In this document: positions 1-64,000 of the stretch, piece after piece
Layout: each line of letters starts with the position of its first letter
Numbering within the stretch: the stretch's first letter is position 1
Source of the DNA: Pseudomonas putida
GTDB taxonomy: Bacteria; Pseudomonadota; Gammaproteobacteria; Pseudomonadales; Pseudomonadaceae
Direction: 5' to 3'
Assembly: GCA_041879295.1 (NCBI GenBank)
Contig: CP047152.1
Span: 1,741,501 to 1,805,500 of the forward strand
Length of the DNA: 64,000 nt
The notes under the pieces: model-generated
What the model was told of the DNA's origin: nothing
Database searches by the model: none
The model's input: only the letters and a program-made list of their open reading frames with translations
Program-made: the position numbers and the translations under genes

Positions 1-354
1 GCTCATGGCCAAATGCGCCGCGCAGTTACGGCTGAGAATGTAGTCGGTGCGGGGCTTTCGCGATGATGGCGTGCTCTTCTTTACCACCTCCGAATAATGC
101 CCGAACTCGTCCATTATTCTTGCTGCGCCGCGAGAGACCCATTTGTCGAAACGGGCTTCGGGTCTGCCTATTTTCTCCCAGAGCCTCCGAGCATCAATAC
201 ACGGCTCTGTTCTGCTCTCGACGAATGGCAGTATCCGGCGAACCCGGATCATCCTCTCGGCCTGTTCGTCGGTGAAGCCAAGAGTCTGCATGACGTGCTT
301 CGGACAATCAGCCGGGGTGTAGTTGAAGGACTTGCCAGTTCGTTTGCTTTTCAT
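1..354 (-). CDS. AntA/AntB-type phage antirepressor, partial (runs off the left edge)
   Basis: The minus strand is open from an ATG at 354 to the first base, giving the first 118 residues of a protein whose end lies outside the window. A segment near residues 43-60 (LPFVESRTEPCIDARRLWEK) is followed by RFDKWVSR and later DYILSRNCAAHLAMS. This order matches AntA/AntB antirepressors, where a target-recognition segment is followed by a 'Y-L-S-x-x-x-A-x-x-L-A-M' block. Such proteins relieve phage repression in the cytoplasm. An AAGGA lies about 11 bases before the ATG. No phage structural gene is visible here, so this could be the edge of a prophage or of a satellite or island. The family call is from motif recall and the C-terminus cannot be seen. 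Confidence 0.6.
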   Translation of the reverse strand, partial: MKSKRTGKSFNYTPADCPKHVMQTLGFTDEQAERMIRVRRILPFVESRTEPCIDARRLWEKIGRPEARFDKWVSRGAARIMDEFGHYSEVVKKSTPSSRKPRTDYILSRNCAAHLAMS

Positions 355-1378
355 GGCGTAGATGTTCCTTTTTGTTCAGCCGTCAGAGTCCCTTCCATCC
401 ATGCCACCAGCTCCCATCTACAAGGGAAACACGGACGGCTCGGACGGCTGGACAAAACGGGCTGGGTTTGAAGGGGGATCTGCAAGGGATGCAGGGTTGA
501 TGCTTGGTGACTTGCTCAGGAGTTCCCCGGTTCCTGGATGCCATCCATGGGCCAAAGCCTGGGCAGCAGTGGTTGCCTAGGTCGTTACTGTGCTGAGGCC
601 AGGGCTGATGGATGGCAGAGGCGAATGGGGAAACTCCTGGGCGGAGTCATCTGGAGGTACATAAAGATGAGCGAGCGGTGGACTGACAGAGAGGCCTGAG
701 CTTCCTGACAACCACTGACGGGGATGATCACTGCATCAAGAGCAACTTGCGGTGCAGCTTGAAGAGCATCTACCAGTGTCCCCGCAAGACAGGCTTGATG
801 CTGTCTCATTGCTTCGTTCTTCATTGATGGATTGATGGTAATGACCATGGATGAAGGACAGCTCAAAGACACTCATAGAGTGGCTTCGCCATCCACCGCT
901 ACACCCCGCAAGTCATCGCAGGTAGCCAGCCTCGACTGGGTGCCATCACCTCCCAGCCAGCTATGTCAGGTTCGTCATCACCCGTGACTGCTGGCCGATT
1001 GGTCGGGGCAGTGAGAGGGGCTGTACGCCTGAAGCTCAAAGTAGCAGTAGGTACTCGGCGGTCGCCTCGCTGGGCTGTTTCCTTTCCCTGGCTCAATCAG
1101 TCCCTCCGGCTGTTTGCCAGAGCTGCTGATCGAGCGTCATGGTTGGGGATCGAGCGTGCGAGATTACGCGTTCTTTCCTCCATAACTGTGTGTTAATCGA
1201 TCATCGCCGAACGTGCTGCGATCTTGCTGATATAGCGTTTGTGGCAAGTCGGCTGCTTTTCTCTGGTAGTAGAGCGCGTGATGGCACTCTGGTCTGCTCC
1301 GGTTATAGCCATGCGTTTGATCGGCTCTCGTATGTAGTAAGCTCTCGGCATTTCTGTATTACTGCGTGGAGATGTGCC
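355..1378. other. About 1 kb without a recognisable gene
   Basis: Open frames here are short and overlap on both strands. None has a familiar motif together with a convincing ribosome binding site. The 95-codon minus-strand frame at 585-872 and the extension of the hsdM frame back to 1139 look like chance openings. The stretch presumably holds the promoters for the leftward antirepressor gene and the rightward hsd operon, but I see no clear consensus hexamers. Confidence 0.5.
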
Positions 1379-2941
1379 TTGGTCACTGGAGATGTAGAGA
1401 AGCGTTTGTGGGCTGTAGCTGACCAACTATGGGCCAACACAGGGCTGAGGCCGGGGGAGTTCTCGGTGCCTGTTCTGGGGCTGATCTTCCTGCGTTATGC
1501 GGAGAAGATGTACGCCGCTGCTGAAGAGAAGCTGGGGCCGATTGGTTCTGGTGGTCGCCGCAAGGTCAGCAAAGATGACTATCTGGCCGAGGGCGTGATC
1601 TTTCAGCCAGAGAAGGCCCGCTTCTCCTATCTGCAGACCCTCACCGAGGGCGATGTCATCGGGTTGGCGATCAACGAAGCCATGAAGGCCGTTGAGGAGG
1701 AGAACGTCGACCTCAAGGGCGCTCTGCCTCGCAACTACGTCCAGCTTGGCAACAAGGTGCTGCTGGAGCTGATCAAGCTGCTTGGCCCGGTGGATCTCAG
1801 TGGGGACGCTTTCGGCAAAGTCTATGAGTACTTCCTGGGCAACTTCGCGCTGAAGGAAGGCCAAAAGGGCGGTGTCTTCTATACCCCAGAGTCCATCGTA
1901 AAGCTGATCGTCGAGATCATCGAGCCGTTCCACGGGCGGATCTTCGACCCGGCTTGTGGTTCGGGCGGTATGTTCGCCCAGTCGGCTGACTTCGTTAAGC
2001 GTCACCACAAGACGGCGATGGAAGAAATCTCCATCTTCGGCACCGAGAAAGAGCAGGTCACGGTCAATCTGAACAAGATGAACCTGGCTGTGCATGGCCT
2101 GTCGGGTGATGTGCGTATCGCCAACACCTACTACGAAGACCCGCATGAGGCCGTTACTCGTGATGGCGGGCGCTTCGATTTCGTTATGGCCAATCCGCCG
2201 TTCAACGTATCGGGTGTCGATAAGGAGCGTCTTGAGGGGGATCTGCGGTTCCCGTTCGGTGTACCGAAGACCGACAACGCCAACTACCTCTGGATCCAGC
2301 TCTTTTACGCATCGCTAAACAAGAATGGCCGTGCTGGTTTCGTAATGGCGAACTCGGCAGGTGATGCAAGAGGCAGCGAGCAGGTGATTCGGCAGAAGCT
2401 CATCGAGAGCGGTGCAGTCGATGTGATCGTTTCGGTCGGCTCGAACTTCTTCTACACCGTGACCCTGCCTTGCACGCTGTGGTTCTTTGACCGGGCGAAG
2501 GAGCGCGATGCAGAGAGAGCAGACAAGGTTCTGTTTATTGACGCTCGCCACATCTACCGGCAGATCGACCGGGCACACCGTGACTTCAAGCCTGAACAGA
2601 TCGAGTTTCTCGCCAACATCGTGCGCCTGTATCGAGGTGAGGCTCCAGAGCTAGACCAGGGAAGTGCTGAGTTGCTCGCTGAAAGAGGACTGGGCAAGGG
2701 CTACGTGGATGTGCCGGGTTTATGCAAGGTTGCTTCTCGCGAGCTGATTGAGTCTCAGGGCTGGTCGCTGAACCCTGGGCGATACGTGGGTGCTGCTGCA
2801 AGAGAAGTGGAAGATGTGGACTTCACTGAGCGATTAGAGGAGTTGGCTGAAGAACTGGAGGTTCTGAATGCTGAGTCACGAGAACTCGAGTTGAGAATTG
2901 CAGATAACATTGCAGTGATCTTCGATGGAGCATCCGCATGA
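1379..2941 (+). CDS. hsdM: Type I restriction-modification system DNA methyltransferase subunit
   Basis: HsdM carries out S-adenosylmethionine-dependent adenine N6 methylation. It pairs with HsdS to form the methylase and with HsdR to form the restriction complex. The N-terminal helical bundle ([20 protein letters not shown]) is followed by the SAM motif [10 protein letters not shown] near residue 190 and the catalytic NPPF near 271. The frame is open back to 1139, but homology begins only at [11 protein letters not shown] therefore chose the TTG at 1379, which has GGAG at 1368-1371 with a 7-base gap and gives 520 residues, normal for the family. The stop overlaps the hsdS start (ATGA). No key motif is missing. 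Confidence 0.93.
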
Positions 2942-4203
2942 CTGTAGGTGCTTCTTGGAAGGAGGTTACTCTAGAGGATCATGTTGATTTAGTAGTGGGG
3001 TACGCGTTTAAAAGCTCTGGCTATACAGACGACGAAAGCGATGTGCGTCTCCTGCGTGGCGACAATGTTGCTCAGGGAGAGCTGCGTTGGGATAAGGCTA
3101 AAAGATGGCCTGTCGCTGATTACCAGAGATACGAGGCGTTTCATCTTAGGGAGGGGGACATAATACTCGCAATGGATCGACCTTGGATCAGTGCGGGCCT
3201 AAAGTATGCCAGGGTTAAGCGCAAGGATACTCCCTCACTCCTTGTTCAGCGAGTTGCGCGTCTTCGTGGTACTGAAAGTCTTAAGACGGATTACCTACGC
3301 TGCGTTATCGGTAGCGCTGATTTTACCGACTATGTTCTCTCAATTCTGACTGGCGTAAACATCCCGCATATAAGCGCAAAGGATATTAAGCGGTTTAGAT
3401 TTTTGCTGCCTCCAGTGGCGACTCAGGAAAGGATCTCAAGGGTTATAACTAGTTACGACGATCTCATCGAAAACAACACGCGCCGCATCGAGATCCTCGA
3501 AGAAATGGCGCGGCGGTTGTACGAGGAGTGGTTCGTTCAGTTTCGCTTTCCGGGGCACGAGGGTGTGAAGTTCAAGGAGAGTGAGCTTGGGCTGATTCCT
3601 GAAGACTGGAAGGTGTCAACTCTTGATGAGTTTGGTGAAATCATCACTGGCAAAACACCTAGCAAGAATAATTCAGAGTTTTTTGGTGGGGTCGTTCCTT
3701 TTATTAAACTCCCTGACATGCATGGCAATACTTTCATAATTGAAACCTCCGAAAGGCTTTCGGAGGAAGGGGTGAGCTCTCAAAAAACGAAAACCATACC
3801 GCCTGGCTCCATATGCGTTAGCTGTATCGGCACTGCTGGGGTGGTGGTTATTACTTCGGAGCCCTCTCAGACTAATCAACAGATAAACTCTATTGTTCCT
3901 CGCGCTCCAGGCTTGCGGGAGTTTTTGTTTTTTTCAGCTACGGCGCTGAAGGAAAAAATAAACAACTATGGAGCTACGGGCGCGACAATGACTAACCTTA
4001 GTCGCGGAAAGTTCGCTTCTCTGCAAGTTGTTGAGCCAAAAGAGGATTTGCTGTGCGGTTACAACAAGTTAGCAGCTCCGTTGTTTGATAAGATCCTTTG
4101 TTTGCAAAAAGCTAACCGTAACCTCCGAGCCCAGCGAGACCTGCTCCTTCCCAAGCTAATCTCCGGTGAGATCGACGTATCCGATATCCCCATGCCGACC
4201 TAA
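2938..4203 (+). CDS. hsdS: Type I restriction-modification system specificity subunit
   Basis: HsdS sets the two half-sites of the recognition sequence for methylation and restriction. The 421 residues show two target recognition domains (about 1-155 and 215-365). They are separated by the central conserved helix region with [20 protein letters not shown], and the C-terminus has the matching distal helix ([20 protein letters not shown]). The second half begins [12 protein letters not shown], a usual TRD opening. Base composition is visibly more AT-rich than in hsdM and hsdR, especially in the TRDs, as is common for these exchangeable domains. The start overlaps the end of hsdM by four bases, so translation is probably coupled. 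The recognition sequence cannot be read from the protein alone. Confidence 0.93.
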
Positions 4204-4218
4204 AAGGAGTTCAGGCGC

Positions 4219-7200
4219 ATGAGTCCAGCAGCACCACATTCGCACGACTATTCCGAGGACACGCTGGTCGAGCAGCCAGCCATCGCGCTGTTCGAGTCTC
4301 TCGGCTGGGAAACTGGGAACCTCTACGCAGAGTGGACAGGTAGTTCCTCCAGCGAAGGACGCCAGACCCAGCAGGATGTGGTGCTGGAGGATCGTCTGCG
4401 GGCCGCACTCAGCAAGCTCAACCCTGATCTGCCTAGCGAGGCCATCAATCTGGTGGTCGAGGAGTTGGCCCGAGATCGCTCCAAGCTGCTGCCGGTGAAC
4501 GCCAATCAGCAGGTCTATCGGCTGCTGAAGGATGGGGTGCCTGTCCCTGTCACCGATGAGCACGGGCATAACACGCTTAAGGTGGCCAAGGTCATCGACT
4601 GGGGCAATGTCGAGGAGAACGACTTCTTCCTCGCCTCCCAGTTCTGGGTGAAAGGGGATTACCACACCCGGCGCACCGACCTGCTGGGTTTCGTGAACGG
4701 TATTCCGCTGTTGTTCCTTGAGCTGAAGGCAACGCACAAGACGCTCAAGGCCGCCTACGACGACAACCTCACCGACTACCGGACTGTCATCCCGCAGCTC
4801 TTCACCTATAACGGCGCACTGATGCTGTCTAACGGTTCTCAGACGGTGGTGGGTAGTACCTTCTCGCCGTGGGAGCATTTGTTCGAGTGGAAGCGGATCA
4901 ACGATGAGGGTGAGAAGGGCGTTGTCTCCCTGGAGACGGCCATCAGAGGCATCGGTGAGCCTTCCAGGCTGCTGGATATCGTCGAGAACTTCACCGTGTT
5001 CGAGGATGTGGCTGGGGGCGTGATCAAGAAGATCGCCAAGAATCACCAGTACCTGGGCGTCAATAAGGCCATCGCTGAGGTCTGGCGCACCAAGGATCGG
5101 CCCAAGGATCAGGCCGGGCGGCTTGGCGTCTTCTGGCACACCCAAGGCTCAGGCAAGTCTCTGTCGATGGTCTTCTTCGCTCAGAAGATCCTTCGCAAGA
5201 TCCCAGGCAACTGGACGTTCGTGATCGTCACCGACCGCAACGAACTGGACGAGCAAATCTACAAGACCTTCGCTGCCACAGGCGCGGTGGGTGAGGTCGA
5301 GGCTCATGCCACCAGCGGCGCTCACCTCAAGCAGTTGCTCAGTGAAGACCACCGCTACGTCTTCACGTTGATCCAGAAGTTCGGCACGAAGAAAGGCGAG
5401 GTCTACCCGCAGCTCTCTGACCGCCAGGACATCATCGTCATCACCGACGAAGCTCACCGTTCCCAGTACGACACGCTGGCCATGAACATGAGGACGGCAC
5501 TCCCCAATGCCGCCTTCCTGGGCTTCACCGGGACGCCACTGATGGCTGGTGAGGAGAAGACCAAAGAGGTCTTCGGTGACTACATCTCGGTCTATGACTT
5601 CGGCCAGTCCATCGCTGACGGTGCCACGGTTCCCCTGTATTACGAGAACCGCATTCCCGAGATGCAGCTCATCAATGAGAACCTCAACGAGGACATGGCG
5701 GCGCTACTCGAAGAGGCCGAGCTGGACGAGGAGCAGGAGCGCAAGGTTGAGCAGGTCTTCGCCCGTGAGTACCACCTGATCACCCGAGAGGATCGCCTTG
5801 AAGCCATCGCCAAGGATCTGGTGAACCATTTCGTTGGTCGTGGTTACCAGGGCAAGGCCATGCTGGTGTGCATCGACAAGGCCACCGCCGTCCGCATGTA
5901 CAACAAGGTTCAGGATCACTGGAAGACGTATCTGGCTGACCTGAAAGCTCAACTTGCAAAGGCTCCCAAGGAGCAGCAAGAAGAGTTGCGGCACAAGATC
6001 CAGGTGATGACATCGACCGACATGGCGGTGGTCGTCTCCCAAGGTCAGAACGAGGTGAAGGAGCTAGCCGATAAAGGGCTGGATATCCTCCCGCACCGTA
6101 AGCGCATGAATGAAGAGAACCTGGGCGAGAAGTTCAAGGACTCGAAGGATCCGCTGCGGTTGGTCTTCGTGTGCGCCATGTGGATCACCGGCTTTGATGT
6201 GCCGTCTTGCTCGACCATCTACCTCGACAAACCGATGAAGAACCACACCCTGATGCAGACCATCGCTCGGGCCAACCGGAAGTATCCGGGCAAGGAGGCG
6301 GGGCTGATCGTCGACTATGTGGGGGTCTTCCGTAAGCTGCAGGAAGCCTTGGCGATCTACGGTGGGGCTTCTTCTGGTGAAGGCAGTGAGGGTGAGCCAA
6401 TCAAGAACAAGGCCGAGCTGGTCGAGTACTTGAAGCACCTGCTTGCCAGGGGGATCTCGTTCTTGTCTGAGCACGGTGTGAATGCCCAGGCCATCAAGGA
6501 TGCTCAAGGCTTCGAGAAGGTGGCCAAACTGGATGATGCGGTTGAGCAACTCATTGCCAATGAGGAAACCAAGAACAGCTTCATGAGCCAGGCCCGGATT
6601 GTGTCTCGGGTTTACAGGGCGATTCTTCCCGATCCTGATGCCAATGAGCTTGCTGCTGACGCTGTGCTGATCTCCGTGATTGCTCAGAAGATCAAGGCAC
6701 TTGCCCCTCCCGTCGACATCTCCGAGGTGATGCAGCAGGTCGAGGAATTGCTGGATCGCTCCATCGCTCCGGTGCCTTACATCATCAAGGAAGACGACGA
6801 TCAGCCACTGCATGACCTTAGCCAGATCGACTTCGAGAAGCTCAAGGAGAAGTTCAATCAGGGACGCAAACGCACCGAGGCCGAGAAGCTCCGGGCCTTG
6901 CTGAGCATGAAACTGGAAACCATGCTGACCGAGAACCCCACTCGCAAGGACTTCATGGAGAAGTTCCAGAAGCTGATCGACGCCTACAACTCTGGCAGCC
7001 TGAACATCGAGGTGTTCTTCAAGGAGCTGGTGGATCTGACTGCTGATCTGCAGGTCGAGGATCAACGAGCTATCCGCGAGAACCTCTCCGAGGAAGAGCT
7101 GGCTCTGTTCGACATCCTGACCAAGCCAGTACCTGAGCTTGCGGAGAAGGAAAAGGCGCAGGTGAAGAAGGTCTGCAAGGAGCTTCTGGAGACCCTGAAG

Positions 7201-7401
7201 GCCGAGAAGCTGGTGCTCGACTGGCGCAAGAAAGACAGAGCCAGGAGTGATGTGCGGCGCACTCTGGAGATCGTCTTCGACCGGGGCTTGCCTGAGAGCT
7301 ACGACGAGGGGATCTACAACGAGAAGTGCGAGCTGGCCTTCCACCACATCTTCACGAGCTACTACGGGGCTGGTGAGAGCGTGTACTCGGCCATGCGGTA
7401 A
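4219..7401 (+). CDS. hsdR: Type I restriction endonuclease, motor subunit
   Basis: HsdR supplies the DNA translocase and nuclease of the type I complex. Of its 1060 residues, the first ~250 hold the nuclease domain (RTDLLGFVNGIPLLFLELKA near 152-171, where LELK carries the ExK part of the PD-(D/E)XK site). The SF2 helicase core has Walker A QGSGKS near 310, DEAH near 412 and LGFTGTP about 30 residues later, then the second RecA domain with TGFDVPSCSTIYLDKP and QTIARANR. A long C-terminal helical region binds HsdM. The start has AAGGAG nine bases upstream and sits 15 bases after hsdS, so hsdM-hsdS-hsdR form one operon with all subunits complete. Confidence 0.94.
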   Translation: MSPAAPHSHDYSEDTLVEQPAIALFESLGWETGNLYAEWTGSSSSEGRQTQQDVVLEDRLRAALSKLNPDLPSEAINLVVEELARDRSKLLPVNANQQVYRLLKDGVPVPVTDEHGHNTLKVAKVIDWGNVEENDFFLASQFWVKGDYHTRRTDLLGFVNGIPLLFLELKATHKTLKAAYDDNLTDYRTVIPQLFTYNGALMLSNGSQTVVGSTFSPWEHLFEWKRINDEGEKGVVSLETAIRGIGEPSRLLDIVENFTVFEDVAGGVIKKIAKNHQYLGVNKAIAEVWRTKDRPKDQAGRLGVFWHTQGSGKSLSMVFFAQKILRKIPGNWTFVIVTDRNELDEQIYKTFAATGAVGEVEAHATSGAHLKQLLSEDHRYVFTLIQKFGTKKGEVYPQLSDRQDIIVITDEAHRSQYDTLAMNMRTALPNAAFLGFTGTPLMAGEEKTKEVFGDYISVYDFGQSIADGATVPLYYENRIPEMQLINENLNEDMAALLEEAELDEEQERKVEQVFAREYHLITREDRLEAIAKDLVNHFVGRGYQGKAMLVCIDKATAVRMYNKVQDHWKTYLADLKAQLAKAPKEQQEELRHKIQVMTSTDMAVVVSQGQNEVKELADKGLDILPHRKRMNEENLGEKFKDSKDPLRLVFVCAMWITGFDVPSCSTIYLDKPMKNHTLMQTIARANRKYPGKEAGLIVDYVGVFRKLQEALAIYGGASSGEGSEGEPIKNKAELVEYLKHLLARGISFLSEHGVNAQAIKDAQGFEKVAKLDDAVEQLIANEETKNSFMSQARIVSRVYRAILPDPDANELAADAVLISVIAQKIKALAPPVDISEVMQQVEELLDRSIAPVPYIIKEDDDQPLHDLSQIDFEKLKEKFNQGRKRTEAEKLRALLSMKLETMLTENPTRKDFMEKFQKLIDAYNSGSLNIEVFFKELVDLTADLQVEDQRAIRENLSEEELALFDILTKPVPELAEKEKAQVKKVCKELLETLKAEKLVLDWRKKDRARSDVRRTLEIVFDRGLPESYDEGIYNEKCELAFHHIFTSYYGAGESVYSAMR

Positions 7402-7407
7402 CGGTGC

Positions 7408-7439
7408 TTTGGGGGAGCAAAAAATAATGCACCCCCAAA
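7408..7439. terminator. Stem-loop between convergent hsdR and recombinase genes
   Basis: TTTGGGGG at 7408-7415 pairs perfectly with CCCCCAAA at 7432-7439 across an A-rich 16-base loop. It sits seven bases after the hsdR stop and 14 bases beyond the stop of the convergent recombinase gene, where a bidirectional terminator is expected. There is no long T run, so the role is inferred from position. Confidence 0.45.
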
Positions 7440-7452
7440 CACGCAACCTCGC

Positions 7453-8037
7453 CTATACGGCTGCCCCCTGTGGCACTCGAAGCACCCTGCAAGCCCGCTT
7501 CACGGCAGCCGTTGAAATCCCCCAGTGCTTAGCCGTATCCGCAATGCTAGCCTCGTTCTCCTTCCTCCAGATGGCTACGGCCTGATCATCGATTACCTTC
7601 GGCGCCCCCAGCTTCTTGCCCAGCGCCCTGGCTTGCTCGATCCCGGCCATCTGACGTGCCTTGATATTGGCCCGCTCCAGTTCCGCCACGGCAGCCAGCA
7701 TGGTGAGCATGGCTTTGCCTACCGGGCTGGATAGGTCGAAGCCTTCGCGCATCGAGACCACAGTAACGCCCTTGGCCTTAAGAGCTTCCACTGTCTCCAG
7801 CACGTCGATGGTGTCTCTGCCTAGGCGGTCGATGGCGGCCACGACAACCGTGTCTCCCTTCCTGGCGTAGGCATGGAGTGCCTTGAAGCCCTCCCGTTGC
7901 AGTGCCTTGGTGGCCCCGCTGGTGGCCTCATCGGAGAACCACTCGTTCACATTGAAGCGTTGGCTGATGGCGTGTCGCTGTGCCTCGGTGGTTTGGCCGT
8001 CGGTGCTGACTCGGACGTAGGCAATGGTGGCGGTCAT
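7453..8037 (-). CDS. Small serine recombinase (resolvase/invertase family)
   Basis: This enzyme cuts and rejoins DNA at short sites through a serine-phosphodiester intermediate. The nucleophile is the serine in AYVRVSTDGQ (about residue 11). Further conserved blocks are the AAIDRLGRDT loop, the MLTMLAAVAELERANIKAR dimer helix (E helix) and a C-terminal helix-turn-helix (ADTAKHWGISTAAVKRACR). The frame could start at 8070, but ATG 8037 has AAGGAG with a proper gap and begins at the conserved TIAYVRVS, giving 194 residues, the usual small-resolvase length. It sits next to the hsd operon and may serve movement or inversion within this accessory region; no paired recombination site was identified with certainty. 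Confidence 0.92.
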   Translation of the reverse strand: MTATIAYVRVSTDGQTTEAQRHAISQRFNVNEWFSDEATSGATKALQREGFKALHAYARKGDTVVVAAIDRLGRDTIDVLETVEALKAKGVTVVSMREGFDLSSPVGKAMLTMLAAVAELERANIKARQMAGIEQARALGKKLGAPKVIDDQAVAIWRKENEASIADTAKHWGISTAAVKRACRVLRVPQGAAV

Positions 8038-8502
8038 GGCTGATAGCTCCTTGAACGCTAGGTGGATCACAAAGCTGGCTCAAGATGCTATTGGATGGAT
8101 CATTGAAAATCAACAGTTCTGATCCAGTCGAAGGCTGCAGCGTTTCGTCTGGCTCAAGCTGCGCTCAAGCTGGCTCGGAAGGTACACCTTCTGATCCACT
8201 CCCTTAGTACGCACGGGAACCCATCTCGCGGTCTTGCGGGCTGGTCTGTCCTTCCATCGAGACGCTCTGGCCAGAGCGCGGTACTCGTTCACATGGAAGT
8301 GAGATCGAGGCCCGTGGGGGTCGTCGTGCCCCGGCTCACCCTCGCTGTCGACAGGGAAGCCTGAGCATCGTGTTTGATCGGGGAGGGGTGCCCTGTTTTT
8401 TCAGGCGAGGAGGGGTGGGTACCGGGGGGAATCGAGTGGGACGGCTCGATGGATAGGGGCTCGCATTTTTTGCAAAAAATGGCCGGTGGGGTGTGGCCAA
8501 GT

Positions 8503-8542
8503 GATCCAAAAGGGATCCAGAAGTGATCCGAAACGGTGATCC
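8503..8542. repeat. Four GATCC repeats spaced about one helical turn apart
   Basis: GATCC begins at 8503, 8514, 8525 and 8538, so steps are 11, 11 and 13 bases. Three of the four copies are preceded by TGATCC and the fourth by GGATCC. Spacing close to the DNA helical repeat places all copies on one face, as in binding arrays for initiators, resolvase accessory proteins or silencers. The array lies about 60 bases upstream of the ffs promoter region and about 470 bases upstream of the recombinase start. Function is not known. Confidence 0.5.
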
Positions 8543-8571
8543 AAAGCGCTCCCAAAGGCTCATGCCAGCGC

Positions 8572-8579
8572 TATAGAAT
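8572..8579 (+). promoter_or_regulatory. Candidate -10 element for ffs
   Basis: TATAGAAT lies about 50 bases before the predicted 5' end of mature 4.5S RNA. This fits a short leader trimmed by RNase P, as is known for 4.5S precursors. I see no good -35 hexamer at 17 bases, so the site is tentative. Confidence 0.3.
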
Positions 8580-8628
8580 GTGGTCTCCGATTGATAGTCG
8601 TGCGACGAGCAGAAAACGCTAGAAGTCA

Positions 8629-8748
8629 GGAATGGCGAGGCTTTCAGGCCTTCCCGCATTGATTACCCGTTAACCTGGTCAGGCCCGGAAGGGAGCAGCC
8701 ATAGCGGGAACATCGAGTGCCGGGGTGTGGCTGGTGGGGCCGCCTCCA
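8629..8748 (+). ncRNA. ffs: 4.5S RNA of the signal recognition particle
   Basis: The RNA scaffold of the bacterial SRP binds Ffh and its receptor FtsY for co-translational membrane targeting. The diagnostic apical domain is present: GTTAACCTGGTCAGGCCCGG and then AAGGGAGCAGCCATAGCGGG, with the GGAA tetraloop and the symmetric and asymmetric internal loops that bind Ffh. The 3' arm (GAGTGCCGGGGTGTGGCTGG) can pair with the 5' arm beginning near 8629, including TTCCCGCAT against ATGCCGGG-like bases. End points are estimated from folding by eye to within several bases. The known Pseudomonas position of ffs is close to dnaX; here 7.4 kb of accessory genes separate them. Confidence 0.9.
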
Positions 8749-9011
8749 TTACGCAAGTCCTTAATCTAAAGGTCTTTTCTAGCTCAAAACCTCGAAGTGG
8801 ACCAGTGCCGTAGTACACCTAAGTGGTGGGCTGTGCTTAGCATTCTGGCGTCGTCATCTTGCCTCTCCAATACCCTCTCTGGTTAAGCTAATCTCGGCGC
8901 TATCTTGTCATTCGCTCATGTGGCGTATTCCCCTTGGCTCTTGCAGTGATTTGCAATTGCCAGTACGGCGGCTGTGCTACTAGGATTAGGCATCTGAGCG
9001 AGGAGCGAGAC

Positions 9012-10097
9012 ATGGAATTCGTAGAGCGACTGAACGCGTTATCAGCCAAAATCCGCCAGCAGGGTCCTGCTATCCAGACAGAAGAGGCGACCAAGATTGC
9101 CTTTGTCATGCCCTTCATCAACTCCGTCCTAGGCTATGATGTCTTCGATCCCTCTGAGGTTACGCCAGAGTACGTCTGCGACGTGGGGACGAAGAAGGGC
9201 GAGAAGATCGACTACGCCATCATGAAGAACGGCGAGATTCAGATCCTGATCGAGTGCAAGAAGATTGGTGAGCCGCTGCATATCAATCACGCGAGCCAGC
9301 TCTTCCGGTATTTCCACGTCACCACCGCACGTATCTCTATCCTTACCAATGGCCAGGTCTACCGATTCTTCACCGACCTTGATGCCCCTAATAAGATGGA
9401 TGAGAAGCCATTCTTGGAGCTGGACCTTCTCGATTTGGACGAGCACGCCCTTCCAGAGCTTCAGAAGCTAACCAAGTCTGCTTTCGATGTTGACTCGATC
9501 ATCAGTGCTGCTGGAGAACTGAAGTACGTTGGCCAAATCAAGAAAGAAATGGCTTCGCAGTTCAGTCAGCCTAGTGACGAGTTTGTGAAGTTCTTCGCTA
9601 CTCGGGTCTACGACGGGATCATTACCCAGAAGGTGAGAGAGCAATTCACCGCCTTGACTAGGAAGGCGGCAATCCAGTTCCTAGGAGATCAGATTAATGA
9701 CAGGCTGAAGTCAGCTATGAGCGGTGCGGTCGAGCCGTCTTATGCGATGATGGCTGTTCAAGCGGCAACGGAGCCTGAGTCTGCTGAGGAAACCGGCGAC
9801 GACGACCGTATTCAGACTACTCTTGAAGAGCTTGAGGGCTTCCACATCGTCAAGGCAATTGTGCGGGCGGTTGTGGATGCAAAACGGATCGTTCACCGTG
9901 ATACGCAAAGTTACTTCGGAATTTTGCTGGACGATAATAATCGTAAACCGATTTGCCGGTTGCACTTCAATCGCACTCAGAAGTACATAGGAATCTTCGA
10001 TGCTGAAAAGAACGAAACCCGCCATCCAATTGCATCTGTGGATGATATCTACGGATTTGCGGAGCAGTTGAAGGGTGCTATTTCGCTGTACGAGTAA
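9012..10097 (+). CDS. Orphan PD-(D/E)XK nuclease (HsdR N-terminal-domain family)
   Basis: A 361-residue protein resembling the nuclease domain of type I restriction R subunits but with no helicase. Residues 20-100 carry the core: E24/E25 in QTEEATKIAFVMPF, D67 in GEKIDYAI and ECKK with E81 and K83, i.e. the E...D...ExK pattern of a PD-(D/E)XK active site. The C-terminal half (about 250-361) contains FHIVKAIVRAVVDAKRIVHR and a compact domain with FNRTQKYIGIF, seen in other proteins annotated as type I restriction endonuclease-like. The start at 9012 has AGGAG with a 6-base gap. The track of open codons extends to 8934 but without a ribosome site. It stands alone, so it may be a single-gene defence nuclease or a DNA-repair-like enzyme; its partner, if any, is unknown. 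Confidence 0.75.
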   Translation: MEFVERLNALSAKIRQQGPAIQTEEATKIAFVMPFINSVLGYDVFDPSEVTPEYVCDVGTKKGEKIDYAIMKNGEIQILIECKKIGEPLHINHASQLFRYFHVTTARISILTNGQVYRFFTDLDAPNKMDEKPFLELDLLDLDEHALPELQKLTKSAFDVDSIISAAGELKYVGQIKKEMASQFSQPSDEFVKFFATRVYDGIITQKVREQFTALTRKAAIQFLGDQINDRLKSAMSGAVEPSYAMMAVQAATEPESAEETGDDDRIQTTLEELEGFHIVKAIVRAVVDAKRIVHRDTQSYFGILLDDNNRKPICRLHFNRTQKYIGIFDAEKNETRHPIASVDDIYGFAEQLKGAISLYE

Positions 10098-10529
10098 GTT
10101 TCGGTTGCCGGCGGGCACCGATCTATTAGTTTTCGAGCGGTGCTCTCGCCATAATTTCTGAGGCGGTACTGTTAGATGGTATTCGCCTAATTTCCTGCTC
10201 GCTCGCTCCACCAACGATGTTGCGAGAAACAGAGCAGCTCGATGTCTCGTAATAGGAGGGGTATGCGAAGGGGATGCCGGTTGGGGAGCAGATGCTTCGG
10301 GAGTCTAAGATTTAGGTAGTAAACGGATTGGCGGCGGACGATGTAAGCCATGAAATGTCACCGGAGTGGACCAGTAAAGTGGAACAATTCTGGTTACACC
10401 CCGAGTCTGAGCATTCTTGCTGGATATCCGCACGGTTGAATGGCCAGCCTCCTCATCAGCTTGAAACCCATGCCCCATAAGGCATGCACTCAGGAGGCAC
10501 GCTATCGCTCAGCCAAACGAACGTCCGCC
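10098..10529. other. Intergenic stretch without recognisable gene
   Basis: About 430 bases between the nuclease gene and the convergent lipoprotein gene. I see no open frame with a family signature. A 24-base segment at 10362-10385 resembles one at 8793-8816 on the other side of the nuclease gene (both contain GTGGACCAGT), as described in the findings. Confidence 0.45.
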
Positions 10530-11090
10530 TTATTGCTTCAAAGAGACTTGCTTGGCCTCAGGGTTGAACGCTTTGAGACGCTTCATCAGTGTGCTGATAT
10601 TAGTGCGAGCCGAACCCTCATTGGCCAGGCGAAGACGCTTGATTCCGATAAGTGAGTCACCCATCCCGGCGGTATATGGCGTCCGAATGATTTCTCGGAA
10701 GATGACGGCGTTTGAACTTGATTCGGTCAGTGTATATTCAGCCTCGCAGGTGACTTCGAAATCCACGCCAAAAATGGGCTGGTCGACGCGTAGCAGGTTG
10801 GCGCGCAGGGTATAGGCGGTGGGGCCTTCGCCTAGCAAGCCGGCACTCGCAAGTGATTGCTTGAGGGCTGCGCCAAAGTCGGGGCCGTCAATTTCCGAAG
10901 TCCAGAGAGGATTGGTGCTGTCTCCGCCATTAACCTCGGTTACCTGGATGTTGCGGTGCAGGCGTTGATCATAGAGTTGCGCATCGGTTTGATCTGATAT
11001 TACGGACATTCCGGAGATCTGGGCAGGTGAAGCGCACCCTGTGCAAAGCGCAATAAATGCCGAGGCTAGAAACAGACGGAAGTAGTTCAC
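10530..11090 (-). CDS. Putative outer-membrane or periplasmic lipoprotein, unknown function
   Basis: The GTG at 11090 (AAGGA eight bases upstream) starts a 186-residue protein, VNYFRLFLASAFIALCTGCA. It has a type II signal peptide with lipobox LCTGC, so the mature protein should be lipidated at cysteine. After the cysteine come about 165 residues with an ALKQSLASAGLL helix and a central beta-rich part (YTLRANLLRVDQPIFGVDFE), ending in a helix (ISTLMKRLKAFNPEAKQ). The layout resembles UPF-type lipoproteins of Pseudomonas that bind nothing known; I cannot name the family. It is followed on the same strand by no close gene; the next upstream gene is another lipoprotein. Confidence 0.8.
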   Translation of the reverse strand: MNYFRLFLASAFIALCTGCASPAQISGMSVISDQTDAQLYDQRLHRNIQVTEVNGGDSTNPLWTSEIDGPDFGAALKQSLASAGLLGEGPTAYTLRANLLRVDQPIFGVDFEVTCEAEYTLTESSSNAVIFREIIRTPYTAGMGDSLIGIKRLRLANEGSARTNISTLMKRLKAFNPEAKQVSLKQ

Positions 11091-11232
11091 TCGAATAATC
11101 CTTGATGGTATGTCAGTCACATGAGACAGAAGCCATGCGTCGTGTATGGCCTCAGTAGTTTCAACGTCCGCGCTGAGTGGCATCATCGGAACGTGTATTC
11201 CTTATGCCGAGCGTTGCACTGATCGGTAGCCC

Positions 11233-11658
11233 TTACAGGTTGTACTTGTCATCGATCCTGCGTTTGTCGAGCGTGTATCGCTTGAGGTCGATCGCGTCAG
11301 ACTCCAGCTTGGCATCTAGCTCGTCCATGTCATGCTTTTTAAGCGTTGCAACGTGCGCTTTGGTGGCTTGGTAGTTGATGAGCTCTGCAGCGTCATGCCC
11401 GCTCACTGGGTCCCAGAGAATGGAAAGAGGCCAGAACAGCAGGTTCACTACGCCAAAACCGTATGCGCGGCCATAGAACGAACCTCCACCCGGAAGCAAG
11501 CCGAGGCCGGCAGCAAGTCCAGGGCTCTTTTCTTCAACCGCGAGGTTTTGGGCGCGGTAGCTGGCAAGCTCCAACTCTTGGGCCGAATTAAGGCCAGTAG
11601 CGCAACCAGTGGTCAGCGTTATCAGGGCGGCAGCGGTCAGATTTCTAATTGTGGACAT
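11233..11658 (-). CDS. Small lipoprotein with a hydrophobic segment, unknown function
   Basis: ATG 11658 with AGGA eight bases upstream gives 141 residues. A signal peptide ends in the lipobox LTTGCA. The mature part has a glycine-rich stretch (GLAAGLGLLPGGGSFYGR) followed by a hydrophobic segment (GVVNLLFWPLSILWDP) that could cross or dip into a membrane, and a charged helical tail (KLESDAIDLKRYTLDKRRID). Pseudomonas genomes hold similar short lipoproteins, but I do not know a function. It lies 142 bases upstream of the previous lipoprotein gene in the same direction, so the two may be co-transcribed. Confidence 0.75.
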   Translation of the reverse strand: MSTIRNLTAAALITLTTGCATGLNSAQELELASYRAQNLAVEEKSPGLAAGLGLLPGGGSFYGRAYGFGVVNLLFWPLSILWDPVSGHDAAELINYQATKAHVATLKKHDMDELDAKLESDAIDLKRYTLDKRRIDDKYNL

Positions 11659-11754
11659 ACAACGGTTCCTAAGTGTAAGTGCTGTTCTCGCGCGGCAGGG
11701 CGTCGAGGTGCGCAACTTTACACTGAATAGTGGCGTATTAGAATCATTTGGCCA

Positions 11755-12165
11755 TCATATCGCTAGGGTGATGCAGGCTTTTTTCTTCCCAAGCCCTGCC
11801 GCCGACAGCTTCATCAGCCGCTGAAATTTCGGGCATGCCAGATGATCTTTCTCAGGGCATTGAGCTGCATGGCGCAACCCCTTGCTCATGGCCTGCAAGC
11901 GCCTGATCCGCGCGTCAAGTTCGTCTGCCTTGGCATTCAGCATCTGCCGGTCGACCTGCAGGTCCACCAACATCGCCCCCACTTCATCCAACGAAAACCC
12001 CGCAGCCTGCCCCAGGGCGATCAGCGCCAGCCTGTCCGCCACATCGGCTGCAAACTGTCGTCGCTGGCCGCGCCCGGCCAGGGACTTGAGCAAGCCTTTC
12101 TTCTCGTAGTAGCGGAGTGTCGATGCAGGTACGCCTGTGCGTTTGGCGACGTCGGCAATGTCCAT
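11755..12165 (-). CDS. MerR-family transcriptional regulator
   Basis: ATG 12165 (AAGGG upstream) gives 136 residues. The N-terminal winged helix is typical: MDIADVAKRTGVPASTLRYY, then EKKGLL. A dimerisation coiled coil follows (DRQMLNAKADELDARIRRLQ). The C-terminal tail contains cysteines (RHAAQCPEKDHLACPKFQR), which could bind metal or sense redox state, but the ligand is unknown. MerR proteins twist promoters with an over-long 19-base spacer. Such a promoter, with a perfect dyad in the spacer, lies directly upstream and faces the divergent DUF2938 gene, so this regulator probably controls that gene and itself. Confidence 0.9.
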   Translation of the reverse strand: MDIADVAKRTGVPASTLRYYEKKGLLKSLAGRGQRRQFAADVADRLALIALGQAAGFSLDEVGAMLVDLQVDRQMLNAKADELDARIRRLQAMSKGLRHAAQCPEKDHLACPKFQRLMKLSAAGLGKKKACITLAI

Positions 12166-12174
12166 TTCGGGCCC

Positions 12175-12205
12175 TTGACTTGAAGTTGACTTCAACTTCT
12201 ATGCT
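12175..12205 (+). promoter_or_regulatory. MerR-type promoter with 19-base spacer and dyad operator
   Basis: TTGACT at 12175-12180 and TATGCT at 12200-12205 are separated by exactly 19 bases, the hallmark of promoters activated by MerR proteins. The spacer holds the dyad TTGAAGT-TG-ACTTCAA (12180-12195), with perfect 7-base arms. It sits 43 bases before the DUF2938 start and 10 bases before the divergent merR start on the other strand. Confidence 0.75.
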
Positions 12206-12247
12206 GCGCGGCATGGGTAAGGACCGTCAACTTTCGAGGGCTTGTTT

Positions 12248-12736
12248 ATGACGTTTACTGCTATGTTTTTAGCTGCGTTGCCGATTGGCATCGGCGCCAC
12301 AGTAGTGATGGACCTGTGGGGGCTGCTGCTGAGGCGGTTGGGTGTGGCAACGCTGAACTTTGCCATGGTCGGGCGTTGGGCGGGGCACCTGCTAGGTGGG
12401 CGTGCTTCGCACCAAGCGATTGCCAAAGCGGAACCGGTGCGAAATGAGTTGGCGTGGGGATGGGTGATTCACTACGCCACCGGCGTGCTTTTCGCGATGC
12501 TGCTGCTTGTGATCGTGGGGGAGGGCTGGTTGCGATCGCCTACTGTTTTACCTGCGGTAGTTGTGGGTATGGGTACAGTCGTGGCGCCGCTGTGCTTCAT
12601 GCAGCCGGCCATGGGGGCAGGGTTCTTTGCGTCCAGAACGCCGACACCTGCGCGGAACTGCCTGAAGAGCCTGGTCACGCATTTTGTGTTTGGTGTGGGG
12701 TTGTTCTTGAGTGCGTATTTACGGGCTTTGCTGTGA
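12248..12736 (+). CDS. DUF2938 family integral membrane protein
   Basis: ATG 12248, preceded by GAGGG with a 7-base gap, gives 162 residues with about four or five hydrophobic segments. The recognised DUF2938 pattern is present: ATVVMDLWGLLLRRLG, then GRWAGHL near residue 42, a conserved APVRxE-like block (AEPVRNELAWGWVIHYATG), VAPLCFMQPAMGAG, and SRTPTP. The family is found in the inner membrane and has no established function. It is divergent from a MerR gene and has a MerR-type promoter, so it is probably induced by whatever that regulator senses. Confidence 0.85.
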   Translation: MTFTAMFLAALPIGIGATVVMDLWGLLLRRLGVATLNFAMVGRWAGHLLGGRASHQAIAKAEPVRNELAWGWVIHYATGVLFAMLLLVIVGEGWLRSPTVLPAVVVGMGTVVAPLCFMQPAMGAGFFASRTPTPARNCLKSLVTHFVFGVGLFLSAYLRALL

Positions 12737-12905
12737 AGACAGGGATCCCGATTACAGTAAGCACATGATCAGAGTGTCTGCTTTTAAAATAGGTCTGATA
12801 GCAGTCTAGGAAAGCTCCTACGCGTCAGGCAGGCATAGCGAATTATCCTACGTGTTCCTTCGACTCCCGTCTGATTGTTCCGGTCAACCTCGCCCACTAG
12901 GCTTT

Positions 12906-13031
12906 CGCGGTCGCTGTCAGTTCAGCGATCGGGTGTGGAAGCCTGGGTGGTTTGGTGGCTGTCGATATGACGGTTGTGCGTGGGAGGCCTTCGGGCCTGC
13001 CAGGTTTGCCATACCCCTGGTCTTCCACCCC
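12906..13031 (+). ncRNA. Candidate structured 5' leader upstream of a small gene
   Basis: About 125 bases can fold into nested stems on the plus strand. CGGTCGCTG (12908-12916) pairs with CAGCGATCG (12923-12931) around a six-base loop. GGGTGTGGAAGCC (from 12931) pairs with a segment ending CTTCCACCCC (13022-13031). Inside that arm, GGCC-TTCG-GGCC forms a UUCG-capped hairpin near 12986-12997. A following ORF translation looks artificial, which fits RNA rather than protein. It ends 63 bases before the ATG of the frameshifted small gene at 13095, so it may be a cis-regulatory leader. No known riboswitch class is recognised. Confidence 0.45.
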
Positions 13032-13094
13032 GCGTACAACTGTCACCCTAAGTGTGGAGGCGAAAGGGTGCTCTCAGCCCGGTATGGTGAACTC

Positions 13095-13369
13095 ATGAAA
13101 AAACGGGTCCCCGATGCCCCCACGTCTTCGATCTTCCCCAAGGCAAATCCCTTTCCCGCGCGATCAGCAAAGGCATCGACCCGATGGGGTTCGCGTTGAT
13201 GAATGTTTCCCACTACCTGATGTTCGCCTACAGTGATAGCCGGCGGGCGCTTGAGCGCATTCAGGACGAAGAAGCCAGGCAGTTATTGGAGCATGGGTTG
13301 CGGGCCATGCAGATTGCCTGGGGGCAGGCGGATGCTGTCAGCTTGGCGTTTGAACGTAAAGGCCGGTGA
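13095..13369 (+). pseudogene. Small hypothetical protein gene with a one-base frameshift
   Basis: ATG 13095 opens MKKRVPDAP and soon runs into another frame. The -1 frame continues HVFDLPQGKSLSRAISKGID and then MGFALMNVSHYLMFAYSDSR to a stop at 13369, and this second part looks like a genuine compact helical protein. Adding one C to the run at 13117-13121 would join them into a single 92-residue protein. I do not recognise a named family, though the MKK-x-VPD-x-P opening is typical of small Pseudomonas proteins. The break is either a recent mutation or a sequencing error in a homopolymer. An alternative is that only the 61-codon frame from ATG 13184 is translated. Confidence 0.6.
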
Positions 13370-13411
13370 CATTGAGTTTGTGATAGAGATTGTGAGTGTG
13401 CCGCTCAACGC

Positions 13412-13491
13412 TGTGGGAGCGGGCATGCCCGCGAAGAATATAACGCGGTGGATGGCACCGGCTATGCCGGTGTTCGCGGGCAAGCCCGCTC
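13412..13491. repeat. Inverted pair of REP elements, right copy cut by the IS
   Basis: TGTGGGAGCGGGCATGCCCG starting at 13412 and GTTCGCGGGCAAGCCCGCTC ending at 13491 are REP palindromes in opposite orientation, about 35 bases apart. The right copy stops after CCCGCTC, exactly where the REP family normally continues with CTACA, and unrelated sequence leading to the IS110 transposase gene begins. Confidence 0.75.
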
Positions 13492-14949
13492 TCATCAAAC
13501 AAAATACAACCCACTGTTTTCTAAGCACTCAAGCGGCCACCAGCTGATACCCCAGTTTCCGGGCTTTGCGGAGCAAAGCCCGGACCTGCCGGTCCTGGCT
13601 TCTGGTTTCGAACTCCTCAAGACCTTTTTCAACATAAGCCTGCTTCTTGGTTAAAAGGTTGTACACCAGACGTGCCAACTGATGCGCAGTGGCCTTGATG
13701 GCGCAGCTGGTATCCATTCGAGTCAGTCTGGCTCGGTGCGATGCACCAATGAAACCCTTGTCGTTACGGGCATTGGATGCAGCCTGCTTGAGTGCTTGAG
13801 CTGCTCGATTGACTATTTTTGGCCCACCACTTGCCAGTCGATGACCGCCGGAGATTCGAGTAGGGGGAGCCAGTCCCAACCAAGAGCAGAAGTGCTGTGA
13901 GGACGGGAAGCGTGATAGATCTGTACCGATCTCCCCTGTCAGCACTAATGCAGTGTCCACCCCAATGGTTGGAATTGCGGTTAGGTCCACGCCAAGAACT
14001 TTCCACAATGTCTGATGCAGTTCAGTCTGTTGGGCACCGTTTCGGTGCGGGCTCCGTAAAGGCTTATTGGATGGCTCTGGCTTGTTTTGCAGCACCGGCA
14101 ACTGCTCTAACGCGGCTTTTATGGCGTCGTCACAATCAGCAATTTGCTGCTCCAGGAAGTCATAGGCAGCCAATTCCTGAGTTAGCGCATGCAAATGCTC
14201 GCGCCGCCAATTGCCATGAAGACTCCGAGCGACAGCCTCCTTGCCTGCCTTGATGCGGCGGTCGGTCAGTTCAGCCAGTTGCACTGGGTCCCGTTCACCT
14301 GCGCAGATGGCTCGCAAAATCTTCATGCCAGTTACGCCGGAAATATCACTGATGACATTGGCCAGCTGGATGTTCATTTGGCTCATGGCCTTTTGCATCC
14401 GGTTCAGCGTCTGCGCCTGGTCTTTCACTTTGGAAGCACGCTGCCTGACCAATGACCGGACGCAGCAGGTCAGATCATCGGGGCGGAATGCGCCTCTGAG
14501 CAGTCCATGAGTCATCAGCTGCCAAATCCACTGGCAATCCAGCACATCTGATTTACGGCCCGTGATTTGCCGAGTTGCTCTGGCATTGACGAGATAAACC
14601 TCAAAACCGCGCTCGCTGAGAATCTCGTAAATTGGAATCCAATAAACCCCCGTGGATTCCATGGCAACGACCTTGATCCCCAGGCTTTCAAGCCAGTTAG
14701 CCATCTTGAGCAGGTCGTCAGTAAAGGACGTGAACGACTGGACGGGATTTTCGTGCCGGGGATCGACCGCCACGAAATGCTCTCGACCACCGACATCGAT
14801 CGCTGCGCAATCGGGATGGACGACGGTAAAGCGTTGCTTGGAAGGCTTGCGCGCCATGATGAATCCTCGCAGGATAAAGGGCGCGCGGGGCACACGGTGG
14901 CGAAAGGGTTCACTCTCTCATACGTGGTCACAGCTGAATCAGCTGATGC
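13492..14949 (-). mobile_element. IS110-family insertion sequence inserted in a REP element
   Basis: The element holds one transposase gene (13529-14857). Its left boundary is set by the broken REP at 13491. On the right, CCTACAGGG at 14949-14957 is what a REP would read after CCCGCTC, so the target may be rejoined across the element. IS110 elements lack terminal inverted repeats, so ends cannot be confirmed by sight; the right end could instead lie closer to 15060. P. putida IS110-type elements (ISPpu9 and ISPpu10) are known to insert in REP sequences, which supports the reading. Confidence 0.65.
13529..14857 (-). CDS. IS110-family transposase (DEDD recombinase)
   Basis: The protein recombines the IS with target DNA using a RuvC-like DEDD domain plus a C-terminal serine-dependent domain. 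ATG 14857 has GAGG seven bases upstream and gives 442 residues. The N-terminal catalytic domain shows AAIDVGGREHFVAV (first Asp), VVAMESTGVYW (Glu), LVNARATRQITGRKSDVLDC (the two later Asp residues). The C-terminal transposase_20 domain has IPTIGVDTALVL and SSQHFCSWLGLAP-(P)-T-R-I-S-G-G-H followed by the helices with RAAQALKQAASNARN. IS110 enzymes are now known to be guided by a bridge RNA encoded in the flanking non-coding DNA. Reading frame is intact, so the element may be active. Confidence 0.92.
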   Translation of the reverse strand: MARKPSKQRFTVVHPDCAAIDVGGREHFVAVDPRHENPVQSFTSFTDDLLKMANWLESLGIKVVAMESTGVYWIPIYEILSERGFEVYLVNARATRQITGRKSDVLDCQWIWQLMTHGLLRGAFRPDDLTCCVRSLVRQRASKVKDQAQTLNRMQKAMSQMNIQLANVISDISGVTGMKILRAICAGERDPVQLAELTDRRIKAGKEAVARSLHGNWRREHLHALTQELAAYDFLEQQIADCDDAIKAALEQLPVLQNKPEPSNKPLRSPHRNGAQQTELHQTLWKVLGVDLTAIPTIGVDTALVLTGEIGTDLSRFPSSQHFCSWLGLAPPTRISGGHRLASGGPKIVNRAAQALKQAASNARNDKGFIGASHRARLTRMDTSCAIKATAHQLARLVYNLLTKKQAYVEKGLEEFETRSQDRQVRALLRKARKLGYQLVAA

Positions 14950-15275
14950 CTACAGGGACTTCACGCCGATACCGTGCGGATCACTCTCCCACGCGGGTGT
15001 GCGGACACACACCAGTGCTGGCTACGATCTCTGTCCCGCGCACACGAACCCTAACAAAGCAAAAGGCGGCTGGCCCTACCGGGCCAACCGCCTTTTCTTT
15101 TTCAAAATGTCAGCGTCGCTGCGGATCTAAAGCCGTACACCTCATGTTTGCTGCGCGACAGCGCAGCCCGGAAGGGCTGGGTGATCTCCCACAGGGATCG
15201 CGCCAGCTTTTAGAAATTGAGCAAGACAGTTGCTCCCACAGTGTTTGCGCAAGCGTTCGCGAAATGAGCAGGGCG
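14950..15275. other. Intergenic region beyond the IS, structured and with a terminator
   Basis: About 325 bases without a convincing gene. On the minus strand it has several short stems upstream of the transposase (for example CAGCTG-ATT-CAGCTG around 14932-14946 just inside, and GTGTGTGTCCGCACAC near 15002-15017). This would be compatible with an IS110 guide RNA if the IS extends this far. A strong hairpin at 15064-15094 is listed as a terminator. Confidence 0.4.
15064..15101. terminator. Strong bidirectional intrinsic terminator
   Basis: GGCGGCTGGCCC pairs with GGGCCAACCGCC (one mismatch) around a TACC loop at 15066-15093 and is followed by TTTTCTTTTT on the plus strand. On the minus strand the stem is followed by TTTTGCTTTG. 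It would end leftward transcription from the solute-binding protein gene at 15276-16082 and stop rightward transcription entering from the IS side. Confidence 0.75.
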
Positions 15276-16082
15276 TTAGTTGCGCTGGCTGTGTGCCGGC
15301 ATTTTGCTGGGTATTTCGGGCCGGGCCACAGACATACTCTCCGGCTCGCCCGTCCCTCCATGCCGCTGCAAAATCCGCTCGATCTCCCCCGACTGCTTCA
15401 TTCTTGCCAGCGCCCGCAATAGCCCTTGAGTCGGTATCGCCGGATCGTTGCGCACCATGCACCCCAAATCCTGTTCGTCCAGCACTGCCAGCGCTTGCAA
15501 TTGCTGCTCCGCTGGCAACCCTTGGTTGAACCACTGCAACGACAACTGGTTGCTCACCGCATGGCGATACCGGCCTGCCTGCAGCTTTTGCAGCACCAGC
15601 AACTGGCTGCGGCTGTCCTCACGGTGCAGCTGGCCGTGGTCCAGCAGCGGTTGCAGGGTTGAATAGGTGTAGCCAAGCACCGTGCCGATCGCCTGGGGTG
15701 GCAGTTGCTCCGGGGATATCGGGTTGCTGTCGCCGGCGCGGCCAACCAGTACGTCGCGCTGATGAATCAGCGGGATACTCCACACAAAATCCCTTGGATG
15801 GTCGTTGAGCCATTGGGAACTGACGTAGCAACGCACATCAATATCGCCGCTGCTCATGGCCTCCTCCAGGCGCAAGCGGGCCATGACGTGGAACTCGGGG
15901 CGAGCGCCCACTTGCCTGGCAACGGCTTGCATCAGGTCGTAAAGCAATCCCTCCACTGGCTGATCGCCTTCGATGCGTACCAGCGGCATGCTCCAGCTCT
16001 CGACGACGGAAAAGCGCAGCACCGGCTGGTCAGCCAGGCTGTTTGTAGACCACAGCAGTAAAAGGGCCAGCAGTCTTCGCAA
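15276..16082 (-). CDS. Periplasmic solute-binding protein, amino-acid-transporter family 3
   Basis: A secreted SBP_bac_3-like protein that would bind a small solute in the periplasm. The best start is TTG 16082, which follows GGGAGG with a 7-base gap and begins directly with the signal peptide (L-RRLLALLLLWSTNSLADQP). Upstream in-frame codons to 16115 lack a site. The mature part shows the family's features: LRFSVVESWSMPLVRI at the N-terminus, GLLYDLMQAVARQVG, the LRLEEAMSSGDIDVRCYVS segment and the GRYRHAVSNQLSLQWF hinge region. No permease or ATPase gene is adjacent, so it may not serve an ABC transporter; some stand-alone members act as sensors. Ligand unknown. Confidence 0.8.
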   Translation of the reverse strand: MRRLLALLLLWSTNSLADQPVLRFSVVESWSMPLVRIEGDQPVEGLLYDLMQAVARQVGARPEFHVMARLRLEEAMSSGDIDVRCYVSSQWLNDHPRDFVWSIPLIHQRDVLVGRAGDSNPISPEQLPPQAIGTVLGYTYSTLQPLLDHGQLHREDSRSQLLVLQKLQAGRYRHAVSNQLSLQWFNQGLPAEQQLQALAVLDEQDLGCMVRNDPAIPTQGLLRALARMKQSGEIERILQRHGGTGEPESMSVARPEIPSKMPAHSQRN

Positions 16083-16203
16083 AGGCAATCCTCCCTGGAC
16101 AATGCGCCATTCCAAGCTTAGACGAGTTGCGCAGGGTGCAATTTTGCCCCCGCTCCGCTAGCATTAGCGATCTTCCGCTCGATCAGGCTACGATGGTTTT
16201 TCG

Positions 16204-18279
16204 ATGAGTTATCAGGTTCTTGCACGAAAATGGCGTCCGCGCTCGTTCCGCGAAATGGTCGGCCAGACCCATGTGCTCAAGGCCTTGATCAATGCCTTGG
16301 ACAACCAGCGCCTGCACCATGCCTACCTGTTCACCGGTACCCGCGGCGTGGGCAAGACGACCATCGCCCGTATTATCGCAAAGTGCCTGAACTGTGAAAC
16401 CGGCATCACCTCCACGCCCTGTGGCACCTGTTCGGTGTGCCGTGAGATCGACGAAGGCCGTTTCGTCGACCTGATCGAGATCGACGCCGCCAGCCGTACC
16501 AAGGTAGAGGACACTCGCGAACTGCTCGATAACGTGCAGTACGCCCCCAGCCGTGGGCGCTTCAAGGTCTACCTGATCGACGAAGTGCACATGCTCTCGA
16601 CCCACTCGTTCAACGCCTTGCTCAAGACGCTGGAAGAGCCGCCGCCCTACGTCAAGTTCATCCTCGCCACCACCGACCCGCAGAAGCTGCCGGCCACCAT
16701 CCTGTCGCGCTGCCTGCAGTTCTCGTTGAAGAACATGAGCCCGGAGCGGGTGGTGGAGCACCTCAGTCACGTACTGGCCGCCGAGAACGTGCCGTTCGAG
16801 GAAGATGCCCTGTGGCTGCTGGGCCGTGCGGCCGATGGCTCCATGCGTGATGCCATGAGTCTGACCGACCAGGCCATCGCCTTTGGTGAAGGCAAGGTAC
16901 TGGCCGCCGATGTGCGTGCCATGTTGGGTAGCCTCGACCATGGCCAGGTGTATGGCGTCTTGCAGGCACTGCTCGAAGGCGATGCCAGGGCTTTGCTGGA
17001 GGCCGTGCGTAACCTGGCCGAGCAAGGGCCGGACTGGTCGGGTGTTCTGGCCGAAATGCTCAATGTGCTGCACCGTGTAGCCATTGCCCAGGCGCTGCCC
17101 GAAGCGGTAGACAACGGCCAGGGTGATCGCGAGCGGGTATTGGCGCTGGCATCGGCGCTGCCGGCCGAGGATGTGCAGTTCTATTATCAGATGGGCCTGA
17201 TTGGCCGTCGTGACCTGCCCCTTGCGCCGGACCCGCGCGGTGGCTTCGAGATGGTGCTGCTGCGCATGCTGGCGTTCCGCCCGGCAGACACGGACGACGC
17301 GCCGAAGCCGGTGCTAAAGCCAGCGGGGATCAGCCAGGCCACAGCTGATCCTGCAGGGCAGGTGGCAGCCGCGGCGCCGGTCGCGCTTTCATCGCCTGTT
17401 GCGGCTGTGCCGGCGGAGCCTGTAGCGCAAGCCCCGCAGCTGGAGGTGCCTGCACCCGCGACGGCTGATCATGAACCGGAGGCCGAGGCAGATGTTGAGC
17501 TGAAGGCCGAAGCCGAGGCCATCTCCGTACCTGAGCCTGTTGCCGAAGTGGTCGACCTGCCGTGGGAAGAGCCTGCCGTTGCACCCGCGCCGTTAGCGGC
17601 CGAACCCGCGCCTGAACCGGCACCTGCGCCCGAGCCTGTTGCCCCGGTGGCGCCCCCACAGGCCGCCCCGGCACACGACGAGCCGCCTTTCGACCCGTCT
17701 GCCTACGCTGCCGTGGGGATGGACCGGGACGATGAGCCACCGTTGGACGAAGACTATTACGGCGGCGAAAGCGATCCGGCAGGTTTCAGCTACCTGGACG
17801 AGTTGGCCGAACATGTTCAGGAAGACGTGTCCAAACCGGCTGCCGAACCGTTGCCGGCAGCCAAACCGGCCACCGGCCTGGCCTTGCAATGGCTGGAATT
17901 ATTCCCACAGTTGCCTGTGTCAGGGATGACAGGCAACATCGCGGCAAACTGTACACTGATTGCCGCCGATGGCGACGACTGGCTGCTGCATCTGGACCCG
18001 GGCCAGGGGGCACTGTTCAACGCGACCCAGCAGCGGCGCCTGAACGAAGCGCTCAACCAGCACCTGGGGCGCACGCTGAACCTGCGGATCGAGCTGATCC
18101 TGCCCGAGCAGGAAACCCCGGCTCAGGCCGCAGCGCGCAAGCGTGCCGAGCGCCAGCAGGATGCAGTTGCTTCGATCGAGCAGGATCCGTTGATCCAGCA
18201 GATGATCAAGTTGTTCGGCGCCAAGGTGCGGCAGGATACTATTGAGCCTGTAGAAGCCCTGGTCAGCCAGGGCCAGTAA
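16204..18279 (+). CDS. dnaX: DNA polymerase III subunits tau/gamma
   Basis: The ATPase of the clamp loader, which loads the beta clamp and (as tau) holds two polymerase cores together at the fork. The 691 residues begin MSYQVLARKWRPRSFREMVG. Walker A is GTRGVGKTT near 44-52, a zinc knuckle of four cysteines follows (CLNCETGITSTPCGTCSVC), Walker B is LIDEVHML near 123, and the arginine-finger region contains TILSRCLQF. A long Pro/Ala/Glu-rich linker (about 365-520) separates this from the C-terminal domain V, which binds the polymerase (LALQWLELFPQLPVSG onward). Whether a frameshift yields a short gamma form cannot be told; I saw no A AAA AAG signal. It heads dnaX-ybaB-recR. Confidence 0.97.
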   Translation: MSYQVLARKWRPRSFREMVGQTHVLKALINALDNQRLHHAYLFTGTRGVGKTTIARIIAKCLNCETGITSTPCGTCSVCREIDEGRFVDLIEIDAASRTKVEDTRELLDNVQYAPSRGRFKVYLIDEVHMLSTHSFNALLKTLEEPPPYVKFILATTDPQKLPATILSRCLQFSLKNMSPERVVEHLSHVLAAENVPFEEDALWLLGRAADGSMRDAMSLTDQAIAFGEGKVLAADVRAMLGSLDHGQVYGVLQALLEGDARALLEAVRNLAEQGPDWSGVLAEMLNVLHRVAIAQALPEAVDNGQGDRERVLALASALPAEDVQFYYQMGLIGRRDLPLAPDPRGGFEMVLLRMLAFRPADTDDAPKPVLKPAGISQATADPAGQVAAAAPVALSSPVAAVPAEPVAQAPQLEVPAPATADHEPEAEADVELKAEAEAISVPEPVAEVVDLPWEEPAVAPAPLAAEPAPEPAPAPEPVAPVAPPQAAPAHDEPPFDPSAYAAVGMDRDDEPPLDEDYYGGESDPAGFSYLDELAEHVQEDVSKPAAEPLPAAKPATGLALQWLELFPQLPVSGMTGNIAANCTLIAADGDDWLLHLDPGQGALFNATQQRRLNEALNQHLGRTLNLRIELILPEQETPAQAAARKRAERQQDAVASIEQDPLIQQMIKLFGAKVRQDTIEPVEALVSQGQ

Positions 18280-18342
18280 CGGATAACCATGCGGCCGGCC
18301 CGGTGCCGGGCCGCATCACATGACCCAATCGAGGTATACCCC

Positions 18343-18678
18343 ATGATGAAAGGTGGCATGGCCGGCCTGATGAAGCAGGCCCAGCAGATGCAGGAAAAAA
18401 TGCAGAAGATGCAGGAAGAACTGGCCAACGCCGAAGTCACCGGTCAGTCCGGTGGCGGGCTGGTGAGCGTGGTGATGACCGGTCGTCACGACGTCAAGCG
18501 CGTCAGCATCGACCAGAGCCTGATGTCGACTGATGAAGATGACAAGGAAGTACTGGAAGACCTCATTGCCGCTGCGCTGAACGACGCAGTGCGCAAGGTT
18601 GAGCAAAGCAGCCAGGAAAAGATGGGCGGCATGACCGCCGGCATGCAGCTGCCGCCAGGCTTCAAGATGCCGTTCTAA
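18343..18678 (+). CDS. ybaB: YbaB/EbfC nucleoid-associated protein
   Basis: A small dimeric DNA-binding protein that coats the nucleoid. The 111 residues have the known form: a Met/Gln-rich N-terminal helix ([20 protein letters not shown]), a beta sheet with [20 protein letters not shown], and a C-terminal helix with [18 protein letters not shown] use ATG 18343 (GAGG eight bases upstream) because the upstream in-frame ATG at 18289 would add residues unlike the family. A GC-rich hairpin lies between dnaX and this gene at 18291-18314. The dnaX-ybaB-recR order is widely conserved. Confidence 0.95.
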
Positions 18679-18696
18679 GGGCATTGCGATACGCAA

Positions 18697-18728
18697 AACC
18701 GCCGCTGATATCAGCGGCGTTTTTTTTA
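18697..18728 (+). terminator. Intrinsic terminator after ybaB
   Basis: CGCCGCTGATATCAGCGGCG forms a perfect hairpin (18700-18719) followed by nine T residues with one base between. It should end dnaX-ybaB transcripts, so recR, 260 bases further on, probably has its own promoter. Confidence 0.9.
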
Positions 18729-18815
18729 CGTAGATTTCAACCCAGGCGCGGTCTGCTTTTTTATGTCGGGTACAACTGTTGTGCTCGAACTTTGAAATTT
18801 TTGCACGATCACTAT

Positions 18816-18840
18816 GGGGGCGGGCATGCCCGCTCCCACA
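18816..18840. repeat. Single REP element
   Basis: GGGGGCGGGCATGCCCGCTC followed by CCACA is one copy of the REP palindrome that also occurs at 13412, 26018, 28299 and 36279. It lies between the ybaB terminator and recR. Confidence 0.8.
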
Positions 18841-18982
18841 GTGATCACACTGGCTTTCCAGTTTTGTGCAAGGCAATTGCGCTCATATAACTGCAGGCCG
18901 CGTAGACTTGGGGTGACCTGATTTGACGCCACCGCCCTCGCTGGGTATAAACCGCCTCTTATTGAATTGTCAGGCCTTTCCC

Positions 18983-19585
18983 ATGAGCTTCAGCCCCCTC
19001 ATCCGCCAACTGATCGACGGCCTGCGCATCTTGCCAGGTGTCGGTCAGAAAACCGCCCAGCGCATGGCCCTGCAACTGCTCGAGCGCGACCGCAGCGGTG
19101 GGCTGCGCCTGGCTCAGGCCTTGACCCAGGCCATGGATGGGGTGGGCCACTGCCGTCAGTGTCGCACCCTCACCGAGCAGGAGCTGTGCCCGCAGTGCGC
19201 CGACCCGCGCCGTGACGACACCCAGCTGTGCGTGGTCGAGGGGCCGACCGATGTGTATGCGGTGGAGCAGACGGGCTACCGTGGCCGTTACTTCGTGCTC
19301 AAGGGGCACCTGTCGCCGCTGGATGGCCTGGGGCCTGAGGCGATCGGTATTCCGCAGCTGATGGCGCGGATCGAAGAGCAGGGCACCTTTACCGAGGTGA
19401 TCCTGGCGACCAACCCGACGGTGGAAGGCGAAGCGACGGCGCATTACATTGCCCAGTTGCTGAGCGAGAAAGGGCTGGTAGCGTCGCGGATTGCCCATGG
19501 TGTGCCCCTGGGCGGTGAGCTGGAGATGGTGGACGGCGGTACCCTGGCCCATGCCTTTGCAGGGCGCCGGCCCATTTCGCTCTGA
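18983..19585 (+). CDS. recR: Recombination mediator protein RecR
   Basis: RecR works with RecO and RecF to load RecA on gapped DNA. The 200 residues show the N-terminal helix-hairpin-helix ([20 protein letters not shown]), the C4 zinc finger with Cys57, Cys60, Cys69 and Cys72, and the Toprim domain opening with [20 protein letters not shown] and ending [18 protein letters not shown] 18983 matches the family length; the frame opens 20 codons earlier without similarity. It converges on apt with a stem-loop between. Confidence 0.96.
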
Positions 19586-19589
19586 TTCA

Positions 19590-19612
19590 TTGGGGCTGCA
19601 AAGCAGCCCCAA
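19590..19612. terminator. Stem-loop between convergent recR and apt
   Basis: TTGGGGCTGC at 19590-19599 pairs perfectly with GCAGCCCCAA at 19603-19612 with a loop of three A. It starts five bases after the recR stop and ends nine bases before the apt stop. No T run is present on either strand, so a terminator role is inferred from position. Confidence 0.6.
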
Positions 19613-19620
19613 AAGCCCAC

Positions 19621-20169
19621 TCAGTACTCGCTGAGGGAAAACTCGGTCAGGCAGAAGGTAGGCACCCCGGCCGCCTGCAACCGACGCGAGCCGTCCAGTT
19701 CCGGCAGGTCGATGATCGCCGCCGCCTCGAACACCTGCGCCCCGGTACGACGCACCAGGTTGGCCGCCGCCAGCAGGGTCCCGCCAGTTGCTATCAAGTC
19801 ATCGAAGATCAACACCGAATCGCCTTCGCACAGGCTGTCGGCATGCACTTCCAGGAAGGCCTCGCCGTACTCGGTCTGGTAACCCTCGCTCAGCACGTCG
19901 GCCGGCAGCTTGCCCTGCTTGCGGAACAGGATCAGCGGCTTGTTCAGCTGGTGGGCGATGATCGAGCCGATCAGGAAGCCCCGCGCGTCCATGGCGCCGA
20001 TGTGGCTGAATTCAGCCTCGACATAGCGCTCGATGAACTGGTCGGCCACATAGCGCAGCCCGCGTGGCGACTGGAATAACGGGGTAATGTCGCGGAAGAT
20101 CACACCCGGTTTTGGGAAGTCCACTACCGGGCGGATCAGGGCTTTGAGGTCGAAGGCGTCGCTGTGCAT
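19621..20169 (-). CDS. apt: Adenine phosphoribosyltransferase
   Basis: Converts adenine and PRPP to AMP in purine salvage in the cytoplasm. The 182 residues begin [20 protein letters not shown] and carry [14 protein letters not shown] (family signature), [14 protein letters not shown], and the PRPP-binding loop [17 protein letters not shown] near 120-136. The start at ATG 20169 gives the usual length; an in-frame ATG 11 codons upstream is less likely. It lies between recR (convergent) and anr (same strand, 54 bases apart). Confidence 0.96.
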
Positions 20170-20223
20170 TGTTGCGGGTATCCTGGGAAAACGAATGCCC
20201 AAGTATACCCGCTAAACGTGGCC

Positions 20224-20958
20224 TCAGGCCTCGATTGCACCACCGGCCAGCGCGCACAGCTGGATCGGGTCGAGAATGTGCACTTCCTTGCCCTCGGCGC
20301 GCAGCAGGCCGTTCTGCTGGAAGCGGGTGAACACCCGCGACACGGTTTCTACGGCCAGGCCAAGGTAGTTGCCGATTTCGTTGCGCGACATGCTCAGGCG
20401 GAACTGATTGGCCGAATAGCCGCGGGCGCGGAAGCGCGCCGACAGGTTGACCAGGAAGGTGGCAATGCGCTCGTCGGCGGTCTTTTTCGACAGCAGCAAC
20501 ATCATTTGCTGGTCGTCGCGGATTTCGCGGCTCATTACCCGCATCAGCTGGCGACGCAGCTGCGGCAGTTGCACCGAAAGCTCGTCAAGCCGCTCGAAGG
20601 GGATTTCACACACCGAAGTGGTTTCCTGGGCCTGGGCCGATACCGGGTAGGCCTCGGTATCCATGCCCGACAGGCCGACCAGTTCGCTGGGCAGGTGGAA
20701 GCCCGTGATCTGCTCTTCGCCGCTGTCGCTGAGGCTGAAGGTTTTCAGGGCCCCGGAACGTACTGCGTAGACCGAGCCAAAACTGTCACCCTGGCGGAAC
20801 AGAAACTCGCCTTTCTTGAGCGGTCGCCCGCGTTTGACGATTTCATCCAGTGCGTCCATGTCTTCCAGGTTCAGCGAAAGAGGCAGGCACAGGGGGGCCA
20901 GGCTGCAATCCTTGCAATGGGCCTGGTTGTGTGGGCGCAGTTTGACTGGCTCGGACAT
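20224..20958 (-). CDS. anr: Oxygen-sensing transcriptional regulator Anr (FNR family)
   Basis: Anr is the main switch to low-oxygen metabolism in Pseudomonas. Without oxygen it holds a [4Fe-4S] cluster, dimerises and binds TTGAT-N4-ATCAA. The 244 residues have the N-terminal cluster cysteines at 15, 18 and 24 ([11 protein letters not shown]) and a fourth in SVCEIPFE, the cyclic-nucleotide-like barrel, a long dimer helix, and the helix-turn-helix with [21 protein letters not shown] start at ATG 20958; the frame extends further upstream without similarity. It is followed by apt and preceded by hemN on the same strand. Perfect or near Anr boxes lie at hemN (22590) and in front of the second cco operon (35603). 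Confidence 0.96.
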
Positions 20959-21143
20959 TTGAATCGATCCTTGTGGGAAAGCACACATAAGTCGTAAGGG
21001 TAACTCACGACACAGGGTGTAGGCCAGTGTGCGCGGTGATGGTGCGCGCTGGCGAAACCCCGGCAGGTGGCCTGCCGGGAGTCCTTGTGTGCTCATAGTG
21101 TGCCTGACAAGGAAGCTTGTCCATGCGGTGAACGCCTTGTTTT

Positions 21144-22526
21144 TCAGATCACTCGCGAGAAACGCTGGCGGTTGTGCATTGCCAGATACGCGTCGAACAC
21201 CATGCATACCGAGCGCGCCAGCAGCCGGCCGGCCGGCAGGATGCGAATACCCTTGTCGTCCAGGCTGATCAGGCCGTCGCGCTGCAAGGTCAGCAGCTCG
21301 GGCCAGAGGTCGTTGAAGTAACCGCGAAAATCAAGGGTGAAGGCCTGTTCGATGGGTTCGAAATCCAGCTCGAAATGGCAGATCAGCTGCTGGATCACCG
21401 CCCGGCGTATACGGTCGTCGTGGTTGCACAGCAAGCCGCGCTGGGTGGCCAGCTGGGCGTTGGACAGGCTGTCCTGGTAGGTGCTGAGGTCACTGCTGTT
21501 CTGGCAGTACAGGTCGCCGATCTGGCTGATCGCCGACACGCCCAGGCCAATCAGGTCGCAGTGCCCGTGGGTGGTGTAGCCCTGGAAGTTGCGCTGCAAG
21601 GTGCCTTCTTCCTGGGCAATGGCCAGTTCGTCGTCGGGCAGGGCGAAGTGGTCCATGCCGATGTAGCGGTAACCGGCGGCGGTCAGTTGGTCGATGGTGG
21701 CGTGCAGCATCTCCAACTTGGCGGCGGCGCTGGGCAGGTCGTTGCTGTCGATGCGCCGTTGCGGCATGAAACGCTCTGGAAGGTGGGCATAGTTGAACAC
21801 CGACAGGCGGTCGGGCTGCAGGCGGATCACCTCTTCGACGGTGCGGGCGAAGCCTTCCGGGGTTTGCTTGGGCAGGCCGTAGATCAGGTCGAGGTTGACC
21901 GAGCGAAACTGTAGCGTGCGGGCAGCCTCGATCAGGGTGCGGGTCTGCTCCAGGCTCTGCAGGCGGTTGATCGCCCGTTGTACGGCCGGGTCAAGGTCCT
22001 GCACACCCAGGCTGACGCGGTTGAAGCCCAGTTCGCGAAGCAGGCCCATGGTCGACCAGTCGGCTTCGCGAGGGTCGATCTCGATGCCGTAGTCGCCGGA
22101 ATCGTCGTCCAGCAGGTGGAAGTGCTGGCGCAGGGTGGCCATCAGTTGGCGCAGTTCCACATGGCTGAGGAAGGTTGGTGTGCCTCCGCCAAAATGCAGC
22201 TGTTCAACACGTTGTTTAGGGTCCAGGTGGCAGGCGATCAACTGGATTTCCTGCTCCAGGCGCTGCAGGTAGGGCGCGGCGCGCGCGCGGTCCTTGGTGA
22301 TGACCTTGTTGCAGGCGCAGTAGTAGCAGATGTTGGCGCAGAACGGCACATGCACGTACAGCGACAGCGGGCGCACGGCCCGTCGGCTCTCGCGCAGGGC
22401 GTTGAGCAGGTCGAACGAACCCACCTCGCTGTGCAGTTGCACGGCGGTTGGGTAAGAGGTGTAGCGTGGCCCGGCGAGATCGTAGCGGCGGATCAGGTCG
22501 GTATCCCAACGTAGTTCGTCGAGCAT
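21144..22526 (-). CDS. hemN: Oxygen-independent coproporphyrinogen III oxidase
   Basis: A radical-SAM enzyme that makes protoporphyrinogen IX for heme when oxygen is absent. The 460 residues carry the radical-SAM cysteines C63, C67 and C70 ([12 protein letters not shown]), the GGGTPTFL segment that binds SAM, and the HemN C-terminal domain. It supplies heme to the cbb3 oxidases encoded nearby. A perfect Anr box (22590-22603) lies 64 bases upstream of ATG 22526, so expression under low oxygen is expected. The gap to anr (185 bases) is large enough for anr to have its own promoter. Confidence 0.96.
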
Positions 22527-22589
22527 GAGGGTAGTCCCCGGAAAGAGCAGCAGTGCACCGGAGTCTATGGCCGTCTGTAGGAAACTGTG

Positions 22590-22603
22590 TTGATTTGTAT
22601 CAA
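22590..22603 (-). promoter_or_regulatory. Anr (FNR-type) box upstream of hemN
   Basis: TTGAT-TTGT-ATCAA matches the FNR/Anr consensus TTGAT-N4-ATCAA at all ten fixed positions. It lies 64 bases upstream of the hemN start codon, compatible with an activating position near -41 of a promoter. Confidence 0.9.
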
Positions 22604-22610
22604 GGGCATT

Positions 22611-22629
22611 GGGGCTGCCTTGCAGCCCC
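22611..22629 (-). terminator. Stem-loop behind the cco maturation cluster
   Basis: GGGGCTGC pairs perfectly with GCAGCCCC around CTT. It lies three bases beyond the stop of the leftward transporter-like gene at 22632 and directly precedes the hemN Anr box. It probably ends the ccoGHIS transcript. Confidence 0.55.
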
Positions 22630-22631
22630 CG

Positions 22632-23315
22632 TCAATGCCCCATCAGCCAGTGCTGGTGTGGGCCCGGCAGGGTCCAGACACCGAATAGCATCACCAGCAC
22701 ACCGCCCGCCACGCGCACGCTGCGTCGCCGCAACAGGGCGTTTACCCGTTCGGCAGCCAGCCCGGTTGCCAGCAACACCGGCCAGGTGCCCACCCCGAAC
22801 GCGAGCATCAACACCGCGCTGTACCCGGCGTTGCCCTGGCTGGCCGCCCACAGCAGGGTGCTGTAAACCAAACCGCACGGCAGCCAGCCCCACAAGGCGC
22901 CCAGCAGCAACGCCCGGGGCAGGCTGGACACTGGCAGCAAGCGCGACGCCAGCGGCTGAATATGCCGCCACAACCCGCGGCCAAGTGCCTCGATACGGGT
23001 CAGCCCGCTCCACCAGCCGGCCAGGTACAGGCCCATGGCAATCAGCAGCAGCGCCGCAGCCACCCGCAGCGCCAGCGCTGCCGGGCTGCTGGCCACGGCC
23101 CAGCCTGCCAGGCCCAGCAACAGGCCGGCGCAGGCATAGCTGAAAATGCGCCCCAGGTTATACGCCAGCAACAGGCGCAGACGCTTGCCGCGTTGTTCGG
23201 GGGGGATGGCCAAGGTCAGTGCGCCCATCAGGCCACCGCACATGCCCAGGCAGTGACCGCCACCCAGCAGGCCAAGGACCAGTGCCGAGCCCAGCAGCGG
23301 AAGCAGGTCAGGCAC
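22632..23315 (-). CDS. Sulfite exporter TauE/SafE-like (COG2836) membrane protein
   Basis: A 227-residue inner-membrane protein with six or seven hydrophobic segments. HCLGMCGGLMGAL near residue 21 and GWLPCGLVYSTLLWA in the second half form the repeated cysteine-bearing motifs typical of the DsbD/CcdA/UreH-like transmembrane fold. GTG 23315 overlaps the end of ccoS by eight bases, so they are co-translated. Genes of this family regularly follow ccoS in proteobacteria, and a role in copper or thiol handling during cbb3 assembly has been suggested; its substrate is not established. The cysteines in the two motifs are intact. Confidence 0.85.
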   Translation of the reverse strand: MPDLLPLLGSALVLGLLGGGHCLGMCGGLMGALTLAIPPEQRGKRLRLLLAYNLGRIFSYACAGLLLGLAGWAVASSPAALALRVAAALLLIAMGLYLAGWWSGLTRIEALGRGLWRHIQPLASRLLPVSSLPRALLLGALWGWLPCGLVYSTLLWAASQGNAGYSAVLMLAFGVGTWPVLLATGLAAERVNALLRRRSVRVAGGVLVMLFGVWTLPGPHQHWLMGH

Positions 23316-23523
23316 GGGGAGGTGGTTCCTTGTCGGTGTCGGCCGGGGCGTCGTCAGGCTTCACGGCCGCCTGGTGGCGCGGGTCCTGATCGTCGAACAG
23401 GATGCTGTGGGCGGGGCCTTCAAGGTCGTCGTACTGGCCGCTGTCTACCGCCCAGAAGAAGATGTACACGGCCACGCCGACCAGCAGCAGGGCTGCCGGA
23501 ATCATGACATAGAGGGCGGGCAT
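23308..23523 (-). CDS. ccoS: cbb3 oxidase maturation protein CcoS
   Basis: A 71-residue single-pass membrane protein (MPALYVMIPAALLLVGVAVY, then IFFWAVDSGQYDDLEGPAHS). The FFWAVDSGQYDDLEGPA block is the signature of CcoS/FixS, needed to incorporate cofactors into the cbb3 oxidase. ATG 23523 gives the normal size; the open frame extends upstream inside ccoI without similarity. It overlaps the end of ccoI by 22 bases and the start of the following gene by eight. Confidence 0.95.
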   Translation of the reverse strand: MPALYVMIPAALLLVGVAVYIFFWAVDSGQYDDLEGPAHSILFDDQDPRHQAAVKPDDAPADTDKEPPPRA

Positions 23524-25910
23524 GGCGACTTCCTCCCGGGTAAAGGGGCTTCGTGGGGCAGCGGGCCAGAGGCCACGGGCATACGGGTCAGGCGCAGGGC
23601 ATTGAGCACCACGATCAGCGAGCTGACCGACATGCCGATGGCGGCCCACACCGGCGTGATCCAGCCGAGCGCGGCAAACGGCAACATCAGGCCATTATAC
23701 AGGGTCGCCCACAGCAGGTTCTCGAGGATGTTGCGCCGCGTTCGACGGGCCAGGTCGAAGGCCTGCACCAGCGCCTGCAGGCGGTTGGACAGCAGTACGG
23801 CATCGGCGCTGGTCTTGGCAAGGTCGGTGGCGCTACCCATCGCGATGCTGATGTCGGCGGCGGCCAGCACCGGCACATCGTTGACACCGTCGCCGAGCAT
23901 CAGCACTTTGCGCCCCTGTGCCTGCAGGGCTTTCAGCCGGTCAAGCTTGTCGTCTGGCCGCAGGCCGCCAATGGCCTGGTCGATGCCCAGTTGTGCGGCC
24001 ACTTCGGCAACCATTGGCGAGCTGTCGCCCGATAGCAGCAGCGTGCGCCAGCCACGTGCCTTGCAGGCAGCGAGCAGGGCCGGGGCATCGTCGCGCAGAC
24101 GGTCGTCCAGGCCAAACCAGGCCAATGGCCCCTGGCGGTCGCCCAGCAGCAGCCATTGGCCGCGCGGCTCTGGCACGGCGGGGATTTGCGCGCCGCTCAA
24201 GGCGCAGACGAAGGTGGCCTGGCCAATGCGCAGGCGCTGCCCGTCCACCAGCCCTTCCAGGCCGAGGCCAGGTATGGTCTGCACATCATCGGCAGGCGTG
24301 GCGGTACGACCGAAGGCGCGGGCGATGGGGTGCTCGGAGCGGTTTTCCAGCGCGGCGGCAAGGGCCAGGCAGCGGTCGGCTGCCTGGCTGCCGAGCGGGC
24401 GAATGCTGCGCAAGGCCAGGCGGCCCTCGGTCAGTGTGCCGGTCTTGTCGAAGATTACTGTGTCGATCTGGTTCAGGCCTTCCAGCACATGGCCGCGGGT
24501 CACCAGCAGGCCGAGCTTGTGCAAGGTGCCGGTGGCGGCCGTAAGCGCAGTTGGCGTGGCCAGCGACAGCGCACAGGGGCAGGTTGCCACCAGCATCGCC
24601 AGCACGATCCAGAACGCCCGCGTCGGGTCCAGGTGCCACCACCACAGGCCGATGGCAACGGCGGCCAGCAGCGAAAACAGCAGGAACCACTGCGAGGCGC
24701 GGTCGGCAATTTCCGCCAGGCGCGGTTTTTCGGTCTGGGCGCGCTCCAGCAGGCGGACGATGGCCGATAACCGTGAATCGTGACCGAGGGCTTCGACTTC
24801 CACGTTAAGGGTGCTTTCGACGTTCAACGTGCCGCCGGTGACCCGTTCGCCTACTTGGCGGGGCTGTGGCAGGTATTCGCCGGTCAGCAGTGATTCGTCG
24901 ACGCTGGAGCGGCCTTCTACGATACGCCCGTCGGCCGGGATTACTGCGCCTGGCAGCACTTGCACGGTGTCACCGCAGTGCAGTTCGCCAAGGAGGATGC
25001 GCTCGCTGCGGCCGAAGGCGTCCAGGCGCAGGCACGAGGCCGGCAGCAGGTTGACCAGCTGCGCAGTGGCCGCAGCCGTGCGTTCTCGGGCTCGGCGTTC
25101 CAGGTAGCGGCCGGTGAGGAGAAACAGGGCGAACATGCCCACGGTGTCGAAATACAGCTCGCCGCTGCCCGTGATGGCCGTCCAGATGCCAGCACCGAAG
25201 GCAAGGCCAATGGCCAGCGACACTGAAACGTCCATGGTCAGGTGGCGGGTGCGCAGGTCGCGTGCCGCGCCTTTGAAGAATGGCGCGCAGCTGTAGAACA
25301 CGATGGGGATGGTGAGGAACAGCGCAACCCAGCGCAGAATGGTGTGCAGTTCGGGCGACAGGTCGATGTTGAACTCCGGCCAGGTTGCCATGGTTGCCAT
25401 CATTGCCTGGAACCACAGCAGCCCGGCCACGCCCAGGCGGCGCAAGGCGCTACGGTTTTCCCGGGCCAGCTGCTCGGTGGCCTTGTCGGGCTGATAGGGG
25501 TGGGCGGCGTAGCCGATCTGTCGCAGCTCGGCGAGCAGGCGCGACAGCGGTAGCTGCTGGTCATCCCAGTTCAGCAACAGGCGGTGATTGGACAGGTTCA
25601 GGCGCGCTTCGGCGACACCGGGCAGGTTGCGCAAGTGCTTTTCGATCAGCCACCCGCAGGCAGCGCAACTGATGCCTTCGACCAGCAGGGTGGTTTCGGC
25701 CAGCTCGCCCTGGTGGCGGACGAAGGTTTGTTGCACGTCACTGCGGTCGTAAAGGGCCAGCTCGTCCTGCAACTGCCTGGGCAGGGCTTCGGGGTTGGCG
25801 CTAGCGTCACTGCGGTGCTGGTAGTAGTGCTCCAGGCCTCCAGCGACGATCGACTCGGCCACCGCCTGGCAACCTGGGCAGCAGAACTGCCGGGGCTGGC
25901 CGAGGACCAC
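23502..25910 (-). CDS. ccoI: Copper-translocating P-type ATPase for cbb3 oxidase assembly; 5' end frameshifted
   Basis: CcoI (FixI/CtpA2) exports Cu+ to the periplasm for the CcoN active site. The readable frame has the CCPGCQAVAE motif near the start, a heavy-metal-associated domain (GISCAACGWLIE), the intramembrane CPC in ATCPCALSLA, the phosphorylated Asp in FDKTGTLTEG and the hinge GDGVNDVPVL. The first possible start in frame is GTG 25910, which gives 802 residues. However, codons upstream of it still read PCYHCALPVPAGSRFTAVV, the expected N-terminus, with no start before a stop. ATG 25975 is one base out of frame. One extra C in the run at 25959-25962 would restore MTQPTPCYHC. So the gene is either broken at its 5' end or mis-sequenced there. 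Confidence 0.9.
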   Translation of the reverse strand: MVLGQPRQFCCPGCQAVAESIVAGGLEHYYQHRSDASANPEALPRQLQDELALYDRSDVQQTFVRHQGELAETTLLVEGISCAACGWLIEKHLRNLPGVAEARLNLSNHRLLLNWDDQQLPLSRLLAELRQIGYAAHPYQPDKATEQLARENRSALRRLGVAGLLWFQAMMATMATWPEFNIDLSPELHTILRWVALFLTIPIVFYSCAPFFKGAARDLRTRHLTMDVSVSLAIGLAFGAGIWTAITGSGELYFDTVGMFALFLLTGRYLERRARERTAAATAQLVNLLPASCLRLDAFGRSERILLGELHCGDTVQVLPGAVIPADGRIVEGRSSVDESLLTGEYLPQPRQVGERVTGGTLNVESTLNVEVEALGHDSRLSAIVRLLERAQTEKPRLAEIADRASQWFLLFSLLAAVAIGLWWWHLDPTRAFWIVLAMLVATCPCALSLATPTALTAATGTLHKLGLLVTRGHVLEGLNQIDTVIFDKTGTLTEGRLALRSIRPLGSQAADRCLALAAALENRSEHPIARAFGRTATPADDVQTIPGLGLEGLVDGQRLRIGQATFVCALSGAQIPAVPEPRGQWLLLGDRQGPLAWFGLDDRLRDDAPALLAACKARGWRTLLLSGDSSPMVAEVAAQLGIDQAIGGLRPDDKLDRLKALQAQGRKVLMLGDGVNDVPVLAAADISIAMGSATDLAKTSADAVLLSNRLQALVQAFDLARRTRRNILENLLWATLYNGLMLPFAALGWITPVWAAIGMSVSSLIVVLNALRLTRMPVASGPLPHEAPLPGRKSPCPPSMS

Positions 25911-26017
25911 GGCGGTGAAGCGGCTGCCGGCGGGGACGGGCAGGGCGCAGTGGTAGCAGGGGTGGGTTGGGTCATTGCGTCATTGCCTTACAGATCGGCC
26001 GGCCTGAATCGAAACCT

Positions 26018-26104
26018 GTAGGAGCGGGCTTGCCCGCGAATGCGTCAGGCCTGAAAACAACGTTGCCTGAGCTATCGCATTCGCGGGCAAGCCCGCTCCT
26101 ACAC
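26018..26104. repeat. Inverted REP pair (REPIN) between ccoI and ccoH
   Basis: TGTAGGAGCGGGCTTGCCCG near 26018 and its inverse ending GCGGGCAAGCCCGCTCCTAC near 26102 are separated by about 40 bases. They can form one long hairpin. It interrupts the ccoGHIS cluster between ccoH and ccoI. Confidence 0.85.
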
Positions 26105-26121
26105 AGGGAGAAGTGGTACGA

Positions 26122-26649
26122 CTATTGGTGTTCGGCGCCTTGCAGTGCTTCATCACCCAGCTGCAAGGTCACACCATGCGCCACTTTTTCCTCTTCGAAC
26201 AAGCGCCACACCTGGCCCCCTTCGCTACCCAGCAGTTCGACAAAGCGGCGCCCGTCGACCTTGTCTTCCAGCTGCCCCACATAGCGCCCTGCTTCTACCC
26301 GGCTTAGCAGCACCTTGCGGTCTTTCTCTGGCTGGGTTGGCGAAATCAGGTTCAGATCCAGGCTTTGCGGGTCGCTGTTACCGGTCAGACGCAGGTCCAC
26401 TTCGCCAGTCAGCTCATCGAGGTGCACACTGGCCTTCAAGCCTAGCTTCTGCGCCAGCAATTCACGGTCCAGTGAGCGGTTGATGCCTTTGCCGGCCTCG
26501 TAGTAGTTGTCGTTCACCAGGTTGTCCGGGTTATGCACAGCGATGCTGACCATGGTCAGGCTCAGGCACACCGAGGTGGTGAGGATGCCGATGATGATCC
26601 AGGGCCAGAGGTGCTTGTACCAGGGGCTGGCGGCGGTGGCGGCAGGCAT
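26122..26649 (-). CDS. ccoH: cbb3 oxidase assembly protein CcoH (FixH family)
   Basis: CcoH is an inner-membrane subunit or assembly factor that stabilises the cbb3 complex. The 175 residues have one membrane segment near 16-38 (WPWIIIGILTTSVCLSLTMV) followed by a periplasmic domain. That domain contains the FixH-typical LVNDNYYEAGKGINRSLDRE and a beta-sandwich (VDLRLTGNSDPQSLDLNL). It sits 15 bases after ccoG in the same direction. Confidence 0.93.
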   Translation of the reverse strand: MPAATAASPWYKHLWPWIIIGILTTSVCLSLTMVSIAVHNPDNLVNDNYYEAGKGINRSLDRELLAQKLGLKASVHLDELTGEVDLRLTGNSDPQSLDLNLISPTQPEKDRKVLLSRVEAGRYVGQLEDKVDGRRFVELLGSEGGQVWRLFEEEKVAHGVTLQLGDEALQGAEHQ

Positions 26650-26664
26650 TGTGCGTTATCTCTC

Positions 26665-28080
26665 TTAGCGGATCTGTGGGCCGATGAAACGGCTCTTGGC
26701 TTCAACCTGGGCGTCACTGTCGTCGGCGCTCTTGAGGATGAAGGTGATTTCGTTGGTGGTCGATGGCAGTTTCTCGGGGGCAACCGACAGCTGCACGGGA
26801 AGGCTGACGATATCACCGGCTGCCACGCGGATTTCGCGTTGGCCTTCGAGCTTGAGGTCCGGCAGGCCGGCCGCGTCCAGCACGTAGACGTGATCGCGCT
26901 GGTCCTTGTTCATCACCTTCAGGCTGTACACGTTCTCGATCCGGCCCTGGGCGTTTTCGCGGTACAGCACACGGTCTTTGCTGACGTCGAAGCCGACCAG
27001 CGAACGGGTGGCGAAGGCCGTCGCCAGCCCGATCATCATCACCAGCAGTACCACGGCATAGCCGATCAGGCGCGGGCGCAGCATGTGGGTCTTCTGTCCG
27101 GACAGGTTGTGTTCGGTGGTGTAGCTGATCAGGCCTTTGGGGTAGTTCATCTTGTCCATGATGCTGTCGCAGGCATCGATACAGGCGGCGCAGCCAATGC
27201 ACTCGATCTGCAGGCCGTCACGGATATCGATGCCGGTAGGGCAGACCTGCACGCACATGGTGCAGTCGATGCAGTCGCCCAGGCCTTGGGCCTTGTAGTC
27301 AGCGTCCTTTTTTCGTGGCCCGCGGGTTTCGCCACGGCGTGGGTCGTAGGACACGATCAGCGTGTCTTTGTCGAACATCACGCTCTGGAAGCGTGCATAG
27401 GGGCACATGTACACGCACACCTGTTCGCGCAGCCAGCCGGCGTTGCCGTAAGTGGCGAGGGTGAAAAAGCCGACCCAGAAGTACGCCCAGCCATCGGCCT
27501 GGCCGGTGAAGAATTCAATCACCAGTTCACGGATCGGCGAGAAGTAGCCGACGAAGGTCATGCCGGTGACAAAGCCGATCAGCAGCCACAGGCTGTGCTT
27601 GGCGAATTTGCGCAGGAACTTGTTGCCGCTCATGGGGGCTTTGTCGAGCTTCATGCGCTGGTTGCGATCACCCTCGGTGACCTTTTCGCACCACATGAAA
27701 ATCCAGGTCCACACGCTTTGCGGACAGGTATAGCCGCACCACACCCGGCCGGCGAACACCGTGATGAAGAACAGGCCGAAGGCGGCGACGATGAGAATGC
27801 CCGAGAGCAGGATGAAGTCTTGCGGCCAGATGGTAGCGCCGAAGATGTAGAACTTGCGTTCGGGCAGGTTCCACCACACAGCCTGGTGACCACCCCAGTT
27901 CAGCCACACGGTGCCGAAGTACAGCAGGAACAGTGCGGCACCCCCGACCATGCGCAGGCGACGGAACAGGCCGGTGAAGGCGCGGGTGTAGATCTTTTCC
28001 CGGGAAGCGTAGAGGTCGACGGAATCCTTCCCTTTGCTGGCAGGCGGGGTGACATCATGTACCGGAATTTGCTTGCTCAT
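26665..28080 (-). CDS. ccoG: cbb3 oxidase accessory protein CcoG (RdxA/FixG), 4Fe-4S membrane protein
   Basis: A membrane cupric reductase involved in copper delivery to the cbb3 oxidase. The 471 residues begin MSKQIPVHDVTPPASKGKDS. There are about five transmembrane helices, among them a segment with GRVWCGYTCPQSVWTW. The two 4Fe-4S motifs are CIDCTMCVQVCPTGIDIR and CIGCAACIDACDSI near residues 258-290, and an Ig-like C-terminal domain (from about 350) follows. The frame opens further at 28167 but ATG 28080 matches the family. It leads the ccoGHIS set; a weak Anr-like site (TTGAT-CCAG-GTCAT, 28256-28269) lies upstream. Confidence 0.94.
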   Translation of the reverse strand: MSKQIPVHDVTPPASKGKDSVDLYASREKIYTRAFTGLFRRLRMVGGAALFLLYFGTVWLNWGGHQAVWWNLPERKFYIFGATIWPQDFILLSGILIVAAFGLFFITVFAGRVWCGYTCPQSVWTWIFMWCEKVTEGDRNQRMKLDKAPMSGNKFLRKFAKHSLWLLIGFVTGMTFVGYFSPIRELVIEFFTGQADGWAYFWVGFFTLATYGNAGWLREQVCVYMCPYARFQSVMFDKDTLIVSYDPRRGETRGPRKKDADYKAQGLGDCIDCTMCVQVCPTGIDIRDGLQIECIGCAACIDACDSIMDKMNYPKGLISYTTEHNLSGQKTHMLRPRLIGYAVVLLVMMIGLATAFATRSLVGFDVSKDRVLYRENAQGRIENVYSLKVMNKDQRDHVYVLDAAGLPDLKLEGQREIRVAAGDIVSLPVQLSVAPEKLPSTTNEITFILKSADDSDAQVEAKSRFIGPQIR

Positions 28081-28298
28081 CATCAAGTCCCACGGCAGTG
28101 GAGAAACGCCGCGGCCTGTGCGTGCGGGCCGCAGTCTCGCGCAATCTGCTAGCGCTCTGCGGTCCATGATACGCCGCTGAGGGCGGTATGGGATCGCACT
28201 GCGACCTTTAGTCGCGTTGGGTTCGTGGTATGAAACGTGTTATGGCGGGTGTCAATTGATCCAGGTCATCAGCCTGCCAGAAATGCGGTGGCTGTAAG

Positions 28299-28372
28299 GG
28301 CCTCTTCGCGGGCAAGCCCGCTCCTACATAGACCGCGATCGCTGTAGGAGCGGGTTTACCCGCGAAGAGGCC
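28299..28372. repeat. Inverted REP pair (REPIN) between ccoG and ccoP
   Basis: GGCCTCTTCGCGGGCAAGCC at 28299 and the inverse ending ACCCGCGAAGAGGCC at 28372 form a near-perfect palindrome of two REP units with a 15-base centre. It ends ten bases beyond the ccoP stop and may stabilise or end the upstream transcript. Confidence 0.88.
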
Positions 28373-28381
28373 AGGCCTGCC

Positions 28382-29359
28382 TTACTCAGCCTTGGCCGGT
28401 TCAGCCTGGTGCGACAGGCTGTAAACATAAGCCGCCAGCAAGTGCACCTTGTCGTTGCCCTGCAGCTGTTCCTGGGCCGGCATCTGCCCCTGGCGGCCAT
28501 AACGAATGGTCTGCTGCAGCTGGGCAAAGCTCGAACCGTAGATGAACGCCTGCGGGTGGGTCAGGTTCGGTGCGCCCATGGCGGGTGTACCTTTGCCTTC
28601 CGGCCCGTGGCAGGCCACGCAGTTGGCAGCAAAGATCTTCTGCCCGTTCTCGACATCGGCTTTCGCGCCCTCAGGCAATGTGCGGCCATCGAGTTTGCTG
28701 ACCACGAATGCAGCCACATCGGCCACGCCCTGGTCACCGATTACTTCGGCCCAGGCCGGCATCACGCCATGGCGCCCGCCCATGATGGTGGTCTTGATGG
28801 TTTCCGGCTCGCCGCCCCAGCGCCAGTCATTGTCGGTGAGGTTGGGGAAGCCGAAGGCGCCCTTGGCGTCGGAACCGTGGCACACCGAGCAGTTGGAGGC
28901 GAACAGCCGCGCGCCCATTTTCAATGCCTGCGGGTCCTTGGCCACATCCACGATGGGCATGGCCGCGAACTTGGCGAAGATCGGCCCGAAGCGGGCGTCG
29001 GCCTTGGCCATTTCCTTTTCCCACTCGTGCACGCCGGTCCAGCCCGGCTGGCCGTTGGAAAACTCGGTCTGCTTGTCGTTATCCAGGTACGAATAGCCCG
29101 GCAGGATGCCTTTCCAGTTGCCCAGGCCCGGGTACAGCACCAGGTAGCCGAGGGCGAAGATGATGGTGCCGACGAACAGCCAGAACCACCATTTCGGCAG
29201 CGGGTTGTCGTACTCCTCGATGCCATCGAAGGCATGCCCGACGGTTTCGTCGGTAACCTCTTCGCGCTGGCCCTTGCGGGTCGACAGCAGCAGCCAGGTC
29301 AACGAGAAGATGGTGCCCAGGGTCAGGACGGTAACGTACAGACTCCAGAAGGTTGTCAT
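28382..29359 (-). CDS. ccoP1: cbb3-type cytochrome c oxidase subunit III, diheme (first operon)
   Basis: CcoP passes electrons from cytochrome c to CcoO and CcoN. The 325 residues have two N-terminal membrane helices ([20 protein letters not shown] and [19 protein letters not shown]) and two c-type heme sites, CSVCH and CVACH, in tandem cytochrome domains. ATG 29359 overlaps the ccoQ stop by four bases. The part coding for about residues 160-300 is almost identical in DNA to the second ccoP, while the N-terminal part differs clearly. By position next to ccoG this corresponds to operon 1 of P. aeruginosa. Confidence 0.95.
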
Positions 29360-29547
29360 TGTTGTTTGCTCCCAGAAGCTTTTGCTTGCTCGACGTGCCG
29401 GGTGGCCTCGGGGTCATCCGCGAAGGGCAGTTGGGTCGCTTCGTCGAAGTCCTTTTTACGCCGTGGGTTGAACACCCACAGCGCCAGGCCCACGAAGGCC
29501 ACCATCACCACGACGGTGCCCAGGCCGCGAATCATCCCGATATCCAT
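29356..29547 (-). CDS. ccoQ1: cbb3 oxidase small subunit CcoQ (first operon)
   Basis: A 63-residue single-helix membrane protein, [20 protein letters not shown] then [14 protein letters not shown], typical of CcoQ/FixQ, which stabilises the complex. I use ATG 29547 because the parallel gene also begins with [14 protein letters not shown] at 29556, overlapping the ccoO stop by four bases, is an alternative that adds three residues. Confidence 0.88.
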
Positions 29548-29552
29548 CAGTG

Positions 29553-30161
29553 TCACCGTTTGCTTTTGATGATGGTGCCAAGACCCTGCAGGTACGCGAC
29601 GATGGCGTCCATTTCGGTCTTGCCCTTGACCGCGTCACGAGCGCCGGCAATGTCGGCGTCGGTGTACGGGGTGCCGAGTGTGCGCAGCACTTCCATCTTC
29701 TTCGCGGTGTCTTTGCCGTCGAGCTTGTTCTCGACCAGCCACGGGTAGGACGGCATCTTCGATTCCGGTACCACGTTGCGCGGGTTGTACAGGTGCGCAC
29801 GGTGCCAGTCATCGGAGTAGCGGCCACCGACGCGGGCCAGGTCCGGCCCGGTGCGCTTGGAACCCCACAGGAACGGATGGTCCCACACGCTCTCACCGGC
29901 TACCGAGTAGTGGCCGTAACGCTCGGTTTCGGCACGGAACGGGCGGATCATCTGCGAGTGGCAGCCCACGCAGCCTTCGCGGATGTAAATATCGCGGCCT
30001 TCCAGCTCCAGCGCGGTGCGCGGCTTCATGCCCTCGACCGGCTTGTTGGTGACGTCCTGGAAAAACAGCGGGACGATCTGGGTCAGGCCACCGACGCTCA
30101 CGGCGATGACCATGAAGAAGGCCAGCAGGCCTATGTTCTTCTCGACGGCTTCATGCTTCAT
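29553..30161 (-). CDS. ccoO1: cbb3-type cytochrome c oxidase subunit II, monoheme (first operon)
   Basis: CcoO is a membrane-anchored c-type cytochrome of 202 residues. It has an N-terminal helix ([20 protein letters not shown]) and one heme site in [13 protein letters not shown] near residue 70, and the conserved segment [18 protein letters not shown]. Its ATG overlaps the ccoN stop (ATGA). DNA is close to that of the second copy over much of its length. Confidence 0.96.
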
Positions 30162-31603
30162 CAGTGCGCTCCCACAACGACGATCTTGGCGGCCTCTTCA
30201 GCCTGTGCCGGGTTGGCGGCACGTACGGTACGGAATACGTTGTAGGCCATCAGCAGCATGCCGCTGGCGAAGAACGCACCGCCCAGGGCGCGGACGATGT
30301 AGCCAGGGTGGCTGGCCTGCAGGGCTTCGACGAAGGAGTAGGTGAGGGTGCCGTCATCGTTGATGGCGCGCCACATCAGGCCTTGGGTAATGCCGTTGAC
30401 CCACATCGAGGCGATGTACAGCACGGTGCCGATGGTGGCCAGCCAGAAGTGCGCGTTGATCAGGCCAATGCTGTGCATCTGCTCGCGGCCGTAGAGTTTC
30501 GGGATCATGTGGTACACGGCGCCGATCGAGATCATTGCCACCCAGCCGAGGGCGCCGGCGTGGACGTGGCCAATGGTCCAGTCGGTGTAGTGCGACAGTG
30601 AGTTCACGGTCTTGATGGCCATCATCGGGCCTTCGAAGGTGGACATACCGTAGAACGCCAGCGACACCACCAGGAAGCGCAGGATCGGGTCGGTGCGCAG
30701 TTTGTGCCAGGCGCCCGACAGGGTCATCATGCCGTTGATCATGCCGCCCCAGCTTGGCGCCAGCAGGATGATAGACATCACCATGCCCAGCGACTGCGCC
30801 CAGTCAGGCAGGGCGGTGTAGTGCAGGTGGTGCGGGCCAGCCCAGATGTACAGGGTGATCAGCGCCCAGAAGTGCACGATCGACAAGCGATACGAGTAGA
30901 TTGGCCGCTCGGCCTGCTTGGGCACGAAGTAGTACATCATCCCCAGGAAACCGGTGGTGAGGAAGAAGCCCACGGCGTTGTGGCCATACCACCACTGGAT
31001 CATCGCGTCGGTGGCGCCGGAGTAGGCCGAGTACGACTTGAACAGGCTCACCGGCAGCGAGATGTGGTTGACGATGTGCAGCATCGCGGTCACCACGATG
31101 AAGGCGCCGTAGAACCAGTTGCCGACATAGATGTGCTTGGTCTTGCGCTTGACGATGGTGCCGAAGAACACCAGGCCGTAGGTAACCCAGACGATAGCCA
31201 GCAGGATCGCCAGCGGCCACTCGAGCTCGGCGTATTCCTTGGTGGTGGTGTAGCCCATCGGCAGGGTGATCAGCGCGCCGACGATGACGGCTTGCCAACC
31301 CCAGAAGGTGAAGGCGGCCATGCTGTCGGAGATCAGCCGGGTCTGGCAGGTGCGCTGCACCACGTAGTAGCTGGTGCCGAACAGCGCACAGCCCCCGAAG
31401 GCGAAGATCACCAGGTTGGTGTGCAGCGGGCGCAGGCGGCCGAAGCTGGTCCAGGGAAGGTCCAGGTTCAGCTGCGGCCACACCAGCTGCGAGGCGATGA
31501 AGACGCCGAGGCCCATGCCAAGGATCCCCCAGACCACCGTCATGATGGCGAACTGGCGGACGACCTTATAGTTATAAGCAGTCGGACTGATTGCTGTGCT
31601 CAT
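30161..31603 (-). CDS. ccoN1: cbb3-type cytochrome c oxidase catalytic subunit I (first operon)
   Basis: CcoN reduces oxygen at a heme b3/CuB centre and pumps protons; cbb3 enzymes have high oxygen affinity. The 480 residues have about 12 membrane helices. Visible landmarks are [14 protein letters not shown] (low-spin heme His), [18 protein letters not shown] (CuB and cross-link region), [16 protein letters not shown] (CuB His pair) and [18 protein letters not shown] (b3 region). ATG 31603 is supported by the conserved [16 protein letters not shown] start. No consensus Anr box is present upstream; the best match has one mismatch (31657-31670). Confidence 0.97.
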
Positions 31604-31656
31604 TCTAAGGTTCCACGGTTTTGATGTTCTTGTTGGTCGAAAAATCGGCGCCAGTA

Positions 31657-31670
31657 TTGATAACCAGCAA
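31657..31670 (-). promoter_or_regulatory. Imperfect Anr-like site upstream of ccoN1
   Basis: TTGAT-AACC-AGCAA matches the FNR/Anr consensus at nine of ten positions and lies 54 bases upstream of ccoN1. If used, it would make the first operon weakly Anr-responsive; the site at the second operon also has one mismatch (TTGAC), so relative strength cannot be judged by eye. Confidence 0.45.
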
Positions 31671-31753
31671 GGTTACCGCAACGCAACTTTGGTACGCCGA
31701 CCCGTGTCCAGGCCCGTTCACTGATGTCCCGCAGGGATCGGGTCTTGGCGATT

Positions 31754-31782
31754 GTACACAAATAAATATTTGTAATGTGTAC
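31754..31782. promoter_or_regulatory. AT-rich dyad upstream of ccoN1
   Basis: GTACACA at 31754-31760 and TGTGTAC at 31776-31782 are perfect inverted arms around a 15-base AT-rich centre that includes AAATATTT. It lies 150-180 bases upstream of ccoN1 and could be an operator or part of a promoter (on the minus strand TACAAT lies just outside). No regulator is assigned. Confidence 0.4.
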
Positions 31783-31942
31783 CGTTTTTCACCTTTTTCT
31801 GATCGATCGGTCAAGCTTTTTTTGGGGCGGCGACAGGCCATGCACCGCGTCTGCATCGCTCCTTTCGCAGCGATGCCCATTGAGGCAACAAGCTTAGTTG
31901 TGTTCGGTGGGGGTGCAAGGGAAGCGGGCTGAGGGGGGATGT

Positions 31943-32063
31943 AAGGGTTGAGTGTTGTGGTGGGGCGGGGGGGAAAGGGTTGAGTGTTGTGGTGGGGCGG
32001 GGGTGTAAGGGTTGAGTGTTGTGGTGGGGCGGGGGGGGAAAGGGTTGAGTGTTGTGGTGGGGC
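31943..32063. repeat. Four-copy 32-base tandem repeat
   Basis: AAGGGTTGAGTGTTGTGGTG followed by GGGCGGGGG starts at 31943, 31975, 32007 and 32040, giving steps of 32, 32 and 33 bases. Copies differ only in the joining GGGGGGATGT or GGGGGGGA bases; the fourth is cut short at GGGGC before the inverted repeat. The plus strand is extremely G-rich with runs of 5-8 G, so G-quadruplex formation is possible. No frame across it looks like a real protein. Confidence 0.9.
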
Positions 32064-32064
32064 A

Positions 32065-32291
32065 GAGATCGAGCGCCGCCCGCGCGGCGCATCGCGAGCT
32101 GCGCTCGCTCCTACGTTTGTTTCGGGCCAATCATTCCTGTGGGATTTGCGCGCGAACGCCTTGGCGCATGTCGCGATTTCGCGTGGTACGGGCCAGGCGG
32201 TCGCGCGCGCCTGGCACAGGAGGGACTGGCCCGAAACAAACGTAGGAGCGAGCGCAGCTCGCGATGCGCCGCGCGGGCGGCGCTCGATCTC
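32065..32291. repeat. Large inverted-repeat element, copy A (perfect 65-base arms)
   Basis: The arm 32065-32129 (GAGATCGAGCGCCGCCCGCG ... TTTCGGGCCA) is the exact reverse complement of 32227-32291. The 97-base centre also has partial complementarity (TTCCTGTG against CACAGGAG), so the whole element can fold into one hairpin. Each arm contains a REP-like core (GTAGGAGCGAGC-GCA-GCTCGC). The same arms and about 80 per cent of the centre recur at 56991-57245. I read it as a REPIN-type element unlike the common REP of this genome. Confidence 0.92.
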
Positions 32292-32335
32292 ACAGGCGCC
32301 AAATCCCTTTCTCTAACAGGCGCCAAATCCCTTTC
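32292..32335. repeat. 20-base direct repeat flanking the inverted repeat
   Basis: ACAGGCGCCAAATCCCTTTC occurs at 32292-32311 and 32316-32335, a 24-base period. It fills the space between the large inverted repeat and the ccoP2 stop. Confidence 0.85.
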
Positions 32336-32342
32336 GGCGAAC

Positions 32343-33284
32343 TCACTGTGCAGTCACAGTCTCGGCCGAACCCTCCCGCGACAGGCTATACACATAAGCC
32401 GCCAGCAAGTGCACCTTGTCATTGCCCTGGATCTCGGCCTGCGCCGGCATTTGCCCCTGACGACCATAACGAATGGTCTGCTGCAGCTGGGCAAAGCTCG
32501 AACCGTAGATGAACGCCTGCGGGTGGGTCAGGTTCGGTGCGCCCATGGCGGGCGTGCCTTTGCCTTCCGGGCCGTGGCAGGCCACGCAGTTGGCAGCAAA
32601 GATCTTCTGCCCGTTCTCGACGTCGGCCTTCGCGCCCTCAGGCAATGTGCGGCCATCGAGTTTGCTGACCACGAATGCAGCCACATCGGCCACGCCCTGG
32701 TCACCGATCACTTCGGCCCAGGCCGGCATCACGCCATGGCGCCCGCCCATGATGGTGGTCTTGATGGTTTCCGGATCGCCACCCCAGCGCCAGTCACTGT
32801 CGGTGAGGTTGGGGAAACCAAAGGCGCCCTTGGCATCGGAACCGTGGCACACCGAGCAGTTTGAGGCAAACAGGCGACTGCCCATTTTCAGCGCCTGCGG
32901 ATCCTTTGCCACTTCTTCCACGGGCATGGCGGCGTATTTGGCGAAGATCGGACCGAACCTGGCATCGGCCTTGTCCATTTCCTTCTGCCATTCGTTGGCG
33001 CCGGTCCAGCCATTTTCATAGCCCGGCAGGATGCCTTTCCAGTTGCCCAGGCCCGGGTAGAGGATCAAATAGCCGACCGAGAACACCAAGGTGCCAACGA
33101 ACAGCCAGAACCACCACTTGGGCAGCGGGTTGTCGTACTCCTCGATGCCGTCGAAGCTATGGCCCATGGTCTCGTCAGTGGTGTTGTTGCTCTGGCCCTT
33201 GCGCGTGGCGAGCAGCAGCCAGGTCAGGCCAATCAGGCTACCGATGGTCAGTACGCTGATGTACGTACTCCAGAACGTGGTCAT
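32343..33284 (-). CDS. ccoP2: cbb3-type cytochrome c oxidase subunit III, diheme (second operon)
   Basis: A second CcoP of 313 residues with two membrane helices and two heme sites (CSVCH, CVACH). It is 12 residues shorter than the first copy, mainly through a missing segment after ILPGY, where the first copy has [17 protein letters not shown]. From about residue 145 on the DNA is nearly the same as in ccoP1, with only scattered differences, which points to gene conversion. ATG 33284 overlaps the ccoQ2 stop by four bases. Confidence 0.95.
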
Positions 33285-33475
33285 TGCCCGTTACTCCTTT
33301 TTGCAGCAGGCTCCTGCCCGGCAGGGGGCAGGCGGTCGTCGACGAAGGGCAGCAGGCGCGCTTCGGCGAAATCACGGTCGCGGCGGCGGTTGAAGACCCA
33401 CAGGGTGAGGCCGATGAAGGCAATCATCACCACCAGGGTGCCCAACCCGCGGATCATGCCGATGTCCATTTCCAT
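33281..33475 (-). CDS. ccoQ2: cbb3 oxidase small subunit CcoQ (second operon)
   Basis: A 64-residue single-helix protein, [20 protein letters not shown] followed by [19 protein letters not shown] 33475 is preceded by AGGTGA and lies six bases after the ccoO2 stop. MDIG at 33469 is an alternative start. Confidence 0.9.
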
Positions 33476-33480
33476 CGCAC

Positions 33481-34089
33481 TCACCTCTTGTTCTTGATCG
33501 CGGTGCCGAGCACCTGCAGGTAGGCGACCAGCGCATCCATCTCGGTCTTGCCCTTGACCGCTTCGCGGGCGCCGGCAATGTCGTCGTCGGTGTACGGCAC
33601 GCCCAGGGTGCGCAGGGTGCGCATCTTGACGTCGGTGTGGCTGTTGTCGACCTGCTGGGCAACCAGCCACGGGTAGGATGGCATCTTCGACTCCGGCACC
33701 ACGTTGCGCGGGTTGTACAGGTGCGCACGGTGCCAGTCGTCCGAGTAGCGGCCACCGACCCGGGCCAGGTCCGGCCCGGTGCGCTTGGAACCCCACAGGA
33801 ACGGGTGGTCCCACACGCTTTCACCGGCCACCGAGTAGTGGCCGTAACGCTCGGTTTCGGCGCGGAACGGGCGGATCATCTGCGAGTGGCAGCCCACGCA
33901 GCCTTCGCGGATGTAGACATCGCGGCCTTCCAGTTGCAGCGCGGTATAGGGCTTCATGCCCTCCACCGGTTTGTTGGTGACGTCCTGGAAGAACAGCGGG
34001 ACGATCTGGGTCAGGCCGCCGATGCTGACGGCAAATACCATCAGCAGGGCCATCAGGCCGACGTTTTTCTCGATGACTTCATGTTTCAT
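33481..34089 (-). CDS. ccoO2: cbb3-type cytochrome c oxidase subunit II, monoheme (second operon)
   Basis: 202 residues with N-terminal helix ([20 protein letters not shown]) and heme site [13 protein letters not shown]. Residues about 60-150 are almost unchanged from ccoO1, while the C-terminal part ([20 protein letters not shown]) differs. Start at ATG 34089 matches ccoO1; the frame extends to 34137 inside the end of ccoN2. Confidence 0.96.
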
Positions 34090-34102
34090 CAGGCGTTTCT
34101 CC

Positions 34103-35527
<1,425 letters not shown>

Positions 35528-35577
35528 GTATGGGTTCCCATCCACGGTTATTTGGCAGGCTTTACAGCGAGGCAAGC

Positions 35578-36270
35578 ATGATTAATGGGCAAAGTGCCGG
35601 TATTGACGGGGATCAATGGGCGAAGGTCGCAAATGTCCCAGGCTTGCGCTGCGATCCTCCGCCGGTTGAAGGTAAAGAGGGCTACAAGGGGTGCCTGATC
35701 CTGGCCCATGGCGCGGGCGCGCCGATGGACAGCGGGTTCATGGACGAAATGGCGCAAAGGCTTGCGGCTCTTGGGGTAGCGGTAGTGCGCTTCGAGTTCC
35801 CGTACATGGCCGAGCGCAGGGTTACCGGTGGCAAGCGGCCGCCTAACCCGCAGAAGGTGTTGCTTGAATGCTGGCGCGAGGTGTACCGGCAAGTGCGACC
35901 TTTGGTCGCGGGCAAGCTGGCCGTGGGTGGCAAGTCCATGGGGGGGCGCATGGCGAGCCTGCTGGCCGACGAACTGGGCGCGGATGCGCTGGTGTGCCTG
36001 GGTTATCCATTCTATGCGGTGGGTAAACCCGAGAAGCCACGGGTAGAGCACTTGGCCGAGTTGAAGACACCGACGTTGATCGTGCAGGGCGAGCGGGATG
36101 CGCTGGGTAACCGCGAGGCGGTGGCGGGGTATGCGTTGTCGCCGGCGATCGAGGTGAGCTGGCTAGTGGCGGGGGACCATGACCTGAAGCCGTTGAAGGC
36201 TTCGGGGTTCAGCCATGAGCAGCATTTGCAGGCGGCGGCTGAACGTGTTGCTGATTTCCTGAAGGATTAG
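35578..36270 (+). CDS. Alpha/beta hydrolase of the KANSL3/Tex30-like family
   Basis: A 230-residue cytosolic protein. The pattern [20 protein letters not shown] near residue 45, the nucleophile elbow [15 protein letters not shown] (Ser in GKSMGG near 125), [15 protein letters not shown] (acid residue) and VAGDHDLKP (His) fit the alpha/beta hydrolase triad. Substrate is unknown. ATG 35578 follows GAGG with a 5-base gap. It is divergent from ccoN2, and the Anr box of that operon lies within its first 13 codons. A longer frame from 35518 has no similarity at its start. Confidence 0.85.
35603..35616 (-). promoter_or_regulatory. Anr (FNR-type) box upstream of the second cco operon
   Basis: TTGAC-GGGG-ATCAA matches the consensus at nine of ten positions. 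It lies 76-89 bases before ccoN2 on the minus strand and inside the 5' coding sequence of the divergent hydrolase gene. Confidence 0.8.
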
Positions 36271-36278
36271 TGCTGGAT

Positions 36279-36368
36279 TCTTCGCGGGTAAACCCGCTCC
36301 CACAGGATGGTCACAGGGTCCGAGGACGGTGATACGCCTGAGGGAGCGGGTTCACTCGCGAAGAGGCC
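36279..36368. repeat. Inverted REP pair (REPIN) between hydrolase and ppnP
   Basis: TTCTTCGCGGGTAAACCCGC near 36279 and its inverse GGGAGCGGGTTCACTCGCGA near 36342 lie about 38 bases apart and can pair. The element fills the gap between two convergent genes and could act as a transcript barrier. Confidence 0.85.
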
Positions 36369-36383
36369 GGCACAGGCCGACGC

Positions 36384-36668
36384 TTAGTCGCGGTACTCGC
36401 ACAGGTAGGCCGTATCCACCGCCACTTTCAGCTGGAACTTGCTGTCGGCGGCAACATTGAACTTGTCGCCTGCCTTGAAGGTTTCCCAGTTGTCGCTACC
36501 TGGCAGTTTCACGGTCAGCGCGCCCGATACCACATGCATGATCTCGCGCTTGGCAGTGCCGAATTCGTATTCGCCCGGAGCCATGACGCCGACAGTGGCC
36601 GGGCCTTCTTCGCCCGAGAATGCGATCGACTTGACGGTGCCGTTGAAGTACTCGTTGACCTGGAACAT
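36384..36668 (-). CDS. ppnP: Pyrimidine/purine nucleoside phosphorylase
   Basis: A 94-residue cupin-fold enzyme that cleaves nucleosides with phosphate to base and ribose-1-phosphate. The sequence [40 protein letters not shown] and [17 protein letters not shown] is the PpnP (DUF1255/YaiE) pattern at full length. ATG 36668 gives the family size; longer frames upstream are out of keeping. Confidence 0.95.
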
Positions 36669-36742
36669 GGGCGACTCCTGAAAAGAGGTGATGAAAAAGG
36701 GCTGGCCAGTATGCCCAAGCCCACAGGCCTCGTCATCTGCTT

Positions 36743-37294
36743 TCAGGGGCTGTTGGCGGGCAGGGTCAACGGTAATAGCCGCGCCGTGTTGCGCGCATCT
36801 TCCAGGGCCCTGTGCTGTTGCCCGCAAAAGTGCATGCCGGCCAGTTGCAGGGCGCCGTTCAGGCCGGTGGGGCGCTGCAGATGGCGGGCCTTGGCAAAGC
36901 GTTGCTTGAGGTTGATGTGCGGCAATGTGCGCAGCAGGCTGTCGAGGCTGTGCTGCTGCCACTCCTGGTGCAATTGCTGGCGGTCGTAGTCGCCCCAGCT
37001 GACCCAGGCCTGAAGCTGCCCGCGGTGGTGCCCCAGCCAGCGCTCGAAGCTTGCCCACACCTCGCGAAACGGCGCGGCGTTGTCCACGTCGGCCTGGCTG
37101 ATGTGGGTCAGCTCACGGCAGAACGGGGTAAGCTGCGGCCGCCGCCGTGGCTTTACAAAACGCTGGAAATGGTCGACCTCGCGGCCTTCGCGGGTAACCA
37201 GGCTTGCGCCAATTTCAATGACTTCCATCTCTGTGACCGGCCACCCACCATCGTCGGTGGTGGCTTCCAGGTCGATCACCAACCAATGGCCCAT
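36743..37294 (-). CDS. DEDDh-family 3'-5' exonuclease (ERI-1/KapD-like)
   Basis: The 183 residues show the four acidic residues of the DEDD exonuclease fold: D8 and E10 in [10 protein letters not shown], an Asp in [12 protein letters not shown] (third), and the His-x4-Asp in [15 protein letters not shown] (DEDDh). The block [11 protein letters not shown] matches ERI-1-like enzymes. It probably trims RNA or DNA 3' ends; its natural substrate is not known. ATG 37294 has the usual start [12 protein letters not shown]. Confidence 0.88.
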
Positions 37295-37456
37295 ACCAGG
37301 CTCCCTTGCAGATCCTGCTAGAGCGTAGCCAATGTCTGGGCATACGGCATCCTATGGCATTTTGCCGCCTGCTTTGGCACAAAGAGCAGACGCCAGTAGT
37401 TGTGCCGCCCCTGGAAAACGCCTAGCTTAGGCGCATACAGGCATAAACCGTGATGA

Positions 37457-38266
37457 GTGTCCGTCTTGACTCCAGTGCCCGGCCTCAAGGCCTTGTCCAC
37501 CCTGATGCTGCTGGCCGTGTTCTGGTTGGCGGCACCGGTATGGGCTGGCGAAGCGGTCGAAGTGAAGATTGGCGCGGCCCATTTCCCGCCTTACACGGTG
37601 CGCCCCGAGCAAGGCGCCGATACCGGTTTGCTGCCGCAGTTGGTCAATGCACTCAACCGGGCGCAGCAGCACTATCACTTCGTTCTTGTGCCTACGTCTA
37701 TCCAGCGGCGCTTCGGTGACTTCCAGCAGGGCCGCACCGACATGGCAATTTTCGAGAACCCACAATGGGGCTGGGAGCAAATTGCTCATCAGGCCGTGGA
37801 CATGGGCCTGGAAGATGCCGAAGTGTTCGTTGCCCGTCAGGCAAATGGCAATGATCCACATTACTTCGATGACCTGCGCGGTAAACGCCTGGCATTGTTC
37901 AACGGCTACCACTACGCGTTCGCCGGCTTCAACGCTGACCCGAATTACCTGCGCAAGACATACAACGCGACCCTGACCTATTCCCACGACAGCAACCTGC
38001 TGATGGTGCAGGCCGGCCGCGCCGATATCGCCCTGGTCACGCGCTCCTACCTCAGCGATTTCCTGGCACGCAACCCGGCGAGCAGGGCTCAGCTGGTGCC
38101 TTCGCAGCGCATTGACCAGGTCTATCACCACTACGCCTTGCTGCGCCCAGAGGCGCCTATTGACGAGCAGTCGTTCGCTGCCCTGCTGCGTGGCCTGCGT
38201 GACAGTGGTGAGCTGGCGCGGATCTTCGACCCCTACCGCATCACAGTCAGCACGCGCAGGCCTTGA
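37457..38266 (+). CDS. Periplasmic solute-binding protein, family 3
   Basis: A 269-residue secreted protein with signal sequence ending LAAPVWAGE, then VKIGAAHFPPYTVRPEQGAD and GLLPQLVNALNRAQQHYHF, the opening of bacterial extracellular solute-binding proteins of family 3. The lobe hinge and second lobe appear complete (GKRLALFNGYHYAFAG; QAGRADIALVTRSYLSDF). The GTG at 37457 is assumed; I see no good ribosome site, and a shorter form from ATG 37505 is less likely because it shortens the signal peptide. No transporter partner is adjacent. Its place next to pvdS is usual in P. putida. Confidence 0.8.
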   Translation: MSVLTPVPGLKALSTLMLLAVFWLAAPVWAGEAVEVKIGAAHFPPYTVRPEQGADTGLLPQLVNALNRAQQHYHFVLVPTSIQRRFGDFQQGRTDMAIFENPQWGWEQIAHQAVDMGLEDAEVFVARQANGNDPHYFDDLRGKRLALFNGYHYAFAGFNADPNYLRKTYNATLTYSHDSNLLMVQAGRADIALVTRSYLSDFLARNPASRAQLVPSQRIDQVYHHYALLRPEAPIDEQSFAALLRGLRDSGELARIFDPYRITVSTRRP

Positions 38267-38306
38267 TTCCCGCCCGATGGCATCGTAGATGTTGTCGAAG
38301 AGTAAC

Positions 38307-38837
38307 TCAGGCTTGCCGGTTGGCGGTCTTGCGGCAATGCACCAATGCATCGCGAATCATGAAGTTGACCAAGGTCGGTGACACCCCCAGTTCCTTCGCA
38401 ATGTCCTTCTGCGGTACGCCATGCAGGCGGTACATCTCGAACGCATAGCGGGTACGTTGCGGCAGCTCGTTCAGCGCCTGGGCAATGTCGTCCAGTGCGG
38501 CAAGGTTGATATGGGTCGCTTCGGGCGAGGCATTCTGGATAACCACATTCAGGCCTTCCTCCTCGCTGCCGGAGTACTTCAGCTCCATTGTCTGCTTGCG
38601 GTAGTGGTCGATCGCAAGGTTGCGCACGATCTGGAACAGGTAGCTCAGCTGCGCCTTGAATGACGAGGTGATCTGCGGGGCAGCACCGAGCCGGAAGAAG
38701 GCGTCCTGCACCACATCCTCGGCGCGGGAGCGGCAGCCAGTGATGCGGGCAGCGATCTTGACCAGGATGTTGCGGTTGTCGACGAAGGCCTGCAGTAATG
38801 GTGAATCGCACTTACTTGTGGATAGTTGTTCCGCCAT
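38307..38837 (-). CDS. pvdS: ECF sigma factor for pyoverdine synthesis (PvdS/PfrI)
   Basis: An iron-starvation sigma factor that directs RNA polymerase to pyoverdine genes. The 176 residues have the ECF arrangement: region 2 (FVDNRNILVKIAARITG, then RAEDVVQDAFFRLG and LSYLFQIVRNLAIDHYRK) and region 4 (LNELPQRTRYAFEMYRLHGV then KDIAKELGVSPTLVNFMIRD). ATG 38837 with AAGG upstream matches PvdS; a longer frame starts within the promoter region. A Fur-box-like site lies 82-100 bases upstream, so expression should be repressed by iron. Confidence 0.95.
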   Translation of the reverse strand: MAEQLSTSKCDSPLLQAFVDNRNILVKIAARITGCRSRAEDVVQDAFFRLGAAPQITSSFKAQLSYLFQIVRNLAIDHYRKQTMELKYSGSEEEGLNVVIQNASPEATHINLAALDDIAQALNELPQRTRYAFEMYRLHGVPQKDIAKELGVSPTLVNFMIRDALVHCRKTANRQA

Positions 38838-38918
38838 GGAAATCACCTTGTCACAGAGAGGAAAGGAGGCACCCAAAGCTGGGAAGCTTCCTACGACGTG
38901 CGACAAATTATGTAGAAT

Positions 38919-38937
38919 GATAATGATTGTCAAATGC
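38919..38937 (-). promoter_or_regulatory. Fur-box-like site between pvdS and pvdL
   Basis: GATAATGATTGTCAAATGC matches the first half of the Fur consensus (GATAATGAT) exactly and the second half loosely. It lies 82 bases upstream of pvdS, where iron repression by Fur is known for this gene in related species. Confidence 0.7.
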
Positions 38938-38942
38938 GAAAC

Positions 38943-38966
38943 TAAATTATTATTGCGTGTTGCTGT
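38943..38966 (+). promoter_or_regulatory. Candidate PvdS-dependent (iron-starvation) promoter for pvdL
   Basis: TAAAT at 38943-38947 is followed after 16 bases by TGT at 38964-38966, close to the IS-box form TAAAT-N16-CGT used by PvdS. It lies about 180 bases upstream of pvdL. The second element has one mismatch. Confidence 0.45.
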
Positions 38967-39145
38967 CCCAAGGGGGCATGCCCCCAGGTATGCCTCCAGC
39001 CTTCACGCAGCCCCACACCCTCGCCCCCGCTAATTTCTGCCCCCGTCCATCCGTTCCCCTGTGTACATCCCCGGTCGCCGCTCGCTGCCCGCCGCTGTTC
39101 GCGGCGCAGTCGGCACGCCCTAACAGACACTGGCAGGAACACCCC

Positions 39146-42100
39146 ATGACGGACGCCTTCGAACTCCCGCTCTCGCTGGTCCAGGCCCTGGCGCAACGCG
39201 CCGCGCAGACCCCGGACAGGATTGCTCTGCGCTTTCTCTCCGACGCCCCCGGCGAGCAGGCCGTGCTCAGCTACCGGGACCTCGACCAGCGTGCGCGCAC
39301 CATCGCCGCTGCCTTGCAGGCGCGTGCCAGCTTCGGTGACCGTGCCGTGTTGCTGTTCCCCAGCGGGCCGGATTACGTGGCGGCGTTCTTCGGTTGCCTG
39401 TACGCAGGCGTGATCGCGGTGCCGGCTTACCCGCCGGAGTCCGCGCGCCAGCATCATCAGGAGCGTTTGCTGTCGATCATCGCCGACGCCGGGCCGCGCC
39501 TGCTGCTGACCGTGGCGGCGCTGCACGACCACCTGCAAGGCCTGGAGGTGCTTGCGGCAGACGACACGCCCGAGTTGCTGGCCGTGGACGGCCTGGACCC
39601 GGCGCTGGCCGCGACCTGGCGTGAGCCCGCACTCAAGGGCGAGGACATCGCCTTCCTGCAGTACACCTCCGGTTCCACCGCGCTGCCCAAGGGCGTGCAG
39701 GTCAGCCATGGCAACCTGGTGGCCAACGAGCAACTGATCCGCCAAGGCTTCGGCATCGACCTCAATCCCGACGACGTGATCGTCAGCTGGTTGCCGCTAT
39801 ACCACGACATGGGGCTGATCGGCGGCCTGTTGCAGCCGATCTTCAGCGGTGTGCCCTGCGTGCTGATGTCGCCAGGGTTCTTCCTGGCCCGGCCGCTGCG
39901 TTGGTTGCAGGCCATCAGCGACTACGGTGGCACCATCAGCGGCGGGCCCGACTTTGCCTACCGCCTGTGCAGCGAGCGGGTGAGCGAGGCTTCGCTGGCC
40001 GGGCTCGACCTGAGCCGCTGGCGCGTAGCCTATTCGGGCTCCGAGCCAATCCGCCAGGACAGCCTGGCCACCTTTGCCGACAAGTTCCAGGCCTGCGGTT
40101 TCGACCCGCACAGCTTCTTCGCCAGTTATGGCCTGGCCGAAGCCACCTTGTTCGTCAGCGGCAGCCGCCGTGGACAGGGTATCCCCGCGCTTGAGCTGGA
40201 TGCCAAAGCCTTCGCCGCCAACCGCGCCGAACCCGGCACTGGCAGCGTGCTGATGAGTTGCGGCTTCCCGCAGCCGGGGCACGCGATACGCATCGTCGAG
40301 CCGCAACAACTGCAAGTGCTGGGCGACAACCAGGTGGGGGAAATTTGGGCAGGCGGCCCGAGCATCGCCCTGGGCTACTGGCGCAACCCAGAAGCCAGCG
40401 CTCGCACCTTCGTCGAAATGGATGGCCAGACCTGGCTGCGTACCGGCGACCTGGGCTTCATGCGTGAAGGCGAGGTATTCGTCACCGGGCGCCTGAAAGA
40501 CATGCTGATCGTGCGTGGGCAGAACCTTTACCCGCAAGACCTGGAGAAAACCCTCGAACGTGAAGTGCAGGTGCTGCGTAAAGGCCGGGTGGCGGTGTTC
40601 GCCGTCGAGCATCAAGGCGAGGAGGGCATCGGTGTCGCGGTGGAGGTCAGCCGCAACGTGCAAAAGGCACTCAAGCCCCAGGACCTGATCAAGACCCTCC
40701 GGCAGGTCATCGCCGATGCCTGCCGGCAGGCCCCCGCCGTGGTCCTGTTGCTGAACCCCGGCGCGCTGCCGAAGACCTCCAGCGGCAAGTTGCAACGCGC
40801 TGCCTGCCGCCTGCGCATGGACGATGGCAGCCTCGACTGCTATGCCCGTTTCCCTGAGGCAAGCGAAGCCGGTGCCGGTGCAACCGCTGGCGATGAGCTG
40901 CAAGCACGCATCGCGGGTGTGTGGCGCGAGATCCTCAAGGTAGAGGCGGTGGTCGCGGACGACCACTTCCTGTTGCTGGGCGGTAACTCCATCGCCGCCA
41001 CCCAGGCGACAGCGCGCCTGGCCGATGAGTTGGGTATCGACCTGAGCCTGCGCATGCTGTTCGAGGCGCCGGTACTGGCCGACTACAGCAAGGCCGTGGC
41101 ACAGGTCATCGCCGATGGCGCCGCAGGCACCGCAGCCATCACCACGCTGGAGCGCGCCCAGGCGTTGCCCCAGTCGCTGGCGCAAAACCGCTTGTGGCTG
41201 CTTTGGCAGTTGGATCCGCAATCAGCGGCCTACAACATTCCCGCCGGCTTGCACCTGCGCGGCGAGCTGGATGTCGACGCTCTAAAAGTGGCCTTCCAGG
41301 CACTGGTGGCGCGCCATGAATCGCTGCGTACCGTGTTCAGCGAAGAGAATGGCCAGGCGCTGCAGCGTATCCTGCCGCAACAACCGTTCAGCCTGCACCG
41401 CCTGGACCTTGAAGGGCACTCGCCCGAGCAGGTTGCCGCGCAGCGTGAAACCGAGGCCCGCCAGCCGTTCGACCTCTCCCAGGGCCCGTTGCTGCGGGTG
41501 ACCCTGGCGCGGCTGGACGATGAAGACCATCAACTGTGGGTGACTTTGCACCACATCGTCGCTGATGGCTGGTCGCTGAACATCCTCCTCGATGAGTTCG
41601 CCAAACTGTATGCCGCCCACTGCCAGGGCCTGGAGGCCAACCTGGCGCCGCTGCCCCTGGGTTACGCCGACTACGGCAGTTGGCAGCGGCAATGGCTGGC
41701 TGAAGGCGAAGCCGAGCGGCAGCTGCAGTATTGGCAGGCGCGCCTGGGCGATGAACTGCCGGTGCTCGACCTGTGCACCGATCATCCACGTGCCAGCCAG
41801 CGCGACCATCGCGCCGCCCGTTTCAGCCTCAAGGTGCCGGCCATGCTTACTGAAGCGCTCAAGGGCCTTGCCCGCGAGCAGCAGGCCAGCCTGTTCATGG
41901 TCCTGCTGGCAGGTTGGCAGGCGCTGCTGCACCGCTACAGCGGCCAGCCCGATATCCGCGTCGGTGTGCCCAATGCCAACCGCCCGCGTATGGAAACTCA
42001 GGGCTTGGTCGGTTTTTTCATCAATACCCAGGTGCTGCGCGCGCAATTCGATGGCCGTCTGTCGTTCGCACAGTTGCTGGCCCAGGTCCGTCAAGCCACC

Positions 42101-45100
42101 CTGGAAGCCCAGGCCAACCAGGACCTGCCATTCGAGCAGTTGGTCGAAGCCTTGCCAGAGGCCCGTGAGCAAGGTCTGTTCCAGGTCATGTTCAACCACC
42201 AGCAACGCGACCTGTCAGCCCTGCGGCGTCTGCCGGGGCTGTTGGCCGAAGAGCTGCCGTGGCACAGCCGTGAAGCCAAGTTCGACTTGCAGTTGCACAG
42301 TGAGGAAGACCATCTGGGCCGCCTGAGCCTGGCCCTCGACTACGCCGCGGAGCTGTTCGAAGCCAGCACCGTCGAACGTCTGGCCCATCACCTGCTGGTC
42401 CTGCTGGAACAGGCGTGTGCCGCGCCGCAGCAGGCGCTGGGAGAGGTGCAATTGCTGGATGAGCACGGCCGTGCGCAGCTGCTGGGTTGGGGCCAGGCAG
42501 AGGCCGCCGCAGCGCAGCACCTGTTGGTCGAACAACTCAATGAGCAGGCACGCCTGACGCCGCAACGCACCGCCCTGATCTGGGACGGCGGCAGCCTGGA
42601 TTACGCCGGGCTGCACCAGCAAGCCAACCGGCTGGCGCACTACCTGCGTGACAAAGGCGTCGGCCCCGATACCTGTGTGGCCATTGCCATCGAGCGCTCG
42701 CCGCAATTGCTGGTTGGCCTGCTAGCCATTCTCAAGGCTGGCGGTGCCTACGTGCCGCTGGATGTCGATTACCCTGCCGAACGCCTGGCCTACATGCTGG
42801 CCGACTGCGACGCCCGTTTGCTACTGAGCCACAGCAGCCTGCTGGGCAAGCTGCCGCAGGTCGACGGTGTCAGCGCCATTGCCCTCGACCAGTTGCACCT
42901 GGACAGCTGGCCCAGCCATGCCCCCGGCCTGCACCTGCACGGCGACAACCTGGCCTACGTTATCTATACCTCCGGCTCCACCGGGCAGCCCAAGGGCGTA
43001 GGCAATACCCATGCGGCGCTGGCCGAGCGCCTGCAGTGGATGCAGGCGACCTATGTGCTGAATGACAGCGACGTGCTGATGCAGAAGGCGCCGATCAGTT
43101 TCGACGTCTCGGTGTGGGAATGCTTCTGGCCGTTGGTCACCGGCTGCAAGCTGGTGCTCGCTGGCCCTGGTGAACACCGCGACCCACAGCGTATCGCTGC
43201 CCTGGTGCAGGCCCATGGGGTGACCACGCTGCACTTTGTACCGCCGCTGTTGCAGGTGTTCGTCCAGGAGCCGCAGGCAGGTGCCTGCAGTAGCTTGCGC
43301 CGGGTGTTCTCGGGTGGCGAAGCGTTGTCCGCCACGCTGCGTGACCGCGTGCTGCAGGTGCTGCCGCAGGTGCAGTTGCACAACCGGTACGGCCCGACCG
43401 AAACCGCCATCAACGTCACCCACTGGCACTGCCAGGTGGCGGACGGTGAGCGCTCGCCCATCGGCCGCCCGCTGGGCAATGTGCTGTGCCGCGTGCTGGA
43501 CGATGAGCTGGAACTGAGCGCCCCCGGTGTGCCGGGCGAACTGTACCTCGGTGGCGCGGGCCTGGCCCGGGGTTACCTGGGCCGCCCCGGCCTCACTGCC
43601 GAGCGCTTCGTACCCCAGGCCGACGGCAATGGTCAGCGTCTGTACCGCAGTGGCGATCGCGCCCGCTGGCAGGTTCAGCTGGAGGCCCTGGAATACCTTG
43701 GCCGCCTCGACCAGCAGGTAAAGGTGCGTGGTTTTCGCGTCGAGCCAGAGGAAGTTCAGGCCTGCCTGCTGGCACAGGCGGGTGTGGAACAGGCGCTGGT
43801 GCTGATACACAAGGACGCCGTTGGCGCGCAACTGGTCGGCTATTACAGTGGCAGCGCCCAGCCTGCCGAGGTGCTGGCCGTGCTGGCTGAGCAATTGCCA
43901 GCCTACATGGTGCCGGCGCAACTCATCCCTTTGGCACAGATGCCCCTGGGCCCCAGCGGCAAGGTCGACCGCAAGGCACTGCCTGCTCCAGTGTGGCAGC
44001 AGCGTGAGCATGTCGAGCCACGAACCGAGCTGCAACAACAGGTCGCGGCCATCTGGCGCGACGTGTTGAATTTGCCGCGCATTGGCCTGCAGGACGACTT
44101 CTTCGCCCTCGGTGGTCACTCGTTGCTGGCGACTCAGATCGTTTCGCGCACCCGCCAGGCCTGCGATGTCGAGCTGCCGCTCAAGGCCCTGTTCGAAGCC
44201 AGCGAATTGGGCGCCTTCTGTGCCGAGATCGCCCACTTGCGCGCGGCCGGCGAGCGCAATCTGCAAGGTGCAATCGCCCGTGTCGACCGCCGTCAGGCGG
44301 TGCCGCTGTCGTACTCGCAGCAGCGAATGTGGTTCCTCTGGCAGATGGAGCCGGATAGCCCGGCGTACAACGTCGGCGGCATGGCACGCCTGCGCGGCAC
44401 CCTGCATATAGACGCTTTCGAGCGTGCGCTGCAGGCGCTGATCGTGCGCCACGAAACCTTGCGCACCACGTTCCCCAGCATCGACGGGGTGCCGTACCAG
44501 TGTGTGGCTGAAGACAGTGGCCTGCATCTCGACTGGCAAGACTTCAGTGCGTTGTCAGTCGATGCCCGCCAGCAACGTTTGCAACAACTGGCCGACGACC
44601 AGGCGCACCAGCCATTCGACCTGGAGCGTGGTCCGCTGCTGCGCGCCTGCCTGGTCAAGGCCGATGAGCGCGAGCACTTCTTCGTGCTGACGCTGCACCA
44701 CATCGTCACCGAAGGCTGGGCCATGGACATCTTCGCCCGCGAGCTGGGTGAGCTGTACGAAGCCTTTGTCGATGACCGCGAATCGCCACTGGCGCCGCTG
44801 CCGGTGCAGTACCTGGACTACAGCGTGTGGCAACGGCAATGGCTGGAAAGCGGCGAGGGCGCGCGCCAGTTGGCCTACTGGAAGGCTCGCCTGGGCGATG
44901 AACACCCGGTATTGGCCTTGCCCGCCGACCGCCCGCGGCCGGCTGTGCAAAGCCACCGTGGCGAGCTGTACCGCTTCGACCTCGACCCGGCCCTGGTCGC
45001 CCGCGTGCATGCCTTCAACAGCCAGCGCGGCCTCACTCTGTTCATGACCATGACCGCTACCCTGGCCGCCTTGCTGCACCGCTACAGCGGCCAGCGCGAC

Positions 45101-48100
45101 CTGCGCATCGGCGCGCCGGTGGCTAACCGCATCCGTCCGGAAAGCGAAGGGCTGATCGGCGCCTTCCTCAATACCCAGGTGCTGCGCTGCGAGCTGGACG
45201 GGCAGATGACCGCCGCGCAGTTGTTGGAGCAGATGCGTCAGGCCGCCATCGAAGGCCAGTCGCACCAGGACCTGCCGTTCGACCAGTTGGTGGAGGCCTT
45301 GCAGCCGCCGCGCAGCAGCGCCTACAACCCACTGTTCCAGGTGATGTGCAACGTGCAGCGCTGGGCTTTCCAGCAAAGCCGCAGCTTGGCCGGCATGCAG
45401 GTGGATTACCTGGTCAATGACGCCAGCGCCACCAAGTTCGACCTGTACCTGGAGGTGACCGACCTCGACGGTCGTCTGGGTTGCTGCCTGACCTACAGCC
45501 GCGACCTGTTCGACGAGCCGCGCATCGCGCGCATGGCCGAGCATTGGCAGCAACTGCTGGTCGGCCTGCTGGACAACCCGCAACAGCGCCTGTGCGAGCT
45601 GCCGATGCTGAGCAGCGCCGAGCAGCAGGTGCTGGTGGGCCAGTTGCAGGGCAAGCACGATTTCGACCTCGACCAGACCTTGCACGGCCTGTTCGCCGCC
45701 CAGGCCGCGCGTACGCCACAGGCTGGTGCGTTGACCTTTGCCGGCCAGCACATGACCTATGCCGAACTCGACCAACAGGCCAACCGCCTGGCCCGCGCCC
45801 TGCGCGAGCGTGGTGTCGGCCCGCAGGTGCGCGTGGGCCTGGCCCTGGAGCGATCGCTGGAAATGGTGGTTGGCCTGCTGGCCATCCTCAAGGCCGGCGG
45901 CGCTTATGTACCGCTCGACCCCGAGTACCCGCTCGACCGCCTGCGCTACATGATCGAAGACAGCCGCATCGGCTTGCTGCTGAGTCAGCGCGCGTTGCTG
46001 CAAGCCGTGGGCGAGCTGCCTGAAGGCGTGGCCAGCTGGAGCCTGGAAGACGATGCCGCCAGCCTGGCGGCCTACAGCGATGCGCCGCTGGACAACCTCA
46101 GCCTGCCGCAGCACCAGGCTTACCTGATCTACACCTCAGGCTCCACCGGCAAACCCAAGGGCGTGGTGGTCAGCCATGGCGAGTTCGCCATGCACTGCCA
46201 GGCGGTGATCGCCGCATTCGGCATGCGCAGCGATGACTGCGAACTGCATTTCTATTCGATCAATTTCGACGCTGCCAGCGAGCGCCTGTGGGCGCCGCTG
46301 CTGTGTGGCGCCCGTGTGGTGCTGCGCGCCCAAGGGCAGTGGGGTGCCGAGGAAATCTGCCAACTGGTGCGTGAGCAGCAGGTAAGCATCCTCGGTTTCA
46401 CCCCTAGCTACGGCAGCCAACTGGCCCAGTACCTGGGTGGGCAGGGCGAACAGTTGCCGGTGCGCTTGGTGATCACCGGCGGCGAAGCGCTGACCGGCGA
46501 GCACCTGCAACGCATCCGCCAGGCCTTCGTGCCACAGCTGTTCTTCAATGCCTACGGCCCGACCGAAACCGTGGTCATGCCGCTGGCTTGCCAGGCGCCA
46601 GAGGCCTTGCCAGCAGACCTTGGCAGCGTACCGATAGGCCGCGTCATCGGTAGCCGTACGGCCTACATCCTCGACGAGGATCTGGCTTTGTTGCCGCAAG
46701 GCGGCATTGGCGAGCTGTATGTCGGCGGTGCCGGCCTGGCGCAGGGTTACCATGACCGTCCAGGCCTCACTGCCGAGCGCTTTGTCGCCGACCCGTTCAG
46801 TGCCGAAGGCGGGCGCCTGTACCGTACCGGCGACCTGGTACGCCTGGGTACTGATGGCCTGGTGGAGTATCTCGGCCGTGCTGATCAGCAGGTAAAGATC
46901 CGCGGCTTCCGCATCGAGCTGGGTGAAATCGAGAGCCGCCTTCAGGCCCACGACGATGTCGACGAGGCCGTCGTGCAGGCGCTGGACTTGCCGGGCGGCA
47001 AGCAGTTGGTGGGCTACTTGGTGTGCAGGCAGGCCACCGGCGGTAGCGAGGCGCAAAACCTGCTGCGCGAAGCGGTGAAAGCCGATGCCCGCCAGCATCT
47101 GCCCGATTACATGGTGCCTGCGCACCTGGTGCTGCTCGACAGCCTGCCGCTGATGGGCAACGGCAAACTCGACCGCCGTGCGCTGCCGCTGCCGGACCTT
47201 GAGCAGGCGCGGCAGCAATACCAGGCCCCTGGCAATGAGGTGGAAGCACAGCTGGCGCAGATCTGGCGCGATGTGCTCAACGTTGCCCGGGTCGGCGTGC
47301 AGGACAATTTCTTCGAGCTGGGGGGCGACTCGATCCTGTCGATCCAGGTGGTCAGCCGCGCCCGGCAGGCCGGCTTGCAATTCACCCCGCGCGATCTGTT
47401 CCAGCATCAGACCATCCAGACCCTGGCGGCTGTGGTTCAGCTCAGCGAAGCCGTGAGCACGGTCGAGCAGGGCCTGCGCCAGGGGCAGGCCGGGCTGACG
47501 CCGATCCAGCACTGGTTCTTCGACAGTGACGTGCCAAAGCCGCAACACTGGAACCAGGCGGTGCTGCTGGAGCCGCGCCAACCCTTGGATGAGGCCACCC
47601 TAGAACAGGCGTTGGCTGCGCTGGTGCAGCACCATGACAGCCTGCGCCTGCGCTTCAGCGACGCCCAGGGCCGCTGGCAGGCCCAGTACGCGCAGCCTGG
47701 CGCCGAGCAACTGCTGTGGGGCGCCACTGTCGCCGATTTCAATGATTGTCAGGCACTTTACACCGACGTGCAGCGCAGCCTGGACCTGCAACAGGGGCCG
47801 CTGCTGCGCGCCTTGCTGGTGCGTGACGGGCAGGGCACTCAGCGGTTGCTGCTGGCGATTCATCATCTGGTGGTTGATGGCGTGTCCTGGCGGGTGCTGC
47901 TGGAAGACCTGCAGGCGCTGTACCGTGGCCAGCCTCTGCCGGCCAAGACCCACGCCGTCAGCGACTGGGCCGCGCGCCTGGTCAGCTACGCCGGCAGCGA
48001 TTCGCTGCGTGACGAACTGGCCTGGTGGCAAGGCCAGCTGGGCGGTGTGCGTCGCGAATTGCCGTGCGACCATCCGCAGGGCGGCAATTTGCATCGCGAC

Positions 48101-51100
48101 GCTCAAACCCTGGCCATCGGCCTGGACGTGGAGCAGACCCGACAGCTGTTGCAACTGGCCCCGGCGGCTTACCACACCCAGGTCAACGACCTGCTGTTGA
48201 CCGCACTGGCGCGGGCCTTGTGCCGCTGGAGCGGCGATGAAGAAGTGCTGGTGCAGCTCGAAGGCCATGGCCGTGACGGGTTGTTCGAAGACATGGACCT
48301 GACCCGCAGCGTCGGCTGGTTCACCAATGCCTACCCACTGAGCCTGCGTCCGCTGCCAGGTGAAGACGACGCGGCGCGGGCCGGTTCGATCAAGCGCATC
48401 AAGGAACAACTGCGCCATGTACCGCACAAGGGCCTGGGCTACGGCGTACTGCGCTACCTGGCGGATGCCGCCGGGCGCGAGCAGATGGCGGCCTTGCCGC
48501 AGGCGCGCATCACCTTCAACTACCTGGGCCAGTTCGACCAGCAGTTCGACAGTGCGGCCTTGTTCCAGCCCCTGGAAGCCCCGGCCGGGTTGGCGCATGA
48601 TCTCGATGCGCCGTTGCCCAACTGGTTGAGCGTCGATGGCCAGGTGTATGGCGGTGCTCTGCAACTGCGCTGGACCTTCAGCGCCGAGCGCTACGACCAG
48701 AAGACTATCGCGGGTCTGGCTGAGGGCTATCGTCAGGAGCTGCTGGCGCTGGTCGCGCATTGTCTGGCCGATGGCAATGGCAGCTTCACCCCATCGGACT
48801 TCCCGCTGGCGCACCTGACTCAGGAGCAGATCGACGCATTGCCGGTCCCGGCCGCGCAGATCGAGGACGTTTACCCGCTGACGCCGATGCAGGAAGGCAT
48901 GCTGTTGCACACCCTGCTGGAGCCGGGCACTGGCCTCTACTACATGCAGGACCGCTACCGCATCAACAGCGCGCTCGACCCCGAGCGTTTCGCCCAGGCC
49001 TGGCAGGCCGTGCTGGCGCGCCACGAAGCGTTGCGCGCCTCGTTCAGCTGGAACAGCGGCGAGGCGATGCTGCAGATCATCCACAAGCCGGGCAACCTGG
49101 CGGTGGACTACCAGGACTGGCGCGGCCTGGCCGACGATGCCCAGGAGCAGCGCCTGCAGGCCCTGCACAAGCAGGAGCGCGAGGCCGGCTTTGCCTTGCT
49201 CAGCGAGGCACCGTTCCATCTGCGCCTGGTGCGCGTGGCCGATGAACGCTACTGGTTCATGATGAGCAACCACCACATCCTTATCGATGCCTGGTGCCGC
49301 TCGCTGTTGATGAACGATTTCTTCGAGGTCTACCAGGCCCTTGGCGAAGGCCGTCAGGCCCAACTGCCGGTGCCGCCGCGTTACCGCGATTACATCGGTT
49401 GGCTGCAGCGCCAGGGCCTGGACGACGCACGCGCCTGGTGGCAGGCCAACCTGGCCGGCTTCGAACGTGCCACAGCCATCCCGAGCGACCGCCCGCTGCG
49501 CCATGACCACGCCGGTAGCGGCATGGTCGTCGGCGATTGTTATACCCGCCTTGAGGTGAATGATGGCGTGCGTCTGCGCGAGCTGGCCCAGGCCCATCAG
49601 CTCACCGTCAACACTTTCGCCCAGGCGGCCTGGGCCCTGGTGCTGTCGCGCTACAGCGGCGACCGCGACGTGGCCTTTGGCGTAACCGTGGCCGGGCGCC
49701 CGGTGAGCATGCCGCAGATGCAGCGCACCGTCGGCCTGTTCATCAACAGCGTGGCCCTGCGCGTGCAGTTGCCCGCGGCGGGTGAGCGTTGCAGCGTACG
49801 CCAGTGGCTGCAGGGCCTGCTGCAAAGCAACATGGAGCTGCGCGAGTACGAATACCTGCCGCTGGTGGCGATCCAGGCGTGCAGCGAGTTGCCCAAGGGC
49901 CAGCCGCTGTTCGACAGCCTGTTCGTGTTCGAGAATGCGCCGGTTGAAACCGCCGTGCTCGATCACGCCCAGCACCTGAACGCCAGCTCCGACTCGGGCC
50001 GTACCCACACCAACTTCCCGCTGACGGCGGTGTGTTACCCGGGTGATGACCTGGGCCTGCACCTGTCGTTTGACCAGCGCTACTTCGACTACCCGACCGT
50101 CGAGCGCCTGCTGGCCGAATTCAAGCGCCTGCTGCTGGCGCTGGTACAAGGCTTTGAAGGGGAGGTGAGCGAGCTACCGCTGTCGAGCGCCCAGGAGCAA
50201 GGCTTCCTGCTGGAGGACTGCAACCGGACCGAGCGGGTTTATCCACTTGAACAGAGCTACATCGCGCAGTTCGAAGCGCAGGTCGTGGCGCATCCACAGC
50301 GTACCGTGGCCCGCTGCCTGGAGGCATCCTATGACTACGCCAGGCTGAACCTGGCGGCCAACCGCCTGGGCCATGCGTTGGTGGCTGCCGGAGTCTGCGT
50401 GGACCAGCCAGTGGCACTGCTTGCCGAACGTGGGTTGCCGCTGCTGGGCATGATTGTCGGCAGCTTCAAGGCCGGCGCCGGCTACCTGCCGCTGGACCCG
50501 GGCCTGCCGGCGGCGCGCCTGCAAAGCATCATCCAGCTCAGCCGCACGCCAGTGTTGGTGTGCAGCGCGGCCTGCGCCGAGCAGGGACGGCAGTTGCTCG
50601 GTGAGCTGGAGGCTGCGCTGCGGCCGCAACTGCTGGTCTGGGAAGACGTCCAGGCCAACCCGATCGCAAGCCACAACCCGGGTATCCACAGTGGCCCGGA
50701 CAACCTCGCCTACGTGATCTACACCTCAGGCTCGACCGGTCTGCCGAAAGGGGTGATGGTCGAGCAGCGCGGCATGCTCAACAATCAGCTGAGCAAGGTG
50801 CCTTACCTGGCGCTGAGCGAGCAGGACGTGATCGCCCAGACCGCCTCGCAAAGCTTCGACATCTCGGTCTGGCAGTTCCTGGCTGCGCCGCTGTTCGGCG
50901 CCAAGGTAGAGATCGTGCCAAATGCCATCGCCCACGACCCGCAAGGCCTGCTGGCGCACGTGCAGGCCACCGGCATCACCGTGCTGGAGAGCGTGCCGTC
51001 CCTGATCCAGGGCATGCTGGCCAGCGACCACCAGGCCCTCGACGGCCTACGCTGGATGCTGCCGACCGGCGAGGCCATGTCACCGGAGCTGGCGGCGCAG

Positions 51101-52099
51101 TGGCTGCAGCGCTACCCGCAGATCGGCCTGGTCAATGCCTATGGCCCGGCGGAGTGCTCGGATGACGTGGCGTTCTTCCGCGTCGATTCCGCCTCGACCC
51201 AAGGCAGCTACCTGCCCATCGGTACGCCAACGGACAACAACCGCCTGTACCTGTTCGGCGAGGAACAGAAGCTGGTGCCGCTGGGGGCGGTGGGCGAACT
51301 GTGCGTGGCGGGTACGGGTGTAGGCCGTGGCTACGTCGGTGACCCGGTGCGCACGGCACTGGCGTTCATTCCTCACCCTTACGGGGCACCGGGAGAGCGC
51401 CTGTACCGTACCGGTGACCTGGCGCGGCAACGCCCGGACGGCGTGCTGGAATATGTCGGGCGCATCGACCACCAGGTGAAGATTCGCGGCTATCGCATTG
51501 AGCTGGGCGAAATCGAGGCCCGGCTGCATGAGCAAGCGGAAATTCGCGATGCCGCCGTGGCGGTGCAGGAGGGCGTGAACGGCAAGTATCTGGTTGGCTA
51601 CCTGGTGGCGCACCAAGGCGTCAGTGCCGATGCCGCGTTGCTGGAGCAGGTCAAGCAACGACTGCGTGCCGAGTTGCCGGAGTACATGGTGCCGTTGCAT
51701 TGGGGCTGGTTCGACAGCTTGCCGCACAACGCCAACGGCAAGCTCGACCGCAAGGCCCTGCCAGCCATCGACATCGGCGTGCAGCATAGCCAGGCCTATC
51801 AGGCGCCACGTAACGACCTGGAGGATGTGTTGGCGGGCATCTGGGCCGATGTGCTCAAAGCCGAGCGGGTGGGGGTGTACGACAACTTCTTCGAGCTGGG
51901 CGGCCATTCATTGCTGGCCACGCAGATCGCTTCGCGGGTGCAGAAGCAGCTACAGCTGAGCGTGCCGCTGCGGGCGATGTTCGAGTGCAGCACGGTGGAG
52001 GCGTTGGCCGAGTATGTACAGGGGCTGCAGGGCAGTGCGCTGGATGATGACAAGGTCGACCGGCTCAGTGACCTGATGGCGGAGCTGGAGGGGCTGTGA
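39146..52099 (+). CDS. pvdL: Pyoverdine chromophore non-ribosomal peptide synthetase PvdL
   Basis: PvdL starts pyoverdine assembly. The 4317 residues hold: acyl-AMP ligase ([13 protein letters not shown] near 171) and carrier (GGNS near 612); condensation (HHIVADG near 800), adenylation ([11 protein letters not shown] near 1273) and carrier (GGHS near 1654); condensation (HHIVTEG near 1850), adenylation ([11 protein letters not shown] near 2328) and carrier (GGDS near 2723); epimerisation (HHLVVDG near 2904); condensation (HHILIDAW near 3373), adenylation ([11 protein letters not shown] near 3858) and final carrier (GGHS near 4249). There is no thioesterase, as expected for the first synthetase, which acylates and joins Glu, D-Tyr and Dab in known systems. 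ATG 39146 (AGGA upstream) starts MTDAFELPL; the frame opens earlier in the promoter region. The frame is unbroken for 13 kb. Confidence 0.96.
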
Positions 52100-52104
52100 T
52101 GGGC

Positions 52105-52123
52105 AGGGGCGCTTGGCGCCCCT
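52105..52123 (+). terminator. Hairpin after pvdL
   Basis: AGGGGCGC pairs perfectly with GCGCCCCT around TTG, five bases after the pvdL stop. Only a short TTT follows, so termination may be partial. Confidence 0.55.
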
Positions 52124-52145
52124 TTCAATGGTCACGGTACTAAGA

Positions 52146-52350
52146 CTATGTGAGAAGAGACGTCGCGATCACCGCATAGAACAAGCCAGTGAGACCATGC
52201 CGGCAGTCACTGGTTTTTCCGCCAGAGAGGAGGAAGCGCAGCGGTGTCACGTTGGCGTCGCAGAGCATGTGGATTTTGGTTGTCAGGCCACTACGACTGG
52301 GTTCTAGAGCGTAATCGGCAGGCTCATCAGGCGGCCTTTTTCGAGCGCCA
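52146..52350 (-). pseudogene. Remnant of an IS5-family transposase
   Basis: The minus strand reads RPPDEPADYALEPSRSGLTT followed by KIHMLCDANVTPLRFLLSGG and KTSDCRHG, ending at TAG 52146. This is the internal block of IS5-type DDE transposases (G-G-L-T-T-K-I-H-x-L-x-D, then P-L-R-F-L-L-x-G-G). Both ends are missing, no terminal repeats are seen, and no start codon precedes it. It lies between pvdL and the RHS gene and marks a place where foreign DNA has entered. Confidence 0.7.
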
Positions 52351-52495
52351 GGTGACGAACTGCTGCCCGATCTCAGGAAAATTGAAAGTCATTCACGGTT
52401 TACCTACCATTTTTACCAGTTCCCCCTATCTTTGCGAGGGATTCAATATGGGTAACCGCGTATCCTATTTACTCCGGAGATATGGAGCTACCAGC

Positions 52496-53452
52496 ATGGA
52501 AAGTTCATCAAACTCGTCTTTCTTCTATCAGGGGAGGTCCCTTGTTTCGATGATGCAGGGGAACCAGCTTCGCTCCGTTTTTCGGACGCCTGATATGCCC
52601 TTGGCCGAGCAACGAGTCGATGGTGGTGAGGCATACCATCTGTTCTCGACAGACGGCAAGGCCTCGGTGCTGTCAGTGCAGGAAACTGATAAAGGGGAAC
52701 AGCACGCATACTCTGTATACGGCCACGATCCGAAATTACCGTCAACGCTTACGTTACTAGGCTTCAATGGCGAAGCTTTCACTCTGGTTTCGGGTTGCTA
52801 TGCACTAGGCAATGGCTATCGATCATTCAATCCCACTTTGATGCGGTTCACCTCGCCTGATAGGCTGAGCCCGTTTGGAAAGGGAGGGGTAAATGCGTAC
52901 TGTTATTGCAGTTGCGATCCTGTCAATAATGTGGACCCCAGCGGCCGGATGATGCGCAGGATAAGCCCTGTTTTGATACCGAAGCCGGTCAGTATCATAA
53001 TTCCCAAGTCGGTCATTACAATCAATTCCATAAATGAGCCTGATATATTCTCTAAAGTCATCAGTTATCTAGACCTGCGTAGTGCGGCGGCACTTTCAAG
53101 GGTCAATAAACATGTTTACAGTATGACCAGGGCGGCCTTTTCTAAGATGGAGGTTTCGCTGAGTGATCCTGAAAAATTGCTCGCTGCCTCGCAAAAGGGT
53201 ACCGTCGGGCCGGGTGTTGGCCAATCCTATGAACTTTTGGTAAAAAGGCCAGATATAAAACTTCCTCCCCAGTCAAAGCATGATGGTGCGAGGGAGCAAC
53301 TTATACGAGATATTGATGCCGCCAGAAAATTTCGCGCGGCTCAACGAAGCAGGTTATCTTCGTTCGACTCGTCGTCGGGATCAGACTCCGAGGATGAGCT
53401 CCAACGCATTAGTCAAGGAATACGCAAAGCGATGAATGGCCCGCAGTTGTAG
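52496..53452 (+). CDS. RHS repeat-associated core protein with a C-terminal F-box-like segment
   Basis: A 318-residue protein. Residues about 65-165 hold the RHS core end (SVYGHDPKLPSTLTLLGFNG, LGNGYRSFNPTLMRFTSPDR, LSPFGKGGVNAYCYC, DPVNNVDPSG), the part that normally encloses and releases a variable toxin. After DPSGR the sequence switches to a unique tail. Residues near 178-215 read NEPDIFSKVISYLDLRSAAA and LSRVNKHVYSMTRA, like an F-box (L-P-x-E-I-x-x-x-I-L-x-Y-L-D). I choose ATG 52496 (GGAG eight bases before; MESSSNSSFFYQGR is usual for short P. putida RHS proteins); ATG 52448 also has a site. The tail is AT-richer than the neighbours, suggesting transfer. Whether it is secreted is unknown. 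Confidence 0.82.
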   Translation: MESSSNSSFFYQGRSLVSMMQGNQLRSVFRTPDMPLAEQRVDGGEAYHLFSTDGKASVLSVQETDKGEQHAYSVYGHDPKLPSTLTLLGFNGEAFTLVSGCYALGNGYRSFNPTLMRFTSPDRLSPFGKGGVNAYCYCSCDPVNNVDPSGRMMRRISPVLIPKPVSIIIPKSVITINSINEPDIFSKVISYLDLRSAAALSRVNKHVYSMTRAAFSKMEVSLSDPEKLLAASQKGTVGPGVGQSYELLVKRPDIKLPPQSKHDGAREQLIRDIDAARKFRAAQRSRLSSFDSSSGSDSEDELQRISQGIRKAMNGPQL

Positions 53453-53561
53453 GAGCAACCGCGGGTTTGGTCGGGATGCCTGTATCGATGAGTCTGTGGT
53501 TGAGGATTCAACCGCGAATAGGTCCGTACACGTTCAGACACTCTCCCCGACGATCTTACAG

Positions 53562-54320
53562 TCAGCGCTTGCCCAGAATCTTCCCAAGCATCTCCGGCCG
53601 TGGTGCCCCTTGCTGGCTTTGCAGGTTGCCTTGCTCATCCTGATAGAAAATGGCTGGGGTCGCCTGCAACCCCATCTCTTCCATCAACGCCATGTTCGCC
53701 GCCAGCTTCTGTTGCACAGCCTCTGGCACCTGTTCCAGCGCCTTCAGGGTGCTGGCCTTGCCGGCCTTCTCGTGCTGTTGCAGTGCCTTGGCCGGGTCTT
53801 TCGCCGCCAGCAGCGCCGCCGACTTGCCCGGGCTGTCTTCGCGGATGATGCCGACCATGATATGGCGCAACTGCACCTTGCCCGACTCCACCCAGGGCCG
53901 CGCCTGTTCCCAGAACATGTTGCAGTACGGGCAGTTCGGGTCGCTGAACAGGTACACCTTGCGCGGCGCATCGGCCTTGCCGTCGGCGATCCACGCGGTC
54001 TTTTCCATTTTCGCCCAGATTTCCTTGCTCATCGGCGCGTATACCAGCTTTTGCAGCGGCTCGGCGCTCAGGTCCTTGCCCTGTTCGTCGAACAGGCTGC
54101 CGACCAGCACGTGCTTGCCGTCGGCGGTCAGGTAGAGGGCCAGGGCGTTGTTCTGGTACTCGGCGGCATAACCGCGCAGGCCGTTGGGCGCATCGAAGCT
54201 GCCCTTGATCACGGCGCCCTTGGCTTGCAGTTGCTGAACCGCCTTGGGCAGTTCTTCGGCCTGCAGGGCAGGGGAGGCCAGCAGGGCCAGGGACAGGGGC
54301 AGCAGTGCAGTCAATCGCAT
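53562..54320 (-). CDS. dsbG: Thiol:disulfide interchange protein DsbG
   Basis: A periplasmic disulfide isomerase/chaperone of 252 residues. A signal peptide (MRLTALLPLSLALLASPALQ then AEELP) is followed by an N-terminal dimerisation domain and a thioredoxin fold with the active site NCPYC near residue 125 and the cis-proline segment TPAIFYQDEQG. ATG 54320 matches the signal peptide; the frame is open 11 codons further. It is the last gene of a dsbD-tlpA-dsbG operon and receives electrons from DsbD in known systems. Confidence 0.93.
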   Translation of the reverse strand: MRLTALLPLSLALLASPALQAEELPKAVQQLQAKGAVIKGSFDAPNGLRGYAAEYQNNALALYLTADGKHVLVGSLFDEQGKDLSAEPLQKLVYAPMSKEIWAKMEKTAWIADGKADAPRKVYLFSDPNCPYCNMFWEQARPWVESGKVQLRHIMVGIIREDSPGKSAALLAAKDPAKALQQHEKAGKASTLKALEQVPEAVQQKLAANMALMEEMGLQATPAIFYQDEQGNLQSQQGAPRPEMLGKILGKR

Positions 54321-54321
54321 G

Positions 54322-55158
54322 TCAGTTTCCTTGTGCGGCAGGGGCGGGCGCAATGGCCCGGTCGAAAGGTTCCAGGGCGTGGCGCAGGCTGGCCCGGGAC
54401 AGTTCGCCCAGGTGGCTGCCGACCAGACGCCCGTTGGCGTCGTAGAACAGGGTGGTGGGCAAGGCCATGGAGCCGACGCGCTGGGCCAGCAGGCCGGTGC
54501 CGTCGAACAGCACGTGTGTCAGGCTCAGGCCGGTGGTGGCGAGGAAGGTGCTGACGTTTTCCGGGGTCTCTCCCTGATTGACGAACAGGAAGGTCACGTG
54601 CGGGTAAGCGCTTTGTGCCTGTTGCAGCACGGGCATCTCACGCCGACACGGTGGGCACCAGGTGGCCCAGATGTTGATGACCAGCGGCTTGCCGCGGTAG
54701 CTGTGCAATGCCACGGCCTGGCCGTCGGCGTTGCGCAGGCTCAGGTCGGGCAGCTCGGTGCCTTTGCTGTAGAGGTGGCCGCCGAGGCTGGCCAGGCCCC
54801 AGAACAGTGCCCCGCTGAACAGCGCCCAGCCTAGCGGGCGGCGCAGGCCGGGGTGGCGCCAGCCCTGCCACAGGGCTCCGAGCACGATGCCGGCAAGGCC
54901 CGACCAGAACAGGAAGCCGCCATCGCGAATGTCGATGATTTGCAGCGGGTCGTCCTGATACATCGGCCAGTAGGCCAGCACGAAGCCGGCGCGGGCACAC
55001 AGCAGGCCGATCAGGAACAGGTTGAACAGCGCCGATTCCGGGCTCTCGCCGCCACGTCGGGCAACCCACCAGCCGACAATGCTGGCAATCACCAGGGCGG
55101 TGAGCATCAGCAGGTGGTTGAGGGCCATGGTCAGGGGCCCGAGTGTTATGGTCAGCAT
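54322..55158 (-). CDS. Membrane-anchored thioredoxin (TlpA-like) with Lgt-like N-terminal region
   Basis: 278 residues in two parts. The N-terminal ~130 residues have four or so membrane helices with ALFNLFLIGLLCARAGFVLA and DIRDGGFLFWSGLAG, reminiscent of the prolipoprotein diacylglyceryl transferase fold but too short to be that enzyme. The C-terminal part is a TlpA/ResA thioredoxin with active site WATWCPPCRREMPVL near 175 and cis-Pro in MALPTTLFYD. It probably reduces or guards thiols in the periplasm using electrons from DsbD, whose gene overlaps it by one base at 55158. Its stop is one base from the dsbG start, so translation is coupled. Confidence 0.85.
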   Translation of the reverse strand: MLTITLGPLTMALNHLLMLTALVIASIVGWWVARRGGESPESALFNLFLIGLLCARAGFVLAYWPMYQDDPLQIIDIRDGGFLFWSGLAGIVLGALWQGWRHPGLRRPLGWALFSGALFWGLASLGGHLYSKGTELPDLSLRNADGQAVALHSYRGKPLVINIWATWCPPCRREMPVLQQAQSAYPHVTFLFVNQGETPENVSTFLATTGLSLTHVLFDGTGLLAQRVGSMALPTTLFYDANGRLVGSHLGELSRASLRHALEPFDRAIAPAPAAQGN

Positions 55159-56873
55159 CAGCCTTGGCTCCTGGTCTGGGCCCAGTGTTGCTGGAACGCT
55201 GCTGCATCAACTTCACCGGTGATGCGCCGCGCGCGTCGTTCTTCGCCTTCCGGGCCGATCCAGATGATGCTAGGCGGGCCGGGTACCTGGTAGCGCTGCA
55301 GCAGGGCCTTGCTGGCCGGGCTGTCGGCGGTCACGTCCAGGCGCAGCAGGTGCACGTTGGCCAGGCCGGCCTGCACGTCGCTGCGGGCGAACACCTGTTT
55401 TTCCATGACCTTGCACGACACGCACCAATCGGCATAGTAGTCGAGCATCACCCACTGGCCGCGGGCTTTGGCCGCATCCAGCTCACGTTGCAGGTCTTCG
55501 GGGCGGCTGACGGTGACGAAACTGTCTTCGGCATGCAGGCCAGCGGCCGCTGTGCTGTCCCCCCCCGTGAACGGGCGTAGCGGCTGCCAGAGGTCGTCGC
55601 CGCCGGCTGCCGCACCGACCAGCAACAGGCCGCCCCACAGGGCGCCCAACAGCGGTACGGCGCGCAACGCCGGCAGGCGCTGCAGGCCCGGCCAGGCGGC
55701 CCAGGCCAGGGCGATCAGCCAGGCGCCGCTCAGTGCCAGCAGCAAGGTAGCGGGCAGCAGGCTGCGCACGGTGTACAGCGCCATGGCCAGGAACACGAAG
55801 CCGAACACACCCTTGACCCGGTTCATCCATGCACCTGGGCGCGGCAGATAACGGTTGCCCAGGGTTACCAGCAACAGCATCGGCACGCCCATGCCCAGGC
55901 CGAGGCTGAACAGCACCAAGGCCCCTTGCAGCACGTCGCCGCTCTGGGCGATGTACAGCAGTGCGCCGGCCAGTGGTGCGGTCATGCACGGACCGAGCAG
56001 CAGGCCAGACAACGCGCCCAGCAACGCCGCGCCATACAGGTTGCCGCCACGGGTACCTTGCCCGGCGCGGTCCAGGCGGTCGCGCACGACGGCGGGTAAT
56101 TGCAGTTCAAAGGCACCGAACATCGGCAGCGCCAGCAACACGAACAGGCCCGCCAGGCTGCCCAGCAGCCAGGGTTGCTGCAGCCAGGCCTGAAGGCTGG
56201 CGCCCAGCAGCGCGGCAACCACACCCAGGGCGGCGTACACCAGCGCCATGCTCAGCACATACACCCCCGCCAGCAGCCAGCCGCGCCGGGCACTGGCGCC
56301 ATTGCCCAGCACCAGCCCGGCAAGGATCGGCAGCATCGGCAGCGAGCAGGGGGTGAAGGCCAGCAGGAGTCCAAGGCCGAAGAACGCCAGCAGGCTCCAG
56401 GCCAGGTGGCCTTGCTGAAGGTTACTGGCCAAGGCCTGGTCGCTGGCTTGCTCGGCGCCTGGCGCCACACTGCCGCCCAGGTCGATCAGCGTGGTTTGCG
56501 GGGGGTAGCACAGGCCGGCGTCGGCGCAGCCCTGCCAGCCCAGGCGCAATTGGCCCTGGGCAGTGGCCGGCAGCAGCAGTTCGAGCTGGTCGCGGTACAC
56601 CGCGCTGTCACCGAAGAACTCGTCATGGTGGTTGAGCGCTGGCGGCAGCTGCGGGTGTTGCTCTGCAGGCAGGCCGTCGAACTTCAGGCGCTTCTGGTAC
56701 AGGTAGTACCCCTGCTTGATCTGGAAGTACAGGCGCATCTGGCCGTCGGCCTGGCGGTCGTGGGTGAGCACGAAGGCTTGGTCAACCGGCAGGAAGTCTG
56801 GTTTCACGTCGAACGGGTTGGCTTGCAACGGGCCGGCCAGTAGTAGTGTGAGGAAGAGCAGGAGAACGCGCAT
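55158..56873 (-). CDS. dsbD: Thiol:disulfide interchange protein DsbD
   Basis: DsbD carries electrons from cytosolic thioredoxin across the inner membrane to periplasmic DsbC/DsbG and TlpA-type proteins. The 571 residues show all three parts: signal peptide and immunoglobulin-like alpha domain with the cysteine pair in CADAGLCYPP near 115-121; a membrane beta domain with eight helices and its cysteines in FTPCSLPMLPIL and LGPCMTAPLAG; and a thioredoxin-like gamma domain with YADWCVSCKVMEKQ near 480. All six redox cysteines are present. The run of nine C at 55559-55567 does not break the frame. Confidence 0.95.
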   Translation of the reverse strand: MRVLLLFLTLLLAGPLQANPFDVKPDFLPVDQAFVLTHDRQADGQMRLYFQIKQGYYLYQKRLKFDGLPAEQHPQLPPALNHHDEFFGDSAVYRDQLELLLPATAQGQLRLGWQGCADAGLCYPPQTTLIDLGGSVAPGAEQASDQALASNLQQGHLAWSLLAFFGLGLLLAFTPCSLPMLPILAGLVLGNGASARRGWLLAGVYVLSMALVYAALGVVAALLGASLQAWLQQPWLLGSLAGLFVLLALPMFGAFELQLPAVVRDRLDRAGQGTRGGNLYGAALLGALSGLLLGPCMTAPLAGALLYIAQSGDVLQGALVLFSLGLGMGVPMLLLVTLGNRYLPRPGAWMNRVKGVFGFVFLAMALYTVRSLLPATLLLALSGAWLIALAWAAWPGLQRLPALRAVPLLGALWGGLLLVGAAAGGDDLWQPLRPFTGGDSTAAAGLHAEDSFVTVSRPEDLQRELDAAKARGQWVMLDYYADWCVSCKVMEKQVFARSDVQAGLANVHLLRLDVTADSPASKALLQRYQVPGPPSIIWIGPEGEERRARRITGEVDAAAFQQHWAQTRSQG

Positions 56874-56990
56874 GTCTTCGCCTTGGCAAATCGGGGAATG
56901 GGGCCATGCTGGCTGGGGTTGATTAAATGAAGGTTAACGCTGGTTTTTGGGCTGGGAGAGCATAAGGGCTTACAGGGGTTCGTCGCGGCA

Positions 56991-57245
56991 TTTTCAGCGC
57001 CTGGGGGATCGAGCGCCGCCCGCGCGGCGCATCGCGAGCTGCGCTCGCTCCTACGTTTGTTTCGGGCCAGTTATTTCTGTGAAATTTGCGCGCGTACGCC
57101 TTGGCGCATGGCGCGATATCGCGTCGTACAAACAAAGCGGTCGCGCGCGCCTGTAACAGGCGTTACTGGCCAAAAACAAACGTAGGAGCGAGCGCAGCTC
57201 GCGATGCGCCGCGCGGGCGGCGCTCGATCCCCCAGGCGCTGAAAA
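56991..57245. repeat. Large inverted-repeat element, copy B (perfect 72-base arms)
   Basis: The arm 56991-57062 (TTTTCAGCGCCTGGGGGATC ... TTTGTTT) is the exact reverse complement of 57174-57245. Pairing continues with three mismatches through GGCCAGT. From GATCGAGCGCC inward the arms are the same sequence as copy A at 32065-32291, and the centres share long stretches (CGCCTTGGCGCATG, GCGGTCGCGCGCGCCTG). Copy B is longer by an outer CAGCGCCTGGGG extension. It sits between divergent dsbD and the molybdenum hydroxylase operon. Confidence 0.93.
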
Positions 57246-57444
57246 CCCCAGGCGCTGCCCCCCCAGGCGAACACCTACCAGCCCCCCCCAATCCCGCCCG
57301 TCACCCCAGACACACCGCGACATATTGTCGGCTTGACTTTGCCTATGCCCACCCAATTGCTGTAAAGTTGACGCACGAGTCAGCTTTCCCGCCAGTACTA
57401 GAATCAAAAACAGGGCAGACCCCCTGCTGCCCAGAGGATCCAAC

Positions 57445-60276
57445 ATGTCCAACCGTGATATTTCCCGGCGCGCTTTTTTGCAAGGCGGCCTGATCGCTGG
57501 TGTCGGTGTGACCATGGCGCCATTAGGCAGCCAGGCATTCGCCGCGCTGATGGAGGAGCGCGTCACCACTTCGCCGCAGAAGTGGATGAACCATGATGGC
57601 AAGGCGCGTTTCCGTAACGATGCCTTGTCCAAGGTCTGCGGCGACAAGGTGTTCGCCCGCGACATCCGCGCCAAGGACATGCCCGGGTGGCCCGCGCAGC
57701 AGGGCCATGCGCTGCTGCTCAAGGCCACCACGGTTGATCGTATCTATGCCGGGCATGACCTCAGCCTGCTCGGCACCGACCTGCAGCCGGACCGCATCGT
57801 CACTGCCGCCGACCTCGAACAGGACGGCATTGCCTGGCCCGAGGCCCATTCGCCCGACCCGCTGCTGCCGCCCGGCAAGGTGCCGATGTTCATCGGCCAC
57901 CCGGTGGCGATCCTGATCTGGCACGACTTCGAGCGCTTCCGCCAGGCCAAGCGCAAGCTGCAGTTCAATCAGCAGGCGATCCGTTACGGTGCCCAGGCGC
58001 CGCTGTACCAGCGCGACCCTTATGGCAGCTTCCGCTTCGTGCGGGTGGGCGGCGCCACGCCGTTCGACGACGATGAGTTCTCCAGCCTGAAGAACTCCAT
58101 GCTGTTCCCCACCATTCTCAACCGCAAGCCGGTGTGGTCGAAGCAGCCCAACCAGCACGGCGACCTGACCGAGCAGGGGGTGTTCTACGCCAAGCGCATG
58201 GCCGAGCAGCTGGACAACCCGCCCGAGGACTGGCTGGTGTTCGACGAGCGCTACAAGACGCCGTCCATCGAACCTGCCGCGCTGGAGCCGGACAACGGCA
58301 ACGGCTGGTACGACCCGGCCACGGGCACGCTGCACTTCGTGGTCGCCACCCAGTGCCCGTTCGAAGTGGCGCAGGAATGCGTGCACATGATCAAGCCGTC
58401 GCGCTTCGCCCTGAACACGCTGAACATGCACCCGGGCTACACCGTGGGCTATGGCTCAAAAGACAACAATATCTTCGTCTTCTATGCCGCGGTGGCCGCG
58501 CTGTACGGCGCCGGCGTGCCGATCCGCCTGGCCAACGACCGCTACGAGCAGTTCCAGAGCGGCATCAAGCGCCATGCCTTCGATATCCGCTACCAGCTGG
58601 CGGTGGACAAGAAGGACAACAGCTTCAAGATCTTCCGCGCCGACATGAGCTGCGACGGCGGCGGGCGCATCAACTACAGCCCGTCGGTGGCAGCCGTAGG
58701 CGCCACTGCAGCGCAGTCGATCTACTACATGCCGCAGAACGACCTGTCGGTTACTGCCTACTATTCCCGCGGTGTCGAGGCCGGCTCCATGCGCGGTTAT
58801 GGCACCCTGCAGAGCATGGCAGCCACCGAGATGATGGTGGATGAGATCGCCGGCCGCCTGGGGGTCGATGCCATCGCCCTGCGCCGCGCCAACGCGCTGA
58901 AATCGGGCATGAAGAACACCCAGGGCGCGGTGCCGGCGGGCGCGCTGCGGCTTTACGAGATCCTCGACAAGGCCGCTGTGCATGAATGGTGGCGCGACCG
59001 CGACGCACGCAAGCGGCAGATGGACGCGCAGGATCAGGACCACTGGTACGGGGTGGGCTTTGCCATTTGCCAGAAGGACTTCGGCACGGGCTCCGAAGCA
59101 CCGATGGCCAGCATCGAATTCAGCCGCGACGGGCGTATCAGCCTGCGCCACATCGGCACCGAGCTGGGTACCGGCATGTCCACCTCCCAGGCTTTGGTGG
59201 TCAGCGATTTCCTTGGCCGCTCGGCCGACGAGGTAAAGACGGCAGTCACCGAATGGCCTGAGCTGCAACTGAGCACCAGCGGCAACCCGTACCTGATCAG
59301 CCAGCCTGAGCAGGACGCCGCGCTGCGCAACCCGCGCTGGGTCGGCAAGCTGGCGTCGCCATCGTCGGCGACCAACTCGGCCTTCTACTTCAGCCATGCC
59401 ACCCGCGAAGCGGCGCGTGTGCTGTTCAACCATGGCCTGTGGCCGGCGGCCATGGCGATCTGGAGCCAGGGCCCATATGGCGGCCAGGCCAACCCACTGG
59501 TGGTGCGCCGCGAAAATGCGGTGTGGGTCAACGGAGAGCTGACCGGTAACGGTCTGCAGCCGATTCCGTTCGCCCAGCTCGCACAGAAGGCCCACGACAT
59601 GGGCTTGGTCACCGGCGCCAGTGTGCACGGTTTCAACCGCTGGAGCTGGGCCGAGGCCGACTTCGTCATCGACGGCGTGCGTGAGCGTTTACCGCTCGAC
59701 GCGGTGGCGGTGAAATACGGCGATGGGGCGGTCAATGCCAAGAAGGCGCAGATGAACAGCCATGGCTACCACCTGCTCGACCGGCAGAATGCGGCCTACC
59801 CCGACACCCAGTTGAACAATGCCATGGTCACCTACTACAGCCCGGTGGCGACCATCGTCGAGGTCAAGGTCAACAAAGGCACCTTGGAGACGCAGGTGCT
59901 CAACCACCACAGTTGGGTCGAGTGTGGCCGGGTGCTGGTGCCGGAACTGGTCAAGGGCCAGCTCGAAGGCGGTATCGCCATGGGCATTGGTCATGCACTG
60001 ACCGAAGAAATGCCGTTGTACGAGGGTGGGCCCGGGGAGGGCGACTGGAACTTCAACCGCTACCGCCTGCCGCATGCGCGCGATGTGGCGGTGTGGCAGC
60101 AGACCAGCGAAATCCTCCCGCCGCTGTCACCGACCGACCCCTCCAAGGGCATCGCCGAAGTGGTGATGATCCCGGTCGTCGGTGCCATCGGCAATGCCGT
60201 CGCGCATGCCATCGGCAAGCGCGTGCGCGATCTCCCCATCACCCCAGCCCGTATCAAGGAGGCCCTCAATGGCTAA
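57445..60276 (+). CDS. Tat-exported xanthine-dehydrogenase-family molybdopterin-binding subunit
   Basis: The catalytic subunit of a molybdenum hydroxylase that would oxidise an aldehyde or N-heterocycle in the periplasm. The 943 residues open with a twin-arginine signal (SRRAFLQGGLIAGVGVTMAP). Cofactor-binding stretches are visible: VGYGSKDNNIFVFYAAVAAL, EAGSMRGYGTLQSMAATEMM and LRHIGTELGTGMSTSQALVV (the Q-loop type segment), and the C-terminal KGIAEVVMIPVVGAIGNAV near 902, whose Glu takes the place of the catalytic glutamate of the family. The fold is close to the IorB/aldehyde dehydrogenase (CoxL-like, membrane) group. ATG 57445 has AGAGGA upstream. Substrate cannot be deduced. Confidence 0.9.
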   Translation: MSNRDISRRAFLQGGLIAGVGVTMAPLGSQAFAALMEERVTTSPQKWMNHDGKARFRNDALSKVCGDKVFARDIRAKDMPGWPAQQGHALLLKATTVDRIYAGHDLSLLGTDLQPDRIVTAADLEQDGIAWPEAHSPDPLLPPGKVPMFIGHPVAILIWHDFERFRQAKRKLQFNQQAIRYGAQAPLYQRDPYGSFRFVRVGGATPFDDDEFSSLKNSMLFPTILNRKPVWSKQPNQHGDLTEQGVFYAKRMAEQLDNPPEDWLVFDERYKTPSIEPAALEPDNGNGWYDPATGTLHFVVATQCPFEVAQECVHMIKPSRFALNTLNMHPGYTVGYGSKDNNIFVFYAAVAALYGAGVPIRLANDRYEQFQSGIKRHAFDIRYQLAVDKKDNSFKIFRADMSCDGGGRINYSPSVAAVGATAAQSIYYMPQNDLSVTAYYSRGVEAGSMRGYGTLQSMAATEMMVDEIAGRLGVDAIALRRANALKSGMKNTQGAVPAGALRLYEILDKAAVHEWWRDRDARKRQMDAQDQDHWYGVGFAICQKDFGTGSEAPMASIEFSRDGRISLRHIGTELGTGMSTSQALVVSDFLGRSADEVKTAVTEWPELQLSTSGNPYLISQPEQDAALRNPRWVGKLASPSSATNSAFYFSHATREAARVLFNHGLWPAAMAIWSQGPYGGQANPLVVRRENAVWVNGELTGNGLQPIPFAQLAQKAHDMGLVTGASVHGFNRWSWAEADFVIDGVRERLPLDAVAVKYGDGAVNAKKAQMNSHGYHLLDRQNAAYPDTQLNNAMVTYYSPVATIVEVKVNKGTLETQVLNHHSWVECGRVLVPELVKGQLEGGIAMGIGHALTEEMPLYEGGPGEGDWNFNRYRLPHARDVAVWQQTSEILPPLSPTDPSKGIAEVVMIPVVGAIGNAVAHAIGKRVRDLPITPARIKEALNG

Positions 60277-60805
60277 CCGTCCACTGCAACTGACGCTCAA
60301 TGGCCAACCGGTCGGGCCGGTCGAGGTCCCTGCGGACCTGGCGATGATCGACTACCTGCACGAACACCAGAACCTCACCGGCTCGCGCCTGGGCTGCGGC
60401 CAGGGCATCTGCCACGCCTGCGTGGTGATCGTCGACAACCCCGACGGCACCAGCGAAGAAGTGCGCACCTGCATCACCGGTGCGCATTACTTCGAAGGCA
60501 AGAAGGTTCGCACCATCGAAGGCCATGCCAAAAAAGACGAGGCCGGCAACCTGACGCTCAACCCGATCCAGCAGAAGTTCGTCGACCTGTTCGCCTTCCA
60601 GTGCAGCTACTGCGCACCAGGCTTCGTCAACGCCGCTACCGTGCTGGTGGAAACGGCCCAGCGCCAGCCGCTGAAGAAGAGCGAAGTGGAAGACCGCATC
60701 GAGGCCAGCCTCGGTCACCACATCTGCCGCTGCACAGGCTATGTGCGTTACTACGATGCCACCCGCAAGGTGCTCAATGATCTCGGCCTGGTCAAGGAGG
60801 GTTGA
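60269..60805 (+). CDS. 2Fe-2S iron-sulfur subunit of the molybdenum hydroxylase
   Basis: A 178-residue protein with the two [2Fe-2S] sites of this family: an N-terminal plant-type cluster (RLGCGQGICHACVVIV, then a Cys in VRTCITG) and a C-terminal helical cluster (FQCSYCAPGFV and HHICRCTGYVRYYDA). It passes electrons from the molybdenum site to the cytochrome. It lacks its own signal and should be exported with the Tat partner. AAGGAGG precedes ATG 60269, which overlaps the end of the catalytic subunit gene by eight bases. Confidence 0.95.
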   Translation: MANRPLQLTLNGQPVGPVEVPADLAMIDYLHEHQNLTGSRLGCGQGICHACVVIVDNPDGTSEEVRTCITGAHYFEGKKVRTIEGHAKKDEAGNLTLNPIQQKFVDLFAFQCSYCAPGFVNAATVLVETAQRQPLKKSEVEDRIEASLGHHICRCTGYVRYYDATRKVLNDLGLVKEG

Positions 60806-60807
60806 AC

Positions 60808-62019
60808 ATGGGCTTCGTACGTAGCGCTTCGGCGTTGGTCCTCGGGCTGGCTGCCAGTTCGTTTGCCCTGGCGGCCGATGATGCGCAGGTCAAGCGCGGT
60901 GAATACCTGGCCCGCGCGGCCGACTGCATGGCCTGCCATACTGCTGAAGGCGGCGCGCCGTATGCGGGTGGCCTGCCTATCCATTCGCCGTTCGGCACCA
61001 TTTATGGCAGCAATATCACCCCGGACAAACAGTACGGCATCGGCAACTACAGCGCCGACGAGTTCTTCGCAGCAGTCACCGAGGGCAAGCGCAAGGACGG
61101 CGCCAACCTCTATCCTGCGATGCCTTACACCTCGTACCACCTGATCAAGCGTGAAGATTCGGACGCGATCCTCGCCTACCTGATGACCATACCGCCGATC
61201 AACCGCCCGGCACCGCAGACCGCGCTGCGCTTCCCGTTCAACGTGCGCATGGGCCTCAGCGGCTGGAACATGCTGTATGGCAAGAGCGTGCAACTGCAGC
61301 CGACCGAGGGCAAAAGCCCGGCCTGGCAGCGCGGCCAGTACATGGTCGAGGTCATGGGCCATTGTGGCGAATGCCATACCCCGCGCAACCCGATCGGTGC
61401 GCTGCAGCAGGACCAGCGCCTGAGCGGCGGCCTGTTGGGTGGCTACCTGGCGCCAAGCCTGTTGGCCCAGGACCTGGCCGAGCGCGGCTGGACCCAGCCG
61501 GACCTGACCACCTTCCTCAAGCACGGCATCAGCGCCCAGGGCAGCATGTTCAACGAGATGTACCCGGTGGTGCACCACAGCACCCAGCACCTGGAAGATG
61601 CAGACCTTGCGGCCATGGCCACCTACCTGCTGGGCGACCAGCCGCCGCCGGCCAAGGCTATCGAGACTGTTGCCCTGGAGCAGATGAGCGACAGTGCCAA
61701 GCGGGGCCACCAGCAGTACCTGAACGTCTGCGCCGGCTGCCATGGGGTCGACGGCGAGGGCAAACCGCACATCGCCGTGGCCATGCGCGGCAACACCGTG
61801 CTGCGCCAGGCCGATTCGCGCAATCTGGTCAAGGTGATCCTCGAGGGCATCCGTGAACAGCAGTTCACCGGCTTCGAGCGCATGCAGCCGATGCCGGGCT
61901 TTGCCGACAAGCTGGATGACCAACAGGTGACGGATATGGTCAACTACCTGCGCCAGGCCTGGGGTGGATTGCCCGGTGACCTGAACGTACAGCAGCTCGC
62001 CGAGCTGAAGGCGGAGTAA
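60808..62019 (+). CDS. Triheme c-type cytochrome, electron acceptor of the hydroxylase
   Basis: A 403-residue secreted cytochrome with signal peptide MGFVRSASALVLGLAASSFA-LA and three CxxCH heme sites: CMACH (from residue 40), CGECH (about 187) and CAGCH (about 309). Such triheme cytochromes take electrons from periplasmic dehydrogenases and hand them to the respiratory chain, here possibly to the quinone pool or the cbb3 oxidases. ATG 60808 has AAGGAGG upstream. It follows the iron-sulfur subunit by two bases. Confidence 0.95.
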   Translation: MGFVRSASALVLGLAASSFALAADDAQVKRGEYLARAADCMACHTAEGGAPYAGGLPIHSPFGTIYGSNITPDKQYGIGNYSADEFFAAVTEGKRKDGANLYPAMPYTSYHLIKREDSDAILAYLMTIPPINRPAPQTALRFPFNVRMGLSGWNMLYGKSVQLQPTEGKSPAWQRGQYMVEVMGHCGECHTPRNPIGALQQDQRLSGGLLGGYLAPSLLAQDLAERGWTQPDLTTFLKHGISAQGSMFNEMYPVVHHSTQHLEDADLAAMATYLLGDQPPPAKAIETVALEQMSDSAKRGHQQYLNVCAGCHGVDGEGKPHIAVAMRGNTVLRQADSRNLVKVILEGIREQQFTGFERMQPMPGFADKLDDQQVTDMVNYLRQAWGGLPGDLNVQQLAELKAE

Positions 62020-62022
62020 AGC

Positions 62023-62994
62023 GTGCAGCATCTCGATCTACAGGTGGTCCGTCAGGCTTTGCAGTGGTCCTGCAACGGCCAGCGCGTATGGTTGTGCACG
62101 GTGCTCGCCACCTACGGCTCGGCGCCGCGTGCACCGGGTTCGCTGCTGGCGGTGAACGCCAGCGGCCAGTGGCTGGGCTCGCTGTCCGGTGGCTGCGTCG
62201 AAGACGACTTTCTCGAGCGTGTGGCCCTGGGTGAGTTTCCGGAGCCGGTTGCCATCGTGCGTTATGGCGACGGCAGCGACCCGCGTTCGCGCGTGCGCCT
62301 GCCGTGTGGCGGTGTGCTGGAAGTACTGGTGGAGAACCTGCCGGTTGAATGCGAGGTGCAGGCGCATCTGCGTGAGCTGGAACGTGCGCTGCTGGGCCAG
62401 CGCCGGGTACTGCGTGAGGTGAGCCTGCCAACGGGTACCCGCCAGCTGCTCGATGACCATAGTCAGGGGCCACGGGTCGAACGGGAAAATGCCCAGGTGC
62501 GCTTGCGTGTCGGCGCCGCCCAGCGGCTGCTGCTGGCCGGCTATTCCAGCGTGGCGCATTTTTGTGCCGAATTTGGCAGGGGGCTGGGTTTTGAGGTCAT
62601 CCTTTGCGAGCCGCGTGATGAAGTGCTCGACGGCGTCGTGCTGAATGGCATAGAGGTACGCCGCGAGCTACCGTCGGAATTCATCGCCAACGGCGGATGC
62701 CATGCCGATACGGCAGTGGTGGCATTGACCCATGATCCAAAAATCGATGACCTGGCCATGCTTGAAGCCGTGCGTACCGAAGCGTTCTACATCGGCGTGA
62801 TGGGCTCCAAGGCCACCTCCGACAAGCGTCGCGAACGCCTGCAGCGAATTGGTGGCCTGGGCTACGACGAGCTGGCGCGCATCCATGCGCCGATTGGCCT
62901 GAACCTGGGCAGCAAGACCCCGGCCGAGATCGCCCTGGCGGTACTGGCCGATATCCTTCGTGCGCGCAACGGCATCGAGCGGGCGGCACTGTGA
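62023..62994 (+). CDS. XdhC-family molybdenum cofactor insertion protein
   Basis: XdhC proteins bind and modify molybdenum cofactor and insert it into the hydroxylase. The 323 residues show the N-terminal XdhC/CoxI domain (LATYGSAPRAPGSLLAVN, SLSGGCVEDDFLERVA) and a Rossmann-like C-terminal part (VALTHDPKIDDLAMLEAV, YIGVMGSKATSDKRRERL). GTG 62023 uses GGAG overlapping the stop of the cytochrome gene. Its position shows that it serves this enzyme in particular. Confidence 0.93.
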   Translation: MQHLDLQVVRQALQWSCNGQRVWLCTVLATYGSAPRAPGSLLAVNASGQWLGSLSGGCVEDDFLERVALGEFPEPVAIVRYGDGSDPRSRVRLPCGGVLEVLVENLPVECEVQAHLRELERALLGQRRVLREVSLPTGTRQLLDDHSQGPRVERENAQVRLRVGAAQRLLLAGYSSVAHFCAEFGRGLGFEVILCEPRDEVLDGVVLNGIEVRRELPSEFIANGGCHADTAVVALTHDPKIDDLAMLEAVRTEAFYIGVMGSKATSDKRRERLQRIGGLGYDELARIHAPIGLNLGSKTPAEIALAVLADILRARNGIERAAL

Positions 62995-63557
62995 GCGTGG
63001 TTGCGTTGGTATTGGCGGCAGGCAGCAGTGTGCGTTTCGGCTCTGACAAGCGCCGTTCGCTGCTGGCTGACGGTCGAAGCTTGCTGGTACACAGCGTAGA
63101 GAGCGCCTGCGCAGTGTTCGATGATGTGCGGGTGGTGTTGCGTGAAGGGGAGCGAGGCGTGGACCTGGGGTTGCCAGCGCGGTGCCGGGTGGTCTCCAGT
63201 CCGGATTTCACATTGGGCATGGGCCATAGCCTGGCGGCCGGTGCCGCTTCGCTGGCTGACAGCGAGGCACAGGCAGTAGCGATTCTGTTGGGTGATATGC
63301 CCTGGGTGGCGTCCGCGACCCTGGATTTGCTTGCTCGCGAGGCCAGTGGGTCAACGATAGTCCTGCCGTGTCATGCCGGACGACAGGGCCATCCGGTGTT
63401 GTTCGGGCGCGATTTCTGGCCGGCGCTTGCCCGGCTGAAGGGTGATGAAGGGGCGCGTTCGGTGGTCAAGGCCAACCCGGCGGTTTGCGTCAGGCTAGAG
63501 GTGCAGGATGCCGGTGTGTTGCAGGATGTCGATAGGCCGGATGCGGTGCGCCCTTGA
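62991..63557 (+). CDS. mocA: Molybdenum cofactor cytidylyltransferase (MocA-like)
   Basis: Forms molybdopterin cytosine dinucleotide from MPT and CTP, the cofactor form used by this enzyme family. The 188 residues have the nucleotidyltransferase start VALVLAAGSSVRFGSDKRRS, the metal-site segment ILLGDMPWVASATLDLL, and PCHAGRQGHPVLFGRDFWP, the MocA/MobA-like GHP signature. GTG 62991 overlaps the XdhC stop by four bases. Family members using GTP cannot be excluded, but the neighbours favour MCD. Confidence 0.88.
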   Translation: MSVVALVLAAGSSVRFGSDKRRSLLADGRSLLVHSVESACAVFDDVRVVLREGERGVDLGLPARCRVVSSPDFTLGMGHSLAAGAASLADSEAQAVAILLGDMPWVASATLDLLAREASGSTIVLPCHAGRQGHPVLFGRDFWPALARLKGDEGARSVVKANPAVCVRLEVQDAGVLQDVDRPDAVRP

Positions 63558-63573
63558 ATGCGTTCGTCAAAGG

Positions 63574-64000
63574 CTATTCATCTTCTTCGCCAGTGAGTTC
63601 ATAGGGTTCGAGTTCGCTCAGTTGGGAAAGCAGCACCAGATGCTCCACTGCCTTCAGCTTTTCAAGACGCTCAAGGCTGTCTGGGCCTCCCAGCATCAAG
63701 GCGGGGACAAAGCCATACATTTCGTCTGAGCCCAGGGTGCCGAGCCGTTCCCTGGCAGGTTCGAACAGGTCGTCGAAGTAGACGCACTCGGTCATCAGCC
63801 ACATGAGCAAACCGTGCATCTTGTTGTCCCGTTCTTCGTCGCCTGAGCTGTGAGCGCCATCGAGGTAACGGGAATGGTAGGTCGCGATGGTCAGCACCGA
63901 ACCGGTTTTCTCACCCCATAGGTACAGGTCGCCAAAAGCGCTGCGGGCGATGAGGTGATAAGTGTCGCATGCTTCGAAGTGCGTACCTGCCAACCAAGAG
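63574..64000 (-). CDS. GAD-like/DUF1851 domain protein, partial (runs off the right edge)
   Basis: The frame is open to the last base, so the N-terminus lies outside. The visible part reads SWLAGTHFEACDTYHLIARS then AFGDLYLWGEKTGSVLTI, and near the end LGTLGSDEMYGFVPALMLGG, the C-terminal portion typical of GAD-like plus DUF1851 proteins. Several of these are immunity proteins for type VI-delivered or other toxins. No toxin gene is visible on this side. It converges on mocA with 16 bases between stops, and the strongly acidic end (ELTGEEDE) is notable. Confidence 0.75.
   Translation of the reverse strand, partial: SWLAGTHFEACDTYHLIARSAFGDLYLWGEKTGSVLTIATYHSRYLDGAHSSGDEERDNKMHGLLMWLMTECVYFDDLFEPARERLGTLGSDEMYGFVPALMLGGPDSLERLEKLKAVEHLVLLSQLSELEPYELTGEEDE

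Follow-up and report, generated by a model that had tools for sequence, protein, structure and literature searches.

What kind of element forms the two giant palindromes in a 64,000-nt stretch of the Pseudomonas putida genome (GCA_041879295.1, contig CP047152.1, positions 1,741,501-1,805,500, forward strand; hereafter the window), and what could have moved it? Re-measurement confirmed the long perfect arms described in the first-pass annotation, which pair exactly over 65 nt in copy 1 and 72 nt in copy 2 (Table 1). With mismatches allowed the arms lengthen to 97 nt at 91% complementarity in copy 1 and to 113 nt at 88% in copy 2. Folded as single-stranded DNA, the copies reach -139.5 kcal/mol (z = -24.6) and -146.5 kcal/mol (z = -22.6), and none of 200 shuffles was as stable for either copy; the stability of these folds is far beyond chance. 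Each arm consists of a GTAG-type REP, as had been suspected from a REP-like head, and a second GC hairpin, and the GTAG heads face inward, opposite to the usual REPIN. As noted earlier, the core is different (GTAGGAGCGGGCTTGCCCGCGAA and similar) in the REPs at 26018, 28299 and 36279. Like a MITE, the element has no coding capacity: the ORFs that cross it (110-271 aa) are mechanical and none is independently supported. The genes on the two sides of copy 2 are divergent.

Table 1. Features of the two palindromes and the genes beside them (positions in the window; gene names are presumptive).
Feature	Positions	Strand	Remark
ORF, 480 aa, presumably ccoN-like	30161..31603	-	low side of copy 1
32-bp tandem array	31943..32063	.	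immediately outside copy 1 left arm
Copy 1 giant palindrome, 227 bp	32065..32291	.	core as in genome-wide matching
Copy 1 left exact arm, 65 nt	32065..32129	.	GAGATC edge, outer GC hairpin, inverted REP, inner TTTGTTTCGGGCCA; module borders by comparison
Copy 1 left arm, outer hairpin module (GCGCCGCCCGCGCGGCGC)	32073..32090	.	read from sequence; present across species
Copy 1 left-arm REP	32091..32114	-	GTAG head toward centre
Copy 1 centre, imperfect palindrome	32130..32226	.	place of RAYT gene in some relatives
Copy 1 right exact arm, 65 nt	32227..32291	.	
Copy 1 right-arm REP	32242..32265	+	GTAG head toward centre
Copy 1 right arm, outer hairpin module (GCGCCGCGCGGGCGGCGC)	32266..32283	.	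read from sequence; present across species
ORF, 313 aa, presumably ccoP-like	32343..33284	-	high side of copy 1
ORF, 571 aa, presumably DsbD-like	55158..56873	-	low side of copy 2
Copy 2 giant palindrome	56991..57245	.	exact arms extend into outer AGCGCCTGG module
Copy 2 left exact arm, 72 nt	56991..57062	.	
Copy 2 left-arm REP	57031..57054	-	head inward
Copy 2 right exact arm, 72 nt	57174..57245	.	
Copy 2 right-arm REP	57182..57205	+	head inward
ORF, 943 aa, presumably molybdopterin-type oxidoreductase-like	57445..60276	+	high side of copy 2

A genome-wide search with up to three mismatches revealed 103 + 102 arm matches, against 0 + 0 for a reversed control pattern, so that the family comprises roughly 100 copies in the P. 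putida genome. The original count of two was thus a bad understatement, and the wide spread proposed for the element is borne out. Defining pairs as inward-facing arms within 400 nt, we found 160 of the 182 arms examined to be paired inward, with a gap of 123 nt in 59 of 80 pairs. By pairing and folding, the two inverted REPs could form one hairpin, as in a REPIN; the inward heads and the 123-nt gap differ from the outermost GTRG heads and short spacer that the available parts of PMC3116915 and PMC3733652 give for that class. The label "REPIN-like" is therefore not supported in its usual sense, and in the terms used in the available portions of Di Nocera et al. 2013 (PMC3733652) these are tail-to-tail pairs.

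Apparent symmetry of the flanks beyond the arms resolved into a degenerate outer module of ~36-49 nt, GGtGcttGcCgTGag.TtTttGGcGCCtGtGAGATC, present in the 84 flanks of 42 isolated copies (13 of the 80 pairs dropped out because they lacked the anchor motif or were too short, and 25 of the 67 left after that were clustered and excluded). No target duplication was apparent in copies inspected by eye. Within the scaffold the outer hairpin is constant and the REP body is species-variable. The body is the same in both arms of 40 of the 47 listed pairs; the other seven differ in body or loop, four of them in the stem by hand count. The arms of one copy tend toward common variant bases, and variation between arms is mostly compensated. 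The arm test excluded three of the 80 pairs with odd spacing and kept several copies with one broken arm, and its p values are optimistic since copies are taken as independent though some share ancestry.

To place the scaffold relative to RAYT (Y1) genes, we reduced 159 RAYT loci to 131 by removing 28 repeats of the same gene, and two of the 131, shorter than 120 residues, were excluded from the tree. The scaffold motif adjoins the RAYT gene in 13 of the 17 members of one clade, compared with three of 112 outside it (L064, L092, L096). The strict motif is missing beside four clade members (L066, L069, L146, L150), although BLAST detected parts of the element at L069 and L146. Both halves of the palindrome surround the RAYT gene at two loci only: at L164 (Pseudomonas sp. 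CM27) element positions 2-99 lie upstream and 136-226 downstream, and at L063 (genome G145) positions 10-87 lie upstream and 160-223 downstream. Three loci have one half only, namely L062 (G081; positions 1-138 upstream, a 19-nt end downstream), L068 (G117; positions 141-223 downstream) and L146 (P. vlassakiae; positions 1-97 upstream, a hairpin end downstream). Elsewhere the RAYT lies between whole elements (L065, L141, L144) or has one whole element on one side (L072, L127, L142, L143). The earlier proposal that the centre is more than a spacer is supported; in some relatives the RAYT gene occupies this region.

The RAYTs of L063, L146 and L164 are ~87% identical to one another while their flanks are unmatched. 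The units of L063 and L164 align as a single 83% identical block of 750 columns from GAGCGCC to CTCGATC; they occupy unrelated loci, and their similarity begins and ends at the palindrome ends. On this basis, the best reading of the 227-bp repeats is that they are MITE-like forms of a RAYT transposon. Ends shared with a transposase-bearing element, as expected for a MITE, occur in relatives only (both halves at L063 and L164, one half at L062, L068 and L146), and the body of the two complete gene-bearing units is GGAT, whereas that of the window copies is GAGC. Long inverted repeats, many copies and the absence of coding capacity would also suit a MITE derived from a DDE insertion sequence with no relation to RAYTs, an origin that we consider very improbable given that the gene within the L063 palindrome matches PF01797 (Y1_Tnp) and that the copies read by eye had no apparent direct target duplication.

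By their flanks, the 17 members of the clade group into 10 clusters. Six of the 17 share one locus, which we take to be rpsA|ihfB, so part of the clade is inherited in place. Among 199 Pseudomonas genomes, five have a RAYT with at least 76% identity to P0001, and all five are within the eight whose best element match has E < 1e-80. One intergenic slot, presumably of mnmC|asnB type, holds the element together with a RAYT in Pseudomonas sp. GM84 and the element alone in the P. putida genome.

The P. putida genome itself has a single Y1_Tnp match (C1:5551486, L031), whose RAYT belongs to the sister clade of the scaffold-associated clade and has ordinary GTGGGAGCGGG REPs on its flanks; a cognate RAYT in the same genome, as a REPIN would have, is thus missing. 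Its own RAYT is accordingly disfavoured as mover of the palindromes. No RAYT of the scaffold-associated clade was found in this genome, and the palindrome family therefore looks orphaned. Neither tblastn nor blastn found a RAYT remnant at its presumed rpsA|ihfB-type locus, and that gap, with ordinary REPs and no RAYT trace, does not distinguish loss of a RAYT there from its never having been present. The suggested linkage to a RAYT-type transposase holds in relatives, where the gene lies inside or beside the palindrome, and is not supported in this genome.

In a rival reading, the palindromes are ordinary REP pairs of BIME or REPIN type that came to lie tail to tail by chance and were spread by any RAYT, including the resident one. 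The arm does contain a typical GTAG REP, the genome does have one RAYT, and the available text of PMC3733652 records dimers in P. putida and P. entomophila that are arranged tail to tail and have structured spacers. We nevertheless regard this origin as unlikely. There are 198 exact GTAGGAGCGAGC-NNN-GCTCGCGA sites in the genome for 205 arm matches, and most arms are paired inward, so most GTAGGAGCGAGC REPs belong to the giant scaffold; the gap between arms is fixed, and the resident RAYT is of the sister clade with GTGGGAGCGGG REPs.

Comparison of the two window slots across relatives, in which several loci stopped at a contig edge before reaching the site, shows both persistence and turnover. 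At the slot of copy 2, which we take to be dsbD|oxidoreductase, the element is missing in G045, G065 and G077, only a compact hairpin remains in G057 and G104, G072 is nearly empty and G134 is partial. At the slot of copy 1, presumably ccoP|ccoN, the same element occurs in G045, the scaffold occurs with a GGAT..ATCC body in G145 and G163, G134 has a short form, G104 has a compact hairpin only, and the other genomes have different REPs or a plain terminator. No clean insertion junction or precise empty site was found at either slot across relatives, because the DNA between the genes has diverged too far.

In several species a palindrome of one form or another sits in some orthologous intergenic slots; together with the very stable fold and the covariation between arms, this would suit a selected host function (a transcription terminator, an mRNA-stabilizing hairpin, or a supercoiling or protein-binding site) with mobility secondary. 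A rough ORF-based classification of gene context revealed 13 divergent, 32 co-directional and 23 convergent settings among 68 classifiable pairs (12 of 80 were unclassed). Given these settings, that several close relatives lack the element at both window sites, and that template switching can yield covariation without selection, such a function is a rather unlikely primary explanation. Palindromes are hard to assemble, but an assembly artefact has a negligible probability here, as the same palindromes occur in independent assemblies, several with a single chromosome contig. The outcomes named in the first-pass annotation as fatal to its reading, absence from all other genomes or misassembly, were not borne out.

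We conclude that the repeats are probably MITE-like, non-autonomous copies of a small RAYT (Y1/HUH) transposon with ends that together make up a single long palindrome. In such a cycle the RAYT would recognize the REP hairpin on single-stranded DNA, might cut at a CT dinucleotide (the conserved element edge reads GAT-CT-C), and would move full and gene-less copies alike. Each arm may be corrected from the other through hairpin or template-switch copying, and this lineage may formerly have had a matching RAYT and then lost it. A more elaborate scenario, which we put forward only tentatively, has a still-mobile RAYT transposon with its gene in the palindrome loop and a modular scaffold of outer hairpin, inner border and centre that keeps its frame and swaps the REP head to suit different RAYTs, with ~100 RAYT-less palindromes in this P. 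putida genome kept symmetric by arm-to-arm copying and exchanged in cassette form at fixed intergenic slots. Zero transposition events were seen.

The palindrome family resembles structures described before. In one sentence and a figure, the available portions of Di Nocera et al. 2013 (PMC3733652) present TIRtrons, or "double inverted repeats", next to P. putida ORF 607 and P. fluorescens 4255, and report "hundreds of these bizarre structures" in these two species. As described there, a RAYT-type gene lies between long inverted repeats that combine a degenerate GTAG-1 unit with an unrelated hairpin, an arrangement like ours; arms on both sides of a RAYT-like gene occur in relatives (L063, L065, L141, L144, L164) and not in the P. 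putida genome. Gene-in-palindrome versus gene-less forms, the RAYT clade, body exchange and arm covariation go beyond that account in its available portions. REP class PF18 of P. extremaustralis, which has its own RAYT (GTAGGAGCGAGCyyGCTCGCGA; Nunvar et al. 2013, PMC3686654), shares by description the GTAG head and GAGC..GCTC stem of the arm REPs; its loop is two pyrimidines, whereas theirs is usually GCA, and the available text mentions neither an outer hairpin nor a tail-to-tail palindrome.

In the accessible parts of Bertels and Rainey 2011 (PMC3116915), the REPINs of P. fluorescens SBW25 are likewise inverted REP pairs that form a hairpin, multicopy, RAYT-linked and extragenic. They have invariant 16-mers as left and right ends with 71 bp between first residues (GI type), and PMC3733652 places them as head-head, unlike the palindromes with inward heads, a usual gap of 123 nt and a second hairpin module outside. 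Nunvar et al. 2010 (PMC2817692), in the sections available, proposed that non-autonomous elements stem from a unit in which two inverted REPs enclose a RAYT gene; the P. entomophila Pent1 REP given there, TGTAGGAGCGGATTCATCCGCGAT, has the same body as the GGAT type of our family. Orthologous rayt genes are position-conserved in that account, whereas our clade is dispersed over its flank clusters, and the ends of our gene-bearing elements are instead a palindrome of >200 nt. The R0 and R2 repeats of SBW25 (Silby et al. 2009, PMC2718517, in the portion available) are similarly intergenic inverted-repeat families proposed as MITEs of same-ended elements, set apart by their described lengths of 89 and 110 bp and inverted repeats of 24 and 43 bp.

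It has long been asked whether REPs act as non-autonomous partners to RAYTs and whether the latter are still mobile or have been domesticated. A RAYT nested in a palindrome of the same kind as ~100 gene-less copies provides a natural autonomous/non-autonomous pair for testing this. Modular REP heads with mostly compensated arms offer a legible record of how transposases and their targets coevolved, and the arm symmetry provides a system in which to study one palindrome arm correcting the other. Besides copy 1 with its adjoining array (Table 1), several other copies are also adjoined by tandem arrays of flanking DNA.

The first-pass annotation described two copies of a REPIN-like inverted repeat. 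Its coordinates and arm lengths are right (see table), but the copies are not a pair: both belong to a large family with many arm matches genome-wide, and as single-stranded DNA both fold far better than shuffled sequences. A whole-genome search with a 29-nt arm pattern (≤3 mismatches) revealed 103 forward and 102 reverse matches, and its reversed control at the same threshold revealed none on either strand (0 and 0). The initial BLAST count of at least 130 matches on both strands is too low, as 40 of 149 candidates were scored and copy 2 was missed. In 60 stretches picked around sites from BLAST and pattern matches, together with the window, we identified 182 arms, 160 of them in 80 pairs (two arms facing inward, ≤400 nt apart) and 22 unpaired. 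The copy number is an estimate from arms, with 80 pairs examined out of about 100. The gap between paired arms is 123 nt in 59 of the 80 pairs, and some copies form tandem clusters with spacings of 328, 372 or 416 bp. By a rough ORF rule, the genes around the 80 pairs are convergent (n = 23), co-directional (n = 32), divergent (n = 13) or unclassed (n = 12).

Coordinates of the palindrome copies, of loci in the window's genome (G000) and of other window features
Feature	Position	Strand	Description
Copy 1	window 32065-32291		exact arms of 65 nt
Copy 2	window 56991-57245		exact arms of 72 nt
L235	G000 C1:1570200-1574100		second scaffold type; tandem cluster in 238-bp steps; REP loop TTC, inner border TTGCAACAAAT
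L236	G000 C1:1638233-1638584		three units in 107-bp steps; REP passes directly into centre-like sequence
L240	G000 C1:1941146-1941638		arms ~430 nt apart, not 123; ~300 bp extra inside or beside copy
L340	G000 ~C1:4272300-4273200		rpsA-ihfB-type gap; tandem array of ordinary GTAGGAGCGGGTTCACCCGCG REPs
Small SRP RNA	window 8643-8739	+	Bacterial small SRP RNA (RF00169)
C4 antisense RNA	window 12897-13050	+	C4 antisense RNA with a1/b1 target region (Rfam RF01695, RF03163)

From the outside inward, each arm of this scaffold consists of a degenerate outer module (~36-49 nt, from 84 flanks), the edge GAGATC, the outer hairpin GCGCCGCCCGCGCGGCGC, ATCGC, a REP with its GTAG head toward the centre, and TTTGTTTCGGGCCA, followed by the imperfectly palindromic centre. 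The exact REP pattern GTAGGAGCGAGC-NNN-GCTCGCGA has 99 + 99 sites in the window's genome. This nearly equals the count of scaffold arms, so REPs of this type lie mostly in the scaffold. REP class PF18 (PMC3686654) is listed with the same GTAGGAGCGAGC stem. A compact form, the outer hairpin without the rest, has 5 exact sites and 14 at ≤1 mismatch, some of the latter within full elements. The flanks of copies (e.g. L009, L015, L019, L023) contain ~44-bp tandem repeats, read by eye, that include the end of the outer hairpin and flanking DNA, and the cluster spacings differ by 44 bp. The inner border and loop type of L235 also occur in P. faucium and GM84 elements, and the units of L236 are arms without the outer hairpin.

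The two arms of a copy resemble each other more than chance pairing predicts. For 77 pairs, the mean within-copy difference was 5.60 of 67 positions versus 6.21 with randomly dealt arms (p 0.0015), and for 44 copies separated by over 20 kb it was 6.02 within versus 7.13 between copies (p 0.0007); these p values are optimistic because the copies are related. The same variant occurred in both arms at 59 sites (35.9 expected). The REP loop triplet, whose only pairing partner is the other arm, is the clearest case: in 8 copies the two arms agree in a non-consensus triplet, versus 0.68 expected (0/20,000 permutations), and the triplet is unequal in 14 copies. Among the matches listed for five other genomes, for which an exact outer hairpin was required, a hand count found the REP body identical in 40 of 47 arm pairs and unequal in 7, four of these in the stem (two each in G190 and G127). 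In P. faucium (G201), an inserted loop base is present in both arms of two copies, and the loop differs in two other pairs. Taken together, these comparisons show partial homogenisation of the arms within a copy. This symmetry needs no selection, as template switching inside the hairpin would give the same result.

The element matched 44 of 199 Pseudomonas genomes at E ≤0.001, many weakly, with a best match below 1e-80 in eight (G000, G045, G065, G081, G117, G134, G145, G163). Five of these eight (G045, G065, G081, G117, G134), and no others, encode a RAYT (Y1_Tnp-type transposase) with 76% or more identity to the G045 RAYT; relatives of the latter reach 66% in G145 and 60-62% at most in G000 and G163. 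The single Y1_Tnp match in the window's genome is a 162-aa RAYT with ordinary GTGGGAGCGGG REPs on its flanks. With the best 80 further loci added in a named scan, we compiled 131 distinct RAYT loci, 16 of which have the scaffold motif within 650 bp (bodies: GAGC, as in the window, 7; GGAT, 5; GGGC, 2; TGGC, 1; AGGC, 1), with equal stem types wherever both arms were recovered. In a tree of 129 RAYTs, one clade (support 97/92) has the scaffold beside 13 of its 17 members, compared with 3 of the 112 RAYTs outside it. Scored on this tree, "no scaffold" requires 7 changes, and a number as low as this arose in none of 500 shuffles. The two GGGC rows do not cluster on this tree, and the RAYT of the window's genome falls in the sister clade. 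Outside the main clade, the scaffold adjoins RAYTs at L064 (AGGC), L096 (TGGC) and L092 (GGGC); L064 and L096 lie within one five-member subclade, and the scaffold may have been captured a second time here. A pattern search of 27 genomes gave matches in 25 and none in G072 and G103; among the matches listed, bodies are mostly GGAT in G127, G190 and G201, TGGC-type in G189 and of two kinds in G057.

At several loci the gene lies within or beside the palindrome. Element positions 2-99 and 136-226 (L164, Pseudomonas sp. CM27) or 10-87 and 160-223 (L063, G145) stand upstream and downstream of the RAYT, respectively. One half is found at L062 (G081; 1-138 upstream, a 19-nt end downstream), L146 (P. 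vlassakiae; 1-97 upstream, hairpin end downstream) and L068 (G117; 141-223 downstream). Two whole elements enclose the gene at L065, L141 and L144, and one stands at one side at L072, L127, L142 and L143. The RAYTs of L063, L146 and L164 are ~87% identical and their flanks unmatched. L063 and L164 have a single block in common (83% identity over 750 columns of the alignment), bounded by the palindrome ends GAGCGCC and CTCGATC. In the comparison with L146, this block extends ~12 nt further out at the left and stops just beyond the gene, because L146 lost most of the right half. Complete gene-bearing units have the GGAT body, and the GAGC gene-bearing form is reconstructed from two genomes (left half G081, right half G117).

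Most likely, the 227-bp repeats are derivatives, lacking the gene, of a RAYT transposon whose ends are palindromic; the order may also be the reverse, the palindrome having captured a gene. The E. coli RAYT (PMC8266576) binds REP hairpins in single-stranded DNA, depends on the GTAG motif and cleaves at CT dinucleotides on the 5′ or 3′ side of the REP. The conserved element edge GAT-CT-C is compatible with such cutting, and a RAYT of this kind may cut the element at this CT. Gene-less copies would be mobilised in trans, the RAYT would have been lost from the lineage of the window's genome, and one arm may be corrected by the other. Di Nocera et al. 2013 (PMC3733652) report TIRtrons in P. putida and P. 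fluorescens, RAYT-type genes between long inverted repeats that combine a degenerate GTAG-1 unit with an unrelated hairpin. In Nunvar et al. 2010 (PMC2817692), BIMEs are proposed as non-autonomous partners of RAYTs, and the REP body GGATTCATCC is given for P. entomophila. Among the papers listed for RAYT, REPIN, MITE and TIRtron elements, mostly free of subscription, none was seen to describe this palindrome both with and without the gene; we therefore count these forms as new, within a kind already known.

Judged by their flanks (~1.0-2.7 kb; one side lacking for L062, L066 and L146), the 17 RAYTs of the clade group into 10 clusters. Six of their RAYTs occupy one locus, which we take from its sequence to be rpsA-ihfB, five in the same orientation and that of G117 in the opposite one. 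In G117 (L068), the RAYT unit thus runs opposite to its orientation between the same neighbours in L065, L072, L084 and L141, an arrangement that recombination between the inverted arms would produce. The corresponding locus in the window's genome (L340) has no RAYT trace. At another slot, presumably mnmC-asnB judging by sequence, GM84 has an element with a RAYT and the window's genome an element without one. Relatives vary at the orthologous sites of copies 1 and 2: some have a full element or one whose REP body is different, some a short form or just the outer hairpin, and some different REPs or nothing at all. Slots persist and their content turns over. Elsewhere in the window, the C4 antisense RNA is presumably a phage-type immunity regulator.
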